A stretch of 64,000 bases of DNA from contig CAUYUJ010021029.1 of NCBI GenBank assembly GCA_963575745.1, positions 18,501-82,500 on the forward strand, in the 5' to 3' direction. Origin of the DNA: Prorocentrum cordatum. Its lineage: Eukaryota > Sar > Dinophyceae > Prorocentrales > Prorocentraceae. How positions within the stretch are numbered: the first letter of the stretch is position 1; each line of letters opens with the position of its first letter. The position numbers and the translations under genes are program-made. Shown here piece after piece: positions 1 to 64,000 of the stretch. Below the pieces are notes generated by a model. That model made no database searches. It had not been told where the DNA came from and worked only from the letters and a program-made list of their open reading frames with translations.

Positions 1-1606
1 CCGTCACGACCGCTGGGGCTGGAGCGGATACGTCCGTCGCTGTGTCCGTCGGTGCGGGCGTCGGGGCGGGCGACCACGAGATCGTCGAGCCATTCGCCGG
101 GACGTTCGTCGATGCGTCCGTCGGTGCTGCCGTCGGGGCGGGCGACCATGAGATCGGTATCGATGCGTTGCTGCTGACATTGCTGCTGGCGTCACTGCTG
201 GCGTCGGTGCTGGCACTGTTTCCAGCGCCAACGGCATCCTTGATGACGGCGTCGATCTTGGAGCTTGGTTTGCTGGCCTTGCTGCTGGCATTGCTGCTGG
301 TGCTGCGGCTGGCGTCGCTACTGGCGTCGGTGCTGGCACTGCTTCCAGCGCCAACGGCATCCTTGATGATGGCGTCGATCGTGGGGCTTGGTTTGCTGGC
401 GTTGCTGCTGGCGTTGCCGCTGGCGTCGCTGCTGTTGCTGCGGCTGGCGTCGCTGCTGGCGTCGGTGCTGGCACTGCTTCCAGCGCCAACGGCATCCTTG
501 ATGATGGCGTCGATCTTGGAGCTTAGTTTGCTGGCCTTGCTGCTGGCATTGCTGCTGGCGCTGCGGCTGGCGTCGCTACTGGCTTCGGTGCTGGCACTGC
601 TCCCAGCGCCAAAGGCATCCTTGATGATGGCGTCGATCTTGGAGCTTAGTTTGCTGGCCTTGCTGCTGGCATTGCTGCTGGCGCCAACGGTGTCCTTAAT
701 GATAGCGTCGATCTTGGAGCTTGGTTTGCTTGCGTTGCGGATGGCGCTGCGGCTGACGTCGCTGCTGGCGTCAGTGCTGGCACTGCTTCCAGCGCCATTG
801 GCATCCTTGATGATGGCGTCGATCGTGGAGCTCGGTTTGCTGGCGTTGCTGCTGGCATTGCTGCTGGCGTCGCTGCTGGCGTTGCCGCTGGCGTCGCTGA
901 CAGCGTTGCTACTGACGTTGTTGCTGGCGTTGCTGCTGGCTTTATCGGGGTTCTGGGCGTTCCTGGCCTTTTTGCTGGCCTCGATGCTTTGTTTGATGGT
1001 GTCATTGATGATGGCGTCGATGCCAAGGGGAGCTGACTTCGCTGCTAGAGTTGGTGCTCGCGTGCTGCTGGCCTTGGTGCTGGCACTGCTTCTGGCGCCA
1101 ACTGTGTCCTTGATGGCGTCGATCTTGGAGGGGTCTTGGCTGGCGTTGCTGCTGGCGTTGCTACTAACGTCGCTGCTGGCGTTGCTACTGGCACTGGTTC
1201 CGGCGCCGCCAACGGTGTCCGTGATGGCGTCGATCTTGGAGCGGCTGCTGGCGTTGCTGCTGGCGTTGCTGCTGGCGTTGCTGCTGGCGTCGCTGCTGGC
1301 GTTGCTACTGGCACTGGTTCCGGCGCCGCCAACGGTGTCCGTGATGGCGTCGATCTTGGAGCGGCTGCTGGCGTTGTTGCTGGCGTTGCTGCTGGTGCTG
1401 CGGCTGGCGTCGCTGCTGGCGTCGGTGCTGGCACTGCTTCCAGCGCCAACGGCATCCTTGATGATGGCGTCGATCGTGGGGCTTGGTTTGCTGGCGTTGC
1501 TGCTGGCGTTGCTGCTGGCGTTGCTGCTGGCGTTGCTGCTGGCGTCGCTGCCAGCGTTGCTGCTCGCGCCTGGGCGGTGCGGTAAGAGCACAGGGAGGTG
1601 TTCCAT
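1..1606 (-). CDS. Ser/Ala/Asn-rich repeat protein, cut by window edge
   Basis: Reading the minus strand from ATG 1606-1604 there is no stop to position 1 (about 535 codons, 3' end outside the window). A TAG lies about 20 codons upstream of this ATG, so the start is reasonable. After a short leader (MEHLPVLLPHRPG) the protein is built of about eleven imperfect 40-45 residue units. Each has an amphipathic KIDAIIKD-like heptad, then VGAGSSAST, then runs of NASSDAS. The last ~60 codons turn Pro/Thr-rich. Other frames of the same DNA are also open (Leu-rich on plus, Ala/Thr/Pro-rich on minus) because the 12-bp repeat is stop-poor; I prefer this frame for its helix/linker pattern and hydrophilic composition. 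Function unknown. It could be a surface or structural repeat protein, or a minisatellite that is open by chance. Confidence 0.4.
   Translation of the reverse strand, partial: MEHLPVLLPHRPGASSNAGSDASSNASSNASSNASSNASKPSPTIDAIIKDAVGAGSSASTDASSDASRSTSSNASNNASSRSKIDAITDTVGGAGTSASSNASSDASSNASSNASSNASSRSKIDAITDTVGGAGTSASSNASSDVSSNASSNASQDPSKIDAIKDTVGARSSASTKASSTRAPTLAAKSAPLGIDAIINDTIKQSIEASKKARNAQNPDKASSNASNNVSSNAVSDASGNASSDASSNASSNASKPSSTIDAIIKDANGAGSSASTDASSDVSRSAIRNASKPSSKIDAIIKDTVGASSNASSKASKLSSKIDAIIKDAFGAGSSASTEASSDASRSASSNASSKASKLSSKIDAIIKDAVGAGSSASTDASSDASRSNSSDASGNASSNASKPSPTIDAIIKDAVGAGSSASTDASSDASRSTSSNASSKASKPSSKIDAVIKDAVGAGNSASTDASSDASSNVSSNASIPISWSPAPTAAPTDASTNVPANGSTISWSPAPTPAPTDTATDVSAPAPAVVT
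180..1570. repeat. 12-bp minisatellite with ~100-125-bp higher-order units
   Basis: The array is made of GTTGCTGCTGGC-type 12-mers, grouped into longer units that share GGCGTCGATCTTGGAGC and GGCACTGCTTCCAGCGCC. All indels seen keep three frames open. It underlies the repeat protein above. Confidence 0.85.
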
Positions 1607-1689
1607 ATTGGAAAGCCCTAGGTCGTACTCGCTCGAATACCACCAGCCCTCTTGGCGTAAGTGGTCTAGCGGGACCCCGTCTTCGAGGA

Positions 1690-1925
1690 GAGGGCTTACC
1701 ACTGCTCCTTCTTGAGCCCGCAGAGCGGGAGCACGACGCTCCCCGTGGGGAAAACCCGCACGCCAGTGAATCATTCCGTGGCGACGCTGGGGCCTGAAGG
1801 CCTCCTGGGACGTCTTGGGGACCTCCCGGAAGGCCTCTTGGAAGCCCCTTGGGGGCTCTGGGGGGCTCTCAGGGAGCCTGTAGGGGGCCTCCTGGGGGCT
1901 TCTTGGAAGGAGAACCTCTAAGTCC
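1690..1925 (+). repeat. Dispersed CTTGGGGCC minisatellite, copy 1
   Basis: It starts with a non-repetitive module (GGGGAAAACCCGCACGCCAG, then CGTGGCGACGCTGGGGCCT) and runs into degenerate ~20-bp units of the form GGCCTCTTGGGGCC. The same module followed by the same units is seen at about 42240 and 42955, so this is an interspersed family. No coding content is credible. Confidence 0.6.
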
Positions 1926-2387
1926 CACCAGCCCTCTGGGCGGAAGTAGGTGGTTTAATCAACTTTGTTTTCTCTGTTTTTCTCTCTGTGCCAAACTTCT
2001 CTTTTTCCTGCTCGGCGGAAGGGTTTCCCACTGTCGCCAAATAATATACACCCCCTCCCCCAGGCGACCAGCAGTTAACCAGGAACAATGAGGAGCCCAT
2101 GAGGACACCCCAAGCCGTTCTTGTCAAAAAACAAAACGAACACACACACACACACACTCTGCCTCTAAATTCGGAGCATGCGCAACCAACCCGATGCGCC
2201 CCCCCCACCGTCCCTGTCAAAAACAATACAAAATACACTTTGGGGCAAAGTCTGGAGTGATGTTCGTGAGGCCCGCGGGCATCTTGTATGTTTTTTGTCA
2301 GGGACGGCGGGGGTGTCAGCATATTGCGTGCTGCGCGCAGGGCTACAATCCCTGACCAAAAAAACAATACAACATGCACCTCGCGGC
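1926..2387. repeat. Intergenic stretch with inverted TTTTTGACAGGGACGG motifs
   Basis: CCGTCCCTGTCAAAAA near 2207 faces TTTTTTGTCAGGGACGG near 2293, and shorter related motifs occur near 2125, 2350, 2437 and 4660. CACCCCCTCCCCCAGGCGACC is found near 2049 and again near 2923. This looks like degenerate fold-back (MITE-like) sequence. It also holds a short (CA)n near 2140. No gene recognised. Confidence 0.35.
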
Positions 2388-2868
2388 TAAATCTGTATCA
2401 TGCGCGGCCACCCCGCGATCACTGTCAAGTGGTTTCTGACAGGGACGGCGGCGGCGGTGGCGTATGGCCTGCTGTGCGCCGGCCCACCAGACACAATGAT
2501 GGGCATTGATTTTCAAAAAGGATAGTGGGGTCGACATGTCACCCGATGTGTGCTGTCACGTGCGCAGGCGCACCTGGCACTCCCTGCACATGCCCCGAAC
2601 GTGGCGCACCTGGCGCAACTGGAGTATGCGGCACACCTGGCGCACGCGGAGGCACGTGGGGCATTTGGCGCACCAGGCGTGCCTGGCACGCTCGGGCCCC
2701 AGGGGTGCCTGGCGCGCGTGGCGCGCCTGGCACGTGTGGCGCACCTCGCCCCAGCGTCGCGCGCACGGGCTCGGTTTTGGTTCCCAGTAGCTGCCCATCC
2801 AAAGACGACCGCTGAACATGCTGAGGCTCGGGTGTCACGTATGGGTCGGGAGGGCGCGTGGGAGTGAG
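2388..2868 (+). repeat. Direct repeat R1, left copy
   Basis: This ~480-bp stretch from TAAATCTGTATCATGCGCGG to GGGAGTGAG recurs at 4618-5108 with scattered substitutions and small indels. The inner part is a CCTGGCGCAC-type minisatellite, which explains collagen-like open frames. The pair flanks ~1.75 kb of C-rich and (CCA)n sequence. Confidence 0.85.
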
Positions 2869-3354
2869 CTGGACTCCTTGCTATCTAGGAGGCTGTCTTG
2901 ATCACTGCTCCCTGTTAACATACACCCCCTCCCCCAGGCGACCTCGCGGCTAAATCTGAGAGAGCGCGTTTTTCGGGCGCTTGCTTTGGGGACATTCGGC
3001 GGCGCGTTTTGAACTGGGGGATGGGCCCCCTCCCAACACTCGGCGCCGTCCATCAAAACCAAGGGGACTCCCCTCCTTGTAAACGTCCCTCCCTCGCGAA
3101 CCCCCCCCCGCCCCCCCTCCCAAAAGGGGGAGGGGGGAGGGTCAAACCCACCCCCCCCCCTCGGCGCTGGCGCCGGCGCCCGCGCAGGCGGCCACCAGCA
3201 GCGCCGACGGCGGGGACGCAGCGACGATGACCAGAGGCAGCCCAAACGCCGACGGGGAGGGGGGGTCCAACCCCCCCCCGCCCTCCCCCTGGCGCCGGCG
3301 CTGGCGCTGGCGGCGGCCAGCAGCGCCGGCGCTGGCGCCGGCGACGGCGGGGAC
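2869..3354. other. GC-rich spacer, no gene recognised
   Basis: It has runs of C and G and repeated GGCGCTGGCGCCGG palindromes near 3160-3345. Open frames here are short or low-complexity, so I support no coding call. Confidence 0.5.
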
Positions 3355-4420
3355 GCAGCGACGACTACCACCACTACCACCACCACCACCACCACCACCA
3401 CCACCACCACCACCACCACCACCACCACCACCGCCTCAACCGACCACCACCACCACAAGCAACCCACCACGCAACCACCACCTCCACCACCACAGCCACC
3501 ACTACCACCACAACCACCACCACCACAACTCACCATCACCACCATGACCACCACAAAAACCCACCATCACTACCACCACCACCACCACCACCACCACCCA
3601 CCATCACCTCCACCCCCACCACCACCACCACCACCACCACCACCACCACCACCACCACCGCCACAACCACCACCACTACCAGCAGCACAACCCACCGCCA
3701 CCACCACAAACCACCACACCATCACCACCACCACCACCGCCACCACCACCACCAGCACCACCTCCACAAACCACCGCCACCAGCACAACCCACCACCACC
3801 ACCACCACCACCACCACCACCACCACAAACCACCACCACACCACCACCACCACACCACGACCACCACCACCACGACTCACCATCACCACCAACATCACCA
3901 CAAAAACACACCACCACTACCGCCACCACAATCTACCACACCACTGCCACCACCGCCACAACCAGCACCACTACCAGCAGCACAACCCACCACCACCACC
4001 ACAAACCACCACACAACCACCACCACCACCGCCACCACCAACACCACCACCAGCACCACCTCCACAAACCACCGCCGCCATCACAACCCACAACCCCCAC
4101 CACCACCACAAACCTCGACCACACCACCACCAAACCACCACCACCACCACCACCAGAACCCACCACCACCACCACCACCACCACCACCACCACAAATCAC
4201 CACCACACCACCACCAAACCACCACCACCACCACCACCAAACCACCACCACCACCACCGCCACCACCACCTCCCACCACCACAACCACCACATACCACCA
4301 CCATCACAACAACAAACCACCACACCACCACCACAACCACAACCACCACCGCCGCCACCACCACCACCACCACAACCCACCACCACCACCACCACCACCA
4401 CCGTCATCCTCGTCGACGCC
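3355..4420. repeat. (CCA)n / (CAC)n microsatellite, ~1.05 kb
   Basis: Nearly continuous CCA units with small interruptions give artefactual poly-His/Thr/Pro frames on plus and poly-Val/Trp/Gly frames on minus. I do not regard either as coding. Confidence 0.95.
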
Positions 4421-4617
4421 ATCCGCCGCCGCCGCCCGCCGACGCAGGCGCCGGCGCCGGCCCAAAAAAGGAAATCGTCGTCCCCGCCACCGCCGCCAGC
4501 CGCCGCCGACGCAAGCGCCAGCCCGAGGAGAGGGGAAGCAGGGGAGGAGGGGGGGGGGAAGGGGGGCTCCCGGTTCCCCCCCCCCCCCTCCAAGCGACAA
4601 CAGAACGCGCTCTTTCC

Positions 4618-5108
4618 TAAATCTGTATCATGCGCGGCCACCCCGCGATCACTGTCAACTGGTTTTTGACAGGGACGACGGGGATAGTGGCGTATGGCCT
4701 GCTGTGCGCAGGCCCACCAGACACAATGATGGGCATTGGACATGGGTTTTTCGAAAAAGGATGGTGGGGTCGACATGTCTCCATATGTATGCTGTTACGT
4801 GCGCAGGCGTACCTGACATACTCTGCGCGTGCCCCGAACGTGGCGCACCTGACGCGGCTGGAATATGCGGCACACCTGGCACACGCGGAGGTGGCACGTG
4901 GGGCATCTGGCGCACCAGGCGTGCCTGGCACGCTCGGGCCCCAGGGGTGCCTGGCGCGCGTGGCGCGCCTGCCACGCGTGGCGCACCTCGCCCCAGCGTC
5001 GCGCGCACGGGCTCGGTTTTGGTTCGCAGGAGCTGTCCATCCAAAGACGACCGCTGCATGCTGAGGCTCGGGTGTTGCTTATGTGTTGGGAGGGCGGGTG
5101 GGAGTGAG
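4618..5108 (+). repeat. Direct repeat R1, right copy
   Basis: This is the second copy of the 2388-2868 sequence, in the same orientation, beginning TAAATCTGTATCATGCGCGG and ending GGGTGGGAGTGAG. The two copies could be long terminal direct repeats of an unknown element or a local duplication. The ends are not TG...CA. Confidence 0.85.
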
Positions 5109-5194
5109 CAAAACGGTTTGCGGGCGGGTGGGTAGCTCGACCCCTCCCCCTCCCCCCTCCCCTGGGCCTGGGAGGTGGGGGGCGCCGGTAGTTC

Positions 5195-5740
5195 GAGCGC
5201 CCAAAATGGCCCAAGATGGCTGCAAGAGGGCCTCAGGGAGCCCAAGACGGCCTCCAAGATGGCTGAAGACACCTGGAGACAGCTTAAGATAGCCTCCGAC
5301 ACACATCCTCCAAGAGGCCTCCAGACGGCTCCAAGACGGTTTCAAGCGCCCTCCGAGCCCTCCAAGGACCCCTCCGAGAGGCCAAACTCCTTCAACACAT
5401 GGGGAAATTCATGATTTTTGCTTTCTCCCCCTTTCGCTTCCCATGGGCTTATGACGCCTCAAGATGACCCCAAAACGGCCCAACAGAGCCCCAAGAGAGG
5501 CCCAAGAGGGCCCCAAAAGGGCCCCAAGAGCGACCAAGAGCTCTCCAAGAGCGGCCCAAGATGGCCACACTACGTTTTTTTTTGAGCCCGGGGGGGGGCG
5601 GACTGAAAAAAATCCCTCCCCCTTTTTGAGCCATGGGGCCCCGAAAGACCCCCTGACCCCTCCAAGAAACCCCAAAAGGGCCCCAAAACACCAAAAATGA
5701 GCCCCAAGAGTGCCCCGGGGGCCCCAAAAAAGCTCCTAAG
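5195..5740 (-). repeat. Dispersed CTTGGGGCC minisatellite, inverted copy
   Basis: Degenerate ~20-bp units CCAAGATGGC / CCCAAGAGGGCC are the reverse complement of the family at 1690-1925 and 41985-44190. No coding content is credible. Confidence 0.6.
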
Positions 5741-5827
5741 ATGGCATTCGTCGCCCTTCTAGAGCCTCTCACAACAACATACCTCCAACGCCCGACTCCT
5801 TGTCATTGTCCGTTCGATCCCTCCTTC

Positions 5828-6245
5828 TTTCCTGCTTCTTTCTCCTCCTCCTCCTCCTCTTCCCCCTCCTCCTCTTCTTCTCCATCATCATCATCACCGT
5901 CCGCATCCTCATCCTCATCATCCTCATCATCATCACCATCATCATCAGCAACAGTATCATCATCATCGTCATCATCATCATCATCAGCATCTTCCTCGTG
6001 CCGCATTCCTCCTTCCTCTCCTTTTCCTCCTCCTCCTCTTCCTCCTCCTCCTCGTCCTCCTCCTCATCATCATCCTCCTCCTCCCTTTCCTTCCCCTCCT
6101 CCTCCTCCTCCTCCTCCTCCTCCTCCTCCTCCTCTTCCTCCTCCTCCTCGTCTTCTTCCCCCCCATCCCCCTCCTTCTCCTTCTCTCGTTTTCCTCCTCC
6201 TCCTCCTCTTCCTCTTCCTCCTTTTCCTCCTTTTCCTCCTCCTAC
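5828..6245. repeat. (TCC)n / (TCA)n microsatellite
   Basis: A pyrimidine-rich tract of TCC, TCT and ATC units. The long Ser-, Leu- or Asp/Glu-rich open frames here are products of the repeat. Confidence 0.95.
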
Positions 6246-7150
6246 CCCCGAAATGCTCCCAAGAGGTCGAGCGTGGCTCAAAATAGCCTCCGACAGACCT
6301 CCAAGAGGCCTCAAGAGAGCCACAGGCCGGTCACATTTTGTCAAGAATGGCTCAGGACAGCCTCTGACAGCCTCTGTCCGAGCATAGCTCACGATGGCCT
6401 CTAAGAGGCCTCAAGAAAGCCTCCGATCGTGTCTGGATGTATTGGTGGGGATACTTTTTTTGATCGCGACCGACGCAGGCAGCTGCGCGCCGTCAAGGTA
6501 GTCAGGCGACAGGCCAACCTGACAGGACAGGCGGAACAAAGGGCCACAACGGTGGCGAGAACTACGCGGCGGAGGAGAAAACGAACGAAAGCACACAAAA
6601 GGCGAGGCGACGAAGAGCAAGAGGGCGAAAGAGCAAGGAACAGCGAAAAACGAGGGCACACAGGAAGAAGGCGAAACGAGAGGCGAAAATAAACACGGCG
6701 GAGAGGGACAGGCGCGCCGCAACTCAGGCTCAAGCAACGTCGAGAACGAAGCCCCTTGCCGAGGAGCCGGGACTTGAAGTAGAGCGACATGACAGCCAAG
6801 TCGCACTTCGGGAGGTAGCGAAGTGGCCACTGACGCAGACCATAAGCGCAAGCGCCGTCCAATCCAGCAGGCCACCTCCAGGGCCATATGATCAATCCGC
6901 ATGGCTGGCGCCGTCCAGGAGCCTCCAGGGGCAGGGGCGCACCCCAAGGGCGACGAGGAGACAAGGCCGAAAAGGGTGGCCCAGTGACGGCAGTGACGTA
7001 CCAGACCAGCGGGGAGGGATGGTCGTCTGCCTGCCGCGCATGCGACCCAGGGCGGGGGGGCCCACGCCTGAAGCCAACAGCGCGATGGGGGTCAGCGCGG
7101 ACACGCCAGGAACCAGTTCCTGGGGGGGGGGTCACGTCGCCTGGGACAGG
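6246..7150. other. No recognisable gene
   Basis: Dispersed CCTCCAAGAGGCCTC units lie at 6270-6430. The rest is unique GC-rich sequence. A minus-strand frame of 178 codons (6411-6947) exists, but I recognise no domain and its composition is not convincing. Confidence 0.4.
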
Positions 7151-7154
7151 CGCA

Positions 7155-7790
7155 TGTTCTGGGAGGGTGCAGCTGACAGCCGCAGGAAGATTGGGAAAAG
7201 GGTTCGCCTGAGACATATTGCTGCGCTGGCATTGGACAGCCTGGGCCGCCCCGCTGCTCAGTGCGAATCCAAACGTCAGCCGCAGGATGGAAGGGGGGGA
7301 ACTCCACCTGCGGTTCCATCTCGCTGGTAGGGTGCAGCTGACAGCCGCGGCAAGATGGGAATTGTTCTGGTAGGGCGCAGCTGACAGCCGCAGAAAGATC
7401 GAGAAGGGTACGCCTGAGACATGTGCTGCGCTGGCATTGGGCACAGTCACCACGCTGCCCAGTCCGGATCTAACCGGCAGCCGCAGGACGGATGGGGGTC
7501 ACTCTGCCTGCGTTGTGGAATCTCTGGTAGGGCGCAGCTGGCGGCCGCAAAAAAAAATGGAGAGTTGCTCTGGTAGGGCGCAGCTGACAGCCGCAGGAAG
7601 ATTGAATGCGGTTCGCCTGGGACATTGCTGCGCTGGCATTGGGCACAGCCACCGCGCTGGCCACTTGGAGTCCAAACGTCGGCTGCAGGCGGGAAGGGGG
7701 TGACTCCGCATGCAGCGCGCCGAGTCTCTGGTGAGGTGCAACAGACAGACAGGGGGCCAGGCGGGGGGCAGCTGCGGGCTGTCCACGACC
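7155..7790 (+). repeat. Irregular tandem repeat with GGGCGCAGCTGACAGCCGC core
   Basis: The core GGTAGGGCGCAGCTGACAGC recurs near 7162, 7327, 7370, 7525 and 7574. A second block, CTGCGCTGGCATTGGGCAC, recurs near 7222, 7426 and 7630. A diverged relative is near 8258. Units vary from ~43 to ~200 bp, so this is a decayed satellite and not a CRISPR. Confidence 0.65.
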
Positions 7791-7823
7791 AGGGACGGGG
7801 AGGGTGGGGATCACACCTCCATA

Positions 7824-8345
7824 TTAGCTGGCCGATGTAGGTCGACTACTTGTCTCCATGGGGCGCGCCTGCCGCCATAGTCCGCGCGCGGGCCTGCGAA
7901 CTGCGAAGCGATGTCCACGAAGAGCCACCTTACCTGGTAGCACAGCCTTCCGCGGAAGCTTGACCGCATCTGGAACTTCAATGAGAGAGCACCCACACTG
8001 TTGCATTGCAGCGTCGATGTGTGTCCAAGGGGTACGATGTCGCCCCGCGTGAGAAAGAGCTTCTGGCGCTCTGCAACCTCCTGCCTGTTTAGCCTTGTTG
8101 ACCACAATCGGACACCGCTCGCTCTTCTTATGCCGCATAGGCGCTTGGGACATGGAAAGAAACACACCTGCTGAACCACAGCGGCTAAACGGAAAAGGGC
8201 AGGCGCAGCAGGAAGCGGGGGAAGAACGGAGGCAACGCCAGGGGCAGAAAAGGGCGGGCGCAGCTAACAGCTGCTGGAAAGGGGAACGACGGTTTCGCCT
8301 GAGACAAGGCAGAGCCGGGGCTGGTGGGGATGCGCGAAGCGCCAA
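7824..8345 (-). pseudogene. Unrecognised open frame, possible gene fragment
   Basis: A 173-codon minus-strand frame overlaps another minus-strand frame (7811-8179). The nucleotide sequence of 7850-8170 is less repetitive than its surroundings, which suggests an old insertion or processed cDNA fragment. I recognise no family. The start and the correct frame cannot be chosen from sequence alone. Confidence 0.2.
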
Positions 8346-8354
8346 GAATTTCGG

Positions 8355-8495
8355 TCCGCGTTCCCTCGTTGGGGCCCCACTTGGGGCCTTCCTGGGGCCG
8401 TCTTGAGGGGCTTATTGGGACGTTTTGGGGCCCTCTGGTGGCGGCTCTTGGGCCACATTGGCCAATCTTAGAGCCGGCTCGGGTCGTCTGGGGCC
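8355..8495 (+). repeat. Dispersed CTTGGGGCC minisatellite, short copy
   Basis: Units such as CACTTGGGGCCTTCCTGGGG abut the 3' LTR of the Copia element. The Copia insertion therefore seems to have landed in this family; the same family also lies beyond its other LTR at 41985. Confidence 0.55.
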
Positions 8496-8499
8496 CCTC

Positions 8500-8673
8500 T
8501 GTGAATTCAAAACAAATGAGACCAACGCCGAACGACGAGAGGATGATAACTTGTTATCAGTACGAGGACAAGCACGCGTAGGAATCTGAAGGCGCCACTC
8601 AGCCAAAGGCTACGGAAGATATGTAAGCATTGAAACGATCACGATGTTCGGACCCATGGAGCTAAATCTAACA
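8500..8673 (-). repeat. Copia 3' LTR
   Basis: It aligns with 41776-41962 over its whole length. Shared blocks include CGAACGACGAGAGG, ATAACTTGTT, GCGTAGGAATCTGA, GCCAAAGGCTACGGAAGA and TGTAAGCATTGAAAC. Indels account for the 13-bp length difference. Confidence 0.85.
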
Positions 8674-8779
8674 GCGGGCCCAACTTTAAGCAAGTCCGAA
8701 ACATCCTTATGGCCTGGAACGAGAGGGGCACATGATTAAATGACTTAGCACATCGTCCGCAACAACAAAACTCACAGAT

Positions 8780-9490
8780 CACGAAGGAGGGGGTGGAGGA
8801 GCAGCGACCGAACCGGAACCGACCTCGCAAGGATCCTGGAACTGAGACGCAAGTTGACGGAGCGTGGCGGCATGGGAACGCGCCTTGCTCTGAGAAGCGT
8901 CACGTCGCTCATCCAGCGACGTCTTCTCGGAGGTTGTCATCGGCATGCCAGTCCTGACTGAGCAGGGGGAATTGGGCAGCGTTGCTCTTCGCGGAATCTG
9001 CCTTGGTCGCGGGGTCCACAGGCATGGCAGGATGGGGGGCCCTACGAACGGTGCTTTCCACCCGAGACAGAGACTCCCGACATATTGACAACTCGATTGA
9101 AGTCCGACGGTCGGTCTTTGACCCTGCAGGGATACGGTCCAAGGTATCAACAATGAATTTAGCATCGACGATCGACGCGTTCCCCTCTGGGCGGCGATTC
9201 AAAGCGCACTCTTGACACAAGAGAGAAGCGAACGGACCGACGCGCTGCCGCCAGGCCTCCGCGAGGAGAGAACCGCCCACAACATCCTAATGTAGAATAT
9301 GAAGCCACTCCGCCTCAGCGAGAGCAGAGCTGAGGGCGGGCACTTCTGCGCACTGGGCGCGACCGCCGGGGCAGAGGAGTGGCCCGAGACATCCTCCCCT
9401 GCGGGATAGCTCGATCGGCAGCGCGCACCTAGTGGGCCCGTTGGGCCCTTTCCCCAGTGGACGAGGCCACGCCGCCGCAATCTGAGCCTT
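8780..9490 (-). pseudogene. Copia RNase H domain (frameshifted)
   Basis: The fragments come from three minus-strand frames. GSDCGGVAS corresponds to the first catalytic Asp region. SALAEAEWLHIL carries the central Glu region. DAKFIVDTLDRIPAGSKTD holds the DAKSLYD-like motif. RRAPHPAMPVDPATKAD matches the WVPH...DxLTK end typical of dinoflagellate Copia RNase H. The frame changes near 9280 and 9430 are decay. This is the 3' end of pol, ~100 bp from the LTR. Confidence 0.7.
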
Positions 9491-10630
9491 TCGCAAACGC
9501 TAGCTGCTTGGGGGGAAAACGCCGCGCAGTTATCGGCGCCGACGCTGTCGCCCCCAGGTGATCCATGGCCTTATTCGCCAGACCCGCATCGCCTATCGTC
9601 GGGAAATGCACTCTGCTGGCCAGGATAGAGGCCACTCCGCGCACCTCAGCTCGTGTCTCTCGGCCGACCCAGTTTATCTTGTAGATCGCGGCTCGGATAT
9701 CGGCCACAGCAGTCGGGTCGAGATTGGCATCGCGGTTCGCCCGCTGGCTTCTAGGGACGTGCATTTTGTTGAGCGATTCCAAGATGTATTTTTCCTGGTC
9801 GATCAGGATGCGACCAAGGGGACCCCGGGCGCGACGCTCGATGCAGTCGGCACTGGTCGAGTGAAGGACCTCGAGTTCGCCGAGCTTGAACCTGGAGGCA
9901 TCTGGAGGTGTACTTCGCGAGCTCGCTGTCGGAAATACTCGGGTCGAGGGCAATGGCCCACTCGTCAATCTCCACTAGAACTAGAACCGCGGCCTGGGGT
10001 TTCTCCCGAGACCCCCGCACGCGCCAGCAGGGCTCCATCTTCGCCTTGTCGCACCCTGGGCTGGACAGGAAATTGGAAGCGGTTCGATGGGGGGCGAAGG
10101 GGCGTCGCCCAACCCATAAACGGGGGCTATCAACTCAATAAGAGCCCCCCCTCGGAAAGGGGGGGCCCCTCGCTCGGCTCGACGAGAGCCCGGCCCCGGG
10201 GTCGCGAGAGCTTCTCGCTCTGGCAAAACGCGTTTTTTATGTTGTTTTTTTTGTTGTTTTCAGATCCCCGGCGCGCGCGCGGAGCCCGTGGCTCAAAGCA
10301 ATCAGGAGGAAGAGCGTCACAGACTCTGTCTGCGGAGTTGGCGCGCGCACGGCCAGCTCGCGAGTGCCCTCGCCCTCGCATCCTCGAACGCACCGCCGAG
10401 ATTTTGCTTTCGCCCGACTGAAAGTGCTTTCTTGAGGCTTCCAGCGCCGAACCATCCTGGCAGACGCAATGCGAGTGGGGCGCTGCAAACGAAGACGCCT
10501 ACCTTCTTCGGGGGGGTGCACAAACGCTGCCTTGGTCTCGAGCGTGGAGTTCCACTCCGCTCCGTCTGCAACGTCAAACTCGCGCTGCTCATCGGGGGAG
10601 AGTCTGGACTTCGTCACATCACCACCCCGA
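9429..10630 (-). pseudogene. Copia reverse transcriptase (RVT_2 type), decayed
   Basis: The order of motifs is SPDEQREFDVADGAEWNS (N-terminal region), ASARMVRRWKP, NAFCQSEKLSRPRGRALVEP (motif A neighbourhood), ALIELIAPVYGLGDAP (YGL motif), then VEIDEWAIAL where a VDD catalytic dyad is expected. The dyad reads D-E here. The C-terminal part FKLGELEVLHSTSADC ... AAIYKINWVGRETRAEV ... ASILASRVHFPT follows in another frame. At least two frameshifts separate these pieces (near 10240 and 9970). Confidence 0.75.
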
Positions 10631-11116
10631 GACGCCACCAGGGAAAGATTGCAACTGCCGTCGTCGACTGGTTCAAGGAGTGACATCGGCGTTGCCGTTG
10701 GCGCAGTTCCACCGCGAGCCGCTCCAGCCGTGACGTTCGAGACTATTGCCCAAGCCCTGAAAATACGACTGCAACCCTGACTCTGCATGGGGGACTGGAC
10801 AGAAGAAAGATCTTCGTCGCCCACCTCGACGCCGGCAATGTCCACTGGCTCGTCGAGGCTAGCGCTCTCGTTTACCTTCGATCGAACATTCCGCCCCCGT
10901 TTCGCGACGGCCCGCTGGGCCCCCCCTGGGGGCGGAGAACCCCCTGAAGTCTTCAACTCGAGTCGGGGAAGGCAAGGCTCTGCCCCGGGGCGCGAGATCC
11001 TGGCCAGATGTTTTCTATGCCTCGCTACAGGGAACGAGAACAGAGGAAGAGTAAGAAGAAGAAGACCAAAAATAATAAGAAGAAGACGAGGGGAGAGGCG
11101 GGGGAGAAGGACGGGG
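10631..11116 (-). pseudogene. Copia integrase-RT linker region
   Basis: It continues the frame of the RT N-terminus upward with acidic and Ser-rich linker sequence (for example SASLDEPVDIAGVEVGDEDL). Purine/pyrimidine triplet repeats follow at 11035-11110 just before the (GA)n that bounds element B. No separate domain recognised. Confidence 0.45.
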
Positions 11117-11144
11117 GCGAGAGAGAGAGAGAGAGAGAGAGAGA
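11117..11144. repeat. (GA)n at the 3' side of element B
   Basis: A short GA tract directly abuts the conserved 3' end of element B. The opposite end of B abuts a much longer GA tract of the same polarity. Confidence 0.85.
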
Positions 11145-11490
11145 CCGGACAAGTAGGCGGACCAGGATCCGTCCGCGAGGCGCACTGCGGTGCGACAACC
11201 CGCAAAACACTATTAGCGGCGGTGCAGCCTTAAGATACGCGGGCGGGCAACAGACCCCCTCCCCCGGCGCATTGCGTCTGAAGCTACGGACGGCGGACAG
11301 ACTGCGAAGATCTCACGTGTCAGACCGCGTGACGAAGAAGGCCCCAACAACAAAGGCGACGTGCGGACACGTGGCTAGGCGGCTTGGCAGACCGCCAGTT
11401 GGGCGCTTGGCCGCAGCGCGGCGCGCAGGGACGGGGCACCCCCCGCCCCCACGCCCTGACACCGTGGACGCGGGGCCACGCGTGCACACG
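11145..11490 (-). repeat. 3' region of element B, shared with A
   Basis: It aligns to 33117-33460 with blocks such as GTCCGCGAGGCGCACTGCGG, CACTATTAGCGGCGGTGCAG, CCTTAAGATACG and GGGCGCTTGGCCGCAGCGCG. It lies just after the stop of ORF4 and is the likely site of reverse-transcriptase recognition. GGCGGAC/GTCCG pairs near the outer end could fold. Confidence 0.85.
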
Positions 11491-11510
11491 GGCAGGCAGA
11501 ATGGCGGAGA

Positions 11511-14500
11511 TTAGCGCGGGGCTCCAGGCGGAGCGCCGCGGAGCGATGACAGCATAGCATGGAGGGTGAGTGGCGGCGCAGCACCATCGGGCGGGGGTGT
11601 AAGCAGCTCGGCGAAGGCACGACCGGCGCGGTGGAGGCGCTGGAGCAAAGGGCCTTGACGGGCTTGGGCAGCGGCAAGGTCGGCGGCGAGAGCTGCGCAC
11701 CTCTGCTGGAGAGCGGCCGTAGACTGGGACAGCTCGGCTTCGCGGTCGGTGCGGGGCGGCTGCTCTGTGCCCGCGGCCGCGGGCCTCGCGGCGGGGACGA
11801 GGTCATCGGTGCGCCTGGCCAGGTGGTGGACCAGCGCGGTGCGGCGGTCCGTGCGCTGGCGGCCGTCGCCGTGGCGAGGCGACTGGAGGGTGTCGCGCGG
11901 TCCCAGGGCTGAAGCCGCTGGGGCCACGCCCCATGAGGACGGAGGAGCCGCAGCCTCGCAGCCTGCAACAGTAGGAGCGTGGACGGGGCGCGACGGCCTA
12001 ACTGGCTCAGTGCCCTGCGGGGGGGCTGAAGCCGCCCCCACGGGCTGGCGCTGGTGGGGGGAAGGGGTTGGTGGCACGGGGGGAACAATCATGATGCCGT
12101 GCGAGGGCTCAGAGGTCGGCCGCGTGACCGGGTGGCGACTCGATGAAGCGGCATCGTCGGCAGCGTGGGGTGTCGGCGGGACGTCGTCTATGCTGCCACC
12201 CAATCCGAGGGGATCATAAAAGTCCTCGTCGGCGTCTTGGAGGTGAGCGACGTCATCATGTGGGTGCGGTGCCGCTCTCGGTGGCGGAGTCGAGGTGGGC
12301 GTCGTGCGGATGCCCGACGGGGCAAGGTTGGCGCTGGCTGGCCCGTCGTCCAGGAAGTCTAGTCCCCCGCCGAAGCCGAACGGGTCGTCCTCCTGTTCGT
12401 CGTACATCGCACGTTGGGCCTCGGCCCAGAGCTCGTCCGGGTTCTGCGGGATGTCTGGTCCAGCCGCGGGTGGTGCCTGGTCCGACAGCAGGGGGTTCGG
12501 TTCCATTTTGCTGAGTTCAGCCGCTGTAAACCCAGCCCTGCGGTGTGGGAGCGGCAGAGTACGGTGTCTGCGCTCGTAGATGGCGACAGCGACCCCGTGA
12601 AGCACGGTCGCTTGGCGATGTCGTGTTTTGGCAGCTTCAACGATGTCGTCGGGGAGGTTGTGCGTGCGTGCCGCCGCTGTGGCAAGGGCGTCGGCCTGAC
12701 GGTTGAACTCCTCCGCGATGGGCCCGATGAGCCCAAGGTCGATGCCCAGGTCTCCCAGGTGGCTGGCGACTTTTTCGACGCGAAACATGTCGGGCTTGGC
12801 CATGACACATCGGTGAATCATTGCCCAGAGCTCCGCGTGCGTGCCCTGCGGCGCTGGATGTCCGTCGATGATGCTTTGGAACCCATCGACCACCGCCTGG
12901 TTGTCCACGAAGACGTGCACGGGCCGTTCGGCACACGCCGTAAGGTGGACGATGGCAAGGGTCTCCGCAACCTGGGCGTTCTGCGTTAGGCCGTGAACGC
13001 GTGCACTGTAGTTCATGCGGTGGTCGATGCCGTAGTAGACGCCGTAGCCCGCTCGTGCTAGGAGTGGGATGGCTTGGTTGGTGCACGCACCGTCCGTGGC
13101 AGCATAGACCCATGTCCATCCAGTGTCGTTGTCAAGGTAGGTGGTGTAGGTGTCCTGGGCTGAAGCCGCAGGATCACCCTCAGGGGGGGGCCGCGGGATG
13201 GGCTGTGGCAGCGGGTCCCTCGCGAGGTCGGCCTGCAGGTCGAGGAGGGCTGGGTCTTCGTCGAAGAGCCCGCAGTGTCTTGTGTGCGGCGGAAGACGGG
13301 CCCACTGGTCGTCACTGATGAGGGTGGTGAGAGGAACTCTTTCTCGGGCCCAGCACTTACAGTCGCGGACAGTGTGCTCCTGAGTTTCCTCTTCCTCGTC
13401 GCAGTAGCGGCACATGGGGCTGGGGTCTGCCGACGTGTTGGATCGGGATCGTCGCTGTTGGGTGTGGTCCCCGCCCGACAGGTAGTTCAGGAGGAGCGCC
13501 AGCTGCCAGGCAGTGCATTTGGCTGCTCCTTTGGTTCGCGCGAGCCACGTGCTGGCGAAGAGGTCAAGGCCCTGTCTGACCGAGGCGAGGTAGCCAAGGT
13601 CGTGTCGCCGTGGCTTGATCTTCCGCAGAAATGCCCTGCGTTGTGAGGCCCGCAGCATGTGCAGGAAGGCGTTTTGGGGTAGATTCAGCCAGCTGATCGG
13701 GCAGCCCCAGTCATCGTACATGATGCCAAATGTGGGCCAGGTCCATCGGAGCTGCTGGAGTGACTGGACGAGTCGCCCGACGGGTCCTCCACCAAACAGG
13801 GTCTGGACGTGGTGATGGAGGTCTCTGGCGAGCCCGCAGAGTGTGGCGTCGCGGTTAACCTGCCGCCGCAGGCACAGGAATGCTTCACGCTGCGTGATGG
13901 CGTCGATCTCAAGGGCGTGTCCCGGCACGCACACGGCCATGAGAGTCCAGAACTCGACCCACTTGTTCCCCTTGGGGCGGATAGCCGCCTTGAGGGCGTG
14001 GTTGTAGGCAGTCTTGGCTGGGCCTGATGGTGCTTGGATGTCGGTGCCCGTGGTGCAGACGCTGGCGGCCAGGGATCGGGCGTGCCGCGCCTTGATAAGC
14101 ATCGGCGACGGGAGCTTGCCAATGCGCGGCAGGCGGATAGTCGCCCTCCGCACACGGGCGTCTGCGGTGGCCGTGAGGTTAAGCGCGGCTGGAGCCGGCG
14201 CTGCCTCGGCGTTGATGTAACTCCCGACGAGCTTGAAGGAATCGACCACTCGGAGGGGGCGATCCGCCAGTGTGAGCTGGGTGACGGCGGCGTGCAGCTC
14301 ATCGGTGAGCGCCCACCCTGCCACTTTACCAGGGTGAATGCGTTGACCGGAGAATCGGTCAAACTTGGCGGTTTCGTCGAGAGATTTCTGCAGCTCAGGA
14401 GCGGTGTGGGTAGTGGAGTTGCTGTCGTCAACGAAGGTAGTGCTGAGTGATCGAGGAACGTATCGGTGCTGCCTCTTTGTCCACACGCACATGAGCAGCT

Positions 14501-17500
14501 TGATGTCATCCAGGGACCACGAGCTGCCCTGGAGGTGACCGTTTGTCCTGGCCAGGTCCCTGGAGTACGCTCCGTTCATGCGGATGTAGCGTTTGTGGTG
14601 TCTGTAGAAGTTTCGGCGGACAGTAACGATGTCTTGTGGGCACCCCGCGTGCAGCGCAAGGTTTAGACAGATGTCCGTGATGAGGTAGTCGAAGCACTTC
14701 TGTCGGTCAAGGGCTGCTCCAGCTAAGGGGAGGAGTAAAGTCCTGGCGTGTTCGATGCGCAGGGCGAGAGAAGTGCTGACATCCCCAATGGTGGCTTTGG
14801 GAACGGCGCCGAAGCTCGTGGCATGGGTCCATCCTTGCCGCCAGGTCGTGAGGCTACGGTAGGCCGGCGCCTCCCACGCATACATCCACACGGAAAGAAC
14901 CGAGAGAAGCCGTTGGTCCGTCGGGAGTTCCCCTCGGCCTTTTCGGAGGCACGGGTTTGGCACGTGCAGGAGGGGCTCGGGGATGGTGCCAGTGCGTTGC
15001 ATAGCACGTAAGACGCTGGCGAAGAGGCGAAGGATGTCGTCGGGTAACTCCTTTGCCTCCTTGGTCGTCCAGCCGTCGAGTCCCCCCGCGCGGCGCGGTG
15101 AACGGGTGCGAATGAAGTGGATGAGTTGGTCGTCGGTAAGGTGGAAGGGGGCTGCTGGTGATGGCGTAGGCAGCTCTTGGCGGTATTCGTCGTAGAAGTC
15201 CGCCCACGTCGGCATAGCTTCGGCGTCATGGCCCGCGCGAGCGCGGTACGTGCCCAGGATGGGCTCCCAGGTGTCGACCATAAGCTTGAGCATGTCTTTG
15301 GTGTTGGCAACGATAGCGTTGGCGGGGAGGGCGTCGGGAACCTGGGCTGGTAGTGGGCCACGAATGGGGCCGTCGTCGTTGTCCGTGTCGGGCGAGCTAC
15401 CGTCGCCGGGGCTGAAGCCGCCGGCGTCGGTGTCGGCGTCACTGTCGTCCGTGCTAGCTTGGTCAGGGTTGAAGGCGGTGATGTCGCAGTGGAGCTGTGC
15501 ATCGTCGGGAGTGGTAGGCGTGCGGAGATACGCCGTGGGCGAGCAGTCGGCAGCCCGTGCGTATATGGCCGCCTTTCGCCCGCTTGGCTCGCGGACGCCC
15601 TCAGACCAGATCTTGATGCGTTCAGCTTTGGCTCGGTTTGCACGTCGCGCCAGCTCCGAGTCTAGATTTTGGATCAGACGATCGAGCTGCTCTCCGCGTG
15701 GCGCTGGCACGTCGGGGGTCCAGGCGTCAGGAAAAGCCAGGAGGGCCGTGGGGCGCAGCTTGTGGCAGAGAAGGCGGGCCGCGGCCCACGTGCAGTCGAT
15801 GCGTTGCGCCAGGTGCGGCGGGATAGCACGGCAGTCTATATGATGGTGCAGTCCGATGAAGCGAAGCTCGCAAAGTTGCCGATGGAGCTTGCGAAGGCGG
15901 TTCATGTGAATCGTGGAAGCTCCGTAGGTGGGAAAGGCGCGGGGGACGGCGGGTCGCTCCTCGAACGTGGGTGTGAGCCCGTGCATGGTAGGGGCCTTCT
16001 TTTTTGGGTGGTCTGGCGGTGGGGGCGGCAGGTCCCGCAGCCGGGTGAGATGGTACTCATGGCTGGCCTCGTTTGCCAGGGCGAACATGCGTTCCACATC
16101 GTCGCGTGCGTCAGCCTGCTCCATGCGGTCGTGGTATCGTCCGGCGATGTGGGTCCCTAGTGCCTGGAGTTCGTGGTCCTCATGAGCTCCGTCGTTTGGA
16201 GGGTATGGCGTGGGGGCCAAAAGGCGTGGGGCCGTGTGATCGAGGCGGCTTAGGTCGAGTGTGACCTGCAGGCCAACATGGGACTTCGCTGGCAAGTCAC
16301 GCAGATAGCAGAAGTCGGTGACAAGGGATCGCGCAGCTTGGTTGGCGATGACATAGTCGATGCGCGAAGTGCGGGGGCACTTGGTGACGCGGTCCCAGTC
16401 AGGGATATTGCCATATGTGTGCATGGTGTGGTCTGGTGTGCCTTCAGCGACGTTGGACCATCCGTGCTGCATCATGTGCAGCAGGTGTGGATTGTCGTCG
16501 ATGTTCGTGTTGGCGTCCATACAAATGAAATACGGGGCTGAGCCGACCCTCGCGGCGGCGCAATCAGCAAGCCGAAATATATCGGTGCTGTCCCCTCCAG
16601 CGACCCCGTAGAGGCTCGCAATGTAGATCCCAGCGGGACCGTGGTTGTTTCGTCGCCGCCTGCGGCGGTGCTGGGTGCAGAGCGGGAGGAAGACCTCGTG
16701 CCATCGTTTCTTGGCCTTGAGGGTGGCGATACAGGTCGCAATGTCGTCGACGGTGGAGTCGACGATGGCGTCCTTAGAGAGGATGGCAACCCCGCCCGAG
16801 GCGCCGGTGTTGCCCTCGACCGTGTGGTCCGTGCCACCGTGAGCAGCTTTGCGCTGGGCACGCGCCAGGTCCAGGTCAGGTCCCAGACTGGCCTGGTATC
16901 CTCCGTGGTGTGGATTGGCGGCGTTGGTGGCGATGGCTTGCCTGGTAGTCTTGGCATGACGGGTCTCCTGCAGCGCTATGACCGCGGCGTTGTGGTCGAC
17001 ACCTAGGGCGGTAATGGTTGGCCAGTTCGCTGGAAGACTCGTGATGTTGAGGCTGACGAGGTGGATGGAGCGACCTGGCCCATCTCCGTCGGTGGAGCTG
17101 GGGTTAGCACGCCCCGCACGGTGGAGGGCGGCCTGGCCGTCACCCAGGTAGGAGGCTTGGCCACAGTAGGAGCTCATGGCGTCGCAGCAGATTGGCTTGG
17201 ACGGGGCTGAAGCCGCCGTCGGGCCAAAAGTGTAGGCAAGGCATGGTCGACGCTGCGCCGGGGGGGGTTCATAAACATCGGCAAAACTGCCTCGAAAAAA
17301 CCTCCTCACTCCTGTACCGTGGGGGGCGGAGGGAGGAAAGGTGAGACGGCAACAGGGGGAGAGGGAGGCGACTCCTCGATCCATCCTGCCGAGCGCAAGA
17401 GCAAAAACAAACCAGCGGCGGCAGCGCGGCGCGGCAGCGGCGCAGCGCGCGCGCGAATACTGCGCACGCGACACCGCTGGTCCGTCCTGCGGCGGCGCGC

Positions 17501-17681
17501 CCGCCCCGTCAGTGCCGTGATGAGCAGCATCAGCTGGAACAGCTTGTTCGTGTGCGCCCTCCGCGCTCGCCTCGGGCGGTGGGCCCTGTGGCTGCGGCGG
17601 CGCACGCCCTGCCAGCGCGTCAGCCACTAGCTGGGCGTGGCGAGCGGCGCGGTCGGTGGCCTGGCGCTGAGCCTCGTCCAT
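11511..17681 (-). CDS. Element B ORF4: endonuclease-RT-zinc-RNase H polyprotein
   Basis: 2056 codons without interruption. Residues ~206-480 are an endonuclease/exonuclease/phosphatase domain: N212 in LNITS, E239 in LQETRH, D389 in MDANTN, SRIDYVIAN at 439, H468 in KSHVG. Residues ~840-1160 are a non-LTR RT: GLDGW at 867, catalytic D992 in ALDRQKCFDY, QGSSWSL at 1051, FVDD at 1083-1086. A C-x2-C...H...C zinc motif is at 1424-1441. RNase H follows: D1530 (ATDGA), E1573, D1593 (FVDNQ), H1641, and N1660/D1664 (NRQAD). The C-terminal ~320 residues are Pro/Ser-rich. This is the enzyme for target-primed reverse transcription. Its first ATG lies inside ORF3, 55 nt before the ORF3 stop and in the -1 frame, so expression needs reinitiation or frameshifting. 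Hairpins near 11902, 12012, 13153, 15404 and 17200 lie inside it. Confidence 0.85.
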   Translation of the reverse strand: MDEAQRQATDRAARHAQLVADALAGRAPPQPQGPPPEASAEGAHEQAVPADAAHHGTDGAGAPPQDGPAVSRAQYSRARCAAAAPRCRRWFVFALALGRMDRGVASLSPCCRLTFPPSAPHGTGVRRFFRGSFADVYEPPPAQRRPCLAYTFGPTAASAPSKPICCDAMSSYCGQASYLGDGQAALHRAGRANPSSTDGDGPGRSIHLVSLNITSLPANWPTITALGVDHNAAVIALQETRHAKTTRQAIATNAANPHHGGYQASLGPDLDLARAQRKAAHGGTDHTVEGNTGASGGVAILSKDAIVDSTVDDIATCIATLKAKKRWHEVFLPLCTQHRRRRRRNNHGPAGIYIASLYGVAGGDSTDIFRLADCAAARVGSAPYFICMDANTNIDDNPHLLHMMQHGWSNVAEGTPDHTMHTYGNIPDWDRVTKCPRTSRIDYVIANQAARSLVTDFCYLRDLPAKSHVGLQVTLDLSRLDHTAPRLLAPTPYPPNDGAHEDHELQALGTHIAGRYHDRMEQADARDDVERMFALANEASHEYHLTRLRDLPPPPPDHPKKKAPTMHGLTPTFEERPAVPRAFPTYGASTIHMNRLRKLHRQLCELRFIGLHHHIDCRAIPPHLAQRIDCTWAAARLLCHKLRPTALLAFPDAWTPDVPAPRGEQLDRLIQNLDSELARRANRAKAERIKIWSEGVREPSGRKAAIYARAADCSPTAYLRTPTTPDDAQLHCDITAFNPDQASTDDSDADTDAGGFSPGDGSSPDTDNDDGPIRGPLPAQVPDALPANAIVANTKDMLKLMVDTWEPILGTYRARAGHDAEAMPTWADFYDEYRQELPTPSPAAPFHLTDDQLIHFIRTRSPRRAGGLDGWTTKEAKELPDDILRLFASVLRAMQRTGTIPEPLLHVPNPCLRKGRGELPTDQRLLSVLSVWMYAWEAPAYRSLTTWRQGWTHATSFGAVPKATIGDVSTSLALRIEHARTLLLPLAGAALDRQKCFDYLITDICLNLALHAGCPQDIVTVRRNFYRHHKRYIRMNGAYSRDLARTNGHLQGSSWSLDDIKLLMCVWTKRQHRYVPRSLSTTFVDDSNSTTHTAPELQKSLDETAKFDRFSGQRIHPGKVAGWALTDELHAAVTQLTLADRPLRVVDSFKLVGSYINAEAAPAPAALNLTATADARVRRATIRLPRIGKLPSPMLIKARHARSLAASVCTTGTDIQAPSGPAKTAYNHALKAAIRPKGNKWVEFWTLMAVCVPGHALEIDAITQREAFLCLRRQVNRDATLCGLARDLHHHVQTLFGGGPVGRLVQSLQQLRWTWPTFGIMYDDWGCPISWLNLPQNAFLHMLRASQRRAFLRKIKPRRHDLGYLASVRQGLDLFASTWLARTKGAAKCTAWQLALLLNYLSGGDHTQQRRSRSNTSADPSPMCRYCDEEEETQEHTVRDCKCWARERVPLTTLISDDQWARLPPHTRHCGLFDEDPALLDLQADLARDPLPQPIPRPPPEGDPAASAQDTYTTYLDNDTGWTWVYAATDGACTNQAIPLLARAGYGVYYGIDHRMNYSARVHGLTQNAQVAETLAIVHLTACAERPVHVFVDNQAVVDGFQSIIDGHPAPQGTHAELWAMIHRCVMAKPDMFRVEKVASHLGDLGIDLGLIGPIAEEFNRQADALATAAARTHNLPDDIVEAAKTRHRQATVLHGVAVAIYERRHRTLPLPHRRAGFTAAELSKMEPNPLLSDQAPPAAGPDIPQNPDELWAEAQRAMYDEQEDDPFGFGGGLDFLDDGPASANLAPSGIRTTPTSTPPPRAAPHPHDDVAHLQDADEDFYDPLGLGGSIDDVPPTPHAADDAASSSRHPVTRPTSEPSHGIMIVPPVPPTPSPHQRQPVGAASAPPQGTEPVRPSRPVHAPTVAGCEAAAPPSSWGVAPAASALGPRDTLQSPRHGDGRQRTDRRTALVHHLARRTDDLVPAARPAAAGTEQPPRTDREAELSQSTAALQQRCAALAADLAAAQARQGPLLQRLHRAGRAFAELLTPPPDGAAPPLTLHAMLSSLRGAPPGAPR
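11902..11922 (-). repeat. Hairpin h1
   Basis: Plus strand: CCCAG, GGC, TGAA loop, GCC, bulged G, CTGGG. ORF4 reads it as APAASALG. Confidence 0.7.
12012..12045 (-). repeat. Hairpin h2
   Basis: GGGGG/CCCCC around GGC-TGAA-GCC with bulged G, then a C·A position (G·U in sense RNA) and an outer GCCC/GGGC. Read in ORF4 as GAASAPPQG. Confidence 0.7.
13153..13173 (-). repeat. Hairpin h3
   Basis: TCCTG/CAGGA around GGC-TGAA-GCC with bulged G. Read in ORF4 as DPAASAQD. Confidence 0.7.
15404..15426 (-). repeat. Hairpin h4
   Basis: CGCCGG/CCGGCG around GGC-TGAA-GCC with bulged G. Read in ORF4 in a different phase, as GGFSPGD. Confidence 0.75.
17200..17220 (-). repeat. Hairpin h5
   Basis: GACGG/CCGTC around GGC-TGAA-GCC with bulged G. 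Read in ORF4 as TAASAPSK. Confidence 0.7.
17627..17681 (-). promoter_or_regulatory. ORF3/ORF4 overlap (55 nt, -1 frame)
   Basis: The ORF3 stop TAG (17629-17627) lies downstream of the first ORF4 ATG (17681-17679). ORF4 is in the -1 frame relative to ORF3. I see no classic X-XXY-YYZ slippery heptamer in the overlap, which makes termination-reinitiation or leaky scanning as likely as frameshifting. Confidence 0.6.
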
Positions 17682-20600
17682 GCCCGCTGCCGTGAGGCTC
17701 GCGTTGCGGACAGGGCTGACTCCACGCGGGGCCGCCGCTGCCGCGGCAGCGGCAGAGGTGGCGGGGGCGCCGCCGTGGCTCTGAGGAGACAGCGGTGAGC
17801 CGCCGCCGAAGCCCGCCGCGAGGTCCTTGACGGAGTACTTGTGCTTGTAGGGGTCGAAGGTCGGCGCCTCGTCGGGGGCGACGACGCGGGTGGCGGTGGC
17901 AGCTCCTGGTCCGTGGACGGCGTCGGCTCGAGGTCGACCTCGTTAGGGTCTTTGGCGCCGGCACCGAAACGTGGCACCACCTCGGGGGCTTGGGCGTCAG
18001 CCTGAGTCTCGCGGGGCGGCGAGCTCGTGGAACTCCCAGGGGGCTTGCGCGAGCTGTGGCGGCTGCTGGGCCGGCTGCGCGGGACGCGCCCGCCCGTGTG
18101 GCGGTCACGTGGCGAGGCCGCCTGGGCGTTGGCGCGCGCAGAGTCCGCCCTGCTCGGGGAGCGGATCGGCGCTGCGCTGGGTGCTGGGCTGGGCGGGCGG
18201 GAGCCGCCTGTGCCGCCCGCCGCCGAGGCTGCAGCCTGGTCAGGGTCGGCGGCGTCAGGCCGGGGGCTGACGCGGTGGGCACTACCCTCGCTGTGCCGCG
18301 GGGAGGCGCTGTGGTGTGCCTGGGTGTGCGTGAGGACGAGCGGGACGAGCGGCTGCCGCTCGCGCTCAGGGGGGGCGGGCTTTGCCTGGGCAGGGCGCTG
18401 CGCTGCGGCCACGTTTGGCGGGGGCGTGTGTTGGCGCGGTTGCCAGGCGCGCACGTTCGCCTCGCGCCATCCTTCGGGGCGCCCTGTCCTGCCGCGGCTT
18501 GGCGCAGCCCCCTGGGCTGAAGCCGCAGGGGGTGCCGCTGCGGACTGGTTGCTGGCGGTGCTGTCGTGGCGGCCTGGGTAATGGCCCCAGGCACGCGTGG
18601 ACCCTGGCGCGGGCGAGGTGGCCCGTGGGGGAGCCTGCGCGAGTGCGCGCGGGTAGCCGACGACCGCTGGGTGCACCCTGGCGTGGGGGACGTGGCCGTA
18701 GCTGGAGGCGGCTGCCCCTGCCGCCGCGGGCCTGGCACCAATGGGGCCACGGTGGTAGGCGGCGCCTCCGCCGTACACCGCTCTGTCGCCTGTCGGGACG
18801 CGCGCGGGAGAGCGGTTGCGTGGCGTGCTCGGCTGACCTGCGTCACGTTGGTCGCGCTGCTGGGTGCGCTGCTGGTGCTGCTGGTAGCGCTGTTGGTCGG
18901 CTCTCGAGAGCGGGCGGGTGTCGGGGAGGATGGGCGGCACGTCGGGCCGCCGCCAGCCCTGGTAGACGTGCTCGAAGGCATGGTCTGGGTAAGTCTCCCC
19001 GTCAGGTGAGTAGCGCCGTACATGCTCCACGAAGTCAATGTTCTGCGGCTCGGGGAGCACCGTGATGTTCACAGCCCGCTGGTGCGCTGGTCCATAGAGA
19101 CAGAAGCTACCACGGTTGCTGCGGTCGTGGTTCAACTCGGCTTCGGTCGTGGCACGACTCACCATGGCGTCACAGAGGCGCATGTCGTAGTCGAGAGCTT
19201 GAGGCCCAGGGCCGCCCTCGGCATCCCAGTACAGTACCACGTCCCGCCAGCGCGTGCGGGTAGTGTGGATGCGCTCGGCGATAGACTCGCAGACGGTCCT
19301 GACTGTGACACGATCCCTGTACATGTTGGTGATGGCTAGGGAGTAAGGTCGGCGCACCGCTTTGTTGAAGATGAAATCTTCCTTGAGGGCCTGGTGCGGG
19401 CCGAAGAGCACGTAGCCTTCCTTCCACAGCGGTTGGTCGGGAGACGGGTCTTCAGGCATCCCCGTCCCTGTGAACCCTGGTGGCCGCCTCGTGCCGTCGG
19501 GCAATCCCTGCTTGGGGACGCGACGCGGCCTCGGTGGTAGATACCATTGGCCCTGGTATCCTGCTTGGCCTGGTTGCGGAGGCTCCCCCCCGGGGCCTGA
19601 AGGCGCTCGGGGGGGCTCCATGAGGTCGTGCTGGGCTGGCGCGTTGCCGTATTGGCGGGCGAGGATGTGCGGAGGCATCCCTGTGGCACGGACGTCGAAC
19701 AGGCTGTGCGGACGAGGCGGATGCGGGCATCTGCTGGAGAGGCAGCATGTGTCGGCGGCCCTGTCGTCGGTGCTGTACACGCACGTCCAGCTGTTGCAAG
19801 AGTAGTCCGTGGACCAGTCCATAGGTGCACGCAGTCCGCTGAGGGAGCAGTCCGGGCACGTCGGTTGGCCCGAGGTGCCGAGCTGCGTGTTGCGGCGGGC
19901 AGCACAATACTGGCAGCATTGGAATCGGCACTGTAGGCAAATCCAGCGTCCTGGTAGGGGCGGGAACGCTTGCTCGTCGGTGACTGCGTCGTCTGGGTGG
20001 GGTCGGGGTCGATCCCACAAAGGCCAGACGTCGGCGAACCAGGACTGGCCTGTAGTGCGGACCGCCTCCGCGGGGAGGCGAGCGTCGTCAGCATGGCGCT
20101 GGATCCACTGGGGCCCCAGGTCCGCTGCGATCATGACCGTGCGCCAAGTGTCGTCCGCCTTGACGTGGACTTGGGTCGGTGCCCAGAGCCTGGTGGTGGT
20201 GTCGCCGTGGTCGTGGTGAAGGATGACCCAGCCATCGCGACCCGCAACCGCAGGGTCAGTAACGCGGTGGCCCACAACGGTCGCCCCCCACGGTAGGTAG
20301 GCGCCATCGTGATGCTCGCCTGGGTCGAGCCAGACCTCGACGCCAGGGGCGTTCACACGGGACCGCACATCGCGGACGTGGAAGGCGAGGACGTGGTAGG
20401 CGGTCGGCTCCTCTTCCGTCTCGATGTGCTCCCACGTATCGATGTCGCTGCTGTCAGAGGCGGAGTTGCCGCCGCTCTGCCGTGACGAACGTGAGGCGGA
20501 GCGCCGTGAGCGAGCATGGCCTCGGGCGAGGGCGGCGGCCGCGCTGATAAGGGACGGCGTACGGCGGTCGTCGGCTCCCGATGCCGTCGGTGAGCGGTCT

Positions 20601-23600
20601 GGACTGTGTCCCGAGGCGGCACCTGGCTGAGAGGTGTGCGATGGGCCAGACGCGGCCCCAGGGCTGGAGCCGCTGGGGCGCGGCGCTCGTACGTCAGACT
20701 GCCCCCGCTCGGGTACAGCCTGCGCCGTGGCAGTGTACACCAGGTCGATCAGTGGCTGCGGGTCCAGCTGGAGCTTGCGAAGCGAGGCACGCGGACGGGG
20801 CTGGTTGGGGTCGGCCCTGGTGGCTGCTTCGGTGTCGTAGTGCTGTGTAGCCCATGCTCGCGCTGCCTCTGGCGAGTATAGTGCCTGTGGCGGTGGCCAC
20901 GCTGCCACGGTGTCCAGCCGGCGCCAGATCTTTGCCCCCTGGTCGCGGGCTTCAGCCGCCTCGCGGAGGTCTGGGTGATCGAAGCCGGCAATGTGGAGGG
21001 CGTGCGTGCAGTCGCCCATGCCACAGGTGTGCGGGAGGGCACGGCACCTGGAGGCAGCTTCGGTGGGGGCACACCAGTCCATGCGGATGAGGAGGCCCAG
21101 GACCCGTGGGTAGATGAGGCGCGCTCCGTGAGCCTCCCCGTTCACGAAGTTGTGCCAGTTCTCACCGCGCGGCGGTTTGGTAGCCTCGCACATCCAGAGC
21201 GCGATGGGTCCCCAGGCGAGGGTGTCGTCTTCGAGGCCGCGGGGCGGGTGAGGCGGCACCGCGTACCACGCGGCCAGCGACGGGTGCACACCCACGTACG
21301 TGCGGTCGACATTTGTGGCGGTTCGGCCCTTCGCTTCACGGCGGGGGCCCGGCAGGAGGTGACCTCCGTTGAAAGCAAGACGGGCCGCAAGGTCGCCGCG
21401 GGTCCCGTGCCAGAAGACCGTGGGCGTGTCAGTGGTAGGAGCACGGAGGTCCCACGTGAGGTAGGGGAAGATCGTCTCGCCTGAGTTCCCGCCCGAGTCT
21501 TCCAGCACCCAAGTGAGTCGGTTCGGGGGCCTCTGCATGATGTCAGTCCACGGCGCCAACGCTTGGAGCGTTGGGTCATGGGTGAATCGAGGATGGTCGT
21601 GGAGTCGCAGGGCGTCTTCGATGTCCTCCGTGGTCACGCCACTGTTACCAAGCGCAAAGCCGTTCTGGTACAGGGAGGTGAGGATGCTCGTCGGCGGGAC
21701 GGGGACCGCTGGGTCGCGCTGGATGGTGCTGCGTAAGTTGCGCGTCGGTGGCCAGAGGGCTGGGTGGGGCGTACCAGGGCCTGAAGGCGCCTGGGGCCTG
21801 GCGGGTGATGCGTGGCGTGCTCGCCGTCGTGGTGGTTGGGTGTCCATGTCGGAAGAGGAACCACGGGCGTTGCTTGCATCCGCTTCGTCGTCGGGCGCTC
21901 CGTGCACGCCGTCGCCGTCGAGGGTGCGCTCACGTGCTTCACTTGCCTCGGCGTCGGTGGCCTGAGCTGCGGCGGCTTCGTGAGTCGGCGGGTTGCCAGA
22001 GGCCGCGCCGCTTGTGGGGCCGTCTCGCGGGGACGGGCTGGTCGACCGTGGCGTGACAGACGAGGCTCGCGATACCGCGGCAGTGACTTCAACGATGGCG
22101 GCGGTGGTGGCGGTGGTGACATCGGCGACTGCGGCGGCAACTGCAGCGGCGTAGTGTTCCTGTAGCAGCGGGTGTCGAAGGGGATGCACGTGCTGGCTCT
22201 CGGGGTCGTCGGGATGCGTGCGCGGAAGCGTGTGTGGGGCCTCATCGCGCGGGCTCCTGATCGGTTGGCAACAGCGGAGGCACCACTGGGCCGTGGGTGA
22301 GTCCAGGACGCGCGCACAGATGCGGGCTCCTACGTGTCCGACGGCTCCTTGAGCGAGAAGTTTGGCGCCGACCAGGAGGAGACCGCAAACCACTCCGCCT
22401 GTGGCGATAGCTCCGAGTTTGCCGCTGGCCCATTTCAGGGCGCCCCAGAGGCCAGACCCGACTGCGCTGGCTCCGCCCGAGACAGTGTCCCTGAGTTTGG
22501 CGCTGGTCCACCTGAGAAGACCCCACAGGGCGGGCGCGGCGTCGTATGCTATTGTGCGTCGGGGCGTAGTGGACACGGATGGGCCTGGTGCCGCAGCTTC
22601 GCGGCGTCGTCGCTGCCGGTAGCTGGGGTCTCGGCTCGGTGTCGGCAGGTGCCCGTCGATCTGGTCCTGGTACGGCATGGCTACCAAGATGGCGTACGTG
22701 ACCGCGAAGAGGCAGATGAGACAGCCGCAGCGTCGAGAGGCCGCTGCGCTGTGCGGGGCCTCATGGGAGCCGCTGGCGTCGGGGTCCGCGTCCTCGATGG
22801 GATCGTTGTCGAGGCCAGCCTGCCAGTGGTCGACGGGGCTGGAGTTGGAGTCAGTCGAGTTAGCTCGGCGGACAAGGGTGCGGGACGGGGTCCTGCCACC
22901 TGAGGTCTGAAGACGCCCAGGTCCAGCCAGTGCTGCAGCGGGGCTGAAGCCGCCACTGCGCGGGCTGGTGGGAGCTGGCGGTGCGGTGGCATGGCCTGGC
23001 TCGTCGGCGGCGGTGGCACCTTCGGCGTCGCTGAGCTGTGCGCTGGGGTCGGCCTGGGCCGAGTTGTTGGGCGCACTGCTGCGCGACCGGGAGCGCCCTG
23101 TGTGGGGATCGCTGTCACGGTCGCGCTGGGCAGCGTCACTTGGCGGTGGCGTGCCGTCGGGGTCCTGGGTTTCCGTGTCGTGGATGGAGTCGTTCTGGCT
23201 ATCGTCCGACACGTGGAACGAGTCCAGGGATATGTTGCTGATATCGCTGGCAGCTGCGTGCTGGAGCAGAAGCGGTTCAGCGTCGGCCGCGGGCTGGTCA
23301 CACGTGGCGTTTTGGGCGGGGGGGCCAGCGGGCGGTGGTAGGTTTAGCGGTTCCATCGGTGCCGCGGCGAGCTCCGCCTCGACAAGCGGCTGCAGGTCTG
23401 GCGGGTGGTGCGAGATCGCATCCACGAGATACGCCAGGGCGTCTTGGTCGGGCGGAGGGAGGCCTCTTGGCAGCAAGGCGTGGGCCCGTGAGAGGTATGG
23501 CGGCAGTGGTGCCGCGAAAGCCTCAGGGCCGACGAGCTGGGCACGAGCGCACTGGTATTCCAGAAGGAGGCCAAGGTAGCGGGTGGGGTACTCGTGGCTG

Positions 23601-23872
23601 CCCTGAATACGAGTGAGGTTGCGGTTGGTGCGCTGTCTGTCGGGGCCCGCTCTGTGCCAGATATCCTCGCACATGTCGACCGCGGTGCGGTGGCGCAGGG
23701 CGTCGTTTTTCTCCGCGGAGTCCTCCTGCAAAAGGTGGTCGTACTGTGGCAGATGGAGCGTCGCCAGGACGTGCGGGACACAGTCCTCGAGCCATGCCCA
23801 GTAAACGTCCTGATGGTCCTCCCCTGGTGCCCACGCCGCGGCGCACGGGATGAGCCGTGCTCGGATGTTCAT
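17627..23872 (-). CDS. Element B ORF3: giant multidomain protein of unknown function
   Basis: 2081 uninterrupted codons. Residues 1-180 form a predicted globular head. Two hydrophobic segments at ~382-400 and ~488-512 could span a membrane. Residues ~815-930 contain VFWHGTRGDLAARL, DRTYVGVHPSLAAWYA and a later acidic segment, which recalls the ADP-ribosyltransferase fold (HGT, then Y); this is an inference. Residues ~1175-1240 look like a small beta-barrel (SH3/KOW type). A cysteine cluster (C1312, C1315, C1319, C1320, C1323, C1339, C1342) resembles a treble-clef or RING-like zinc site. Residues ~1480-1645 are another unrecognised globular block, and the last 400 are Pro/Arg/Ser-rich. The start ATG overlaps the ORF2 stop as TGATG, which suggests coupled translation. 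Confidence 0.65.
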   Translation of the reverse strand: MNIRARLIPCAAAWAPGEDHQDVYWAWLEDCVPHVLATLHLPQYDHLLQEDSAEKNDALRHRTAVDMCEDIWHRAGPDRQRTNRNLTRIQGSHEYPTRYLGLLLEYQCARAQLVGPEAFAAPLPPYLSRAHALLPRGLPPPDQDALAYLVDAISHHPPDLQPLVEAELAAAPMEPLNLPPPAGPPAQNATCDQPAADAEPLLLQHAAASDISNISLDSFHVSDDSQNDSIHDTETQDPDGTPPPSDAAQRDRDSDPHTGRSRSRSSAPNNSAQADPSAQLSDAEGATAADEPGHATAPPAPTSPRSGGFSPAAALAGPGRLQTSGGRTPSRTLVRRANSTDSNSSPVDHWQAGLDNDPIEDADPDASGSHEAPHSAAASRRCGCLICLFAVTYAILVAMPYQDQIDGHLPTPSRDPSYRQRRRREAAAPGPSVSTTPRRTIAYDAAPALWGLLRWTSAKLRDTVSGGASAVGSGLWGALKWASGKLGAIATGGVVCGLLLVGAKLLAQGAVGHVGARICARVLDSPTAQWCLRCCQPIRSPRDEAPHTLPRTHPDDPESQHVHPLRHPLLQEHYAAAVAAAVADVTTATTAAIVEVTAAVSRASSVTPRSTSPSPRDGPTSGAASGNPPTHEAAAAQATDAEASEARERTLDGDGVHGAPDDEADASNARGSSSDMDTQPPRRRARHASPARPQAPSGPGTPHPALWPPTRNLRSTIQRDPAVPVPPTSILTSLYQNGFALGNSGVTTEDIEDALRLHDHPRFTHDPTLQALAPWTDIMQRPPNRLTWVLEDSGGNSGETIFPYLTWDLRAPTTDTPTVFWHGTRGDLAARLAFNGGHLLPGPRREAKGRTATNVDRTYVGVHPSLAAWYAVPPHPPRGLEDDTLAWGPIALWMCEATKPPRGENWHNFVNGEAHGARLIYPRVLGLLIRMDWCAPTEAASRCRALPHTCGMGDCTHALHIAGFDHPDLREAAEARDQGAKIWRRLDTVAAWPPPQALYSPEAARAWATQHYDTEAATRADPNQPRPRASLRKLQLDPQPLIDLVYTATAQAVPERGQSDVRAPRPSGSSPGAASGPSHTSQPGAASGHSPDRSPTASGADDRRTPSLISAAAALARGHARSRRSASRSSRQSGGNSASDSSDIDTWEHIETEEEPTAYHVLAFHVRDVRSRVNAPGVEVWLDPGEHHDGAYLPWGATVVGHRVTDPAVAGRDGWVILHHDHGDTTTRLWAPTQVHVKADDTWRTVMIAADLGPQWIQRHADDARLPAEAVRTTGQSWFADVWPLWDRPRPHPDDAVTDEQAFPPLPGRWICLQCRFQCCQYCAARRNTQLGTSGQPTCPDCSLSGLRAPMDWSTDYSCNSWTCVYSTDDRAADTCCLSSRCPHPPRPHSLFDVRATGMPPHILARQYGNAPAQHDLMEPPRAPSGPGGEPPQPGQAGYQGQWYLPPRPRRVPKQGLPDGTRRPPGFTGTGMPEDPSPDQPLWKEGYVLFGPHQALKEDFIFNKAVRRPYSLAITNMYRDRVTVRTVCESIAERIHTTRTRWRDVVLYWDAEGGPGPQALDYDMRLCDAMVSRATTEAELNHDRSNRGSFCLYGPAHQRAVNITVLPEPQNIDFVEHVRRYSPDGETYPDHAFEHVYQGWRRPDVPPILPDTRPLSRADQQRYQQHQQRTQQRDQRDAGQPSTPRNRSPARVPTGDRAVYGGGAAYHRGPIGARPAAAGAAASSYGHVPHARVHPAVVGYPRALAQAPPRATSPAPGSTRAWGHYPGRHDSTASNQSAAAPPAASAQGAAPSRGRTGRPEGWREANVRAWQPRQHTPPPNVAAAQRPAQAKPAPPERERQPLVPLVLTHTQAHHSASPRHSEGSAHRVSPRPDAADPDQAAASAAGGTGGSRPPSPAPSAAPIRSPSRADSARANAQAASPRDRHTGGRVPRSRPSSRHSSRKPPGSSTSSPPRETQADAQAPEVVPRFGAGAKDPNEVDLEPTPSTDQELPPPPASSPPTRRRPSTPTSTSTPSRTSRRASAAAHRCLLRATAAPPPPLPLPRQRRPRVESALSATRASRQRAWTRLSARPPTAPLATPS
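18508..18532 (-). repeat. Hairpin h6
   Basis: CCCCCTG/CAGGGGG around GGC-TGAA-GCC with bulged G, a 7-bp outer stem. Read in ORF3 as PPAASAQG. Confidence 0.75.
19585..19615 (-). repeat. Hairpin h7
   Basis: A CCCCCCCG/CGGGGGGG outer stem with a GCC-TGAA-GGC core (swapped orientation of the core pairs) and an asymmetric internal loop. Read in ORF3 as RAPSGPGG. Confidence 0.6.
20655..20679 (-). repeat. Hairpin h8
   Basis: GCCCCAG/CTGGGGC around GGC-TGGA-GCC with bulged G. The loop differs from the rest by one base. Read in ORF3 as SGSSPGA. Confidence 0.65.
21774..21794 (-). repeat. Hairpin h9
   Basis: CCAGG/CCTGG around GCC-TGAA-GGC with bulged G. Read in ORF3 as QAPSGPGT. Confidence 0.7.
22898..22922 (-). 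repeat. Hairpin h10
   Basis: ACCTG/CAGGT with an inner A·C (U·G in sense RNA) and G-C, then GTC-TGAA-GAC core and bulged G. Read in ORF3 in the third phase, as GRLQTSGG. Confidence 0.6.
22935..22959 (-). repeat. Hairpin h11
   Basis: GCAG/CTGC, a C·A (G·U in sense RNA), GG/CC, GGC-TGAA-GCC and bulged G. It lies 12 bp from h10. Its 25 bp also occur exactly in h12. Read in ORF3 as SGGFSPAA. Confidence 0.7.
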
Positions 23873-23874
23873 CA
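23870..23874 (-). promoter_or_regulatory. TGATG stop/start overlap between ORF2 and ORF3
   Basis: On the minus strand TGA (23874-23872) ends ORF2 and ATG (23872-23870) starts ORF3, sharing one base. Such overlaps support termination-coupled reinitiation in some non-LTR retroelements and RNA viruses; that it acts here is inferred. Confidence 0.75.
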
Positions 23875-25035
23875 GGTGCCAGAAGGCGGGTCCTCATCAG
23901 GTTCACCCCTGGCGCACAGAGGGGAAGCGGGACTCTCTGTGTTGCTGGTAGTCAGGCCGTGTGCGTGGGTGCTAAGCACGGCCATAATATGCAGCCCACA
24001 TAGCGTGTTGGGCTCCACGGTGATGCACAGGTTGGGCACGAGGAGCCAGATGGCTCGCAGCGAGGCGCCTGTGGTCTGTGGGGGCCACGGTGGAGCCGTC
24101 TGCGGCGCTGGCTCAGCGGCGTGGTTTCCAGCGTGGCACGACCCACCGCTGTCAGTAATGTCGAAGCTGTCAGGTCGGCACGCTGTGGGGGTGCGACACT
24201 CTGGAGGGTACACGGTGCGACGTACGGCGGCAGGCGTCGTGGTCGGTGGTAACTCTCGCAGGTGGTCGTGCGCGGCGCGCGTTGCCTCATGCGGGGGCGG
24301 TGGCAGCCAGGGCACTGCAGCGGGGCTGAAGCCGCCACTGCGTGCCTGGGCCTTGCCAGCGGCCCTGTCGAGGATATGCTGCACGACGGTCGAGGACAAG
24401 CTGAAGACAGGGTGCCATCGAGGATATGCTGTACGACGGTCGACCGCAGGCGTCGTATTGAGTGATGGTAGCCCTCGTAGCTGAACTTGCATGCGGTGCG
24501 AGGCGTGGCCGGAGGACGCAGGAGTCAGCTCAGCTGCGGCAAAATCGGCGGTCGACTGCGATGCATGTGTCGTAGTTGACGAGGGCGTGCTCGTAGGAGA
24601 CGTGCTGGTACTCGGCGTAGGCATAGTAGTAGCCGTCGAAGTCCCAGGGGGGCAGCGCGTGGGGCAGGGCCCCTGGTGCTGCTCAGGCCAGGCGCTCGCG
24701 GGGGCGCCCAGCAGCCCGGTGCCGCACGGACCAGCGGCGGCGGTGCTGTTCACGATCGGGTCCAAAATGGCGCTGTGATCGTATTTGTAGATGCTGTCAT
24801 CGTAAAGGTAGAAGTACGTCCTACGCTCCGCATGTCGCAGGAAAGCCTCTCCTCCGTGCTGGGGCGCACCGCCTGAAGACGGGTGTGCTCCAGCCAGCGA
24901 GGGGAGGGCCAGGCCGCAGGCGAGGCGCCGCATGATGGCGAGGCCTGGCGGGCGGCGCGAGCGATGAGCCGAAAGCTGCGTGGCAGCACACGTCCTCATA
25001 CACCCCTGAATGCTCATGTACATCGCTACAATCAC
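23872..25035 (-). CDS. Element B ORF2: Ser/Thr/Pro-rich, possibly secreted protein
   Basis: 387 codons from the first ATG. A better start may be the later Met that begins MRRLACGLALPSLAGA, which looks like a signal peptide. The body is Ser/Thr/Ala/Pro-rich with a short folded segment RTYFYLYDDSIYKYD, and near the C-terminus a hydrophobic segment ASLRAIWLLVPNLCITVEP. No known domain. It starts 160 nt after the ORF1 stop and ends in a TGATG overlap with ORF3. The composition recalls the mucin-like protein of element A. Confidence 0.55.
   Translation of the reverse strand: MIVAMYMSIQGCMRTCAATQLSAHRSRRPPGLAIMRRLACGLALPSLAGAHPSSGGAPQHGGEAFLRHAERRTYFYLYDDSIYKYDHSAILDPIVNSTAAAGPCGTGLLGAPASAWPEQHQGPCPTRCPPGTSTATTMPTPSTSTSPTSTPSSTTTHASQSTADFAAAELTPASSGHASHRMQVQLRGLPSLNTTPAVDRRTAYPRWHPVFSLSSTVVQHILDRAAGKAQARSGGFSPAAVPWLPPPPHEATRAAHDHLRELPPTTTPAAVRRTVYPPECRTPTACRPDSFDITDSGGSCHAGNHAAEPAPQTAPPWPPQTTGASLRAIWLLVPNLCITVEPNTLCGLHIMAVLSTHAHGLTTSNTESPASPLCARGEPDEDPPSGT
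24311..24346 (-). repeat. Hairpin h12
   Basis: It has the same inner 25 bp as h11, extended by GGCAC/GTGCC. It contains one C·A position that is G·U in sense RNA. Read in ORF2 as SGGFSPAA. Confidence 0.75.
24864..24888 (-). repeat. Hairpin h13
   Basis: GCGCACC/GGTGTGC around GCC-TGAA-GAC with bulged G. The core C·A is U·G in sense RNA, but one outer pair is G·T on plus, the only opposite case. Read in ORF2 as HPSSGGAP. Confidence 0.65.
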
Positions 25036-25140
25036 GCCCCCTGCAAGACTACGGGTGTCCCTACACCAGAGAGCTTGCGCGTGCTGCTGCCAAAACAGAC
25101 ATGAGGTAACAAGAAAGAGATACGACGCGAAGAGGGGAGC

Positions 25141-25193
25141 GGTGCCTCTGAAGGCGCTTCCTCGGAGGGCTGAGGCGGGCTCTCTGAGGCACC
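25141..25193 (-). promoter_or_regulatory. Intercistronic hairpin after ORF1
   Basis: GGTGCCTC (25141-25148) pairs with GAGGCACC (25186-25193), starting 1-2 nt after the ORF1 stop TGA (25197-25195). The position between ORF1 and ORF2 suggests a role in downstream translation or RNA processing. Confidence 0.5.
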
Positions 25194-25194
25194 T

Positions 25195-27780
25195 TCAATA
25201 CGGGCCCTGGGTGGCCCGACCCTTGTCCTTGCCTTTGTCGGCCCCTGGGGGCCCCGTCCCTGGGGTGGCCTGGCCTGGCTGGTCGGTCGCACTGCAGGCT
25301 GCCGCGGGCTCGGCGGCCGCTGCGGCTTCCTCCTTCTTAGCTTCCAGAGTGGCCGCTTGTGGCAGGTGGATGGTGCCTCCCGTGAGGTGCCCGAGGAGGG
25401 TCTGGATGTCGCCGCGCAGTGCAGCGGCGTCGGCGGTTGCCGTCTGTTGCTGGGTGACGACGGTGGCAAGCCCCCGTTCCAGCCCTGAAACGTGCTCCGT
25501 GAGTGTGGCCTGGGAGGAGAGAACGCCCGCAAGCTGCATCTGCATGTTATCCACCGTGGTGGCTAGTAGCTCGTGCTGCTGTTCCATGTGCTGGATGCGG
25601 GTCGTGGCAGCATCGGGCGGTTTAGAGGCCGATGCGAAGCGCTCGCCGAAGGTGTTGAGTTCGTGGGAGGCCTCGCTGTATTCATCGCCTGATGAGAGGA
25701 TCTCGACGTCAACGACGTCACCTGGTACTTCGGCGGCTGTGGCAGCGGCGCCTTCGGTGTGGCCCCCTCCTTCCGCCGCGGCCGTGCCAAGCCAGGGGTC
25801 GTGGCCACCTGGTCCTGGGGCGGCCGTCGGTTCAGCGGCTCCGTCCGTGCCGTGAGGGGGCGCAGAAGAGCTGCGGCCTGGGGCGCGGGGTGGCCTTGCG
25901 GGCGGCGTGGCGTCACGTTTCCCGCTGGAGGAGCGGTGGCGCTCGGCTAAAGGCTCCTCCTTGGGGGTCAGGAGCGGTGCGACGCCCTTGCCTTTGGGCG
26001 TGGCAGTCATGAGGTCGTGGAGGTAGGGGCTCTGGGCCGCTTTGGTGAGGAGTGTGCCGGTGGCGGGGCTGAAGCCGCCACCACCGGCTGGCGGCGTCGC
26101 AGGCTCTGTGATGGTGGTAGGCGTGACGATGGTAACGTTGTCCCGCTTCGGCGCCACCTCAGCCAGCGGGGCCTCGGCGATGCTCCACGGGATGGAGCAC
26201 CCCGCGACCTGCACCGTATAGGTGAGTGGGGGCCGATGGGCGCGCACTAAGGCAAACTGGGCCGCAGCGGCTGGGTCCCAGGCGGTGTGGTAGACCTCGC
26301 GGTCCCATTTAACGGACGGGCCCGTGAGAGTCTTGGCGAGCTGGGTCAGCGTGGCGTGGCGTGCCGCAATGCCAGTGATGCGGTAGCGCGTCTTGGCGAG
26401 GGTAGCCTCGCAGCCGCGGATGCTGACAGCAGCGGCCTTGGCGACGTCGGACCCCCGCGGAACACGGATCCCCAGCAGGCCTGACTTGCCGTGCCTGACG
26501 ACTCCCAGGGCCTTGAGCTCCACCGACTTCTGGAACGCGTCTGCCATCGTGATGGGCTGGTCCTCAGGGAACCACACGGTCTGATACTTGTCGGCGGAGG
26601 GCTCGTCTGCACCTACGTTGCTGAGGTCGTAGGTGGCACCGAGTTGCCCTGATCCCGCCAGGACCTTGTCGACCGCTTGGAGACTGACGCCGAAGGTTGC
26701 AGCCAGGGACCTCTTTCCGACGCCCGATCCAAACCTGCCTAGGCTTTTGCAGGGTTCGAGGATGGTGACGGCTTTAAAGTTGCCGTGGAAGAGGGCCTTG
26801 AAGGTGTCCTGGAGCTGGCCATCGAGCTCCTGGCGGCGAGCGTCTTTCTTGGACTCCTTGTGCTTTTGGCGCGCCTTGTCCTGTGGAGCGGAGTCGCCTC
26901 GAAAAGGGCCCTTGGCGCGTGGACCACCGTTCACTGGGGCACCTCCCGAGAACTGGTCCTCGAAGGCCTGGTGCATGGAGGGGACTGCGGCAATGGCCTC
27001 GGTCTCGTGTATGGTCGCCCGAATCCAGCAGACGTGGTCGGCGGGGTCGATGGTGGCGACGGCTACCTTTTCCGTGCAGGCGACCTCCTTGGTGCCCAGC
27101 TGGTACACGATCACGGGGACGTGCGTGTGGACAACTTTGGGCGCCTTGGGGTGGCGCTTCAGGACGGGGACGGCGAGCTCGGTACCGACGTAGTTGTCGT
27201 TTTTCGGGCCCATGACAGCAATCGCGAGCTGGCCCGTGGCTCGCTTGCCCTGCCCGAGGTGGTGTTGCAGCAGCCGTTCGCCACTCTCGAAGTCGTGGAG
27301 GCTGATGCTGGGCTCGCACGTCTTGCCGTCGTCAGGCGAGGTGGGTTCGGCAAGAACAGGGACCTTCCAAAAGGCAGGGTCCAAGGCAATGAATTGGGTG
27401 TCCGCAGCCTGAAGACGTGCGGAGCCCGATGGTGGGTGCGATGTGTCACCGCCAGTGCGCTTAGGCTTGCTGCGCGGGTAGTGGTCGAGCGTGTAGCTGA
27501 TCTGGTTGGCGGCGCACATGCGGATAAGGGCGCTGCCAAGCTTCTTCGTGTTGGACTTGTGCATGTCGTACTTTGCCTGGAGCTCGTCCGCGTTCAGTTC
27601 GGCTAGCCCGTTATAGGCGGCCGTGGGGCGGTCAGACCCCGCTTGCCTGTACGCTGCGATGCAGTCCTGCTTGCGTTGAAGGAGGGACCCTTCAGCAGCA
27701 GGGCGCGTGGGGCGGGAGCTCGGAGGCTGCTTTGAAGAGCGACGGCGCTCCGGCTTCTTGAGGGCCATTGCTGCGGGCAC
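25195..27780 (-). CDS. Element B ORF1: Gag-like/nucleic-acid-binding protein
   Basis: 861 codons. The start may be ATG 27780 or the Met five residues in; both follow the 5' leader by under 25 nt. The N-terminus is Lys/Arg-rich. Residues ~150-300 and ~340-560 look globular. The block LTGPSVKWDREVYHTAWD ... PPLTYTVQVAGCSIPW resembles a region that, from memory, precedes the endonuclease in other dinoflagellate LINE-type elements. The C-terminal ~150 residues contain a coiled coil (MEQQHELLATTVDNMQMQLA onward), then a Lys/Glu/Ala-rich tail. The likely role is RNP assembly on the element RNA, by analogy with LINE ORF1p. It carries hairpins h14 and h15. Confidence 0.6.
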   Translation of the reverse strand: MPAAMALKKPERRRSSKQPPSSRPTRPAAEGSLLQRKQDCIAAYRQAGSDRPTAAYNGLAELNADELQAKYDMHKSNTKKLGSALIRMCAANQISYTLDHYPRSKPKRTGGDTSHPPSGSARLQAADTQFIALDPAFWKVPVLAEPTSPDDGKTCEPSISLHDFESGERLLQHHLGQGKRATGQLAIAVMGPKNDNYVGTELAVPVLKRHPKAPKVVHTHVPVIVYQLGTKEVACTEKVAVATIDPADHVCWIRATIHETEAIAAVPSMHQAFEDQFSGGAPVNGGPRAKGPFRGDSAPQDKARQKHKESKKDARRQELDGQLQDTFKALFHGNFKAVTILEPCKSLGRFGSGVGKRSLAATFGVSLQAVDKVLAGSGQLGATYDLSNVGADEPSADKYQTVWFPEDQPITMADAFQKSVELKALGVVRHGKSGLLGIRVPRGSDVAKAAAVSIRGCEATLAKTRYRITGIAARHATLTQLAKTLTGPSVKWDREVYHTAWDPAAAAQFALVRAHRPPLTYTVQVAGCSIPWSIAEAPLAEVAPKRDNVTIVTPTTITEPATPPAGGGGFSPATGTLLTKAAQSPYLHDLMTATPKGKGVAPLLTPKEEPLAERHRSSSGKRDATPPARPPRAPGRSSSAPPHGTDGAAEPTAAPGPGGHDPWLGTAAAEGGGHTEGAAATAAEVPGDVVDVEILSSGDEYSEASHELNTFGERFASASKPPDAATTRIQHMEQQHELLATTVDNMQMQLAGVLSSQATLTEHVSGLERGLATVVTQQQTATADAAALRGDIQTLLGHLTGGTIHLPQAATLEAKKEEAAAAAEPAAACSATDQPGQATPGTGPPGADKGKDKGRATQGPY
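26056..26088 (-). repeat. Hairpin h14
   Basis: The longest perfect outer stem, GCCGGTGG/CCACCGGC, then a C·A (G·U in sense RNA), GG/CC, GGC-TGAA-GCC and bulged G. Read in ORF1 as GGGFSPAT. Confidence 0.8.
27401..27423 (-). repeat. Hairpin h15
   Basis: TCCGCA/TGCGGA around GCC-TGAA-GAC with bulged G; the core C·A is U·G in sense RNA. Read in ORF1 in the third phase, as SARLQAAD. Confidence 0.75.
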
Positions 27781-27788
27781 TCTGGTGC

Positions 27789-27922
27789 GGAGAGGTGACG
27801 CGAATCAGTAGGGTCCTGCTGAGACCCCCCTCCGGTCTCGCGAGGCCTGGGAGTCTGACTCCGAGGCGGGGCGCTTCGCGTCGTGGCTGCGGTCTGAGTG
27901 CAGAGCACTCTCGAGCCGAGAC
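27789..27922 (-). promoter_or_regulatory. 5' leader of element B, shared with A
   Basis: It aligns to 37968-38100 nearly base for base (GAGGTGACGCGAATCAGTAG, GGTCTCGCGAGGCCTGGGAG, CTCTCGAGCCGAGACT). The outer part can form GAGTGC...GCACTC. It separates a (GA)n tract from the ORF1 start, so it probably holds the internal promoter or 5' UTR. Confidence 0.8.
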
Positions 27923-28327
27923 TTGAGAGAGAGAGAGAGAGGGAGAAAGAGAAAGAGAGAGAGAGAAAAACAAAAAAGAGAGAGAGAGAGAGAGAGAACA
28001 AATAGAGAGAGAGAGAGAGAGGGAGAGAGATAAAAGAGAGAGAGAGATGGAAACAATATAGAGGGAGAGAGAGAGAGAGAGGGAAACGAGAGAGAGAGAG
28101 AGAGAGAGAGAGCGAAACAAAAAGACAAGAGAGAGAGAGAGGGAGAACAACAAAATAGAGAGAGAGAGGGAGAAACAACAAACTAAAGGAGAGATAGAGC
28201 GAGAGAGAGAGAGAGAAGCAATAACAACAATAACACATGATGACATATATATATACACATACGTATATATACGTATATACATATGGAGAGAGAGAGAGAG
28301 AAAAGAGATAGAGGGAACTATATATAT

Positions 28328-28369
<42 letters not shown>

Positions 28370-28620
28370 TCGAGAGAGAGAGAGAGAGAGAGAAAGGGAG
28401 AGAGCAACAGACAGAGAGAGAGAGGAATAGCAACACAACGAGAGAGATAAAGAGAGAGAGAGAGAGAGAACAAAGAGAGAGAGAGAGAGAGAGATAAAAA
28501 AACAAGAGAAAGAGAAAGAGAAAGAGAAAGAGAAAGAGAAAGAAAAAGAAAAAGAGAAAGAGAAAGAGAAAGAGAAAAAGAGAGAGAGAGAGAGAGAGAT
28601 AGAGAGAGAAAGAGAGGAGG
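27923..28620. repeat. (GA)n tract at the 5' side of element B
   Basis: ~0.7 kb of GA with A-rich interruptions and a TATATATACACATACGTA-type island at ~28242-28285. The Ser/Leu-rich minus-strand frames here are artefacts. It grades into (GGA)n at 28616-28670, which I take as the tail of the adjoining LINE fragment. Confidence 0.9.
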
Positions 28621-28621
28621 A

Positions 28622-29885
28622 GGAGGGGGAGGAGGAGGAGGAGGAGGAGTAGGAGGAGGAGTGTAAGTACTCCAAGAGGAAGAGACGAGGGCAAGCGGAC
28701 ACGAAGCGAGACGAGGGCAAGTTGACCGTCCGCTCCATGCCGACCACCCGCGACTACTTCCAAAGCAGAGCTTTGGCGGCGCTCAACCCTTCAGCACTTG
28801 CGGCTGGGATCGGCGCGGCGTGCTTCATTTTGTCGTAAAAGTGGAAGGCGAGCGCAATCCGCTGACTCGTCCGCGTCAACGAGAGCTCGTTCGCGGGTCC
28901 AGACGGATATGCTGCAGCGGGGCCCAGGCCCCAGTGCGTGAGCGCGCTGCGGAGGGGGAGCGAGTCGGGGGGCCAGAGGAGGCTCAGGAGGACCGAGCAG
29001 GAGAGGTAGTGGGGGAATGAATCGGGTGCCTCAGGGCACCCAAATACACACGTCTTCTGCTGGAGAACGTGCATGCGATGGGTCGTGGCCCAGCCGCCTG
29101 CGAGTGTCTTGCACGCAACCCAGCGCCAGCTCGGACGGACAATGCGCATGGCATTCGTGAGAGCCGCCCAGCGGGTCGCGAGCTCTGGGGGCGGAGGCGG
29201 CTGGGGAATGCCCCAGGCTGCGATACGCTTCTCGAGCGTGACTGTGAATGGCGACGAGAAGGAAGCCCGCAGCAGTGCGAGCGCAACCGCACGCTGTATC
29301 TTGGGGCGGCGCGGTGGCTCAGCACTCGGGGCTTCGCGAATTTCGCGGGCAGCTGCGCGGATCGCCGCTGCCACGGCTGCTGCTGGGAAAGGGGCGGCAC
29401 TCTTGCCGCGCGCAAGCGCATGGTAGAATTGAACGATGGCCGTGGGTTCTTCCCAGAAATGTGGGGACCACTGACCTTGAAGCCAACGCTGGAAGCTGTG
29501 AACAGTACTCTCTTCCCACGCAATGTCCTGCAGGCGGGTGTGGAAAGATTCCCATTCCCCTCGGAGCGTGAAAGTGGCAGAACGAATGGCGGCGGCAACT
29601 GTAGAAATCTGAGCGGAGCGAGGGACGGGAGGCGGGCACCACTCCGCCATTGCAATGGGGTCTACTTTGCGAAAAGAGTTTGGGGGCAGGCTAAGCATCT
29701 TATGGAAAATGTAATGTTCCGACGGGCAATCTTCTGATCGAGCGGGAAAAGCTGCGAGACATAGCTGAGCGTTGAAACGACTGAGGTGTTATGGAGGCGA
29801 ACGGTGGCGTCGCTGCCACCCTGCGCAAGCTGGAGAGTATCCCCGCGCTGCCACCATTTCTGCCCAGGAGCGAAAGTAGTAGGAG
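28622..29885 (-). mobile_element. 5'-truncated LINE, 3' end only
   Basis: It keeps the region after the RT core: VVSTLSYVSQLFPL, then (frameshift near 29700) LPPNSFRKVDPIAM, RPSWRWVACKTLAGGWATTH and a zinc motif CVFGCPEAPDSFPHYLSC. It ends in a (TCC)n tail on the minus strand (28616-28670). The 5' break abuts a (GGA)n tract. It interrupts the Copia integrase-RT linker, and element B lies at its 3' end, so B inserted later or next to it. Confidence 0.75.
28754..29698 (-). pseudogene. LINE ORF2 C-terminal fragment
   Basis: A 314-codon open stretch containing the post-RT alpha-helical region and the C-x3-C...H...C zinc motif (CVFGCPEAPDSFPHYLSC). From memory, RTLAGGW-x2-TxRMH/Y is a hallmark of this dinoflagellate LINE family; related versions occur in this window at 46000 (RTLAGGWHVTRRMY) and 55500 (RTVVDGWITSGRMH). 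RT and endonuclease are missing, so it is not functional. Confidence 0.75.
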
Positions 29886-30095
29886 GAGGAGGAGGAGGAG
29901 GAGGAGGAGGAGGAGGAGGGGAAGCAGGAACAGGAGGAGAAGGAGGAGGAGGAGGAGGATGGAGGAAGAGTGGGAGGAGGAGGGGGAGGAGGAGGAGGAG
30001 GGGGGGAGGGAGGTGGGGAGGAGGGAGGGGGGGGAGGAGGGAGGAGGAGGAGGAGCGAGGAGGAGGAGGAGAGGAGGAGGAGGAGGGGGCGGGGG
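29879..30095. repeat. (GGA)n tract
   Basis: Triplet repeat with variants at the 5' break of the LINE fragment. It gives artefactual Pro/Ser (minus) and Gly/Arg/Glu (plus) frames. Confidence 0.9.
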
Positions 30096-30937
30096 GAACC
30101 GCGACATCAGTCCCCTGACCAGGCTGCGACCCCGCCGCGAGAGCATTCTCCGCGCGTGGGCGCTTCGGAGCGGGCTCGGGGAGAGAAGCCGATTCCGGGG
30201 ATGGAAGTCCGGTCGCCGTCGAGCGGCCCGCCTGGCCGTCGGCGGGAGAAAGTGGCAAACCCGCTCCTGGCCCTGGCACAGGGGGCGGCCTCGTCGAGGC
30301 CCGCTGACTCCCCCTCGCGGGCGCATCCGAGTCGGCAGGAGGAAGAGGATGGGGGGCCCGAGAAGCCCACGCCCGACGACCGGAGCCCCCCAGATCTGGT
30401 GTCGGGGGGCCCCGCACTTCTGGAGGAGACGGCCCCTCGCGCGCCGCGTCAACTCCCGCGGGGTTTGCGCCGCCTCGGACCCGTCTCATCAGCTCCTGCA
30501 CAGCCTCGTCCTGAATGAGCTCGGCACCCCGAGCCTCGGGATTGGTGGCAGGGCGAACTTGGTCTGAGCTGCGCGTCCATAGGCGCCCGCGGATATCGAA
30601 ATCAGGACGCGGCCCTGGCGCCGCGCCACCGCCATCCGGGGGCCCGCCCGCCTCTCTGGAAGACCATGGGGCAGGGGGGCCGCGCGCGGGGATCTGCGCC
30701 AAACGTGCACCCACTGTCCTGGAAGGAATTTCTGGTCACGACGGGCCCGGGGCCCAGCGGCGAGATTGACCTCGGCCGCGCTCGACGAGGCAAAAAGCTC
30801 CTTCCGAGCTCTGTGTCGGACGGCCTGGGCACGAGAGAACTCCCGGGCAGCGGCGCCCTGGCCCCGGGCCTGTTCGCCCAAGTCATCCACGGCCGCCGGA
30901 TTGCAAGCGGCGTCAGAGAGAGAGAGAGAGAGAGAAA

Positions 30938-31002
<65 letters not shown>

Positions 31003-32117
31003 AAGAAAGAGAGAAAGAGAGAAAGAGAGAAAGAGAGAAAGAGAGAAAGAGAGAAAGAGGGAAAGAGAGAAAGAGAGAAAGAGAGAAAGAGAGAAAGAGA
31101 GAGAGAGAGATATATATAGAGAGAGAGGGGGCGAAGGGGTCTCCCAAAAATAAGCTGGCAGGGGGCGAATCCTCCTCGATGGAGGTATTGATCCTTGGCA
31201 GAGGCGATTTCCCCTGAGAGGAGATCGGAGTCCTCGACGGACCCCAGAGCCTTGTCGCTAGCCCCCATTGACCAATAAGTCATGGACCCATCGGCCGCGA
31301 CGACCGTTATGGCGGGGCGCGTCTGGTCCCCAAATGTGCTGGTGGGCGCCATGCCGTTCGAGCCCCCGCTCAAACTCTCCGAGAAACTCCCCTCCCCCGT
31401 CGCTCACCACAACGTCCGGAGCCCCAGAATGGCGAAACCAGGTCTGCAGGGAAGTAGACCGAGCGCACCGAGCTGCGCCGTCGCATCGGTCATCATCTGG
31501 CAATTCGCACCGCGGCAGACTACGTTCAAAGCGGGGGCAGATTCACCCGGCGCCTTGACAAACCCGGCATCTACAGCCACGATACGATTAAATTGGAACG
31601 CGCGCGGCATCGCTGTCCCCCCCCGGCCTGCTGGACGCGCCTGAGACCGGCAGTCTGGACAGGAGAAATGGCAGATGACATGCCGAATGGCCTCAGGTCG
31701 AGCCCGAGCGGCCTTCAAAACTCGTGCGAACAGATGTCCAAAATTATTGCGCACTCTCTGCACTGGAGCCCACGCGCGAGCGTCGATGACAATCTCTCCA
31801 GAGACCGGCTCCACTTCCTCGACTTCCGCTGGGCCCGCCTCGGCCCTCCCTGGTTCAACGGTTCGGCGGCCCTGGAGTCCTCGGGCCAGCCAGCGGCGGC
31901 AGGCGGCGGGGAATCCGAAACAGCGCCCCCCCCTCAAGAGAGAAAGAAAGAGGACGAGGGCAGAGAGACATAGAAGACGCGTCGAAGGCCTCCGGATCGC
32001 GAGACCGGCACCTAATCCCGCCCCGTCGCTGCGCAGAGTGGTCCAGACCCGTCTGCCAGCCTCCTCGTCTGAGCAGTGTCGAGACGCCCGAGACATGCGA
32101 AACCTCGGGCTGTGCAT
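30096..32117 (-). pseudogene. Copia integrase with C-terminal linker, split by frameshifts and (GA)n
   Basis: Read downward from 32117. A zinc-binding start (HLFARVLKAA ... HFSCPDCRSQARPAG) comes first, then PRAFQFNRIVAVDAGFVKAP with the first catalytic Asp. After a frameshift near 31500 follows FRHSGAPDVVVSDGGGEFL with the second Asp. The expected Glu site reads APRHNGRRGRWV, with no Glu. YLHRGGFAPCQLIFGRPL is then cut by (GA)n. DQKFLPGQWVHVWRR (C-terminal barrel) and ARGAELIQDEAVQELMRRVR (linker) complete it. The domain is clear but inactive. It feeds into the linker that is resumed at 11116 after the B insertion. Confidence 0.75.
30918..31120. repeat. (GA)n tract inside the integrase, no element attached
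   Basis: ~200 bp of GA/GAAA units cut the integrase between two collinear parts. Unlike the two other GA tracts in the Copia body, this one has no A or B element in it. Confidence 0.9.
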
Positions 32118-32229
32118 CGTCCTTTTGACGAAAGCGGGGGGGGCAATCCTAGCCTTGGCCGCGGCCCGACCCCCCGCGGGCGGCGCGTCCTCCTGCGGGC
32201 AATTCGAGGCCAGTCGGGTCGGCTTCTAG

Positions 32230-33060
32230 TTCAAGCCCTCCCGTCCACAGACAACCCGAAAGAACGTGGGTCGACGACGACGCCGCCGACGCCGGACAGA
32301 CGCAGGACAAATGAGAGGGGCGGGATCTCCCACGAGGAAGCTCCTTCGGGGCGCTCGAAGGCAAAGAGCCGGCCGCCCGCCATCTGCATGCGAGCCGGCT
32401 CGACCGCAAAGCCGAGGAAGACCTTGCCTTCAGCCGCGGCTCTCGCCCGTTCGGCTGGGCCCATGGTCTTCTCTGAGACCTGCCAAACCTTGCTGAGCAC
32501 TCGACGTGGGGGCTCCAGAAACAAGATTTCGGGCTCGTGCTCCCGAACGAACTGACGAGCCCTGCCCCGGTCCAGGGCCTTCCGCAAATCCCACCCCGCG
32601 GAGGTCCCAAGAACCGAGACACGCCAGACCAGCCCGAACAGCAGCATTGGCAAGACGGGGAGGTGAGAAATCTCCAACAAAAGCGGCTGTAGCGCGGTCC
32701 TTCCGGCGCCGATTGGCGGGGCGGGCCGGGGGCCGCAGGGGGAGTGGCTGATCGTTGAGAAGATCCCTGGCTTCCCTGAGCCCCGCCCAGACTCTGTCGA
32801 CAGCTCCGCCCGACATGCCGCGCTCGAATTCGTCGCACAATGAGTCGGAGAAAAGAACGCTGGACCGCCCCGGCACGTGAATAGAGGCGAGAACCTTCCC
32901 TCGGACTTCTGAGGCGTCGGCCGATCGAGAGGCCCCCGTCCACTCTTCTGCGCTCGCCACCGATCCACTGTCCCTGAACCTGTCCTTGACCCTGTGAAGC
33001 CCCCCAAAACCTCGCCTGAAACCTTCGGCCCCGCATCTCCCTGCTCGAGGGAGTCGGGGG
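32230..33060 (-). pseudogene. Copia pol methyltransferase-like domain
   Basis: The minus-strand frame 32231-33169 includes LLLEISHLPVLPMLL, GTSAGWDLRKALDRG, EHEPEILFLEPPRRVL and GGRLFAFERPEGASSWEIP. The order (LLEI...GWD...P-x-x-LxxxPP...ENP-SxW) matches a domain that, from memory, precedes the integrase in many dinoflagellate Copia elements and resembles a DNA cytosine methyltransferase fold. The N-terminal part is poor. Element A was inserted just upstream. Function in the element is unknown. Confidence 0.5.
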
Positions 33061-33066
33061 CGAGGT

Positions 33067-33067
<1 letters not shown>

Positions 33068-33116
<49 letters not shown>
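33068..33116. repeat. (GA)n at the 3' side of element A
   Basis: A pure GA tract directly abutting CGGACAAATGGGCGG, the outer end of element A. Confidence 0.95.
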
Positions 33117-33118
<2 letters not shown>

Positions 33119-33460
33119 GACAAATGGGCGGACCAGGGTCCGTCCGCGAGGCGCACTGCGGTGCGACAACTCGCATGCACTATTAGCGGCGGTGCAGCCT
33201 TAAGATACGAGGGCGGGCAACAGGCCCCTTCCCCCGGCGCATTGCGTCTGAAGCAACGGACGGCGGACAGACTGTGAAGATCTCACCTGTCAGACCGCGT
33301 GAAGAAAAAGGCCCCAACGCTAGTGGCGACGTGAAAACGTGGCTAAGGCGGCTTGGCGGACCGCCGGTTGGGCGCTTGGCCGCAGCGCGGCGCGCAGAGA
33401 CGGGGCACCCCCCGCCCCCACGCCCAGGCCCCGTGGCCGCGGTGCCTCGCGGGCGCACGG
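33117..33460 (-). repeat. 3' region of element A, shared with B
   Basis: It aligns to 11145-11490 without large gaps. Similarity ends near GCCCAGGCCCCGTGGCCGCG, after which A has its own 3' UTR. Confidence 0.85.
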
Positions 33461-33984
33461 GCTGGCGAAAAGGGAAAAGGTGCACCAGCTGGGAGCCGTA
33501 TGGCCCAGCACAGTGCGCACAGGCCGAGAACCCCAACAGGAGCGGCAAAGGCTAGCCGACAGCACAGCGGCACCAGCCGCTGCCAGCTAACCTTTAGCCC
33601 CCATTGGCGGACCTCGAAAGTGACAGAGTCCGCGCCCAGGCGGCGGACAGCAGAGGGGCGCCAGACGCGCCGAGGAAAAGGTGCACATGCTGGGAGCCGA
33701 ATGGCCCGCATGCTCACAGGCAGAGACAGTGCAAAGGTGCAATGGAGGCCCTCACAGCGGATGCACCCGCAACGACATGGCGGACATGACATGGCGTGAA
33801 GACACGAGTGCGTGGGGAGGGGCTGAAGCCGCCACCCCCGCAGCAGGCATAAAGACGTTTGTGGAAGAGGTCCCATTTCGAACACCGCCGCTCGTGCCGG
33901 CAGGGGAGAGACACTGTGTGGCGGCATCCTTGTTTCTGACCCATCAGGCTGAGACACTGTGTGGCGGCATCCTTGTTTCTGACA
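33461..33984 (-). other. Element A 3' untranslated region with short duplications
   Basis: GGAAAAGGTGCAC...GGGAGCCG occurs twice (near 33474 and 33676). A ~41-bp unit GACACTGTGTGGCGGCATCC...TTTCTGAC occurs twice in tandem (33912-33943, 33953-33984). One hairpin of the family lies at 33809. No ORF recognised. Confidence 0.6.
33809..33842 (-). repeat. Hairpin h16 (non-coding, element A)
   Basis: TGCG/CGCA and GGGG/CCCC outer stems with a bulge and an A·A mismatch, then GG/CC, GGC-TGAA-GCC and bulged G. It is the only family member outside an ORF. Confidence 0.65.
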
Positions 33985-36900
33985 TCACAGAATAGAGTCA
34001 GAGTGAGTGTTTGTACGCATGTGTAGCAGGTGTGAACAACAGACACTTGTCTTTTCCACCGATGTTGCCGTCCAGGGGGCAGGCGGGAGGTCAGAAGGGA
34101 CAGGCTCCTCCGGGATGTCATGGAGGGGCTCCAGGGCAGTCCCGGGGAAGGGGCGCGGCGACTGGTCGAGGCGCCGCATCAGTTTCTGCGTGCTGCCTGA
34201 CAGCCGAAGCCCTGGGTCTTTTCGAACGCGAGTCACATCGGAGCGGCTCCAACCGACGGTGAGACCGCCGGTGAACTGGACCACGACGCGGTCGCCAGAC
34301 AAGTCGATGGTTGTGCCGATGTATCCACGCAGAGGGCTGGTCGGTGCGGTGATCTCGACCTGTACCCCGAGGAAGAGGCCGTCGTCGTCACCGTCATCGC
34401 GTGAGCCACCGGGGCCTTCGTCGTGGCCAGCCGTGTTGTCCGTCTGATCGCGGCTGCTGGCGGCAGGCAGCGAGGCCGACTTGCAGGGTGCCGCCGCTGA
34501 GTCGACAGGCCGCCGTGCCGCCAGACTGATGCGACTTGTGTACGCTGCGGGGGCCGGCTGGGGGTCCTGAATTGGCGCCCTCGTGAGTATGCCTGTACTG
34601 GTGGGCGGCACCTCGGCGCGCAGCGGAGGTGCTGGGACGGTCAAGTTTGAACCGCGGAGGTGGGCAGTGTCACCAGTAGGCAGCGTGACGGTCCAGAGGC
34701 CTGGGTATTCCCTGGACGGCCCTCGTACGATGCCTCGGAGGCCGTTGATGGGGTTGTGGACCTGGCCTTTTACGACAACCTCGGTGCCGGCGTGGAGCCG
34801 CGGTGGAATCCGAGCTGCCAAGCGGCGGTTGACTGCTCGGAGGTAACCGATGGTGGCTGGTTGTGGTCCGAGGTAGCGCTCGAGGTGCTCCCGTACAGTC
34901 GCAGTGCTAGTGCTGGGAGTGTTAGTGCTAACACGCGGGATTGCGAGGGAGCCAGGATCCAGGGCAGGCGTGTGAGCATGTGAGACGGCCGAGGCTGGCC
35001 CCGCTGCCATGCTACCAGGTTGTGGCGGGGAGGTCACCCCTGGGCTCGAGGCAGCGTGGGGACCGATGACAGAAATGGCAGGCGTAGTGCCATGCGGGGG
35101 GGCTGAAGCCGCCCCCGCTGGCGTGCTACCAGGTTTTGGCGGGGGGGTCGACTCGAGGCTTGAGGCCATGTGGGGGCCGATGACAGGAATGGCAGGCGTG
35201 GTGCCATGCGGGGGGGCTGAAGCCGCCCCCGCTGGCGTGCTCCCAGGTTTTGGTAGGGAGGTCGGCTCGAGGCTCGAGGCAGTGTAGGGGCTGATGCCAG
35301 GGCGGCCCTGGGCGGCCGTCTGGTGGCCTAGAGGGCGTCTGCGGTCGACGTCGCCGCCGCACTGTCGGCGTCGGCGCCGCGCTGTAGCTGCGCTCCGTCG
35401 CCGCCACTCGTCGCGGATGCCGATGGAGAAGTAGTACATGCCGTACGTGGCGCACAAGGTGGCCCACGTGGACAATGACACCACGTTGTACCACTCGATG
35501 ACCTCCAACCACACACGCTCCACGAACGCTGCCGTGTAGGCCGACGTGGGTGCCACCTTTGGCGCCGCCGCGGACGACTCAGGGCGTGCTGAGTCTGGCA
35601 GGGTTGGCATGAGAGTAATCGTCGGCGATGACGTCTCGGCTGCGCTCGGTGCCGGTGTTGGTGCTGGTGTCAACGTTGGTGCCCGCGTAGGCGTGGGCGT
35701 GGGAGCTGCCGCTGGCAGTGCTGGTGTCAAAGCTATGGGCGATGCTGCCATGGATGCGAGCGCCGATGCAGACGGCGGAGTTGGCGTAGATGCTGGCTGC
35801 AACACTGGCGTGGGTACCGGCGTAGTCGTCGATGTTGTCGTCGATGCAGACAGTGCCGCAGACGAAAAAATCGACGAGGCAGGCGTGTCCTGACATGACA
35901 TGGCGGTCCCACTAGCGTAGGGTGCGCCTGAAGACGGCACCCGCGCCAGCGGCCCTAAGCGAGGCGTCAGGACAGTGAATGGTTGAGGGCTCGCCGAGGC
36001 TGGCGTCGATGCGGTCGTCGGTGCTGACGTCGCTGTTTGGGTCGGTGGGGCCGTAGGTGACAGCGTGGCGGGCATGATACGGCGTGGTACGGCGGCCCCA
36101 ATAGCCGTGGGTGTGCCTGATGGTGTCGATCTCGTCGTCAATGCCGCTGTCGGTGCCGACGATACTGAGGCCGATCCTGTCGTCAATGCTGGCGTCGGTG
36201 CGGACGTGGGCACGGGAGCCATGGCCGTGTATGCCACCGTGGATGTAGTCATGAGTGCTATCGTGGATACCGCTGTGAAGGCCGTTTGGGGGACTGCCGT
36301 AGGTGCCACCGTGGGTGGCAACGTTGGTGCCGCCGCCGGCGAGTCTGCCACTGCTGACGTCGAAGGCGGTCGCCCGAAAACTGTCGCTGCCGATGCGGAC
36401 GTCCCAGCTGCCGTCCGTGGTGGCGTCGATGTGGTCGTCGGCGCAGATAGTGACACAGACGATACGGGCGACGAGGCGGACGTGGCATGACATGACATGG
36501 CGGCCCCGCTAGCGGAGAGTGCGCCTGAAGGCTGCACTCCCGCCCGCGGCCATGGACGAGGCGTCAGAGCAGTGACTGGCTGAAGACTCATCGAGGCTGG
36601 CCTCGATGTTGCCGTCGGTGCTGTCGTTGATGTGGACGTGGGCGCCTCAATGGATGCGGTGGTCGGCGGTGCTAGCCTAGGGACACCCAGGGTCGTCGGC
36701 GGGGTGGGATAAATAATAGTGGTTGGTGCCGCTGGCGGTGCTGGCATAGGAGCTGTCATCGGTGCTGGTTTCGCTGGAGACGCCGGAGCTGGCGTCGATG
36801 CGGCCTGCAACTCTGGCGTAGGTAACGGCGTAGGCGCAGGCATGGGTGTTGACGCTGGCGGTGTTGTCGTAGGGGCTGGCGTCGGTGCTGGCCTCGATAC

Positions 36901-37950
36901 GGACGTCGGAGCTGGCGTCGAAGCTGGCTGCAACTCTGAGAGACGATGATGCCGAGGAGAGGTCTGTAGGTCACCAGACTTCGGCGGGCCTGAAGGCGCC
37001 GCCGAGCGAGTGGCAATACAGGTAGCGCAGGAGTGGCTGATTGTGGTACTGACGTCCGTCGGAGTCTGTGATGCTAGCGGTGCTGCCGTCGGAGCCGTCC
37101 TCGCCGCCGTCAATGCTGCCGTCGGGGTCAGCGAGACTGTGGTCGTATATGCATGCATCATCGATAGATCGGCGACTGCCTTCGGTAGGAGCGTCGGTGC
37201 TGACCTCGGCGCCGGCGCCGGTAATGAGTCGTCAAGGTCGTCGTGGTCGTCATCGTCTCCTCCTCCTCCTGCGGGGCGGGGTGAGGGAGGAGGCGAGGGT
37301 GGTGCCGAATCCGTACCACTCGCTGGCGTCGATGCTGACTGCAGTGCCGTCGTCAGAGCTGGCGTCGATGCTGTCTGCGGACCGACGGTGCCGAGGACGA
37401 TGCCGAAGGTGGAGCCAAGGCCGCACCCGAAGATCAGCAAGATAATGCCGATGAAGATGAGAGCGGTGCCTACGTTGCCGCGGGAGCGCTCTCGGGGGGA
37501 GGTTGGGGGCCGACTGCTTGTCACGCACGGCGCGACGACGGCAGGCGTGGGAACAGCCCGACCGCACTCAGCACCGTCACCCTCAGCAGTCGGGAGCCCG
37601 ACCCCCCCCTGGATACCTGGCCGTACCGAGGTGTGCAGGTGCTGGACGGAGTCGTCTGTGTTGGCGTCGGTGCCTGGTAAGTGAGCGCGGAGGTCGGCGC
37701 GGTAGGCGCGCAGCTCGGCGCGCAGGTGAAACACGTCATGCCCAAGTATACGTAGATCTTCGTGAAGATCCGCACGCGGCACGTGTGGGGCGTGTCCAGG
37801 TGGTACTGGGAGGTCGCGCCCGTGCAGGACGGGCACGCGGAAGACAAGGTCCTGGTGCCTGTGTACAGTAACATGGCCAGGTAGCTCAGGTAGTACAGCA
37901 TGGTGAGACGTGAAGGTGCGGTGGCGGCCTGGCGCAGACAGGGGGGCCAT
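33985..37950 (-). CDS. Element A ORF: mucin-like two-membrane-segment protein
   Basis: 1321 open codons. A strong hydrophobic segment at ~160-190 (GTALIFIGIILLIFGCGLGS) is followed by ~650 residues rich in Ser/Thr/Ala/Pro, like an O-glycosylated stalk. A second hydrophobic segment (WYNVVSLSTWATLCATYGMY) comes next, with an Arg cluster after it. The C-terminal part has two beta-barrel-like blocks of SH3/KOW character: GTEVVVKGQVHNPINGLRG and GVQVEITAPTSPLRGYIGT. Residues 1-145 are His/Arg/Leu-rich and overlap a more protein-like frame, so the true start may lie further in or be reached by a -1 shift. No known family recognised. It could act at the cell surface or in particles, but the sequence does not tell. 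Confidence 0.55.
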   Translation of the reverse strand: MAPLSAPGRHRTFTSHHAVLPELPGHVTVHRHQDLVFRVPVLHGRDLPVPPGHAPHVPRADLHEDLRILGHDVFHLRAELRAYRADLRAHLPGTDANTDDSVQHLHTSVRPGIQGGVGLPTAEGDGAECGRAVPTPAVVAPCVTSSRPPTSPRERSRGNVGTALIFIGIILLIFGCGLGSTFGIVLGTVGPQTASTPALTTALQSASTPASGTDSAPPSPPPSPRPAGGGGDDDDHDDLDDSLPAPAPRSAPTLLPKAVADLSMMHAYTTTVSLTPTAALTAARTAPTAAPLASQTPTDVSTTISHSCATCIATRSAAPSGPPKSGDLQTSPRHHRLSELQPASTPAPTSVSRPAPTPAPTTTPPASTPMPAPTPLPTPELQAASTPAPASPAKPAPMTAPMPAPPAAPTTIIYPTPPTTLGVPRLAPPTTASIEAPTSTSTTAPTATSRPASMSLQPVTALTPRPWPRAGVQPSGALSASGAAMSCHATSASSPVSSVSLSAPTTTSTPPRTAAGTSASAATVFGRPPSTSAVADSPAAAPTLPPTVAPTAVPQTAFTAVSTIALMTTSTVAYTAMAPVPTSAPTPALTTGSASVSSAPTAALTTRSTPSGTPTAIGAAVPRRIMPATLSPTAPPTQTATSAPTTASTPASASPQPFTVLTPRLGPLARVPSSGAPYASGTAMSCQDTPASSIFSSAALSASTTTSTTTPVPTPVLQPASTPTPPSASALASMAASPIALTPALPAAAPTPTPTRAPTLTPAPTPAPSAAETSSPTITLMPTLPDSARPESSAAAPKVAPTSAYTAAFVERVWLEVIEWYNVVSLSTWATLCATYGMYYFSIGIRDEWRRRSAATARRRRRQCGGDVDRRRPLGHQTAAQGRPGISPYTASSLEPTSLPKPGSTPAGAASAPPHGTTPAIPVIGPHMASSLESTPPPKPGSTPAGAASAPPHGTTPAISVIGPHAASSPGVTSPPQPGSMAAGPASAVSHAHTPALDPGSLAIPRVSTNTPSTSTATVREHLERYLGPQPATIGYLRAVNRRLAARIPPRLHAGTEVVVKGQVHNPINGLRGIVRGPSREYPGLWTVTLPTGDTAHLRGSNLTVPAPPLRAEVPPTSTGILTRAPIQDPQPAPAAYTSRISLAARRPVDSAAAPCKSASLPAASSRDQTDNTAGHDEGPGGSRDDGDDDGLFLGVQVEITAPTSPLRGYIGTTIDLSGDRVVVQFTGGLTVGWSRSDVTRVRKDPGLRLSGSTQKLMRRLDQSPRPFPGTALEPLHDIPEEPVPSDLPPAPWTATSVEKTSVCCSHLLHMRTNTHSDSIL
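35094..35118 (-). repeat. Hairpin h17
   Basis: GCGGGGG/CCCCCGC around GGC-TGAA-GCC with bulged G, in a ~115-bp unit that is repeated at h18. Read as GAASAPPHG. Confidence 0.75.
35208..35232 (-). repeat. Hairpin h18
   Basis: Identical stem and core to h17, 114 bp away, part of a local tandem duplication (GTGCCATGCGG...GCTGGCGTGC). Read as GAASAPPHG. Confidence 0.75.
35920..35942 (-). repeat. Hairpin h19
   Basis: GGGTGC/GCACCC around GCC-TGAA-GAC with bulged G; the core C·A is U·G in sense RNA. Read as RVPSSGAP. Confidence 0.75.
36517..36539 (-). repeat. Hairpin h20
   Basis: GAGTGC/GCACTC around GCC-TGAA-GGC; the bulged base is T instead of G. Read as VQPSGALS. Confidence 0.7.
36981..37005 (-). 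repeat. Hairpin h21
   Basis: TCGGCGG/CCGCCGA around GCC-TGAA-GGC with bulged G. Read as AAPSGPPK. Confidence 0.75.
37521..37901 (-). CDS. Element A small ORF: signal-peptide, Cys-containing protein
   Basis: From ATG 37901 (the frame is open to 37964) it reads MLYYLSYLAMLLYTGTRTLS, a good signal peptide or membrane anchor. A Cys-rich part follows (ACPSC, MTCFTCAPSCAP) and then a Thr/Pro stretch. It ends ~50 nt before the first membrane segment of the long ORF, which lies in the -1 frame relative to it. It may be the real N-terminus of that protein, joined by frameshifting, or a separate small ORF. Confidence 0.4.
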   Translation of the reverse strand: MLYYLSYLAMLLYTGTRTLSSACPSCTGATSQYHLDTPHTCRVRIFTKIYVYLGMTCFTCAPSCAPTAPTSALTYQAPTPTQTTPSSTCTPRYGQVSRGGSGSRLLRVTVLSAVGLFPRLPSSRRA

Positions 37951-37967
37951 GGCGGCGGTCGCACTGA

Positions 37968-38100
37968 GGAGAGGTGACGCGAATCAGTAGGGTCCTGGGG
38001 GGACCCCTCCGGTCTCGCGAGGCCTGGGAGACTGACTCCGAGGCGGGGCGCTTCGCGTCGCGGCTGCGGTCTGAGTGCTGGGCACTCTCGAGCCGAGACT
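37968..38100 (-). promoter_or_regulatory. 5' leader of element A, shared with B
   Basis: Counterpart of 27789-27922. The minus strand begins AGTCTCGGCTCGAGAGTGCC right after (CT)n. GAGTGCCCAGCACTC forms a small hairpin. It lies immediately before the ORF start and is likely to hold promoter or 5' UTR functions. Confidence 0.8.
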
Positions 38101-38132
<32 letters not shown>

Positions 38133-38170
38133 AGAGAGAGAAAAAGAGAGAGAGAGAGAGAGAGAGAGAC

Positions 38171-38222
<52 letters not shown>
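38101..38222. repeat. (GA)n at the 5' side of element A
   Basis: GA with a few A-rich interruptions, the same polarity as the tract on the other side of A. This fits insertion of A into a pre-existing or co-mobilised GA tract. Confidence 0.95.
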
Positions 38223-38223
<1 letters not shown>

Positions 38224-38229
38224 CGAAGG

Positions 38230-39807
38230 TGTCCTCAACGGGCCCCGCGATACTCAGGTGGTGCTCGAGCATCCCGAGCGGGCCCGTCTTGGCGGCCATC
38301 GCCAGCGGCGCGCGAAGGCGAATGGATTCAGCGGGCTCGGCGGCCCCCGCTGCTCCGGCGCCGGGGCCATCTCCGACTGCTCCGGTGGCGGGGCGACCGC
38401 ATCTGAAAACCCTGGTTTGCCGCCATCTGGATCACCTGGAGCTGCCGCTGGTGGCTGCTCACGCGCGAGGTCAAGTTTCCGATCTGGGATGTCAGCTCCT
38501 GGTTCGAACGGAGCAGCGCCTCCTGCGTGTCCTGCGTAGCCTTCGCGGCCTGGCCCGCCTACTCGCCGGGCCCGCTCTGGACTTGTCGCTTGAGGCGCCT
38601 GCGATTGGGCCTGGGGGCCAGCTGTCTATGTCCATCGGGGCGGTCGGGTCGTGGGCCTTCGTCTCGGCGCTGCCGCGGCCCCTCATGTGGCGCGGGGCCG
38701 CTCCCTTCGTGCTCGGCCCTGCCTCGTAGACCTCCGCCTCCGTGTCGCGACGAGCGCGCGGCCGTAGGTCGGAGGAGCTCGGCGCCGGCTCTCGCCCCCC
38801 GCCCGACGCCGCCGACCGAAGGCCAGGTTCAGCACGCCCTGGGCCTGGCCCTTCACAGAGTCGGCAAGGCCCGATAGGCCAGGCGGAGTCCGCGACCCCC
38901 GCGCCCCCACTACTCCGTCTAGGTTGGCGCGCTTGAACGAATTGTCTGGGGGGTGGTGACGCTACATCTGGGACTGCGCGAGCCTCCCCCGGGAACGGCG
39001 GGTCGCCCGAGGGTGGGCCCTGCCCTCGCTGAGGGCCCTCGCGATGCCGGACCAAATGTTGATCGCGCCCAAGAATGTCCGGGACACTAGGCCGGCCCAC
39101 TTGCCCTCGCCCATGGCGAGGTCCCCTGGGGCCGCGTGCTTAGTCAGCTCGCAGGTCAGGCCTTGGTCGGGTTGGCGCGGCCTCCTCGCTCATCGAGAGT
39201 CTCTGATGATGCGCGGCGCCTGCCGCAATCTCTGAGCGGCGCTGAGGAAGTCGCTCTCGCGGGCGTTCGAGCCCAGAGAGCACCGATGAAAGAAACCCGT
39301 CCTGGTGGCTGCCTCGGGGCCCAGACGATCTCGTCGATGCAGCCCCTCGAGTTGCGCAATAGACCGCGTCGGTCGGGCCCTTCTGGTAGGCCGCCTCCGA
39401 CGACGAGTCGACAGCCTTGTCGGTCGGGCCCTTCTGGCAGGCCGTCTCCGATGGGTCGACGGCCTCGAACGGGCGGACCGCGGATCTCGAGACGCTAGGC
39501 TCCGCGTTGCCCACTGAGTTCTCTGAGGCGCTAGGCTCTGGGCCACCCGATGCCTGGTTCTGTTCAGAACTGCCTGCGATGACCCCTGGTCGGAGTCCTG
39601 AGGCCCCAGGTCCCCCATGAGAGGCCCCCTTGCTTCGAGAGCCCCAGGGGCCCTTGCTGGTCGCCGCCAACACCGAAGGGAAATCGGGTCGAGAAGAGGA
39701 AGGCATGCACTTCGACTCTGCACGCAAACGAAAAGCATCCTCGGAGATGTTGTGCTTCTGACGCGCGGTCTCGGGGCGAGAAAACTCGGCGGGCCCCCCC
39801 AGCTGGT
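38230..39807 (-). pseudogene. Copia polyprotein linker with coiled coil
   Basis: Downstream of the protease the minus strand shows SELPSGHRAIRVDQLGGP, then Ser/Pro-rich sequence with MDIDSWPPGP. In another frame a heptad stretch is visible (LLRSNQELTSQIGNLTSRV, near 38500). Several frame changes are needed to follow it. It stops at the (GA)n of element A and is picked up again at 33060. Confidence 0.5.
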
Positions 39808-40240
39808 CTACGCGGATGGCGCGGTGCCCCGAAGGCAGCTCGGACATGGTAGTCGACACTCCGAGATGCAACCCATCTCATCCTCGGGTAAACATATAGC
39901 GGCGCCTAACATATTCTGCATGCCGAAAGGAAGCAAGGGAGGCAAATCCTGTTCAACAGCATCCAGTTCCATGATGCCTACCTTACCTTCCAGGCCTACG
40001 GGAATTAACGCCCCAGTGGTCACCTGAATGCGGCCTCCGGCCCCGTCCTCGACTGTCAAGAGCGCCGCGATGCCCTCGCTGTCCTGCCGGAGGTCCGCGA
40101 GCGTCTTAGCGGCGAGGCAGGCAGGCGACGTCCAGCAACGCTGCGTCGGAGGACCTGTTCTCCAGAATGAAGGTACTGAGCGCGATGCCAGAGCCCGCCT
40201 GGCCATTGACAAACAGGGGCGGCTTGCCGCCTCCGCCAGC
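39808..40240 (-). pseudogene. Copia aspartic protease region
   Basis: AALLDVACLPRR/KTLADLRQD, GGRIQVTTGALIPVGLEGKV and MELDAVEQDLPPLLPFGMQN follow the pattern of the retropepsin-like domain of dinoflagellate Copia elements (order: active-site loop, flap region, PLLLP end). The expected D-S/T-G active site reads LDVAC, so it is altered. It follows the zinc knuckle by ~40 residues. Confidence 0.5.
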
Positions 40241-41750
40241 TGGATTCGGCTCGCCCGGGGCGTCGCCCTGCTGCCGGCACTCCCTCTGCCGATGGCCCTT
40301 CTGCTTGCACTTGTGGCAGGTCGTCACCTTCGTCAATTCTTCCAGGCTGAGTCGTTTCTTCCCTTCAAGTCGATCTCCTCGCCGCTCGCGATGTCCGACG
40401 GCCTCGGGCGGCTTGTAGCATCGTCTGTCGGCCCGGAGGGTCCGCTTGAGAGTCTTTCTCCTTCCAGGTATTATTTTTCTCGCGGGTGAGCACGGCCAGG
40501 ACGTCGCCAACCTCGGACTCGTCTACCTGGGAGTTGTCCAGAGTCATCAAGATCTCCTTCTCCTCGTCACTGTTCATGCTCCACTCACTCTCGTTGTCCT
40601 CGCCGGACTCCAGGCCTACGAGGAAGGACTCGCTCTCGGGCGGGGCCTCCAAAAACAACTTCTTGGTCGCCCCGGACACACATTGATTTCTGGTCATGTC
40701 AATCTCCTTGACCGCTGAATGGAATGCTGCCACACTCGAGTCACCTCGCGTCATTATTCTGAGCACTTGATGACCTGCATCATCTAATGAAACTCCTTCC
40801 TCCAGAAATAACCTCTTCCATGCATCGTCCTGCAGCCCCTGGAGGCCCAGCTGGTCGAACTGCTGCTGCATCCTCACTGAGTACTGAGACAGCGGCTCCG
40901 ACGGCTTCCGCTTGCAATTGAAGAGGCACTCGCGTCCAGCCTTTCGACGATCATCATCATGTCGCTCTCCGCTCAGCGCGTCGACTCGGCATAGGATGGT
41001 CTGAGCTCCGTCCCAGCTCGTTAGTGCGGAGTCGGGAAGGTCCTGCATCTGGCGCTGCATGTCGAGCTCCAGCGCCTGCAAGAGCTTGACCGCCCTCTTG
41101 GCCGGTAGGGTGTCCGCCCCGTCCAGCCACCAACGAACGCGCCGACGCCAAATCTTGTAGTCTGGCCAACCCATCCAGTCCGGCGGACCTGACAGGTTTG
41201 GCCTGGCGTTGCTGCTCCACGACGTATACCACCACGACGGCTGCCAGCTCTGGCCGGCCCACGCCTCGGTCCACTGGGAGCTGCTGTCCTTGGCGCCTCC
41301 GTCCTCGGCGGCGCTGTCCTTGGCGGCGCTGTCCCAGCCCCAGTCCGTGTTGGTGCCGCTCTCCTGCTCGGGGTCCTGCCGAGTCCGACCGGACGAGCTC
41401 CCCCATGAGCCCACTCCTCCCCATGTCGAACTAAAACCCTCCTGCCGGGAGGACTGCCACGGGTCTTGATGAAACCAAGGATCCTGTGGCTGGCCTGCGG
41501 GTTCCCGGTTTCGCGGATGCCAGCCAGCACCTTCTGACACCTCCCGCGAAGCTTCCGCACCGATCACGTCACTGACAGCCGCGCTCATCATCTTCATCAA
41601 CTCCTTACGCTGGGCTTCCGAAAAGCCCGACTCCTGGCTTTGCCCTGAGTCCCCAGCTGCACGCAACTCGTCCCAAGATGCTACCTTACTCGCTGTCGAA
41701 CGCTCATCTTCAGCTCCATTTGCAGGCATGCTGGAGCTGGAGGCCCCTGG
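40240..41750 (-). pseudogene. Copia Gag with CCHC zinc knuckle
   Basis: The long frame to 41897 contains the Gag fold: PPDWMGWPDYKIWRRRVRWW, LPAKRAVKLLQALELDMQRQ, EPLSQYSVRMQQQFDQLGLQ, then MTRNQCVSG. A frameshift near 40455 moves to a second frame with a perfect C-x2-C-x4-H-x4-C knuckle (CHKCKQKGHRQREC, 40277-40318). The first ~40 codons of the open frame are LTR, so translation more likely began near 41740 (MPANGAEDE). This is the best-preserved part of the Copia element. Confidence 0.8.
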
Positions 41751-41761
41751 TCGTACCAGAG

Positions 41762-41774
41762 GCTCAGCTACCAA
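41762..41774 (-). promoter_or_regulatory. Probable primer-binding site of the Copia element
   Basis: One base inside the 5' LTR the minus strand reads TGGTAGCTGAGCC, which is 10 of 12 to the initiator-Met tRNA complement TGGTATCAGAGC used by many Copia elements. The match is to the general eukaryotic consensus, not to a known tRNA of this species. Confidence 0.5.
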
Positions 41775-41775
41775 C

Positions 41776-41962
41776 TGTGAGTTCAAACGCATGAGAACAA
41801 CACCGAACGACGAGAGGGTGATAACTTGTTGCCAATACGAGGACAACCGTGCGTAGGAATCTGAGGGTGCCCCTAAGCCAAAGGCTACGGAAGACATGTA
41901 AGCATTGAAACTAACGGAGCACCCATGATGTTTGGACTTGACCCGTGGAGCTCAATCTGACA
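41776..41962 (-). repeat. Copia 5' LTR
   Basis: The minus strand begins TGTCAGATTGAGCTCC and ends GAACTCACA (TG...CA). It aligns to 8500-8673. The outer flank CCTC equals the flank of the other LTR. Confidence 0.85.
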
Positions 41963-41984
41963 CCTCTTCAGATGGGCCCTGCCG

Positions 41985-44190
41985 GAGCCATCTTGAAACA
42001 TACGTAGTGGGCCTCTGGTGAGCCTCCAAGAGAATCGGGGTGCCGCTGTGCCTCCCGTACAGCGCCCGCCTGAAGAGCCTCGCTTGAGGCTCCAAGTCGG
42101 CCTGCCCAGGCTATGCAGCAGGCCTTCCAGTCTGCCTATCGCTGCCTCAAGCCTCTCGCTGCTGCCACGCTCTGGAGAGCCCAACGCGGCCAGGGCCCAC
42201 GGGGGGCCCGCCGCACGGAGCCCTCAGGGCGGGAGCACGGCGGGCCCCGCAGAGGGGAAACACCCGCACGCCAACGAACGTGCCAGGCCTCTTGGGCGCC
42301 CCTTGGGGCCTCTCGGGTGGCCTCCCGGGAGGCCTCTCGGGGTCTGCTGGGGGACTCCTTGGAAATCAAAACTCGGAATGTCAGTTCGTGTTCCCTCTCT
42401 GGGGCCTTCTGGGGGCCATCTGGGGCTGTCCTGGGGGCCTCCTGGGCCGACTCCGGAGCTCTCTTGTGCCCTCTTGGGGCACTCTTGGGGGCCTCTTGAG
42501 CCATCCTGGAACGATCTTTGGGGCCCCTTGGTCCGTCTTGGAGCGTCGGAAGCTCGAAAAGGCGAGACTTCCAATGACCTTCAAACACAGAGCACAAATG
42601 ATGTTTGCCTCTGGGGGCCTTCGTGGGGGTCCTCTTGGAGTCCTCTTGCAGCGTCTTGGCGGCCCTTGGGCCATCGTGGCCCATCTTGGAGTCGCCTTGG
42701 GCCGTCTGGGGCTCATCGTGGGGACAACTGGGCCCGTCCAGAACCGTCTTCGAACCACCTTGAGGCATATTGGGGCCGCCGATGAGCCTCCAGAAAAACT
42801 TGGGTGCCGCCGTGACTCGCGGTCTGCGCCCGCCGAAGAAGCTTCGGTACTGAAATATCCAAGTTAGCCTGCTGAGGCTACTTCAAGCCTTCCGACTTGT
42901 CTATCCCGTCTCAAGCTTTCCAATCCTCTTTTCTTTGCCAAGCTCTGAAAAGGAAAAACCCGCATGCCAATGAACCATGCCGTGGCGACGCTGGGGCCTC
43001 CTGGGGGGCCTCCTGGAAAGCCTCTTGGGGGGCCCCTCTGGGTCCTTCGGGCTGCCTCTTGAGGCCTCCTGGGGGGCATCTTGGCGCGACAACAAAACAT
43101 TCAATTCGCTGTTCTCCCTCGGGGGCCCGTGTTAGGACCCTCCTGGGGCCTTCTGGGGCCGCCTCTTGGGCCGTCTTGGGGCCCTCTTGTGCCTTATTGG
43201 GGTTCTCTTGGGGCCTCTTGGGCCATCGCGGGGCGATGTTCGGGGCATCTTGGGCCGTCTTGGAGCGTCCGCAGCTCGACAAGGCGAGAACGTCAAAAGG
43301 TGTCAAACACCTTCGGGACATCAATGATTGTTGCCTCTGGGTCCCCTTGAAGGGGTCCTCTTGGAGCCCTATTGGCGCATCTTGGCGGCCCCTTGGGCCA
43401 TCGTGGGCCATCTTGAGGACAACTGGACATGTCTGGAACCGTCTTGGAACCATCTTGAACCATAGTTATGGGGGCCGTCAATGTCCCGGGAGGGGGAGGG
43501 TCGCCGTGACTCGCGGTCTGCGCCCACCGAAGAGACTTCTGTACGGCTCCTTAAAAATCTGCTCCGGAAGTTGCAGACCTCCCAGTCTGCCTATCCCGTC
43601 CCAAGCGCTCCCGCCTTTGCACTTTGCTAGATTCTTGGGAGCCCAATGCGGCCGGGGCCCTGCGGGGGGCCCGCCATACTGAGCCCACAGGGCGGGAGCC
43701 ACGACGGACCCCACTTCGGGAAGCTGGCCAGCAAATGTGACATGTTGGAATGTCGTGGGGCGTCAGGAGGAGGAGGAAGAGGAGGAGGAGGAGAAGGAGT
43801 AGGAGAGAAAGGAGAAGGAGGACGAGGAGGAGGAGGAGGAGAAGGCCTCTTGGTGGTCTCTAGGAGTCCTCTTGGAGCTTCCTTGCGACCTCTTGGCGCC
43901 TCTTGGGGGTTTCTTCGGGCCGACTTCTGGTCTCCGTGGGCCCTCTTGTGCCATCTTAGGGCGCTCTTGGCCCGTCTGACGCCTTCGGAAACCGTCTTAG
44001 GGTCCTCTTTGGGTCGTCTTGGGGCCCCCTTGGGGCTCTGTAGGGTCGTCTTGGAAGTCTCCTGGGTTGTGATAAGGCCCTTTCGGGGCCATCTCAGAAC
44101 CCTCTTGGGCCTCCTTGGGGCCCTCTGGTGGGCCTCGTGGGCTGTCTTTGGGTCCTCTTAGAAGCCTCTTGGGTCGTCTTGGGCTGTCAT
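41985..44190 (+). repeat. Dispersed CTTGGGGCC minisatellite, ~2.2-kb array
   Basis: Degenerate ~20-bp units (GGCCTCTTGGGCCATCTTGG) are broken by three copies of a spacer module (CGCGGTCTGCGCCC / GAAAAACCCGCATGCCAATG / GGGGGGCCCGCCATACTGAG). A (GGA)n patch sits at 43767-43845. Long open frames on both strands (for example 43646-44161 plus, 42136-42768 minus) have the monotonous composition of the repeat and I do not call them. Confidence 0.7.
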
Positions 44191-44199
44191 AGCCCCCCC

Positions 44200-44773
44200 G
44201 CAAGGGCGAGTATCCCGGGCCGCTCTCGGCGAAGCGCAGCCGCTGGAAGGCATCCCGAGGCTAAAAACTCGCAGGGAACCGGCGAAAGCGTCCGAAAACA
44301 TCTGGCCTTGAGCGCGAAACAGCTGAGCCACTCACCCCCTGACATTGCTCCCGAGCTTCTTCCCAGTCCCGCCAGGGCCGCCAGAGATCGGTTGCACGCA
44401 AGAGCGACCCTGGGCAAGAGTGACCTTTGGCGCTCGGCTGTGGGGGGCGGCGAGGGGGCGAACTTCAAGCGCGCCAACCAGTGCACGGGGGACCCCACGG
44501 GATCCGTGCGGGCCCGCACCGAAGGTCGCTCTGGCGAAGGGCCACTCTTACGCGCAGCCGAAGAAACTGCGGGGACCCCACGGGGCTCGCGCGGGCCCAC
44601 ACTGAAGGTGACTCCGGCGACGAACCACTTTTACGCGCAGCCGACCGGGGGTTGGTGGGGGCGGCGCTTCGCCGCCCCTCCCGACCTGCGGCCTCGGCCT
44701 CCTCGGCCTCCGCCTCGGCCGCGTCGGCGTCCTCCTTTTCTGCCTCGGCCTCGGCGGCGCCCCCGCGGATTCC
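44200..44773. repeat. GC-rich region with ~85-bp tandem units
   Basis: GGGGACCCCACGGG and TACGCGCAGCCGA recur near 44490/44547 and 44575/44633, giving about two and a half units. The rest is unrecognised and no gene is supported. Confidence 0.45.
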
Positions 44774-45300
44774 CAGGAGGAGGAGGAGGAGGAGGAGGAG
44801 GAGGAGGAGGAGGAGGAGGAGGAGGAGGGAGGAGGGAGGAGGAGGGGGAGGAGGAGGGGGAGCAGGAGGAGGAGGAGAGGAGGAGGAGGAGGAGGAGGAG
44901 GAGGAGGAGAAACGAGGAGGAGGAGAGGAGGAGGAGGAGGAGGCGGAGGAGGAGGAGGAGGAGGAGGAGGAGGGGAGGAGGAGGAGGGAGGAGGAGGGGG
45001 AGGAGAAGGGGGAGGGAGGAGGAGGAGGAGGAGGAGGAGGAGGAGGAGGGAGAAGAGGAGAAAGAGGAGGAGGAGGAGGAGGGAGGAGGAGGAGGAGGAG
45101 GAGGAGAAGGAGGAGGAGGAGGAGGAGGACGACGAGGAGGAGGAGGAGGGCGCGGCGAGGAGGAGGAGGAGGAGGGGGAGGAGGAAGAGGAAGAGGAGGA
45201 GGAACTGGAGAAGGAGGAGGAGGCGGAGGACGAGGACGAGGAGGAGGATGTGGAGGAGGAGGAGGACGACGAGGAGGAGGAGGAGAAGGAGGAACAACAG
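44774..45300. repeat. (GGA)n tract, 3' tail of LINE-2
   Basis: ~0.5 kb of GGA ((TCC)n on the minus strand) directly after the 3' UTR of the LINE at 45300-50486, with a (CAG)n patch at 45298-45322. Similar (TCC)n tails end LINE-1 and the LINE fragment at 28.6 kb. Confidence 0.85.
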
Positions 45301-45324
45301 CAGCAGCAGCAGCAGCAGCAGTGA

Positions 45325-45781
45325 CGCCGAGGGGGGCGTGCCACGTTCAGCGGCGCGCCGCGGGCGCCGCGGGGCCGATCAGCGGCCCGGGCAATATGGA
45401 TGGCGTTGATGCCGCTATTGATGTCGATGCAGAGGTTGTTGTCGTGGCTGCGCGAGGCAGCAGCTGGAATGTAGTCAGCACGCGCGCAAGCAACCAGCCC
45501 ACGAGGCGCAGAAAGTCACAATGGCATCGAGCCGCTCATCTGCAGGCGGTCAATCGCAGCGCGCCTTCCCACGAGGTGCCGCTCGTATTGCCCACCAGCA
45601 TCATAGACGTGAAGGTGAAGGTGCCGCACCTCCAGCGTGATGTAGTACATGAGGCACACTCACCGCTGGATCGAGGGCCACATGGACTTCTCATCCGTGT
45701 CGCGCGGTGGGTTTTCACTGTCTGCCCCGCGCCCCATGCGAGCAACTGCAGGCGCGTGGGTGATCATCATTGGCATGCATG
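45325..45781 (-). other. LINE-2 3' untranslated region
   Basis: Non-repetitive sequence between the ORF2 remnant and the (TCC)n tail. No conserved feature recognised. Confidence 0.5.
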
Positions 45782-46441
45782 TCAGGTGGATGAGGCGGTC
45801 GCAAACCATGTAATGCTGGATGGCATATGGGGCCCCGCATCCGTAAACACAACGGGCTCGATCAGTACCACATACATTCGGCGCGTAACGTGCCAGCCCC
45901 CTGCCAGCGTTCGGAGGGCAATCCAACTGCAGACAGGAGACGTGCTGGAGAGCAACGGCTTCAGGCGCTCCCACCTCTCAAGTAAGTCCCCCAAAATGTG
46001 GTCGGCACAAAAACCAAGGGCACAGCCGCTTCGGAATCGTCTCGTGGAGCTGGTGAGGGAGCAGGACCTCGTTGAGCTTGCCGCTGAAGTACCGTTGCGG
46101 CCGTGGACGTCGATCGAGTTCCGCAGCACGAGCAACTTGTTCGCGCGCGGCAGCAGCGGCACGAAGGAGAGCAGGGGAGACTTCGCCACGAAACGCTGCG
46201 CGATAGAGGTGGGTTCTTTCAAGAATACGGGAGGCCAGGTACCCGAGACGCAATCGACGATGGGGCAGCACTCCGTCGCGGTGGCCTCAAGAGCAGCAGA
46301 GCAGCGCTGCCAATCGAGGATCGCGCAATAGGCCGCGCGCCACATGGTGTCCAGGCTGTAGACCTTTAGCCGTGGCCCGTCCGTAGGATTCTCGGCCGCG
46401 GCGAACGAAGGCTCGGCCCCGTTGCCACCGCCGCAGCACAT
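45782..46441 (-). pseudogene. LINE-2 ORF2 C-terminal region
   Basis: Shows SWIALRTLAGGWHVTRRMYV, the family's post-RT hallmark, and a degraded zinc motif (VVFTDAGPHMPSSITW; cysteines lost or frameshifted). It matches 28754-29698 in order. Non-functional. Confidence 0.65.
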
Positions 46442-46444
46442 TAG

Positions 46445-47294
46445 TTACAAAGCTCGCTCGCCGCAGCGATAGCAGGGGCTCAAGCCGACGAGGTTATCCA
46501 GCCGTCGCCTCAGGCAACTCAGCCCGCTGCTGCAGACATGGGCGACGCAGGTCATGACGCTCGCTGCTTCTGCGGGCTGTCGGTCGCGCCCGACGAGAAG
46601 CGGGTCGTCCAGAAACGGGCCGGCAGCGGCGGTCGCAAGACGGAAGTCTTGGGCTGCTTGTTGCGCCCGTTGGGCCTGGGCCAAAGCCCGCTCTCGCAGC
46701 CGACTGAGGTGTTGGTGGTGCGCCTGGCGCGATGCTTCCGCAAATTCGAGCTCCTGCTGGAGCTGCAGGCGCCTCTCCGAGACCTCGAGGTAGCGCGCCC
46801 CCAGCGCATTGCAAGTCATCAGCGCGCGCGCGAGGGCGAGGTCCCGGCGCCGCTTTGCACGCGAGATGGAGCGCATCGCCAGCATCCCGATTTCGTCAGT
46901 GGCCTGGCGTCGCTGCCCGCCAGGGAGCTTCAGAATGTGATTTGTGAGCAAGACGAGCCGCCTCCTTCACGTTGGCCTTCGCGGCGCGCCAAACGACCTC
47001 AAGCGGCGCATCTCGAATCCGCAACTGCGCCGCGAGCGTCTCGAAAAACTGCCCGTGCAGGGGGGCGTGGAAGACGAAATCGGGGATGGGCTGGATGTCG
47101 TCCTGCTTAGGGGCAGCACAGTGAAAGACGAAGAGCCAGAACAGCATGCGCACGCAGCCGAGGGTCGCATCGCTTCGCGGGATCGACCATCGCGTTGAGC
47201 TGGAGCATGAGGTAGGGATGGCATGCGGCGGCAAAGCTACAAAAACCTTGCGATCCTTTTCTGCTTGAGAGTATGAGCACCGAACCTGGCTCAC
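46445..47294 (-). pseudogene. LINE-2 endonuclease-RT linker
   Basis: Arg/Ala/Gln-rich helical sequence (EIGMLAMRSISRAKRRRDLA, VSERRLQLQQELEFAEASRQ) followed by LATAAAGPFLDDPLL. It is typical of the region between endonuclease and RT in these elements. The next conserved sequence, at 46441, already belongs to the C-terminus. Confidence 0.55.
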
Positions 47295-47299
47295 CTGTG

Positions 47300-47733
47300 G
47301 AGATCTCGGTCAGGGTGCCGAACAAGTTGCGCCAGCACGCGCGCTGGAATTGGTCTCCTCCGATGGTCAGCAACTCAATGGGCGCAAGGGGCATAAACGA
47401 TGCCGCAGGTTCATCATGCGCGCTGAAGTCGCCAAGGACCAGCAACTTGCGTTGGCGCGGGGCCTCCTTGGCCCAGCGACGAAATCGATGCTGGGCAGTC
47501 GCAATGAGATCCCGCTGGCCCCTGGAGAGCTCACAGTTGTAGAAGACCGCAATACATTCGGGAACTTGAAAATACTCAACGACCTGCACCCTGCCTGCCT
47601 GCCACGATCGAGGAACGGGCTGCGGTAGTGCGCGATGACTCCGCTGCCAACGCAATGAGGTGCGACGGCAAGGTCGGCGGCCACAGCGCCGAAACCACGA
47701 CGGGAACAGCATCTGGAGGTGACAAGAGAGCAC
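47300..47733 (-). pseudogene. LINE-2 endonuclease, C-terminal half
   Basis: VEYFQVPECIAVFYNCELSR, WAKEAPRQRKLLVLGDFSAH (the GDFN motif with N changed to S) and SFMPLAPIE. It continues the fold begun at 48700-48455. Confidence 0.65.
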
Positions 47734-47739
47734 TTGCAG

Positions 47740-48460
47740 ACGGTGGCGAAGCAGCCTCTGCCGTCGACGGGAGCGCTAGCGATGTCCCCAGACGAGAAGC
47801 CGAAGCCGACGCGATTGGTCTTGCACTTGCGGTGCCCGACGGAGGAGCGGTCGAATTCCGATGCTCGGCGGGCTCACTCACGGGAACAGACTGGCTCGGA
47901 AAACAAGCGCCAGAATCGGTGATTATTATCCTTGCTATGTGGCGGGTGCTCTGGTGCCCCGCAGGGGCGGAGGCCAAGCCAGCGGGCAGGCGGGCCAGAA
48001 GCCGAAGTCGACGCGGCTGGTCTTGCACATGGGGTGCCCGAGGGAGACGCGGTCGAATTCCGAAGACGCGAAGTCGGCGGAGTCGGGGTCGTTCCCCCGC
48101 GCGTGGCACCCAAACCGCGAGCGGTCGAAGCCTTAAAGCACGTGCCCGAGGTCGACACGGAAGCCAAACCTAACAAGGCACCTGAACCCGTCGTGGTCGC
48201 CGAAGGTCTCGCGGATGAATTTCCACGCGTGGTGCCTGGCGGTCTCGCGGGCATGCCCCCACTCGTGGTTCGCGGCCTTCTCGCGGTCGTCGCAAGTCTC
48301 TGAGCATGTGCCCGAAGATGGCGCGGAAGCCGAAGTCGAGAAACGCGCAGCCGAAGGAGTCGGCGACGAGGGTGAGGAGGACGAGGAAGCAGCGTCTGAG
48401 CTCGAGGTCACCGCATGCGCGGGAGGCGATGAGTCGACCACATGTTCGGAGACTCGGAAG
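47740..48460. repeat. Repetitive insertion splitting the LINE-2 endonuclease
   Basis: Two ~205-bp imperfect units begin GAAGCCGAAGCCGACGCG (47795) and GAAGCCGAAGTCGACGCG (48000), each with GCGGTCGAATTCCGA. Diverged relatives follow near 48150 and 48325. It expands the domain by about 0.7 kb. Confidence 0.65.
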
Positions 48461-48793
48461 CAACAAGGCAACTCCGCCAGCGCCGGCATTGCCACTGCAA
48501 TTGAACATCACGTGATAGCAGCACGGCGTGGAGGCGACACAACGTTGGCGGCGAACAGCGGAACCATGAACCTCCTGCAACATGAGAATGTAGCACATTC
48601 TCATGTTTGGTGCAACGATGGCAACTTTGGCCTTGTGGCGTGCAGCGTAGACCGCGGGGAAACCTCTCGCGCTCCAGGAGATCACATCGACCGACGGGGC
48701 CAGCGCTTGTTCGCTGCGAAGGTAACCCTCGCCATATGCCATGGTCCTCGGAGAAGAACACGTGGGGCGCCATTTCGGTGGACGTGGTGTCAA
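48461..48793 (-). pseudogene. LINE-2 endonuclease, N-terminal half
   Basis: DVISWSARGFPAVYAARHKA, MLQEVHGS (catalytic Glu kept, near 48572) and NAGAGGVALLLPS. The frame is then lost in the repetitive insertion. Confidence 0.7.
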
Positions 48794-50486
48794 TGCCGAG
48801 GTGGTTCGCCTGTGTCGATGTGAGCTGATGTGCCCACTTCGAGCTGCACCAAAAGTATTCCAGCCCGTGCGAGCCTACCCTTCTGCTTGTAAGTTCTGAA
48901 GTCCACTTGCGCGTGAGATTCTTCAAATCGCCGATGCAATCGTCGAGTCTGGATCTCTTGTCGGATCTGTCGGGGGGCTCCTGTCGGTGCTGACGTAGAG
49001 CGGCACCTGCCGGCCAGCGGCGGAACGCGCCTCGAACTGGCGCCAGGCCCCACCAAGGAGTTTGAAACCGCGAGCGAGAGCTGTGGCTCGAGGCGAAACC
49101 ACGGCACGCCCTCCAAGTGGACGAACTCTGGAGCGCTTTGAGTGGACCTCCCCAACCAGCGCGGCGGCGGCGGCGACGTCCACCCCTGAATCAAGGAACT
49201 CACTTTGAAGCGCCAGTTGAACTTATTGGGGTGGCACTGGCAGCCCAGCAGAAAAAAAAAACGCGGGGTCAGGAGCTCATTCGAAGTCTGCTTCGGCGAG
49301 ACGATCAGAAACGGACGCACCCGCTTCGGCGCATGGCGAGTGCGAGGTTGATCTCATCGATGGCGACCTTGCGCAAGTGTTGCTCACGTTCAGAGTCGCT
49401 GGCGCGGCGCCGAATGTCTGCGATCTCCCCATGCGACAACTCTGCGACGAACCACTTGTTGGGCCTCGTGACTGGTCTGGGCCACCGCCCCGGCCGCCCG
49501 CGCGCGGGGGTCCGCCGCGGCGGCGACCGCGCGGGCGGTGAGCCGCTCAAGAAAGGATGCCGCGATCGCCTCGAGGAGGCCGGGAGGCGGTGGCCCACGC
49601 AGTTCGCCATCGCGCGCTCCATCAGCCGCGGCGGCGTCGGCGCGCGGAGGACCAGACCCCCCCGAGGCGGCCGGCCGCGCTTCGGATCTGCAGCGAGAAG
49701 CAGGTCGGCGAGAGGGGCGGCGCCGACAGGAAGTGGGGCACTCGGTCCCGCTGGCGCAGGCGGAAGTCCTCCAGGAACTCGCTCTTGCGACGGGAAAGCT
49801 GGGGCCGCATCCATTTCTGCTGAGCAAGGCGGCGGCGAGGTCGGCTCCGACGGGCAAGTTAGGCGCGGCGGCGCCGCCCGGGGCACGGGCAGCTCTGGGT
49901 TGGGAGGGGCCGCCTGCGCGCCCCGATTGTCGCCCACGGGCGCGGCGATGTCCCGAATCTCGGGGCCCCCGACGCCGACCTTGGCGCCGCCTGTCGCGCA
50001 GACCTGTCCAGGTCGATCGCAGCTCGCAGGGGGGCGTCTTCTGGGACAAGCTTCGGCGCCATTGCAAGGGGCACTGCGCCCCTGCTCGGAGATGCCAGCG
50101 TCCGCGGGGGCGGCGGCGACACTGGCGCCCCCGCCGGGCACGTGAGCGGCATCCACCGAGGTTGGGTCAGCAGCGCGAAGAACAGATTGAGCATGGAAGA
50201 TATGAATGGGCGGCAGCTCGCCCGCGGTGGCCTCTGCAAGACATTGGGAGCTGTCCGCGGCCAGGCGGCGCCCACTGGGCACCGCGGGCGCAAGACCACC
50301 CGGGGCCAACGCGGCCACGGAGGGGGATGGTGGAAGAGGAGGACGACGAGGACGAAGAGGCACGGCGTTCCCTACCTTGTCAGTCGACCACATCACTGCC
50401 CAGCCCTTCGCTGGCCAGGCATCAATGGGATCCTCCTTGGCGGGGGTGTCCGTTGCCATCGTCGCGGCGTGGCGATCGACATGCAA
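48790..50486 (-). pseudogene. LINE-2 ORF1
   Basis: The first frame (49305-50486) is Pro/Ala-rich and ends in a helical segment (RRRASDSEREQHLRKVAIDE). After a frame change near 49310 the second frame (48790-49320) gives the conserved RNA-binding end: GVPWFRLEPQLSLAVSNSL, RQIRQEIQTRRLHRRFEESH and KGRLARAGILLVQLEV. It corresponds to ORF1p of dinoflagellate LINEs. Confidence 0.6.
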
Positions 50487-50582
50487 ATCTCATGCGGCGC
50501 GCTGTCCCGACCGCTCCCTCGCTCGGCATGAAGGGGGCGGCGACATTGGCAGATCATTACCGCGACACAGATGCTCTCGGGA

Positions 50583-50599
50583 GGGGGGGGGGGGGGGGG
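50583..50599 (+). repeat. Poly-G run of about 17
   Basis: An uninterrupted G run lies near the junction between the LINE-3 and LINE-2 regions. It could form a quadruplex on the plus strand. Confidence 0.8.
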
Positions 50600-51370
50600 C
50601 AAGCCGTGGGGGGCCCCGTTCGCTGAGGGCCCGAAGGGGGCCGCAACTGAAATAGCGTTTCAAGCCCCCGCGGACATCGCGACCCAAATCACAACCCCTG
50701 TGCGATTTTGGGAGACGGGTCTCCGTCGCCTATCCCCCAAGCCATGTCTCGGCGCATGCGATCCTCCAGGCTGGCGGCGCAGTGGCCAGGATGGCGCGCG
50801 CTGGGCCTCGGCCCATGCTGTCGGCGTCGGGCTTCGAGACCACGAACCAAATTGGAAGCTTCGCCGCGATTAGATCAGTGACCATGCTCGAGGAAAACCC
50901 ACGAATTACACAACATCGCAGCAGACTGCGTTCCGACCCCCTGCCCTCCACCGGCCCGCCCCTCGATATCGCCTGGATCTCGAGCCGCGCCTCCGCGGTC
51001 AGGAGCGTCCGGCGGCTCGATGTGGGGGGCGGCGACAGCAGGGGGGCTCATCTGGCGCAGCGTGCACGCAATCGAGGGCGCCGCCCACATCCTCGCGCAA
51101 GGGAAGGCGGCAACCCTGGCGAGCAGGAGGCACTCGGCGGCGACCTTGCCCAGCTTCTCAGCCACCGCGCGCCGCGAGGTCGGCGCGGCGGCCGCCGCCG
51201 CCCTTCTCGACGCGATCGTCGGCGCACTCGGGGGGGCGATCTCCGGCCAGCCGACCTGGCTCGCATTCCGACAATCGCTTTGATGACTTTAAAAAACTTC
51301 CAGAGACACGGAATAGAAGGGCCAGCGCGAACTTTTCTCCTCTAGCCAGCGTCCCAGAGAGCTCGACCAG
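50600..51370 (-). other. Post-RT region of LINE-3, poorly conserved
   Basis: Only Ala/Arg-rich fragments are visible (AVAEKLGKVAAECLLLARVA near 51150). The TLAGGW and zinc hallmarks of the other LINEs are not found, so the 3' end of LINE-3 is truncated or diverged. Confidence 0.35.
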
Positions 51371-51376
51371 CTGGGC

Positions 51377-52921
51377 CTAATTCAGCGCTGTTGCCATCAA
51401 CTTCCGGCAGTCACTTCGCCGCGGCCTTCCTCGCGCGAAACCTGCACTTTTCTCGGGGCCCGCGCCGCTGGCGTTCAGCGCCCCCGGCAGGTCCGAGCGC
51501 GCAATGCAGCGCCCCCAGCGTTGGCGCCGCCGAGAGGGCCGCCCGCCCCTTGCACTCGTACTCGAGCGCTTGCTTAACCTCTGTCGCGTGCTCATCAAGA
51601 AACTCGCGATCTCGCGGGCGCGGAAAAATGTCGCCGCCTTCAGCGCAAGCCCAGCCAGACACCCGCAGAAGCGGAATCTGCGACCAACGCGCCGTGCACG
51701 TTGCACGTTGACCACCATCGCTCCCGCGTCGTCCGCGCGCCAGTGCGCCGCCCCAAGCTGTCTCCCTTCCAGCTCATGCTCGCGCGCGGGCGTAAACGGG
51801 GGCGCCGCGAACGCGAGCGCGGATCCCGACGGCGGGTCGCCCGACAGGGTCTCCGCCGCGATGGCAAAGAGCGGCGCGCGCGCAGGTGTGTCCAAATCTT
51901 TCGCGCGACTGCGCGGCAGCGCGAGTCGCGAGCGCGCTCCGCGCGGCAGCTTCCACTCCCGGAGTGCCCAGTCGATCCAGACGTGGAAAACGCCAGGGAA
52001 GACCTGGGCGAAGTCGAGGCCGAGGATGGGGGGAGGCCCTTCCGCGGCGAAGTGCCAGCGTGCACCCTCATGGAGGCAAGGCGCGCAAGCCCCTCCAGCT
52101 CGATGGGAAAATCCCAGAAGTCGCGCTGCCCGATGAACCCTCGCTGCGTTGGTGGGGCCGCCTCCGCCGCCGCGGCACTGGCGCCCAAATTGACCCCGCG
52201 CGCGATCGCTTTCGCTCCCGCGTTCTTCGGCATAAGGGGTCTTCTCTCCGTTGGATGTTCGACAGCCCCCGCGCCCTCTGAATCTGCGATTTTCGCACCC
52301 GCGCGCCCCGTCGTTGGCGACTGGCGACATCAGGCTTATATTTGCCATCGATTCCATTGCGGGCGCGGGTGCCTCCATGCCTTCCCAGGGGGCCCTCCGC
52401 GCGGCTGCGTGCAGCCCATCTGCGCCAGGCGCGGCTGGCCTGCCAAACATCAGCGCCTCGTCAATGCGCTTGGCCGCGGACGTCGGGGCGAGGCCTCAGT
52501 AGATCTTCGCGAAGACGGCATCTGCGCGGTCGTTGCGAGGCCGCGCCATGGAAGAAGGCCGTGGCTGGGTGCAGAATACCTTTTCCCTTGTTCGAGGCTA
52601 ATATGTCGCGCGCCTACTGGGCCGCCTGCGCCCGCGCCCCGCTGGCGACGAGGGCAGCCAAGTAGCGCTCGGACGAGGGCGCCAGGGCGGGGGAACGGCG
52701 GCGCACGGCGGCAATCTGTCCGCGAAGACGACGCGAATCTGCTGCGCGGCAGAAGGCGAACCAGCTGCAAACTCACACTGTAAAGACTCACGTTCTGCAT
52801 TGCCCCTCCTTCGCTGCGTCGGCGAACGCCTCCGCTTGAACTCCGGCGCATCTTCCAAGGAGACATTGCCCGTCGGCGACGCGGCGATCATCTCGTTGAA
52901 CCAGGCGTTTCGCGCGCGCAA
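51377..52921 (-). pseudogene. LINE-3 reverse transcriptase, frameshifted
   Basis: The pieces come from several frames: PTQRGFIGQRDFWDFPIELE (finger region), PPILGLDFAQVFPGVFHVWI (motif A with the Asp kept), GSALAFAAPPF (motif B region, altered) and HWRADDAGAMVVN (motif C, A-D-D kept). At least two frameshifts. Confidence 0.65.
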
Positions 52922-53364
52922 CGCCTCAGCAATCTTCTCGTCCTCTCTACCAAGCGCGCGCCATCTCGCGGCGCAGCAGCGCCGCCGACTTCGTCGACCA
53001 CGTTATACTCTTCAGGAGAAGGCCCCTAACTTCTCTCGCAGCCGCCTGGAGGACGCGCGCGTCGGCGCAGCGCGTGATCGGGGCAGAGGCCTCCTCCAGA
53101 TCGCGCTGCTCGACGTGCTCTGATACTCGCCGCTCGTAGAAGTTCTGTGCGATGAGTTACCCTAGGGCCAGCGCGGGGTAATCGCGCGCCCTCTTGCGCG
53201 GTGGCTTCGGACTCAAGGGTCCTGGTCGGGGCGTGATGACTGGTGCTCTGGCGGTGGAGGTTCTTTTTGGCTCTCGGTGAACTTTAGCTGCTGGACGGGT
53301 CTGCCCGATCGTCCAGGCCGGCCACCCCAGGAAGACCTCGTCGATGCGAGGGGCGTGTCTTCGC

Positions 53365-53860
53365 TCAGAATGCCAGTGGGTCGCCGTCGGGGCCGCGAGC
53401 TCCGAAGCCCCCCTCAGTGCCCATCTGCGCCCGAGGGTTTGCTGTGGTCGCGATCGCGTGCTCTGGGTGGTCCAAGTTCTGATGCCCGAGGTGGCCCCCG
53501 CAGCCGAAGTCGCCCGCGATCGCAGCTACCCTCTCGCACGGGCAGGCAGCCGCCCAGCGCTGGTCCTTCGGAATGTCGTCCTGCACCTTCTTGGCACCCG
53601 CCTGCGATAGATTGTGGCTTTGGACGCTCCAGTGAGCATGCGCGCGTTGATCTTGCTGAGATCGACATGCCTCGTAGAACGTGGCGGGCACGCACAGCGC
53701 GCGACCTGCCGCCGTCACTGTGCCCTGCCATGTGAGGATGCCCGATTCCGTTGTACTTGGGAAGAGTTTGACGACGCCACCAACACCCATGTTCACATGG
53801 GGCAAACGAGAAGAACGCGTAGATTTGCTTGAATGCCAACTACGTTGATAAGCTCCTCCA
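53365..53860 (-). pseudogene. LINE-3 endonuclease remnant
   Basis: NMGVGGVVKLFPSTTESGIL, AGAKKVQDDIPKDQRWAAAC and RVAAIAGDFGCGGHLGHQNL; the GDFN motif reads GDFG. It belongs to the C-terminal half of the domain. Confidence 0.55.
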
Positions 53861-53869
53861 ACCGGCACA

Positions 53870-54753
53870 GCGAGCCATGCGCTTCTTGCATTCCCAGGAC
53901 CGTGTCTCCTCACCAGAATTGCGCGCTTGACTGCGCGATCAGCGCCACGGTGAAACAAGGGCCCTGCAGCTCCACGCTCAGAGACTGATCTCACCAGCGC
54001 AGTCCCAAAGGCGGGAAAACATGCTAAACCACAAGCTCGTGCTCCCCAAGCGCCACAATTGTTGAAGAGTCTCTCGCATCTTTTTCGTGTCCAGAGCCAT
54101 CGCCCTCGCATTTCATTGCAAGATCGGGGCGACCGTGTGCAGCATGCCGTCTGTTGTTGTGAGCCGAGACAGAGGGATTGGCGCTTTGCTACCCACTGGT
54201 CGTGCCGCCAGCTCACGCATTTGAGCATCGCGACCTGCCACTGTACGCATGCAGCTGCACAGTTTCCGTACACGTGACTCTTCTTGAGCTTCCAGATCTG
54301 CGATTGCGTTTCGTCCATCCCGTCGACGCTGCGACTGGTCAGCACGGCGATCGCGGCGGCGATCGCCACGACGAGGAGGGCAAGCATCGCATCCACGGCA
54401 CCCAGTGCCACCGTCCACATCATCGCGACATGCTCGTCGACGACGTGTGCGTACCGCGCCGCTGCCTCCGCCGCTCAAGCTGCGGGTGGCACCTCTGGTC
54501 GCTGCTGCTGCTCGCCGACCGCCGCGTGCGATGAGGGAGCCTTCCCCGATGGTCTGTCGCAGCCAGGCGCAGCCGTTGAGGTTTTGGCGACACTCGGTTC
54601 GGCAGGAATCTGATATGCCTCAGTTTACTCACCTCGCCAATTGCCAGAGATTCGGGAGGTCGATGCCGCGCCAGGAGCTGACGTGCATGGAAGCTCTTGC
54701 CGCGGATCAGCGGTGCCCACGCAGTTCCCGAAGGCCCCTGGGGAGACGAACAA
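53870..54753 (-). pseudogene. LINE-3 5' region / ORF1 remnant
   Basis: It includes MLALLVVAIAAAIAVLT, a hydrophobic segment near the start of the frame at 54423. LINE-1 has a similar hydrophobic patch after its SL relic, so this may be a shared feature of the 5' part. No further domain recognised. Confidence 0.35.
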
Positions 54754-54774
54754 TTTGAGCCAACATGGCTACGT
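54754..54774 (-). promoter_or_regulatory. Spliced-leader relic, LINE-3
   Basis: The minus strand reads GTAGCCATGTTGGCTCAA in its core and matches 18 of 21 positions of the dinoflagellate SL. It lies directly after a (TCC)n tail. It implies that the element came from a trans-spliced mRNA. Confidence 0.8.
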
Positions 54775-55165
54775 GGGAGGAGGGCAGGGAGGAGGAGGTG
54801 GAGGGGCGGCTGACGCTTCGGGCGCGCGCGCCCAGTAGCCCGCCAAAGAGACGGCGGGCATGACGCCGCAAAGGAAAAAGCCGCGCGAAGCGCTAGACGA
54901 CCACCTGTAGAAGGGGGGAGAGGGCCACGAAAGGCCCAGACCCCCGCCCGCCCCAAGGACCGCCCACAAGCCCACCAGCAAGATCGCGGCTCGGGGCGGG
55001 GGCGGGCAACAAAAAAGAGCAAAGCAGCGCTGGCGAGGAAGGGGGGCGAGGAAGACGAGGGAGGCGAAGAGGGCAATGGGGGGATGCGGAAGACGACGGG
55101 GACGAGGAAGAAGACGAGGAGGAGGAGGGCGCGAAGCTCGGAGAGCAGGTGCGTGCGATGCCACT
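54775..55165 (-). other. LINE-1 3' untranslated region and (TCC)n tail
   Basis: GC-rich sequence after the ORF2 stop, with CT/TCC-rich stretches, ends in CTCCTCCCTGCCCTCCTCCC just before the SL relic of LINE-3. No gene. Confidence 0.6.
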
Positions 55166-55876
55166 CTAGGCCTGAATACGGTGTAAAGCTGCGATGCGTG
55201 CGGCCGCAATCGCGGCATCATGGATGGGCAGGCTGCTGTCAGCCCGCCACTTCCGAATATGGAAGAGCTGCGCGGCGAATACCACCGCTCTCACACAGGT
55301 CATGCGTGGGCGCACGCGATGCTCAGGCGAGCGACCGAGCCCTGGGAAGACAATTCCGCAGCCCAGCTCATTCGGCTCCGCAGGGGCAGCAACAGCGCTG
55401 CGAAGCCCCACGCAGTCCATGTAGCGCGAGAGGTCGTCCCTCGCGTCGCAGCCCATGATGCAAGAGCGAGGGGCAATGACGTGCATCCTGCCCGACGTGA
55501 TCCATCCGTCGACCACGGTGCGCAGCCACGACCATTCCCATGAAGGGCGAGCCACGCGCAGTTCAGCGCGGAGCTCCAGCCAGCGCACGCGGAGCTCCTC
55601 GGCGGGCACCTCCAGGCCCCAGCGCCCCAGGCGGCGGCCGATCAGCTGGTCGAGGCGGTCGTCGTAGAGGCCATCCCTCAGGGTGCGCATCGCCGCAGTC
55701 TGGCACTTGACCTTCCTGGGCGGAACAGCTTGGGCGGCCGCCGGCTCCTCGGCGATCATAGCGCGGCGAGCCGCCTCGACGAGGGACGGCTGCACTGGGG
55801 CGGGCACCTTGTCAAGCTCAGGACGCGGATGTGGAAGGGCGAGAAACTGGTCCATGGCGCGCTTGGTGTCGGCGAC
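55166..55876 (-). pseudogene. LINE-1 ORF2 C-terminal domain
   Basis: TKRAMDQFLALPHPRPELDK, RRLGRWGLEVPAEELRVRW, RPSWEWSWLRTVVDGWITSG and a zinc motif CIMGCDARDDLSRYMDC in which the usual His is Arg. Out of frame with the RT upstream. Confidence 0.65.
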
Positions 55877-57162
55877 CACGCGCCCCGAAGTGCACGCACC
55901 AGTGGGAGGTGCTCCACCGCCGCCTCGTGCAAAGCGCGCAGAGTAGGTACCCAGCCACGCACAGCGTGGGCCGCGGCACGGGGGAGCGCGGCGACTGAGT
56001 ACGGGGGCAAGCCCACCGGTGCTGGGGAGCCGCACCACGCGCCCATGGAGAGAATGTCCGCCTTGCGCATGGACGAGGGCGGGAACCGCAGGGGGCGGTG
56101 GAGCAGCGTGAACTCGACCCGCCAGATCTCGGGGATGAGGAAGAAGAACTGGGCCAGGTAGGAAAGGCAAGGGAGCACATTCACGTTGTAGGCGATGGCG
56201 GCAAGGCTGGTCGCCATGCCCGTGCGACTCAGGCCCGCAGCACGGGGCCACCACTTCGCCGCCGCTTCCTTCCAGATGCCCTGCTCCGAGATGCCTGGGC
56301 CAATGCGCGTTCCCAAGTACTTGGCAGCGGAGTCGATGCGGAAGCCACTCCAGCGCGGGGCCAGCGCGGCCAGGTATTCCTTGGCCTCGCTGGTCAGGCT
56401 GGGGGTGACCTCGGCACAGAGAGGGACCAGCGCGCACTTGGGGATCGCCAGCTGCAATTTGAAGGCGAATTCGATGTCATCGAAGGGCGAGGCAGTGGAC
56501 GGGAGGACCCTGGCGTTGCGGATGGGCATGCCCAGGTCATGGGCACACGCCGTGAGGTAGCCCTCAGGAGGGTCTCCCAGCGCCTCGATCAGCGCTCGGA
56601 TCAGGGCGCCCATGCCCAAGCACCAGACCGTGCCAGAGAGAGGGCACCCCGACATGGTGCCACACCTCAAGGCGAACAGCGGCTCCATCGCCGCGCTGGA
56701 GCCCGAAGCGCGGAAGGGGCTGAAGGCGAGGCAGTTGCAGCACAGCGCCGAGACCACGTTGCGGAAGCCAAGCGGGACGCCGCACCGCGGCAGCACCATG
56801 TCGATCACGTCGCGGAAGAGGGACGGGAAAGCCTGGCGGAAGTCGTAGGAGAGCAACATCGGTCGACGCTGAGCAGCCCCAAAGAGGAGACCCTCGCGGC
56901 GGCACTCCGCGTCCAGAAACGGGATGTGGCCCACGAATCGCCGCCCAGCAGTGAAGCCCTTCTGCACCGCATCGGTCGCAGCGGAGGCGATGGACTGGAG
57001 AGCGCGATCCGCGCAGGAGGCCATGAGCTTGGCGTCGGCGTTCTTGAGGGAGAGCGTGCGGACCGTCGAGGCAGTTCGGGTGCACGAGTCAGGGGGTGTC
57101 CTCGAGCTCAGTGCCCTTCGGCACGCAGAGGAAGATCGACTAGTTGAGGTCGTGGGGCCCAA
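55756..57162 (-). pseudogene. LINE-1 reverse transcriptase (catalytic Asp lost)
   Basis: A 468-codon frame with KGFTAGRRFVGHIPFLDAEC, MLLSYDFRQAFPSLF (motif A), TMSGCPLSGTVWCLGMGALI (motif B), YLTACAHDLGMPI (motif C) and AAKYLGTRIGPGISEQGIW (motif D/E region). Motif C should read A-D-D; here the first Asp codon is CAT (His). The rest of the palm is well preserved, which suggests recent inactivation. Confidence 0.8.
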
Positions 57163-58213
57163 CGCCCTCGTTGAAGAGCTGTTCCATCAGGGCATGAAGG
57201 TGACGCAGGGCGTCAGGACTGCGCCGCCACGCGGCGCAGGGCAGCTGGTCAGGCCCAGGGGCGCTGGGCGGCGCCCGCGCAGCAGCGCGCTCCAGCGCGC
57301 GCAGCGACGGCTGGGGTAGCTCCACCACAGGGCGCTGCGGGGCAAAGCGGTCGAGGAACTGGTTGAGCCGCGGCTTCTGCTCCTCGGTCGGCGCGCGCTC
57401 GAAGACCTTGCCCCAGTACTCGGCCACAGTGCCCGTCATGCCCGCGGAGTCGCTGACCACCTTCGGGGGAACAGCCTCTGCATTGTCGGAGGCGCAGGGG
57501 GCAGAGTCGAGTCGCAGACCAGCGAGCACCACGCGCCGCCGCCAGGGAACCCATAGCTGCGCGCGTCTGGCCGACCTGCGCTCCACTCGACGCCAGGCGG
57601 GGCTATCGCGGTCGTTGGACCGCCGCGCGGCAGCCTCGGCCGCCTGCCTGCGCAGGGCGCGCACCTTCGCCGCGACCGTGTCGAAGGCCTCGCCAAAGGC
57701 CCCGGAGTCCGTCACGCTCACTGTCCCGTGGTCAATCAACAGGTGGGAGGCCAGAGCGGGACGCGAAGCCAGCAGGCGGGCCGCCAGGGGCGCGCCCTGG
57801 CGCCAGAGGGCCCGCGCCGCTGTCTTGAAGCCCATGTGCGAGGTCTCGGCGTTGCCGCCCTTGACCTTCAGGGGGCAGTTGGTACGAAGCTGCTCATCTC
57901 GAACCCGACGGGCAGCGAGCATCATGCAAGTTTTGGTGGCGCGCCAACGGTCCTCGACAGTCGCCGCCTCCAGATCGCTATTCGCCATCATCAGCGAGAA
58001 CGTCTCGGGGTACTTCGGGTGAAAGAAGAGGTGCGACGGGATCGCCTGCTCCTCGCGCGGGACGTGACGAGCCATCTCGATCTGCAGGACGAGGGGCGCG
58101 CGGTCGCTGAGGCCGCGCTCCGGCAACTCCATCGCATCGCAGGCGGTCGTGAGGCGCGTGGACACGGAGAGCATCCCATGCGCGTCAATCCCCAGGAAAA
58201 TACGGTCAATCAC
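57140..58213 (-). pseudogene. LINE-1 endonuclease end and endonuclease-RT linker
   Basis: It starts with the last endonuclease strands (IDRIFLGIDAHGML ... GLSDRAPLVLQIE, the S-D-H motif read as S-D-R). A helical linker follows, then the RT entry APGPDQLPCAAWRRSPDALR. The frame ends where the next RT frame begins (57162). Confidence 0.7.
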
Positions 58214-58231
58214 CGAGAGCTGATGGCTGGT

Positions 58232-58886
58232 CTAGTCGTAGTGGGTGGGCCACTGCGCCTCGATCTCCAGCGCCGCGCCACAGAGACGGCGCCGCGCAGG
58301 CTGGCGAAGATGGCACCGTTGATCAGGGCGCAAGCGCCAGGCCTCCTCTGCCACAGGAGACCGTTGGGAGACAGCAGGTCGGTCCGCGATGTTGAAGTCA
58401 CCCACGCCGATGAAGATGCGCCTCAGGTGGTCGTTCGCGGCCCAGGCGAGAGCATCCCTCCAGGCCAACTCCACCGCCGCGAAGTCGCCAGCCGAGAGGT
58501 CAACGTTGTGCACGTTCAAGATCTCCACGCTGTGCTGCGTCGAGGGGCCGACGACGCTGAGGAGGGCGACCCTTCCAGGAACCACGATGTCGAAGGAGAA
58601 GATAGAGGCCGCGCATGACGGGGCTGCCGTAGCCAACTGCGGGGCCAAGAAGGCGACGCCACCGACGCCAGGGGAGGGGCCTGTCGACAGAAATGAGAGG
58701 TAGCGCTGCGGCTGCAGCAGGAAGAAGATCCTCAGTGCGTCCTCCGAGCCGTGGACTCCTTGGACGAGAATCATGGCGCCCGCGCGCAGATGGAAGCCCA
58801 GGAGCGCCAGCTTGCGACGACGCAAGCGGGGGTTCGAGTGCAGCAGACCCCTGGCGTTCCACGCCACCAAGTGCAGCCCGCGCGAT
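58232..58886 (-). pseudogene. LINE-1 endonuclease (catalytic Glu lost)
   Basis: LHLVAWNARGLLHSNPRLRR (N strand), MILVQGVHGSEDALRIFFLL (QE motif with E replaced by G), VEILNVHNVDLSAGDF and RIFIGVGDFNIADRP (GDFN kept). An APE-type target-nicking nuclease that cannot coordinate metal normally without the Glu. Confidence 0.75.
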
Positions 58887-60441
58887 CCACCCTCCAAAGC
58901 CGACGGTCGCCACGGCGACCAGCGCGAAGGGCCAACGCCACTCGGTGCGGTCCTCGAGCGAGAAGGCCTTCTTGAACTGCTCGGCGATCGCGCCCCTGTC
59001 GACGGCCTGTCGCGAGACCATGTCCATGTTCCAGCGGATGGTGGTGTCTGACTCCCGTCGCTCACCCATCTCAAGCTTGGCCAGCTTAACGCCCTGGGAA
59101 GTGATGATGCCACGTGCACGCTGAGCACTGAAGGCGCGGCCAAGTACCGCCTCGCCCAGAATGTTGGTGAGCCGCCGTGTTTAAATTTCCTCTCGAACTT
59201 GCTAAGGTGATTTGTCAGGAGAAACGTAGAGCGGGACGACACCACCACCCACCGCTTGGCACTGGAAAAAGCGCCATCCATTGGGGGCGGCAGGGCTTCG
59301 CAGGTGTCAATCCAACGCTTGTGCACGAGGTATGGCGATGTCCAGTCCGCCCTCCACGACGACGTTGAAGCGCTTGCTGGGGACGTTGGCGTCGAGGCGG
59401 ACCATGCTGTTGTCGAGGCCAGCAGCCGTGAGCCAGTCAGTGATACCAGCTCGAACTTGCGGGGCCGACCACTTCAGGAGCACCCACTGAGAATATCCTC
59501 GCATCAGGAGGCCTGGCCCGCGCCTCGAGCGCCTGGAAGCCGATGATCGGGATCTCCTTCTCTGCCATGGCGAGCGTCTTCTCGATGTCGTTGATCTGGG
59601 CACGCATAGTACGTCGCTGCTCCTCGGCGAGGGTGTCCGCTCGCTCTCCGACCTTGGCGACGTCGCGGGCGTGAGCCGCGAGCGACTTGGCGACGTGTTC
59701 CTGCTGCGCCTGGAACATCCCCACCAGCTGGGCCTGACAGGAGGCGAGCTGCACGCGCGACGTCTCCGCCAACGCCGCGGAGGCCTGCTGCATGCAACTG
59801 CCCAGCAAGGCCTGGAAGTCACCCGAGAGCCCCGTAGGTGTGGCACATCCTCCCACCGGCGTGCCAGGTGGAGGGGCACCGACACCGGAAGCCGATGTAC
59901 GAGTTGGCCAGGGCCCACCACCAGGTACTTGCCAAGGGTCGGGTTCGTCTGCAGGTCGCGGTGAAGCAGCAGGAGGTCGCTCAGGTGCGGGAGCGGCGGC
60001 AGTAGCCAGGGAGTCTGGCAGCACGACGAACGCGGAGCCCATGTCCTGCTGACGGGCCAGCGTGTCATGGTCGGCAGCGGGGAGGCGAGCGTCTCGCTTG
60101 CCGTCACGTCGGGCCCCAGACACCGCCAGCACGTCGTCCTTCTTGGCTCCTCTGCGTCGCGGACGAGCGCTTCGCTCCTCCGTACTTCTCGAGAGAAACC
60201 GTCCTGACGCAGAAGAGGCTTGCTCTCGGCGCTGGCGTCCAGCAGGGGCAGCAGCACCAGGTCCGCGATGACCGCCGCCAGCGCGCCCAGAACCACGACC
60301 ACCACCGCCCTCCGCTGCCATGCCAGCGAACCTTGGCCCACAGGGCGACTGTCGACCGCTCGGTTGGAGCAGCCGCGAACGGGAGATATGGAGGGGTGCC
60401 AGCTCACCCGTGGTTGTAGCTGGAAAGCTTGGACTGGCCAC
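58887..60441 (-). pseudogene. LINE-1 ORF1
   Basis: Frame 59437-60441: low-complexity N-terminus, then a coiled coil (QQASAALAETSRVQLASCQA, HVAKSLAAHARDVAKVGERA) and EKEIPIIGFQALEARARPP. A frame change near 59440 leads to LMRGYSQWVLLKWSAPQVRA and LDANVPSKRFNVVVEGG, then (58887-59326) HKRWIDTCEALPPPMDGAF and FLLTNHLSKFERKF. This is the ORF1p RNA-binding arrangement of the family. Confidence 0.6.
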
Positions 60442-60482
60442 GGACTAGCGGTATCCATGCCCTGCTTGCGCAAAGCAGACAT

Positions 60483-60503
60483 CTTGAGCCAAAATGGCCA
60501 TGG
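60483..60503 (-). promoter_or_regulatory. Spliced-leader relic, LINE-1
   Basis: The minus strand contains GCCATTTTGGCTCAAG and matches 19 of 21 positions of the dinoflagellate SL, changed only near the 5' end. A (TCC)n tract lies directly upstream on the same strand. Confidence 0.9.
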
Positions 60504-60580
60504 AAGACGAGGAGGAAGAGGAGGAGGAGGAGGAAGAGGAGGAGGAGGAGGAGGAGGAGGAACAGCATGCGAACAGGACG
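60504..60580. repeat. (GGA)n tract upstream of LINE-1
   Basis: (TCC)n on the minus strand, ending next to the SL relic. It may be the tail of a further element that preceded LINE-1, or a preferred target. Confidence 0.85.
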
Positions 60581-62045
60581 AGGAGGAGGACGAAAATAAG
60601 AGAGGAAGGGAACAGCGCTGCAGTCAGAGAGACTCGCCTCAAGCGGGGGGAAGGTTTCCAAAGGCGATCCTGACCCAAAAGTGCGACAAGCATTTCGCCC
60701 GACTTCGGGACCACATGGAGCCCCATGGGCCCCGCAAAGCGCGAAGGGTGCTCTGGAAGCCACCTGGGCCTCCCTGGAACAGTCGGCTCGCCATTGCTCG
60801 GACGTCCATTCCACGTGCATTCTGCGGTTTCGTGCGCTCGTGCTTTGCAAGGAGATTCCAGACGCTCCTCGATGGTCCTCGCCGAGAAAACATGTACACC
60901 TCCGAGCGATGCCGAGCTGGGGTCACCTCGGACTGGGGCCACCCCTGGCAGCACCTGAAAACGAGGCCCACCCACCACGGGCCAACCCCCGAGCAGGCGC
61001 GTCGCGATGTCTTGACGCGGGGGGGCTTCCCACAGCCTCCAACGCCGCAACCTGATCGCGACATGAACCCCCCTGGAGCTACGGTCAGGAGCGTTTGCTT
61101 GCAGCCAAAAACGATGGCAAGGATGCTCGATAAGGATGCAAGCCCCTTGGCCGCGCACGTCGAGGCTCTTCGCGCGGGGCTGGCCGTCGAAAGGGGCTAG
61201 GACGGACCGAGGAGGCAAGGATGCAATGGTACCGTTGGGACGGTTACCTATCCTTACCATCGATTTCCACTTTAGCGCGTCGCGACGGCGGCGGTCCCAG
61301 CGGCACGCTATGCCCTGCGATCGGATAGCGTGTCGCTGCGCTCCGTGGGGCGGGAGGCCAGAAAGGCTCGTACCGCTGATGCTCGGGGACCGTCGTGCCG
61401 AAGCGCGGTGGGCCTGACCTGGCGGCGCGGCGCACTGAGCAAACGTTCCTGACCGTGTCCGTCCCCAAAGTCAGATCCCCGCCACGTGCTGTCTTGTTGA
61501 CGGCCCTGCGGCCCGAACTGGGCCTGCGGGGGGAGACAGGAAGAGGGGGGGGGCTGGCGCATCATCGCCCAAGGCTCGTGCGCGGACGAAGGGGGCAGGG
61601 CAGGGAGCGCGGTGAAAGAAGGAAGAAGAAGAAGAAGAAGAAGAAGAAGCAGAAGGGAAGGCAGTGGACACAGGGAGACTTCATGGCGCCTGCCACTGTG
61701 CCGCCCTCCCGGAATCCTCACCCGCCTCGTACAGCATAAACATACACTTTTGCATGTCCACGCGGATTTCTTGTATCTGCGCTGGCCCCCCTCTCCCTGG
61801 CGCGCGGAGCGCGCCAGAGGCGGCGCCGGAGGCGCCGCCAGAGGGTCCCAGCGCGGATCCAAGAAACCCGTGAGGAACGTCGAAAATTTATGTTTGTGCA
61901 GTTTGTTTTTCTTCGATCTTCGTGGCCCGCGACATGCCTGGGTGAACTCGGCGACGCTGGTGCCCGCCGGGAACGAGTGCTTCAGGGCCGACTTGAGTGT
62001 CACGATGCCCCCCGCGCTGGCCTGGACAGCCTGAGAGGCCGCCCT
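60581..62045. other. No recognisable gene
   Basis: Unique GC-rich sequence. A short (GAA)n lies at 61622-61650. A minus-strand frame at 61308-62054 has a segment (GGIVTLKSALKHSFPAGTSV) that could be a gene relic, but I cannot name it. Confidence 0.35.
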
Positions 62046-62740
62046 CTCTCTCACCTGCTGGTGCTGCTCCTCCTCATGCTCCTGCTAACCCTCCTCCTCC
62101 TACAGAATCCTCTACCTCCTCCTCCTCCTCCTCCTCCTCCTCCTCCTCCTCCTCCTCCTCCCCCTCCTCCTCCATCCCTCCTCATGGTACTGACGCTTCA
62201 CCGGTGCTCCACCAAGCGCGTCGGCAAGGAGGCCCAGGCGCCTCGCCCGATACTTCCGCACAACTAAGGACCACAGTGCTAGTAGAAGTGCTGGCATCGA
62301 CTTCTGAGGATGGGGACCTTGGGGCGCGAGGGTGAGTCGCCGCATACCGGTGGCCTGGGCTGGGTTTGCACAAGCCCCCGTCCGCCTCATTCCTCCCGAA
62401 CTCTCCTTCACCTTCTTCTGCTCATCCCCGACATCCCGAGTTCATTCCGTAATTATTATTATCCTCCTCCTCCTCCTCCTCCTCCTCCTCCTCCTCCTCC
62501 TCCTCAACCTCCTATCCTCCTCCTCCTACCCTCCTCCTCCCCTTCCTCAGCCCTCCCTTGCCACCGTCCCTCATCCCTCATCCTTCATCTTCATCCTGCT
62601 CCTCCTCCTCCTGCTCTTCGGCATGCTCTTTCTGCACCCCCTCCCCCTCACAACAAAGACTCCCTCGTTCCCTTCCTCTTCCTCCCGCCTCCTCCTCCCT
62701 CCTCCTCCCTCCTCCTCCTCCTCCTCCTCCTCCGTAGCTG
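62046..62740. repeat. (TCC)n tracts, three blocks
   Basis: Blocks lie at ~62050-62175, 62460-62545 and 62690-62733 with unique sequence between. The last block ends in the SL-like sequence at 62732. Confidence 0.9.
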
Positions 62741-62752
62741 ATACGGCTTAAG
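62732..62752 (+). promoter_or_regulatory. Probable degenerate spliced-leader relic, plus strand
   Basis: CCGTAGC and GGCTTAAG at the right spacing give 15 of 21 matches to the SL. It follows (TCC)n and precedes an ORF1, which is the arrangement at the two clearer relics on the minus strand. Confidence 0.55.
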
Positions 62753-62928
62753 ATGATTCCCTCCCCAGTGGACAACGAGCAAACCTCTGATCCGAGGTAG
62801 CTTTCCATATCTTTCCCTCTGCGCTCGCCCATAAAAGCGCCCCGTGCACCAACGTGTGCACTGTATACCGTCCGGTCTGCTCCAGACGAAGCACCTTGCA
62901 TCAACGTGCGAGGTCTCTCTTTCGACAC

Positions 62929-63423
62929 ATGGGTGGCGACAGGCAGCGTGGTACATCCAATGGTGGCTGGGCAGGTACTTCCAAAGCAAACCCCAAGAAG
63001 TTCGTCATCTGCAAGCAGTGTCACCATCGGTGGGCATGGCGTGGCAAAGCGAACTGCTTTGCATGTGGGAAGGCGCTTGCGCCGTCGCCTGGTGAGCACA
63101 AAAACCCTGGTGGAACCTGGGGGGGAGGAGCCACAACTCCGTGGGCAGCGGAACGCCAAAACCAGACCGACCAGCGCGCCACCACACCGCAGGTCCTCCT
63201 CGAGGCCGTGTCCAAACACATCACGGGCAACCAAGCCGAGCCCATCGGGCAGATCCAGGCCGCAGCCTGCCCTCAGCCAGCCCCCACCATCAAGACCGAG
63301 CAGCAAGCGCTGCAGTCGGCGCTCGCGGTCCTGGGCAATCAGGCGCGAATGGACACAGAGCGGTCGAGGAGGTCACAAACGCTAAGTGGCTCGACGGCGA
63401 GCCCCAGGCCCAGGATAAGATAA
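62929..63423 (+). CDS. Plus-strand LINE ORF1, N-terminal part with zinc ribbon
   Basis: 164 codons from ATG 62929. A C4 zinc motif is near residues 28-48 (KKFVICKQCHHRWAWRGKANC, then FACGKAL), of a type I associate with ORF1 N-termini of dinoflagellate LINEs. The rest is Gln/Ala/Pro-rich. The frame ends at 63423 but coding character continues at once in another frame, so the stop probably reflects an indel or an unrecognised intron. Confidence 0.5.
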   Translation: MGGDRQRGTSNGGWAGTSKANPKKFVICKQCHHRWAWRGKANCFACGKALAPSPGEHKNPGGTWGGGATTPWAAERQNQTDQRATTPQVLLEAVSKHITGNQAEPIGQIQAAACPQPAPTIKTEQQALQSALAVLGNQARMDTERSRRSQTLSGSTASPRPRIR

Positions 63424-63981
63424 GGCAGCCCTTGAGTTGGTGCGCGCACAAGCAGCGCACGCCAAGGCCGAAGAAGCACACAGAGTTGAGCTGGGCGCCG
63501 CAAGAGGGCACCAGCAAGCAAAAGCGGCGACTGCCCCCACCGACTCCTTTTCCGCCGACGACAGAAACTGGAACGACCTCCACACCTACGACGACGACAC
63601 CCGCGGGCAAAAAGAGGAGTGGAAAAAAGACCTGGTGGTCAGCGTCAAGGCGCTCAACGAGATCCAAGGGTACGTCAGAAGGCGAAGGAGTCGGCAGCCA
63701 ACCCAACCAAGCGCAAGAACACGGACCACCCCGAAGCAGCTGCTGCCGAACAACCAGCGCAGTCTGTCCCCCAGCTTGCAGGAGTATGCGGACAAGGGGC
63801 AAGAGCACCAGCGACGCCCAGTCCTCCGAACGGTGGCGCTACTCCATCAAACGGTGCAAGCGGCGACGAACCAACAGAGGATAACAAGAAGGCAACGGAC
63901 GAAGTTGTCAAGGCAGCCACATGGGCCCTCGATAAAGCCCGCGAGGCGAAGGCTGCAGGGAGGGGGCAAGGCTGCTCCTGA
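63422..63981 (+). pseudogene. Continuation of the plus-strand LINE ORF1
   Basis: From 63422 frame 2 reads KALELVRAQAAHAKAEEAHR and SADDRNWNDLHTYDDDTRGQ. From ~63690 frame 1 resumes with DEPTEDNKKATDEVVKAA and a helical Ala-rich end. Two frame changes indicate decay or introns. The element runs past 64000. Confidence 0.4.
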
Positions 63982-64000
63982 TGCCCCTCCAGACGGCGCT

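Follow-up and report, generated by a model that had tools for sequence, protein, structure and literature searches.

Hairpins in which the stem sequence can vary are known from attC, REP and byp, which belong to unrelated carriers and act as folded DNA, read by an enzyme in the attC and REP systems, or in translation bypass. Among RNA sites, the iron-responsive element (IRE) lies in UTRs of host genes, has a five-pair upper stem and a six-base loop, and is read by IRP via a conserved bulge a few pairs from the conserved loop. ASH1 zipcodes and the export elements of MPMV and HIV comprise few sites with other structures, and the core of the MS2 hairpin has two pairs. According to an excerpt of PMC6281560, the recognition motif of MS2 packaging signals consists of an xxYA loop and a 5′-bulged A, shared by many dispersed and otherwise variable stem-loops. 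In LINE/SINE pairs, a cis RNA structure is common to the autonomous element and its partner (excerpts of PMC6510757 and PMC5135761).

Here we describe 22 hairpins in the window, that is, in the whole stretch of 64 kb that was analysed, where they are carried by two related elements (Table 1). This array had been proposed in an initial annotation, and our analysis confirms and extends it. As in MS2, multiple stem-loops with a shared motif are dispersed along what, judging by the open reading frames (ORFs), is probably a transcribed genomic RNA. The UUCA and UCCA loops found here fit xxYA as given in that excerpt, but the bulged base is C at 21 of the 22 sites, and not A. Furthermore, the carrier is LINE-like, the core has three pairs and the spacing is about 1.1 kb. 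The likeness to the IRE lies in the 5′-bulged C, the variable lower stem, the fixed upper stem, the conserved loop and, presumably, in being read by a protein; the loop here has four bases and the core three pairs, as opposed to six and five. The 3′ stem-loops of LINE/SINE pairs are one structure at the 3′ end, whereas here an array runs through the coding region and a shared 3′ end comes in addition. ASH1 zipcodes are also cis structures in coding RNA, and bind transport proteins. The same holds for the export elements in MPMV and HIV genomic RNA (excerpt of PMC4829213).

One hairpin design with variable stems

All 22 hairpins have the same orientation and lie on the sense strand of the ORFs. 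A variable outer stem is followed by the 5′-bulged base and by a core G-N-C/G-N′-C, in which the outer and inner pairs (G-C and C-G) are invariant and the middle pair is G-C, C-G, U.G or U-A. The loop is UUCA at 20 sites, always in the sense RNA as had been annotated, and UCCA at two (20668 and 14193), which brings the earlier count of about 21 to 22. The annotation held that structure and not sequence was kept; this is true of the outer stem, which varies and pairs, but the core ends, the loop and the bulge are conserved in sequence. The stems had also been said to differ completely. Most do, but 24330 and 22948 are identical (25/25 bases, with flanks similar at chance level only) and 35107/12030 and 20668/11913 agree at 24 and 23 of 25 bases, so that not all stems are independent. 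These resemblances may be due to copying or to convergence.

Table 1. Elements, open frames and hairpins of the window, with the basis of each.
Feature	Positions	Strand	Basis
Large LINE-like element, 16.8 kb, 16 hairpins	11119..27925	-	shared ends; copies end to end
ORF1, 869 aa, large element	25195..27804	-	ORF list; homologues P0003-P0009
Open frame, 440 aa, large element, in ORF1's frame after its stop	23872..25194	-	ORF list
Open frame, 2088 aa, large element	17627..23893	-	no Pfam family
Open frame, 2143 aa, large element, endonuclease PF03372 (E 2.9e-6)	11511..17942	-	Pfam
Small element, 5 kb, 6 hairpins	33090..38100	-	ends common with large element
Open frame, 1332 aa, small element, A/P/T-rich	33985..37983	-	no Pfam family
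h36994 UUCA	36981..37005	-	core scan, covariance model
h36529 UUCA, bulged A	36516..36540	-	core scan, covariance model
h35932 UUCA, U.G core	35919..35943	-	core scan, covariance model
h35221 UUCA, in 114-bp tandem repeat	35208..35232	-	core scan, covariance model
h35107 UUCA, in 114-bp tandem repeat	35094..35118	-	core scan, covariance model
h33827 UUCA, outside ORF, one U.U mismatch (U-A in another copy)	33814..33838	-	core scan, covariance model, copy comparison
h27413 UUCA, U.G core, pairs poorly in its sequence context (0.13)	27400..27424	-	core scan, covariance model, folding
h26073 UUCA, 11 outer pairs	26060..26084	-	core scan, covariance model
h24877 UUCA, U.G core, A.C mismatch	24864..24888	-	core scan, covariance model
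h24330 UUCA	24317..24341	-	core scan, covariance model
h22948 UUCA, identical to h24330	22935..22959	-	core scan, covariance model
h22911 UUCA, U-A core	22898..22922	-	core scan, covariance model
h21785 UUCA	21772..21796	-	core scan, covariance model
h20668 UCCA	20655..20679	-	any-loop scan, covariance model
h19601 UUCA, A.C mismatch	19588..19612	-	covariance model
h18521 UUCA	18508..18532	-	core scan, covariance model
h17211 UUCA	17198..17222	-	core scan, covariance model
h15416 UUCA	15403..15427	-	core scan, covariance model, copy comparison
h14193 UCCA	14180..14204	-	covariance model, copy comparison
h13164 UUCA	13151..13175	-	core scan, covariance model, copy comparison
h12030 UUCA	12017..12041	-	core scan, covariance model, copy comparison
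h11913 UUCA, UCCA in one diverged copy	11900..11924	-	core scan, covariance model, copy comparison

The list of sites was drawn up with an eye to pairing; figures free of that bias come from a core scan, which took GNC-UUCA-GNC with a paired middle position on both strands of the 64 kb and did not require an outer stem. It found 23 cores, 20 of them on the minus strand within the elements at 11.1-27.9 kb and 33.1-38.1 kb. In these 20, the bulge position is C in 19 and A in one; in 17 the outer stem runs for five or more pairs without a break, and the remaining three (33827, 24877 and 19601) have a longer stem interrupted by a mismatch. In the other three cores (1798, 19451 and 20951) the outer stem counts 0, 0 and 2 pairs, and 100 dinucleotide shuffles yielded a mean of 1.53 cores and none with a stem of five. 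When any loop sequence was admitted in the identical geometry with a Watson-Crick core, the sense strand of the elements gave 19 hairpins: 15 with UUCA, two with UCCA and two with other loops, seen once each. Fourteen other geometries (combinations of core length and bulge) gave UUCA only three times, namely sites 35221, 35107 and 12030 in another register.

Pairing statistics were computed over 20 distinct rows and ten stem pairs; the evidence for covariation comes chiefly from non-orthologous sites within the window. Standard pairs fill 92.5% of the stem cells, versus 59.2% (sd 2.6) in shuffles and 34.5-51.1% with the partner slid, and 59 cells are changed on both sides versus 18.6 in shuffles. 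Both-sided changes occur at 8 of the 10 pairs, a count that, taken alone, 151 of 500 shuffles also attained; on the four remaining covariation measures, none of the 500 did as well. The outer stems hence differ and yet pair, as first noticed.

A covariance model built from the 22 sites scores them at 26.5-38.4 bits and everything else in the window at 15.3 bits or less, which upholds both the single shared design and its confinement, within the window, to the two elements. Because this model was built from its own sites, a second one was trained on the large element alone, with 15 of its 16 sites (22948 was excluded as identical to 24330). It recovers all six small-element sites at 17.2-36.6 bits, the best other site scoring 15.3; the weakest of the six, 36529, is near background.

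The annotation had made its claim depend on a lower hairpin density in non-element DNA, and our controls agree with it. As a viral control, 115 loci (1.01 Mb) were fetched for the 15-base core plus two outer pairs, and the covariance model was run on 100 of these (0.90 Mb). At E up to 0.5 there were 51 hits, 49 at the fetching seed; the two off-seed matches are one shared sequence (21.7 bits), and no site in these 0.90 Mb reached 26.5 bits outside the fetching 15-mer. Chance pairing does lift 21 of the seeds, which were picked for the core, to 26.5 bits, so a lone match in a large collection means little and it is clustering that marks the elements. A simple scan of all 115 loci found stems of at least five pairs at 12 of 135 cores, most of them picked for the core, and no locus with two stems of four or more. 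In the same genome, 20 kb from arbitrary places (L159 and L160) gave 17.7 bits at best, and a further 16.6 kb (L161 and L162) gave no model match at E up to 1; L161 includes a 0.8-kb piece of element from a hairpin-free part. Loci L116-L119, picked for two adjacent cores, contain nine cores and no outer stem, so the core occurs elsewhere without the hairpin. None of 4227 Rfam families matched the window at the gathering threshold, stretches of the large element's ends gave only chance-level Rfam matches, and in the literature that we searched, neither the titles nor the first lines of abstracts mention hairpins of this kind.

The carriers and the conservation of their hairpins

The large element has its 5′ end near 27925 and its 3′ end near 11119, with (CT)n in sense at both. 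A DNA comparison of the two elements (E 1e-10) shows that they share their ends, 88% identical at the 5′ and 90% at the 3′ side, each bordered by plus-strand (GA)n; beyond ends and hairpins, DNA and protein comparison found nothing shared. Four further copies of the large element were fetched. Two of them (G000:C14417 and C13789) align end to end at 98.5-99.6% identity with 16/16 hairpins in place, which shows the sequence at 11-28 kb to be a single unit of 16.8 kb. In the remaining two, which carry interruptions or deletions, the fetched part contains 11 and 12 sites. Searching the 4.13-Gb genome with ORF1 turned up 49042 first-look candidates and, from these, 52 scored matches at 98-100%: the family is abundant and young.

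Pfam matched the endonuclease but no RT in the 2143-aa frame itself (the EN-RT ORF). Its homologue P0001 (E 5.6e-16) carries PF00078 (RVT_1), an FVDD motif was read by eye, and both RT and RNase H are probably encoded. ORF1 shows no known domain, nor a recognised RNA-binding domain, and its C-terminal part gives weak matches to coiled-coil proteins (E 0.26 and worse). No homologue of the 2088-aa frame was found among 8000 candidates scored, and no capsid-like family among the five ORFs and the ORF1 homologues. The best match of the 1332-aa frame to the large-element ORFs is to the EN-RT ORF (E 0.12), on residues coded by hairpins 35107/12030. ORF comparison and Pfam, which missed the RT of the large element too, suggest that the small element has no RT. 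In viral contigs and species genomes there were no confirmed relatives of ORF1 or of the EN-RT ORF, in viral contigs no exact pieces of the element ends, and in plasmids no ORF1.

The 30 closest copies differ by 0.9% (about 99% identity), so that there are few changes within true orthologues and their polymorphism is uninformative. A few diverged copies were met through their chance position beside fetched copies. In two of these, L158 and L129, 12.6% and 14.8% of aligned positions differ (4.4, 3.8 and 29.5%, and 15.6, 12.5 and 25.0%, at codon positions 1, 2 and 3) and five hairpins map, all of which keep the core pairs, the bulge and a UUCA or UCCA loop. Their inner positions are changed at 3 of 105, whereas 16.5 changes are expected from about 150 surrounding bases (P ~0.0001) and 14.2 from the whole alignments (P ~0.0006). 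At site 11913, L129 has changed to UCCA, gained one pair and turned two others into wobbles, and at 15416 L158 has lost one outer pair. L137, a copy of the 3′ part of the small element, has U-A at 33827 where the window has U.U. The main alignment of L163 (96%) keeps 5/5 small-element hairpins; in a second, partial one the loop of one hairpin reads UUCG and a different hairpin contains a C.A, and a unit of the tandem repeat is changed at 7/21 inner positions and shows only two core pairs. The annotation had also looked to covariation in aligned copies, and this is answered in part: the copies show mainly conservation, with some wobbles and restored pairs, and there is one clear compensatory change, an A-U to G-C double change between the duplicated sites 36529/35932 (repeats 79.5% identical).

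The homologues of ORF1 extend this to greater distances, at the protein level. At site 27413, 4/4 close homologues (P0003-P0006) show the coded signature: RLQ and then A, T, A or P, residues whose codons are all NCN and so suit the G-N-C core. The signature of 26073 is kept in the 3/3 that extend this far, as GFSP or, in P0004, as GSSP, the latter compatible with a UCCA loop. Residues and hairpin thus agree in 7/7 testable site-protein pairs, at identities down to 59%. P0007-P0009 (41-47%) lack the signature at both ORF1 sites and have no gap there, which suggests that these two hairpins are gained and lost through substitutions rather than insertions.

Possible reader and alternative explanations

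We favour, at a probability of about 0.5, the explanation that the hairpins are sense-RNA sites, serving RNP assembly, for a single RNA-binding protein that recognises both sequence and structure and of which the large element is the most likely source. The protein, ORF1 or the product of another ORF of the element, would read the bulge plus the loop and, at many evenly spaced sites, would cover the 17-kb RNA or draw it together into an RNP, thereby marking its own template. The fixed bulge, core ends and loop on a free outer stem match the build of known protein-binding hairpins: the MS2 coat protein, too, recognises a conserved bulge close to a conserved loop on a helix that is otherwise unconstrained. 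The small element, which retains the sites together with the shared ends, would enter the same RNPs and depend on the large one. ORF1 is the first candidate for the reader, by its position and its weak coiled-coil-like matches. That the small element shares the sites is the best argument for cis action in propagation. On the other hand, the lack of a recognisable RNA-binding domain in ORF1, the weak pairing of 27413, the loss of the coded signature in P0007-P0009 and the irregular gaps of the small element (465, 597, 711, 114 and 1280) do not favour this explanation.

The large element, in contrast to the small one, is regularly spaced. From 5′ to 3′ its gaps are 1340, 1196, 547, 1382, 37, 1126, 1117, 1067, 1080, 1310, 1795, 1223, 1029, 1134 and 117, so that 11 of 15 fall inside a 1.4-fold range, a number never reached by random placement (20000 and 50000 draws). 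UUCA sites alone give P 0.006, and dropping any single site leaves 9-11 gaps in range. The two double gaps among the UUCA sites are each divided by a UCCA site, which further supports counting these two as members. Sites evenly spaced along a 17-kb RNA, and also carried by a companion that otherwise has only the ends in common, suggest a factor holding the whole RNA, with RNP assembly first and host export or protection second. The fuller picture, in which a LINE assembles its 17-kb RNA by a virus-like hairpin code running through four ORFs, which overlap or adjoin each other, in all phases, with an element-encoded reader and a satellite that copies ends and code, is offered tentatively.

The second possibility, which we consider rather unlikely, is that a host RNA-binding protein with a reach of about 1 kb uses the sites in nuclear export, in protection from premature cleavage or decay, or in transcription elongation of the very long RNA. 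All gaps of the large element stay within 1.8 kb (P 0.011 for a maximum this small) and short gaps (37, 117 and 547) are tolerated, which fits a limited range better than a strict ruler. However, a host factor would probably serve other transcripts too, and no site was found in the other DNA of the window or in about 37 kb of other genome (L159-L162), a tiny sample of the whole.

Folded single-stranded cDNA or genomic hairpins, with a TGAA loop, could also be read by an enzyme of the element, since the hairpin exists on both strands. In 200-base contexts, mean pairing probabilities are 0.92 (core) and 0.88 (outer stem) in sense and 0.67 and 0.71 in antisense (Wilcoxon P 0.03 for outer-stem values). 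The antisense is thus on average only moderately worse, and its outer stem is better at 35932, 24877 (0.94 vs 0.55 in sense), 20668 and 19601. Against sites in DNA, the U.G cores of three sites are C.A in antisense, and 4 of the 5 copy substitutions from a standard pair to G.U or A.C suit the sense strand (one the antisense). Over the stem positions of all sites, G.U versus A.C stands at 10 versus 5, which is not significant (P 0.15). The acting form is likely to be the sense RNA, and we regard action as DNA as improbable.

Just as improbable are translation signals, that is, hairpins pausing or redirecting ribosomes, or byp-like hopping elements. Indeed, 21 of the 22 hairpins are inside open frames, but these frames stay open across them, one site (33827) is outside, and the homologues without the signature lack a matching gap. 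The 19 UUCA sites in ORFs moreover occupy phases 0, 1 and 2 (n=4, 2 and 13), coding for GFSP, RLQ and AASA-, APSG- or PSSG-like peptides, respectively. As all three codon phases are used, a protein-level motif as the cause of the hairpins is ruled out. Residues A, P, G, S and T make up 0.54 near hairpins and 0.48 overall, at most a weak linker leaning.

The identical and near-identical pairs of hairpins, above all 24330/22948 with their chance-level flanks, could suggest a micro-mobile element inserting itself into the retroelement. This is more doubtful still: at 2/2 ORF1 sites the three homologues without the signature show no gap of the size of a clean, byp-like insertion, and the hairpins keep their positions in diverged copies and are absent elsewhere in the window. 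Lastly, although the window is 55-70% GC in 2-kb steps, short stems are common and even viral cores can carry five pairs, chance or GC-rich coding bias is dismissed by the stems of the in-element cores, the covariation, the models, the geometry scan, the viral control and the conservation.

By what means LINE proteins pick out their own RNA, known as cis preference, and how satellites exploit this has long been asked. Because sites of this one design are short, numerous and present in both elements, the binding protein could be fished with a 25-nt RNA. If the reader is element-encoded, the logic of viral packaging signals would extend to non-LTR retrotransposons. The RNA model could furthermore help to recognise the element family by clustered matches, without protein homology.

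Positions 60483-60500 of the window hold a relic of the dinoflagellate splice leader, TGGCCATTTTGGCTCAAG, which identifies the genome as a dinoflagellate's.

Hairpin copies and element ends

Site-to-site comparison showed that the hairpins at 22935-22959 and 24317-24341 are identical in sequence across at least 25 bases, while their flanks resemble each other only at chance level; duplication, conversion and convergence are candidate origins of this pair. In the 114-bp tandem repeat of the small element, two copies carry the hairpin and one contains a diverged version without it. Both the large element (ends 11119 and 27925) and the small one (33090 and 38100) sit in (CT)n/(GA)n tracts, which suggests that microsatellites serve as their insertion target or tailing partner.

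Coordinates of features
Feature	Position	Strand	Remark
114-bp tandem repeat	34963-35301	-	small element
2088-aa open frame	17627-23893	-	large element
ORF1 stop	25195-25197	-	large element
splice-leader relic, TGGCCATTTTGGCTCAAG	60483-60500	-	ATG after it

Open frames of the large element

After its stop, ORF1 is continued in its own frame by a 440-aa open frame. By eye, the 2088-aa frame is ADP-ribosyltransferase-like at about aa 780-960 and rich in Cys/His at about aa 1310-1400; a Pfam search of this frame, both stretches included, returned no match. The ORF1 homologue P0005 (95%) is assigned to a Myxococcales MAG; dinoflagellate contamination is the probable cause.

Splice-leader relic

TGGCCATTTTGGCTCAAG is a relic of the dinoflagellate splice leader; together with the ATG after it, it perhaps marks a retroposed transcript.
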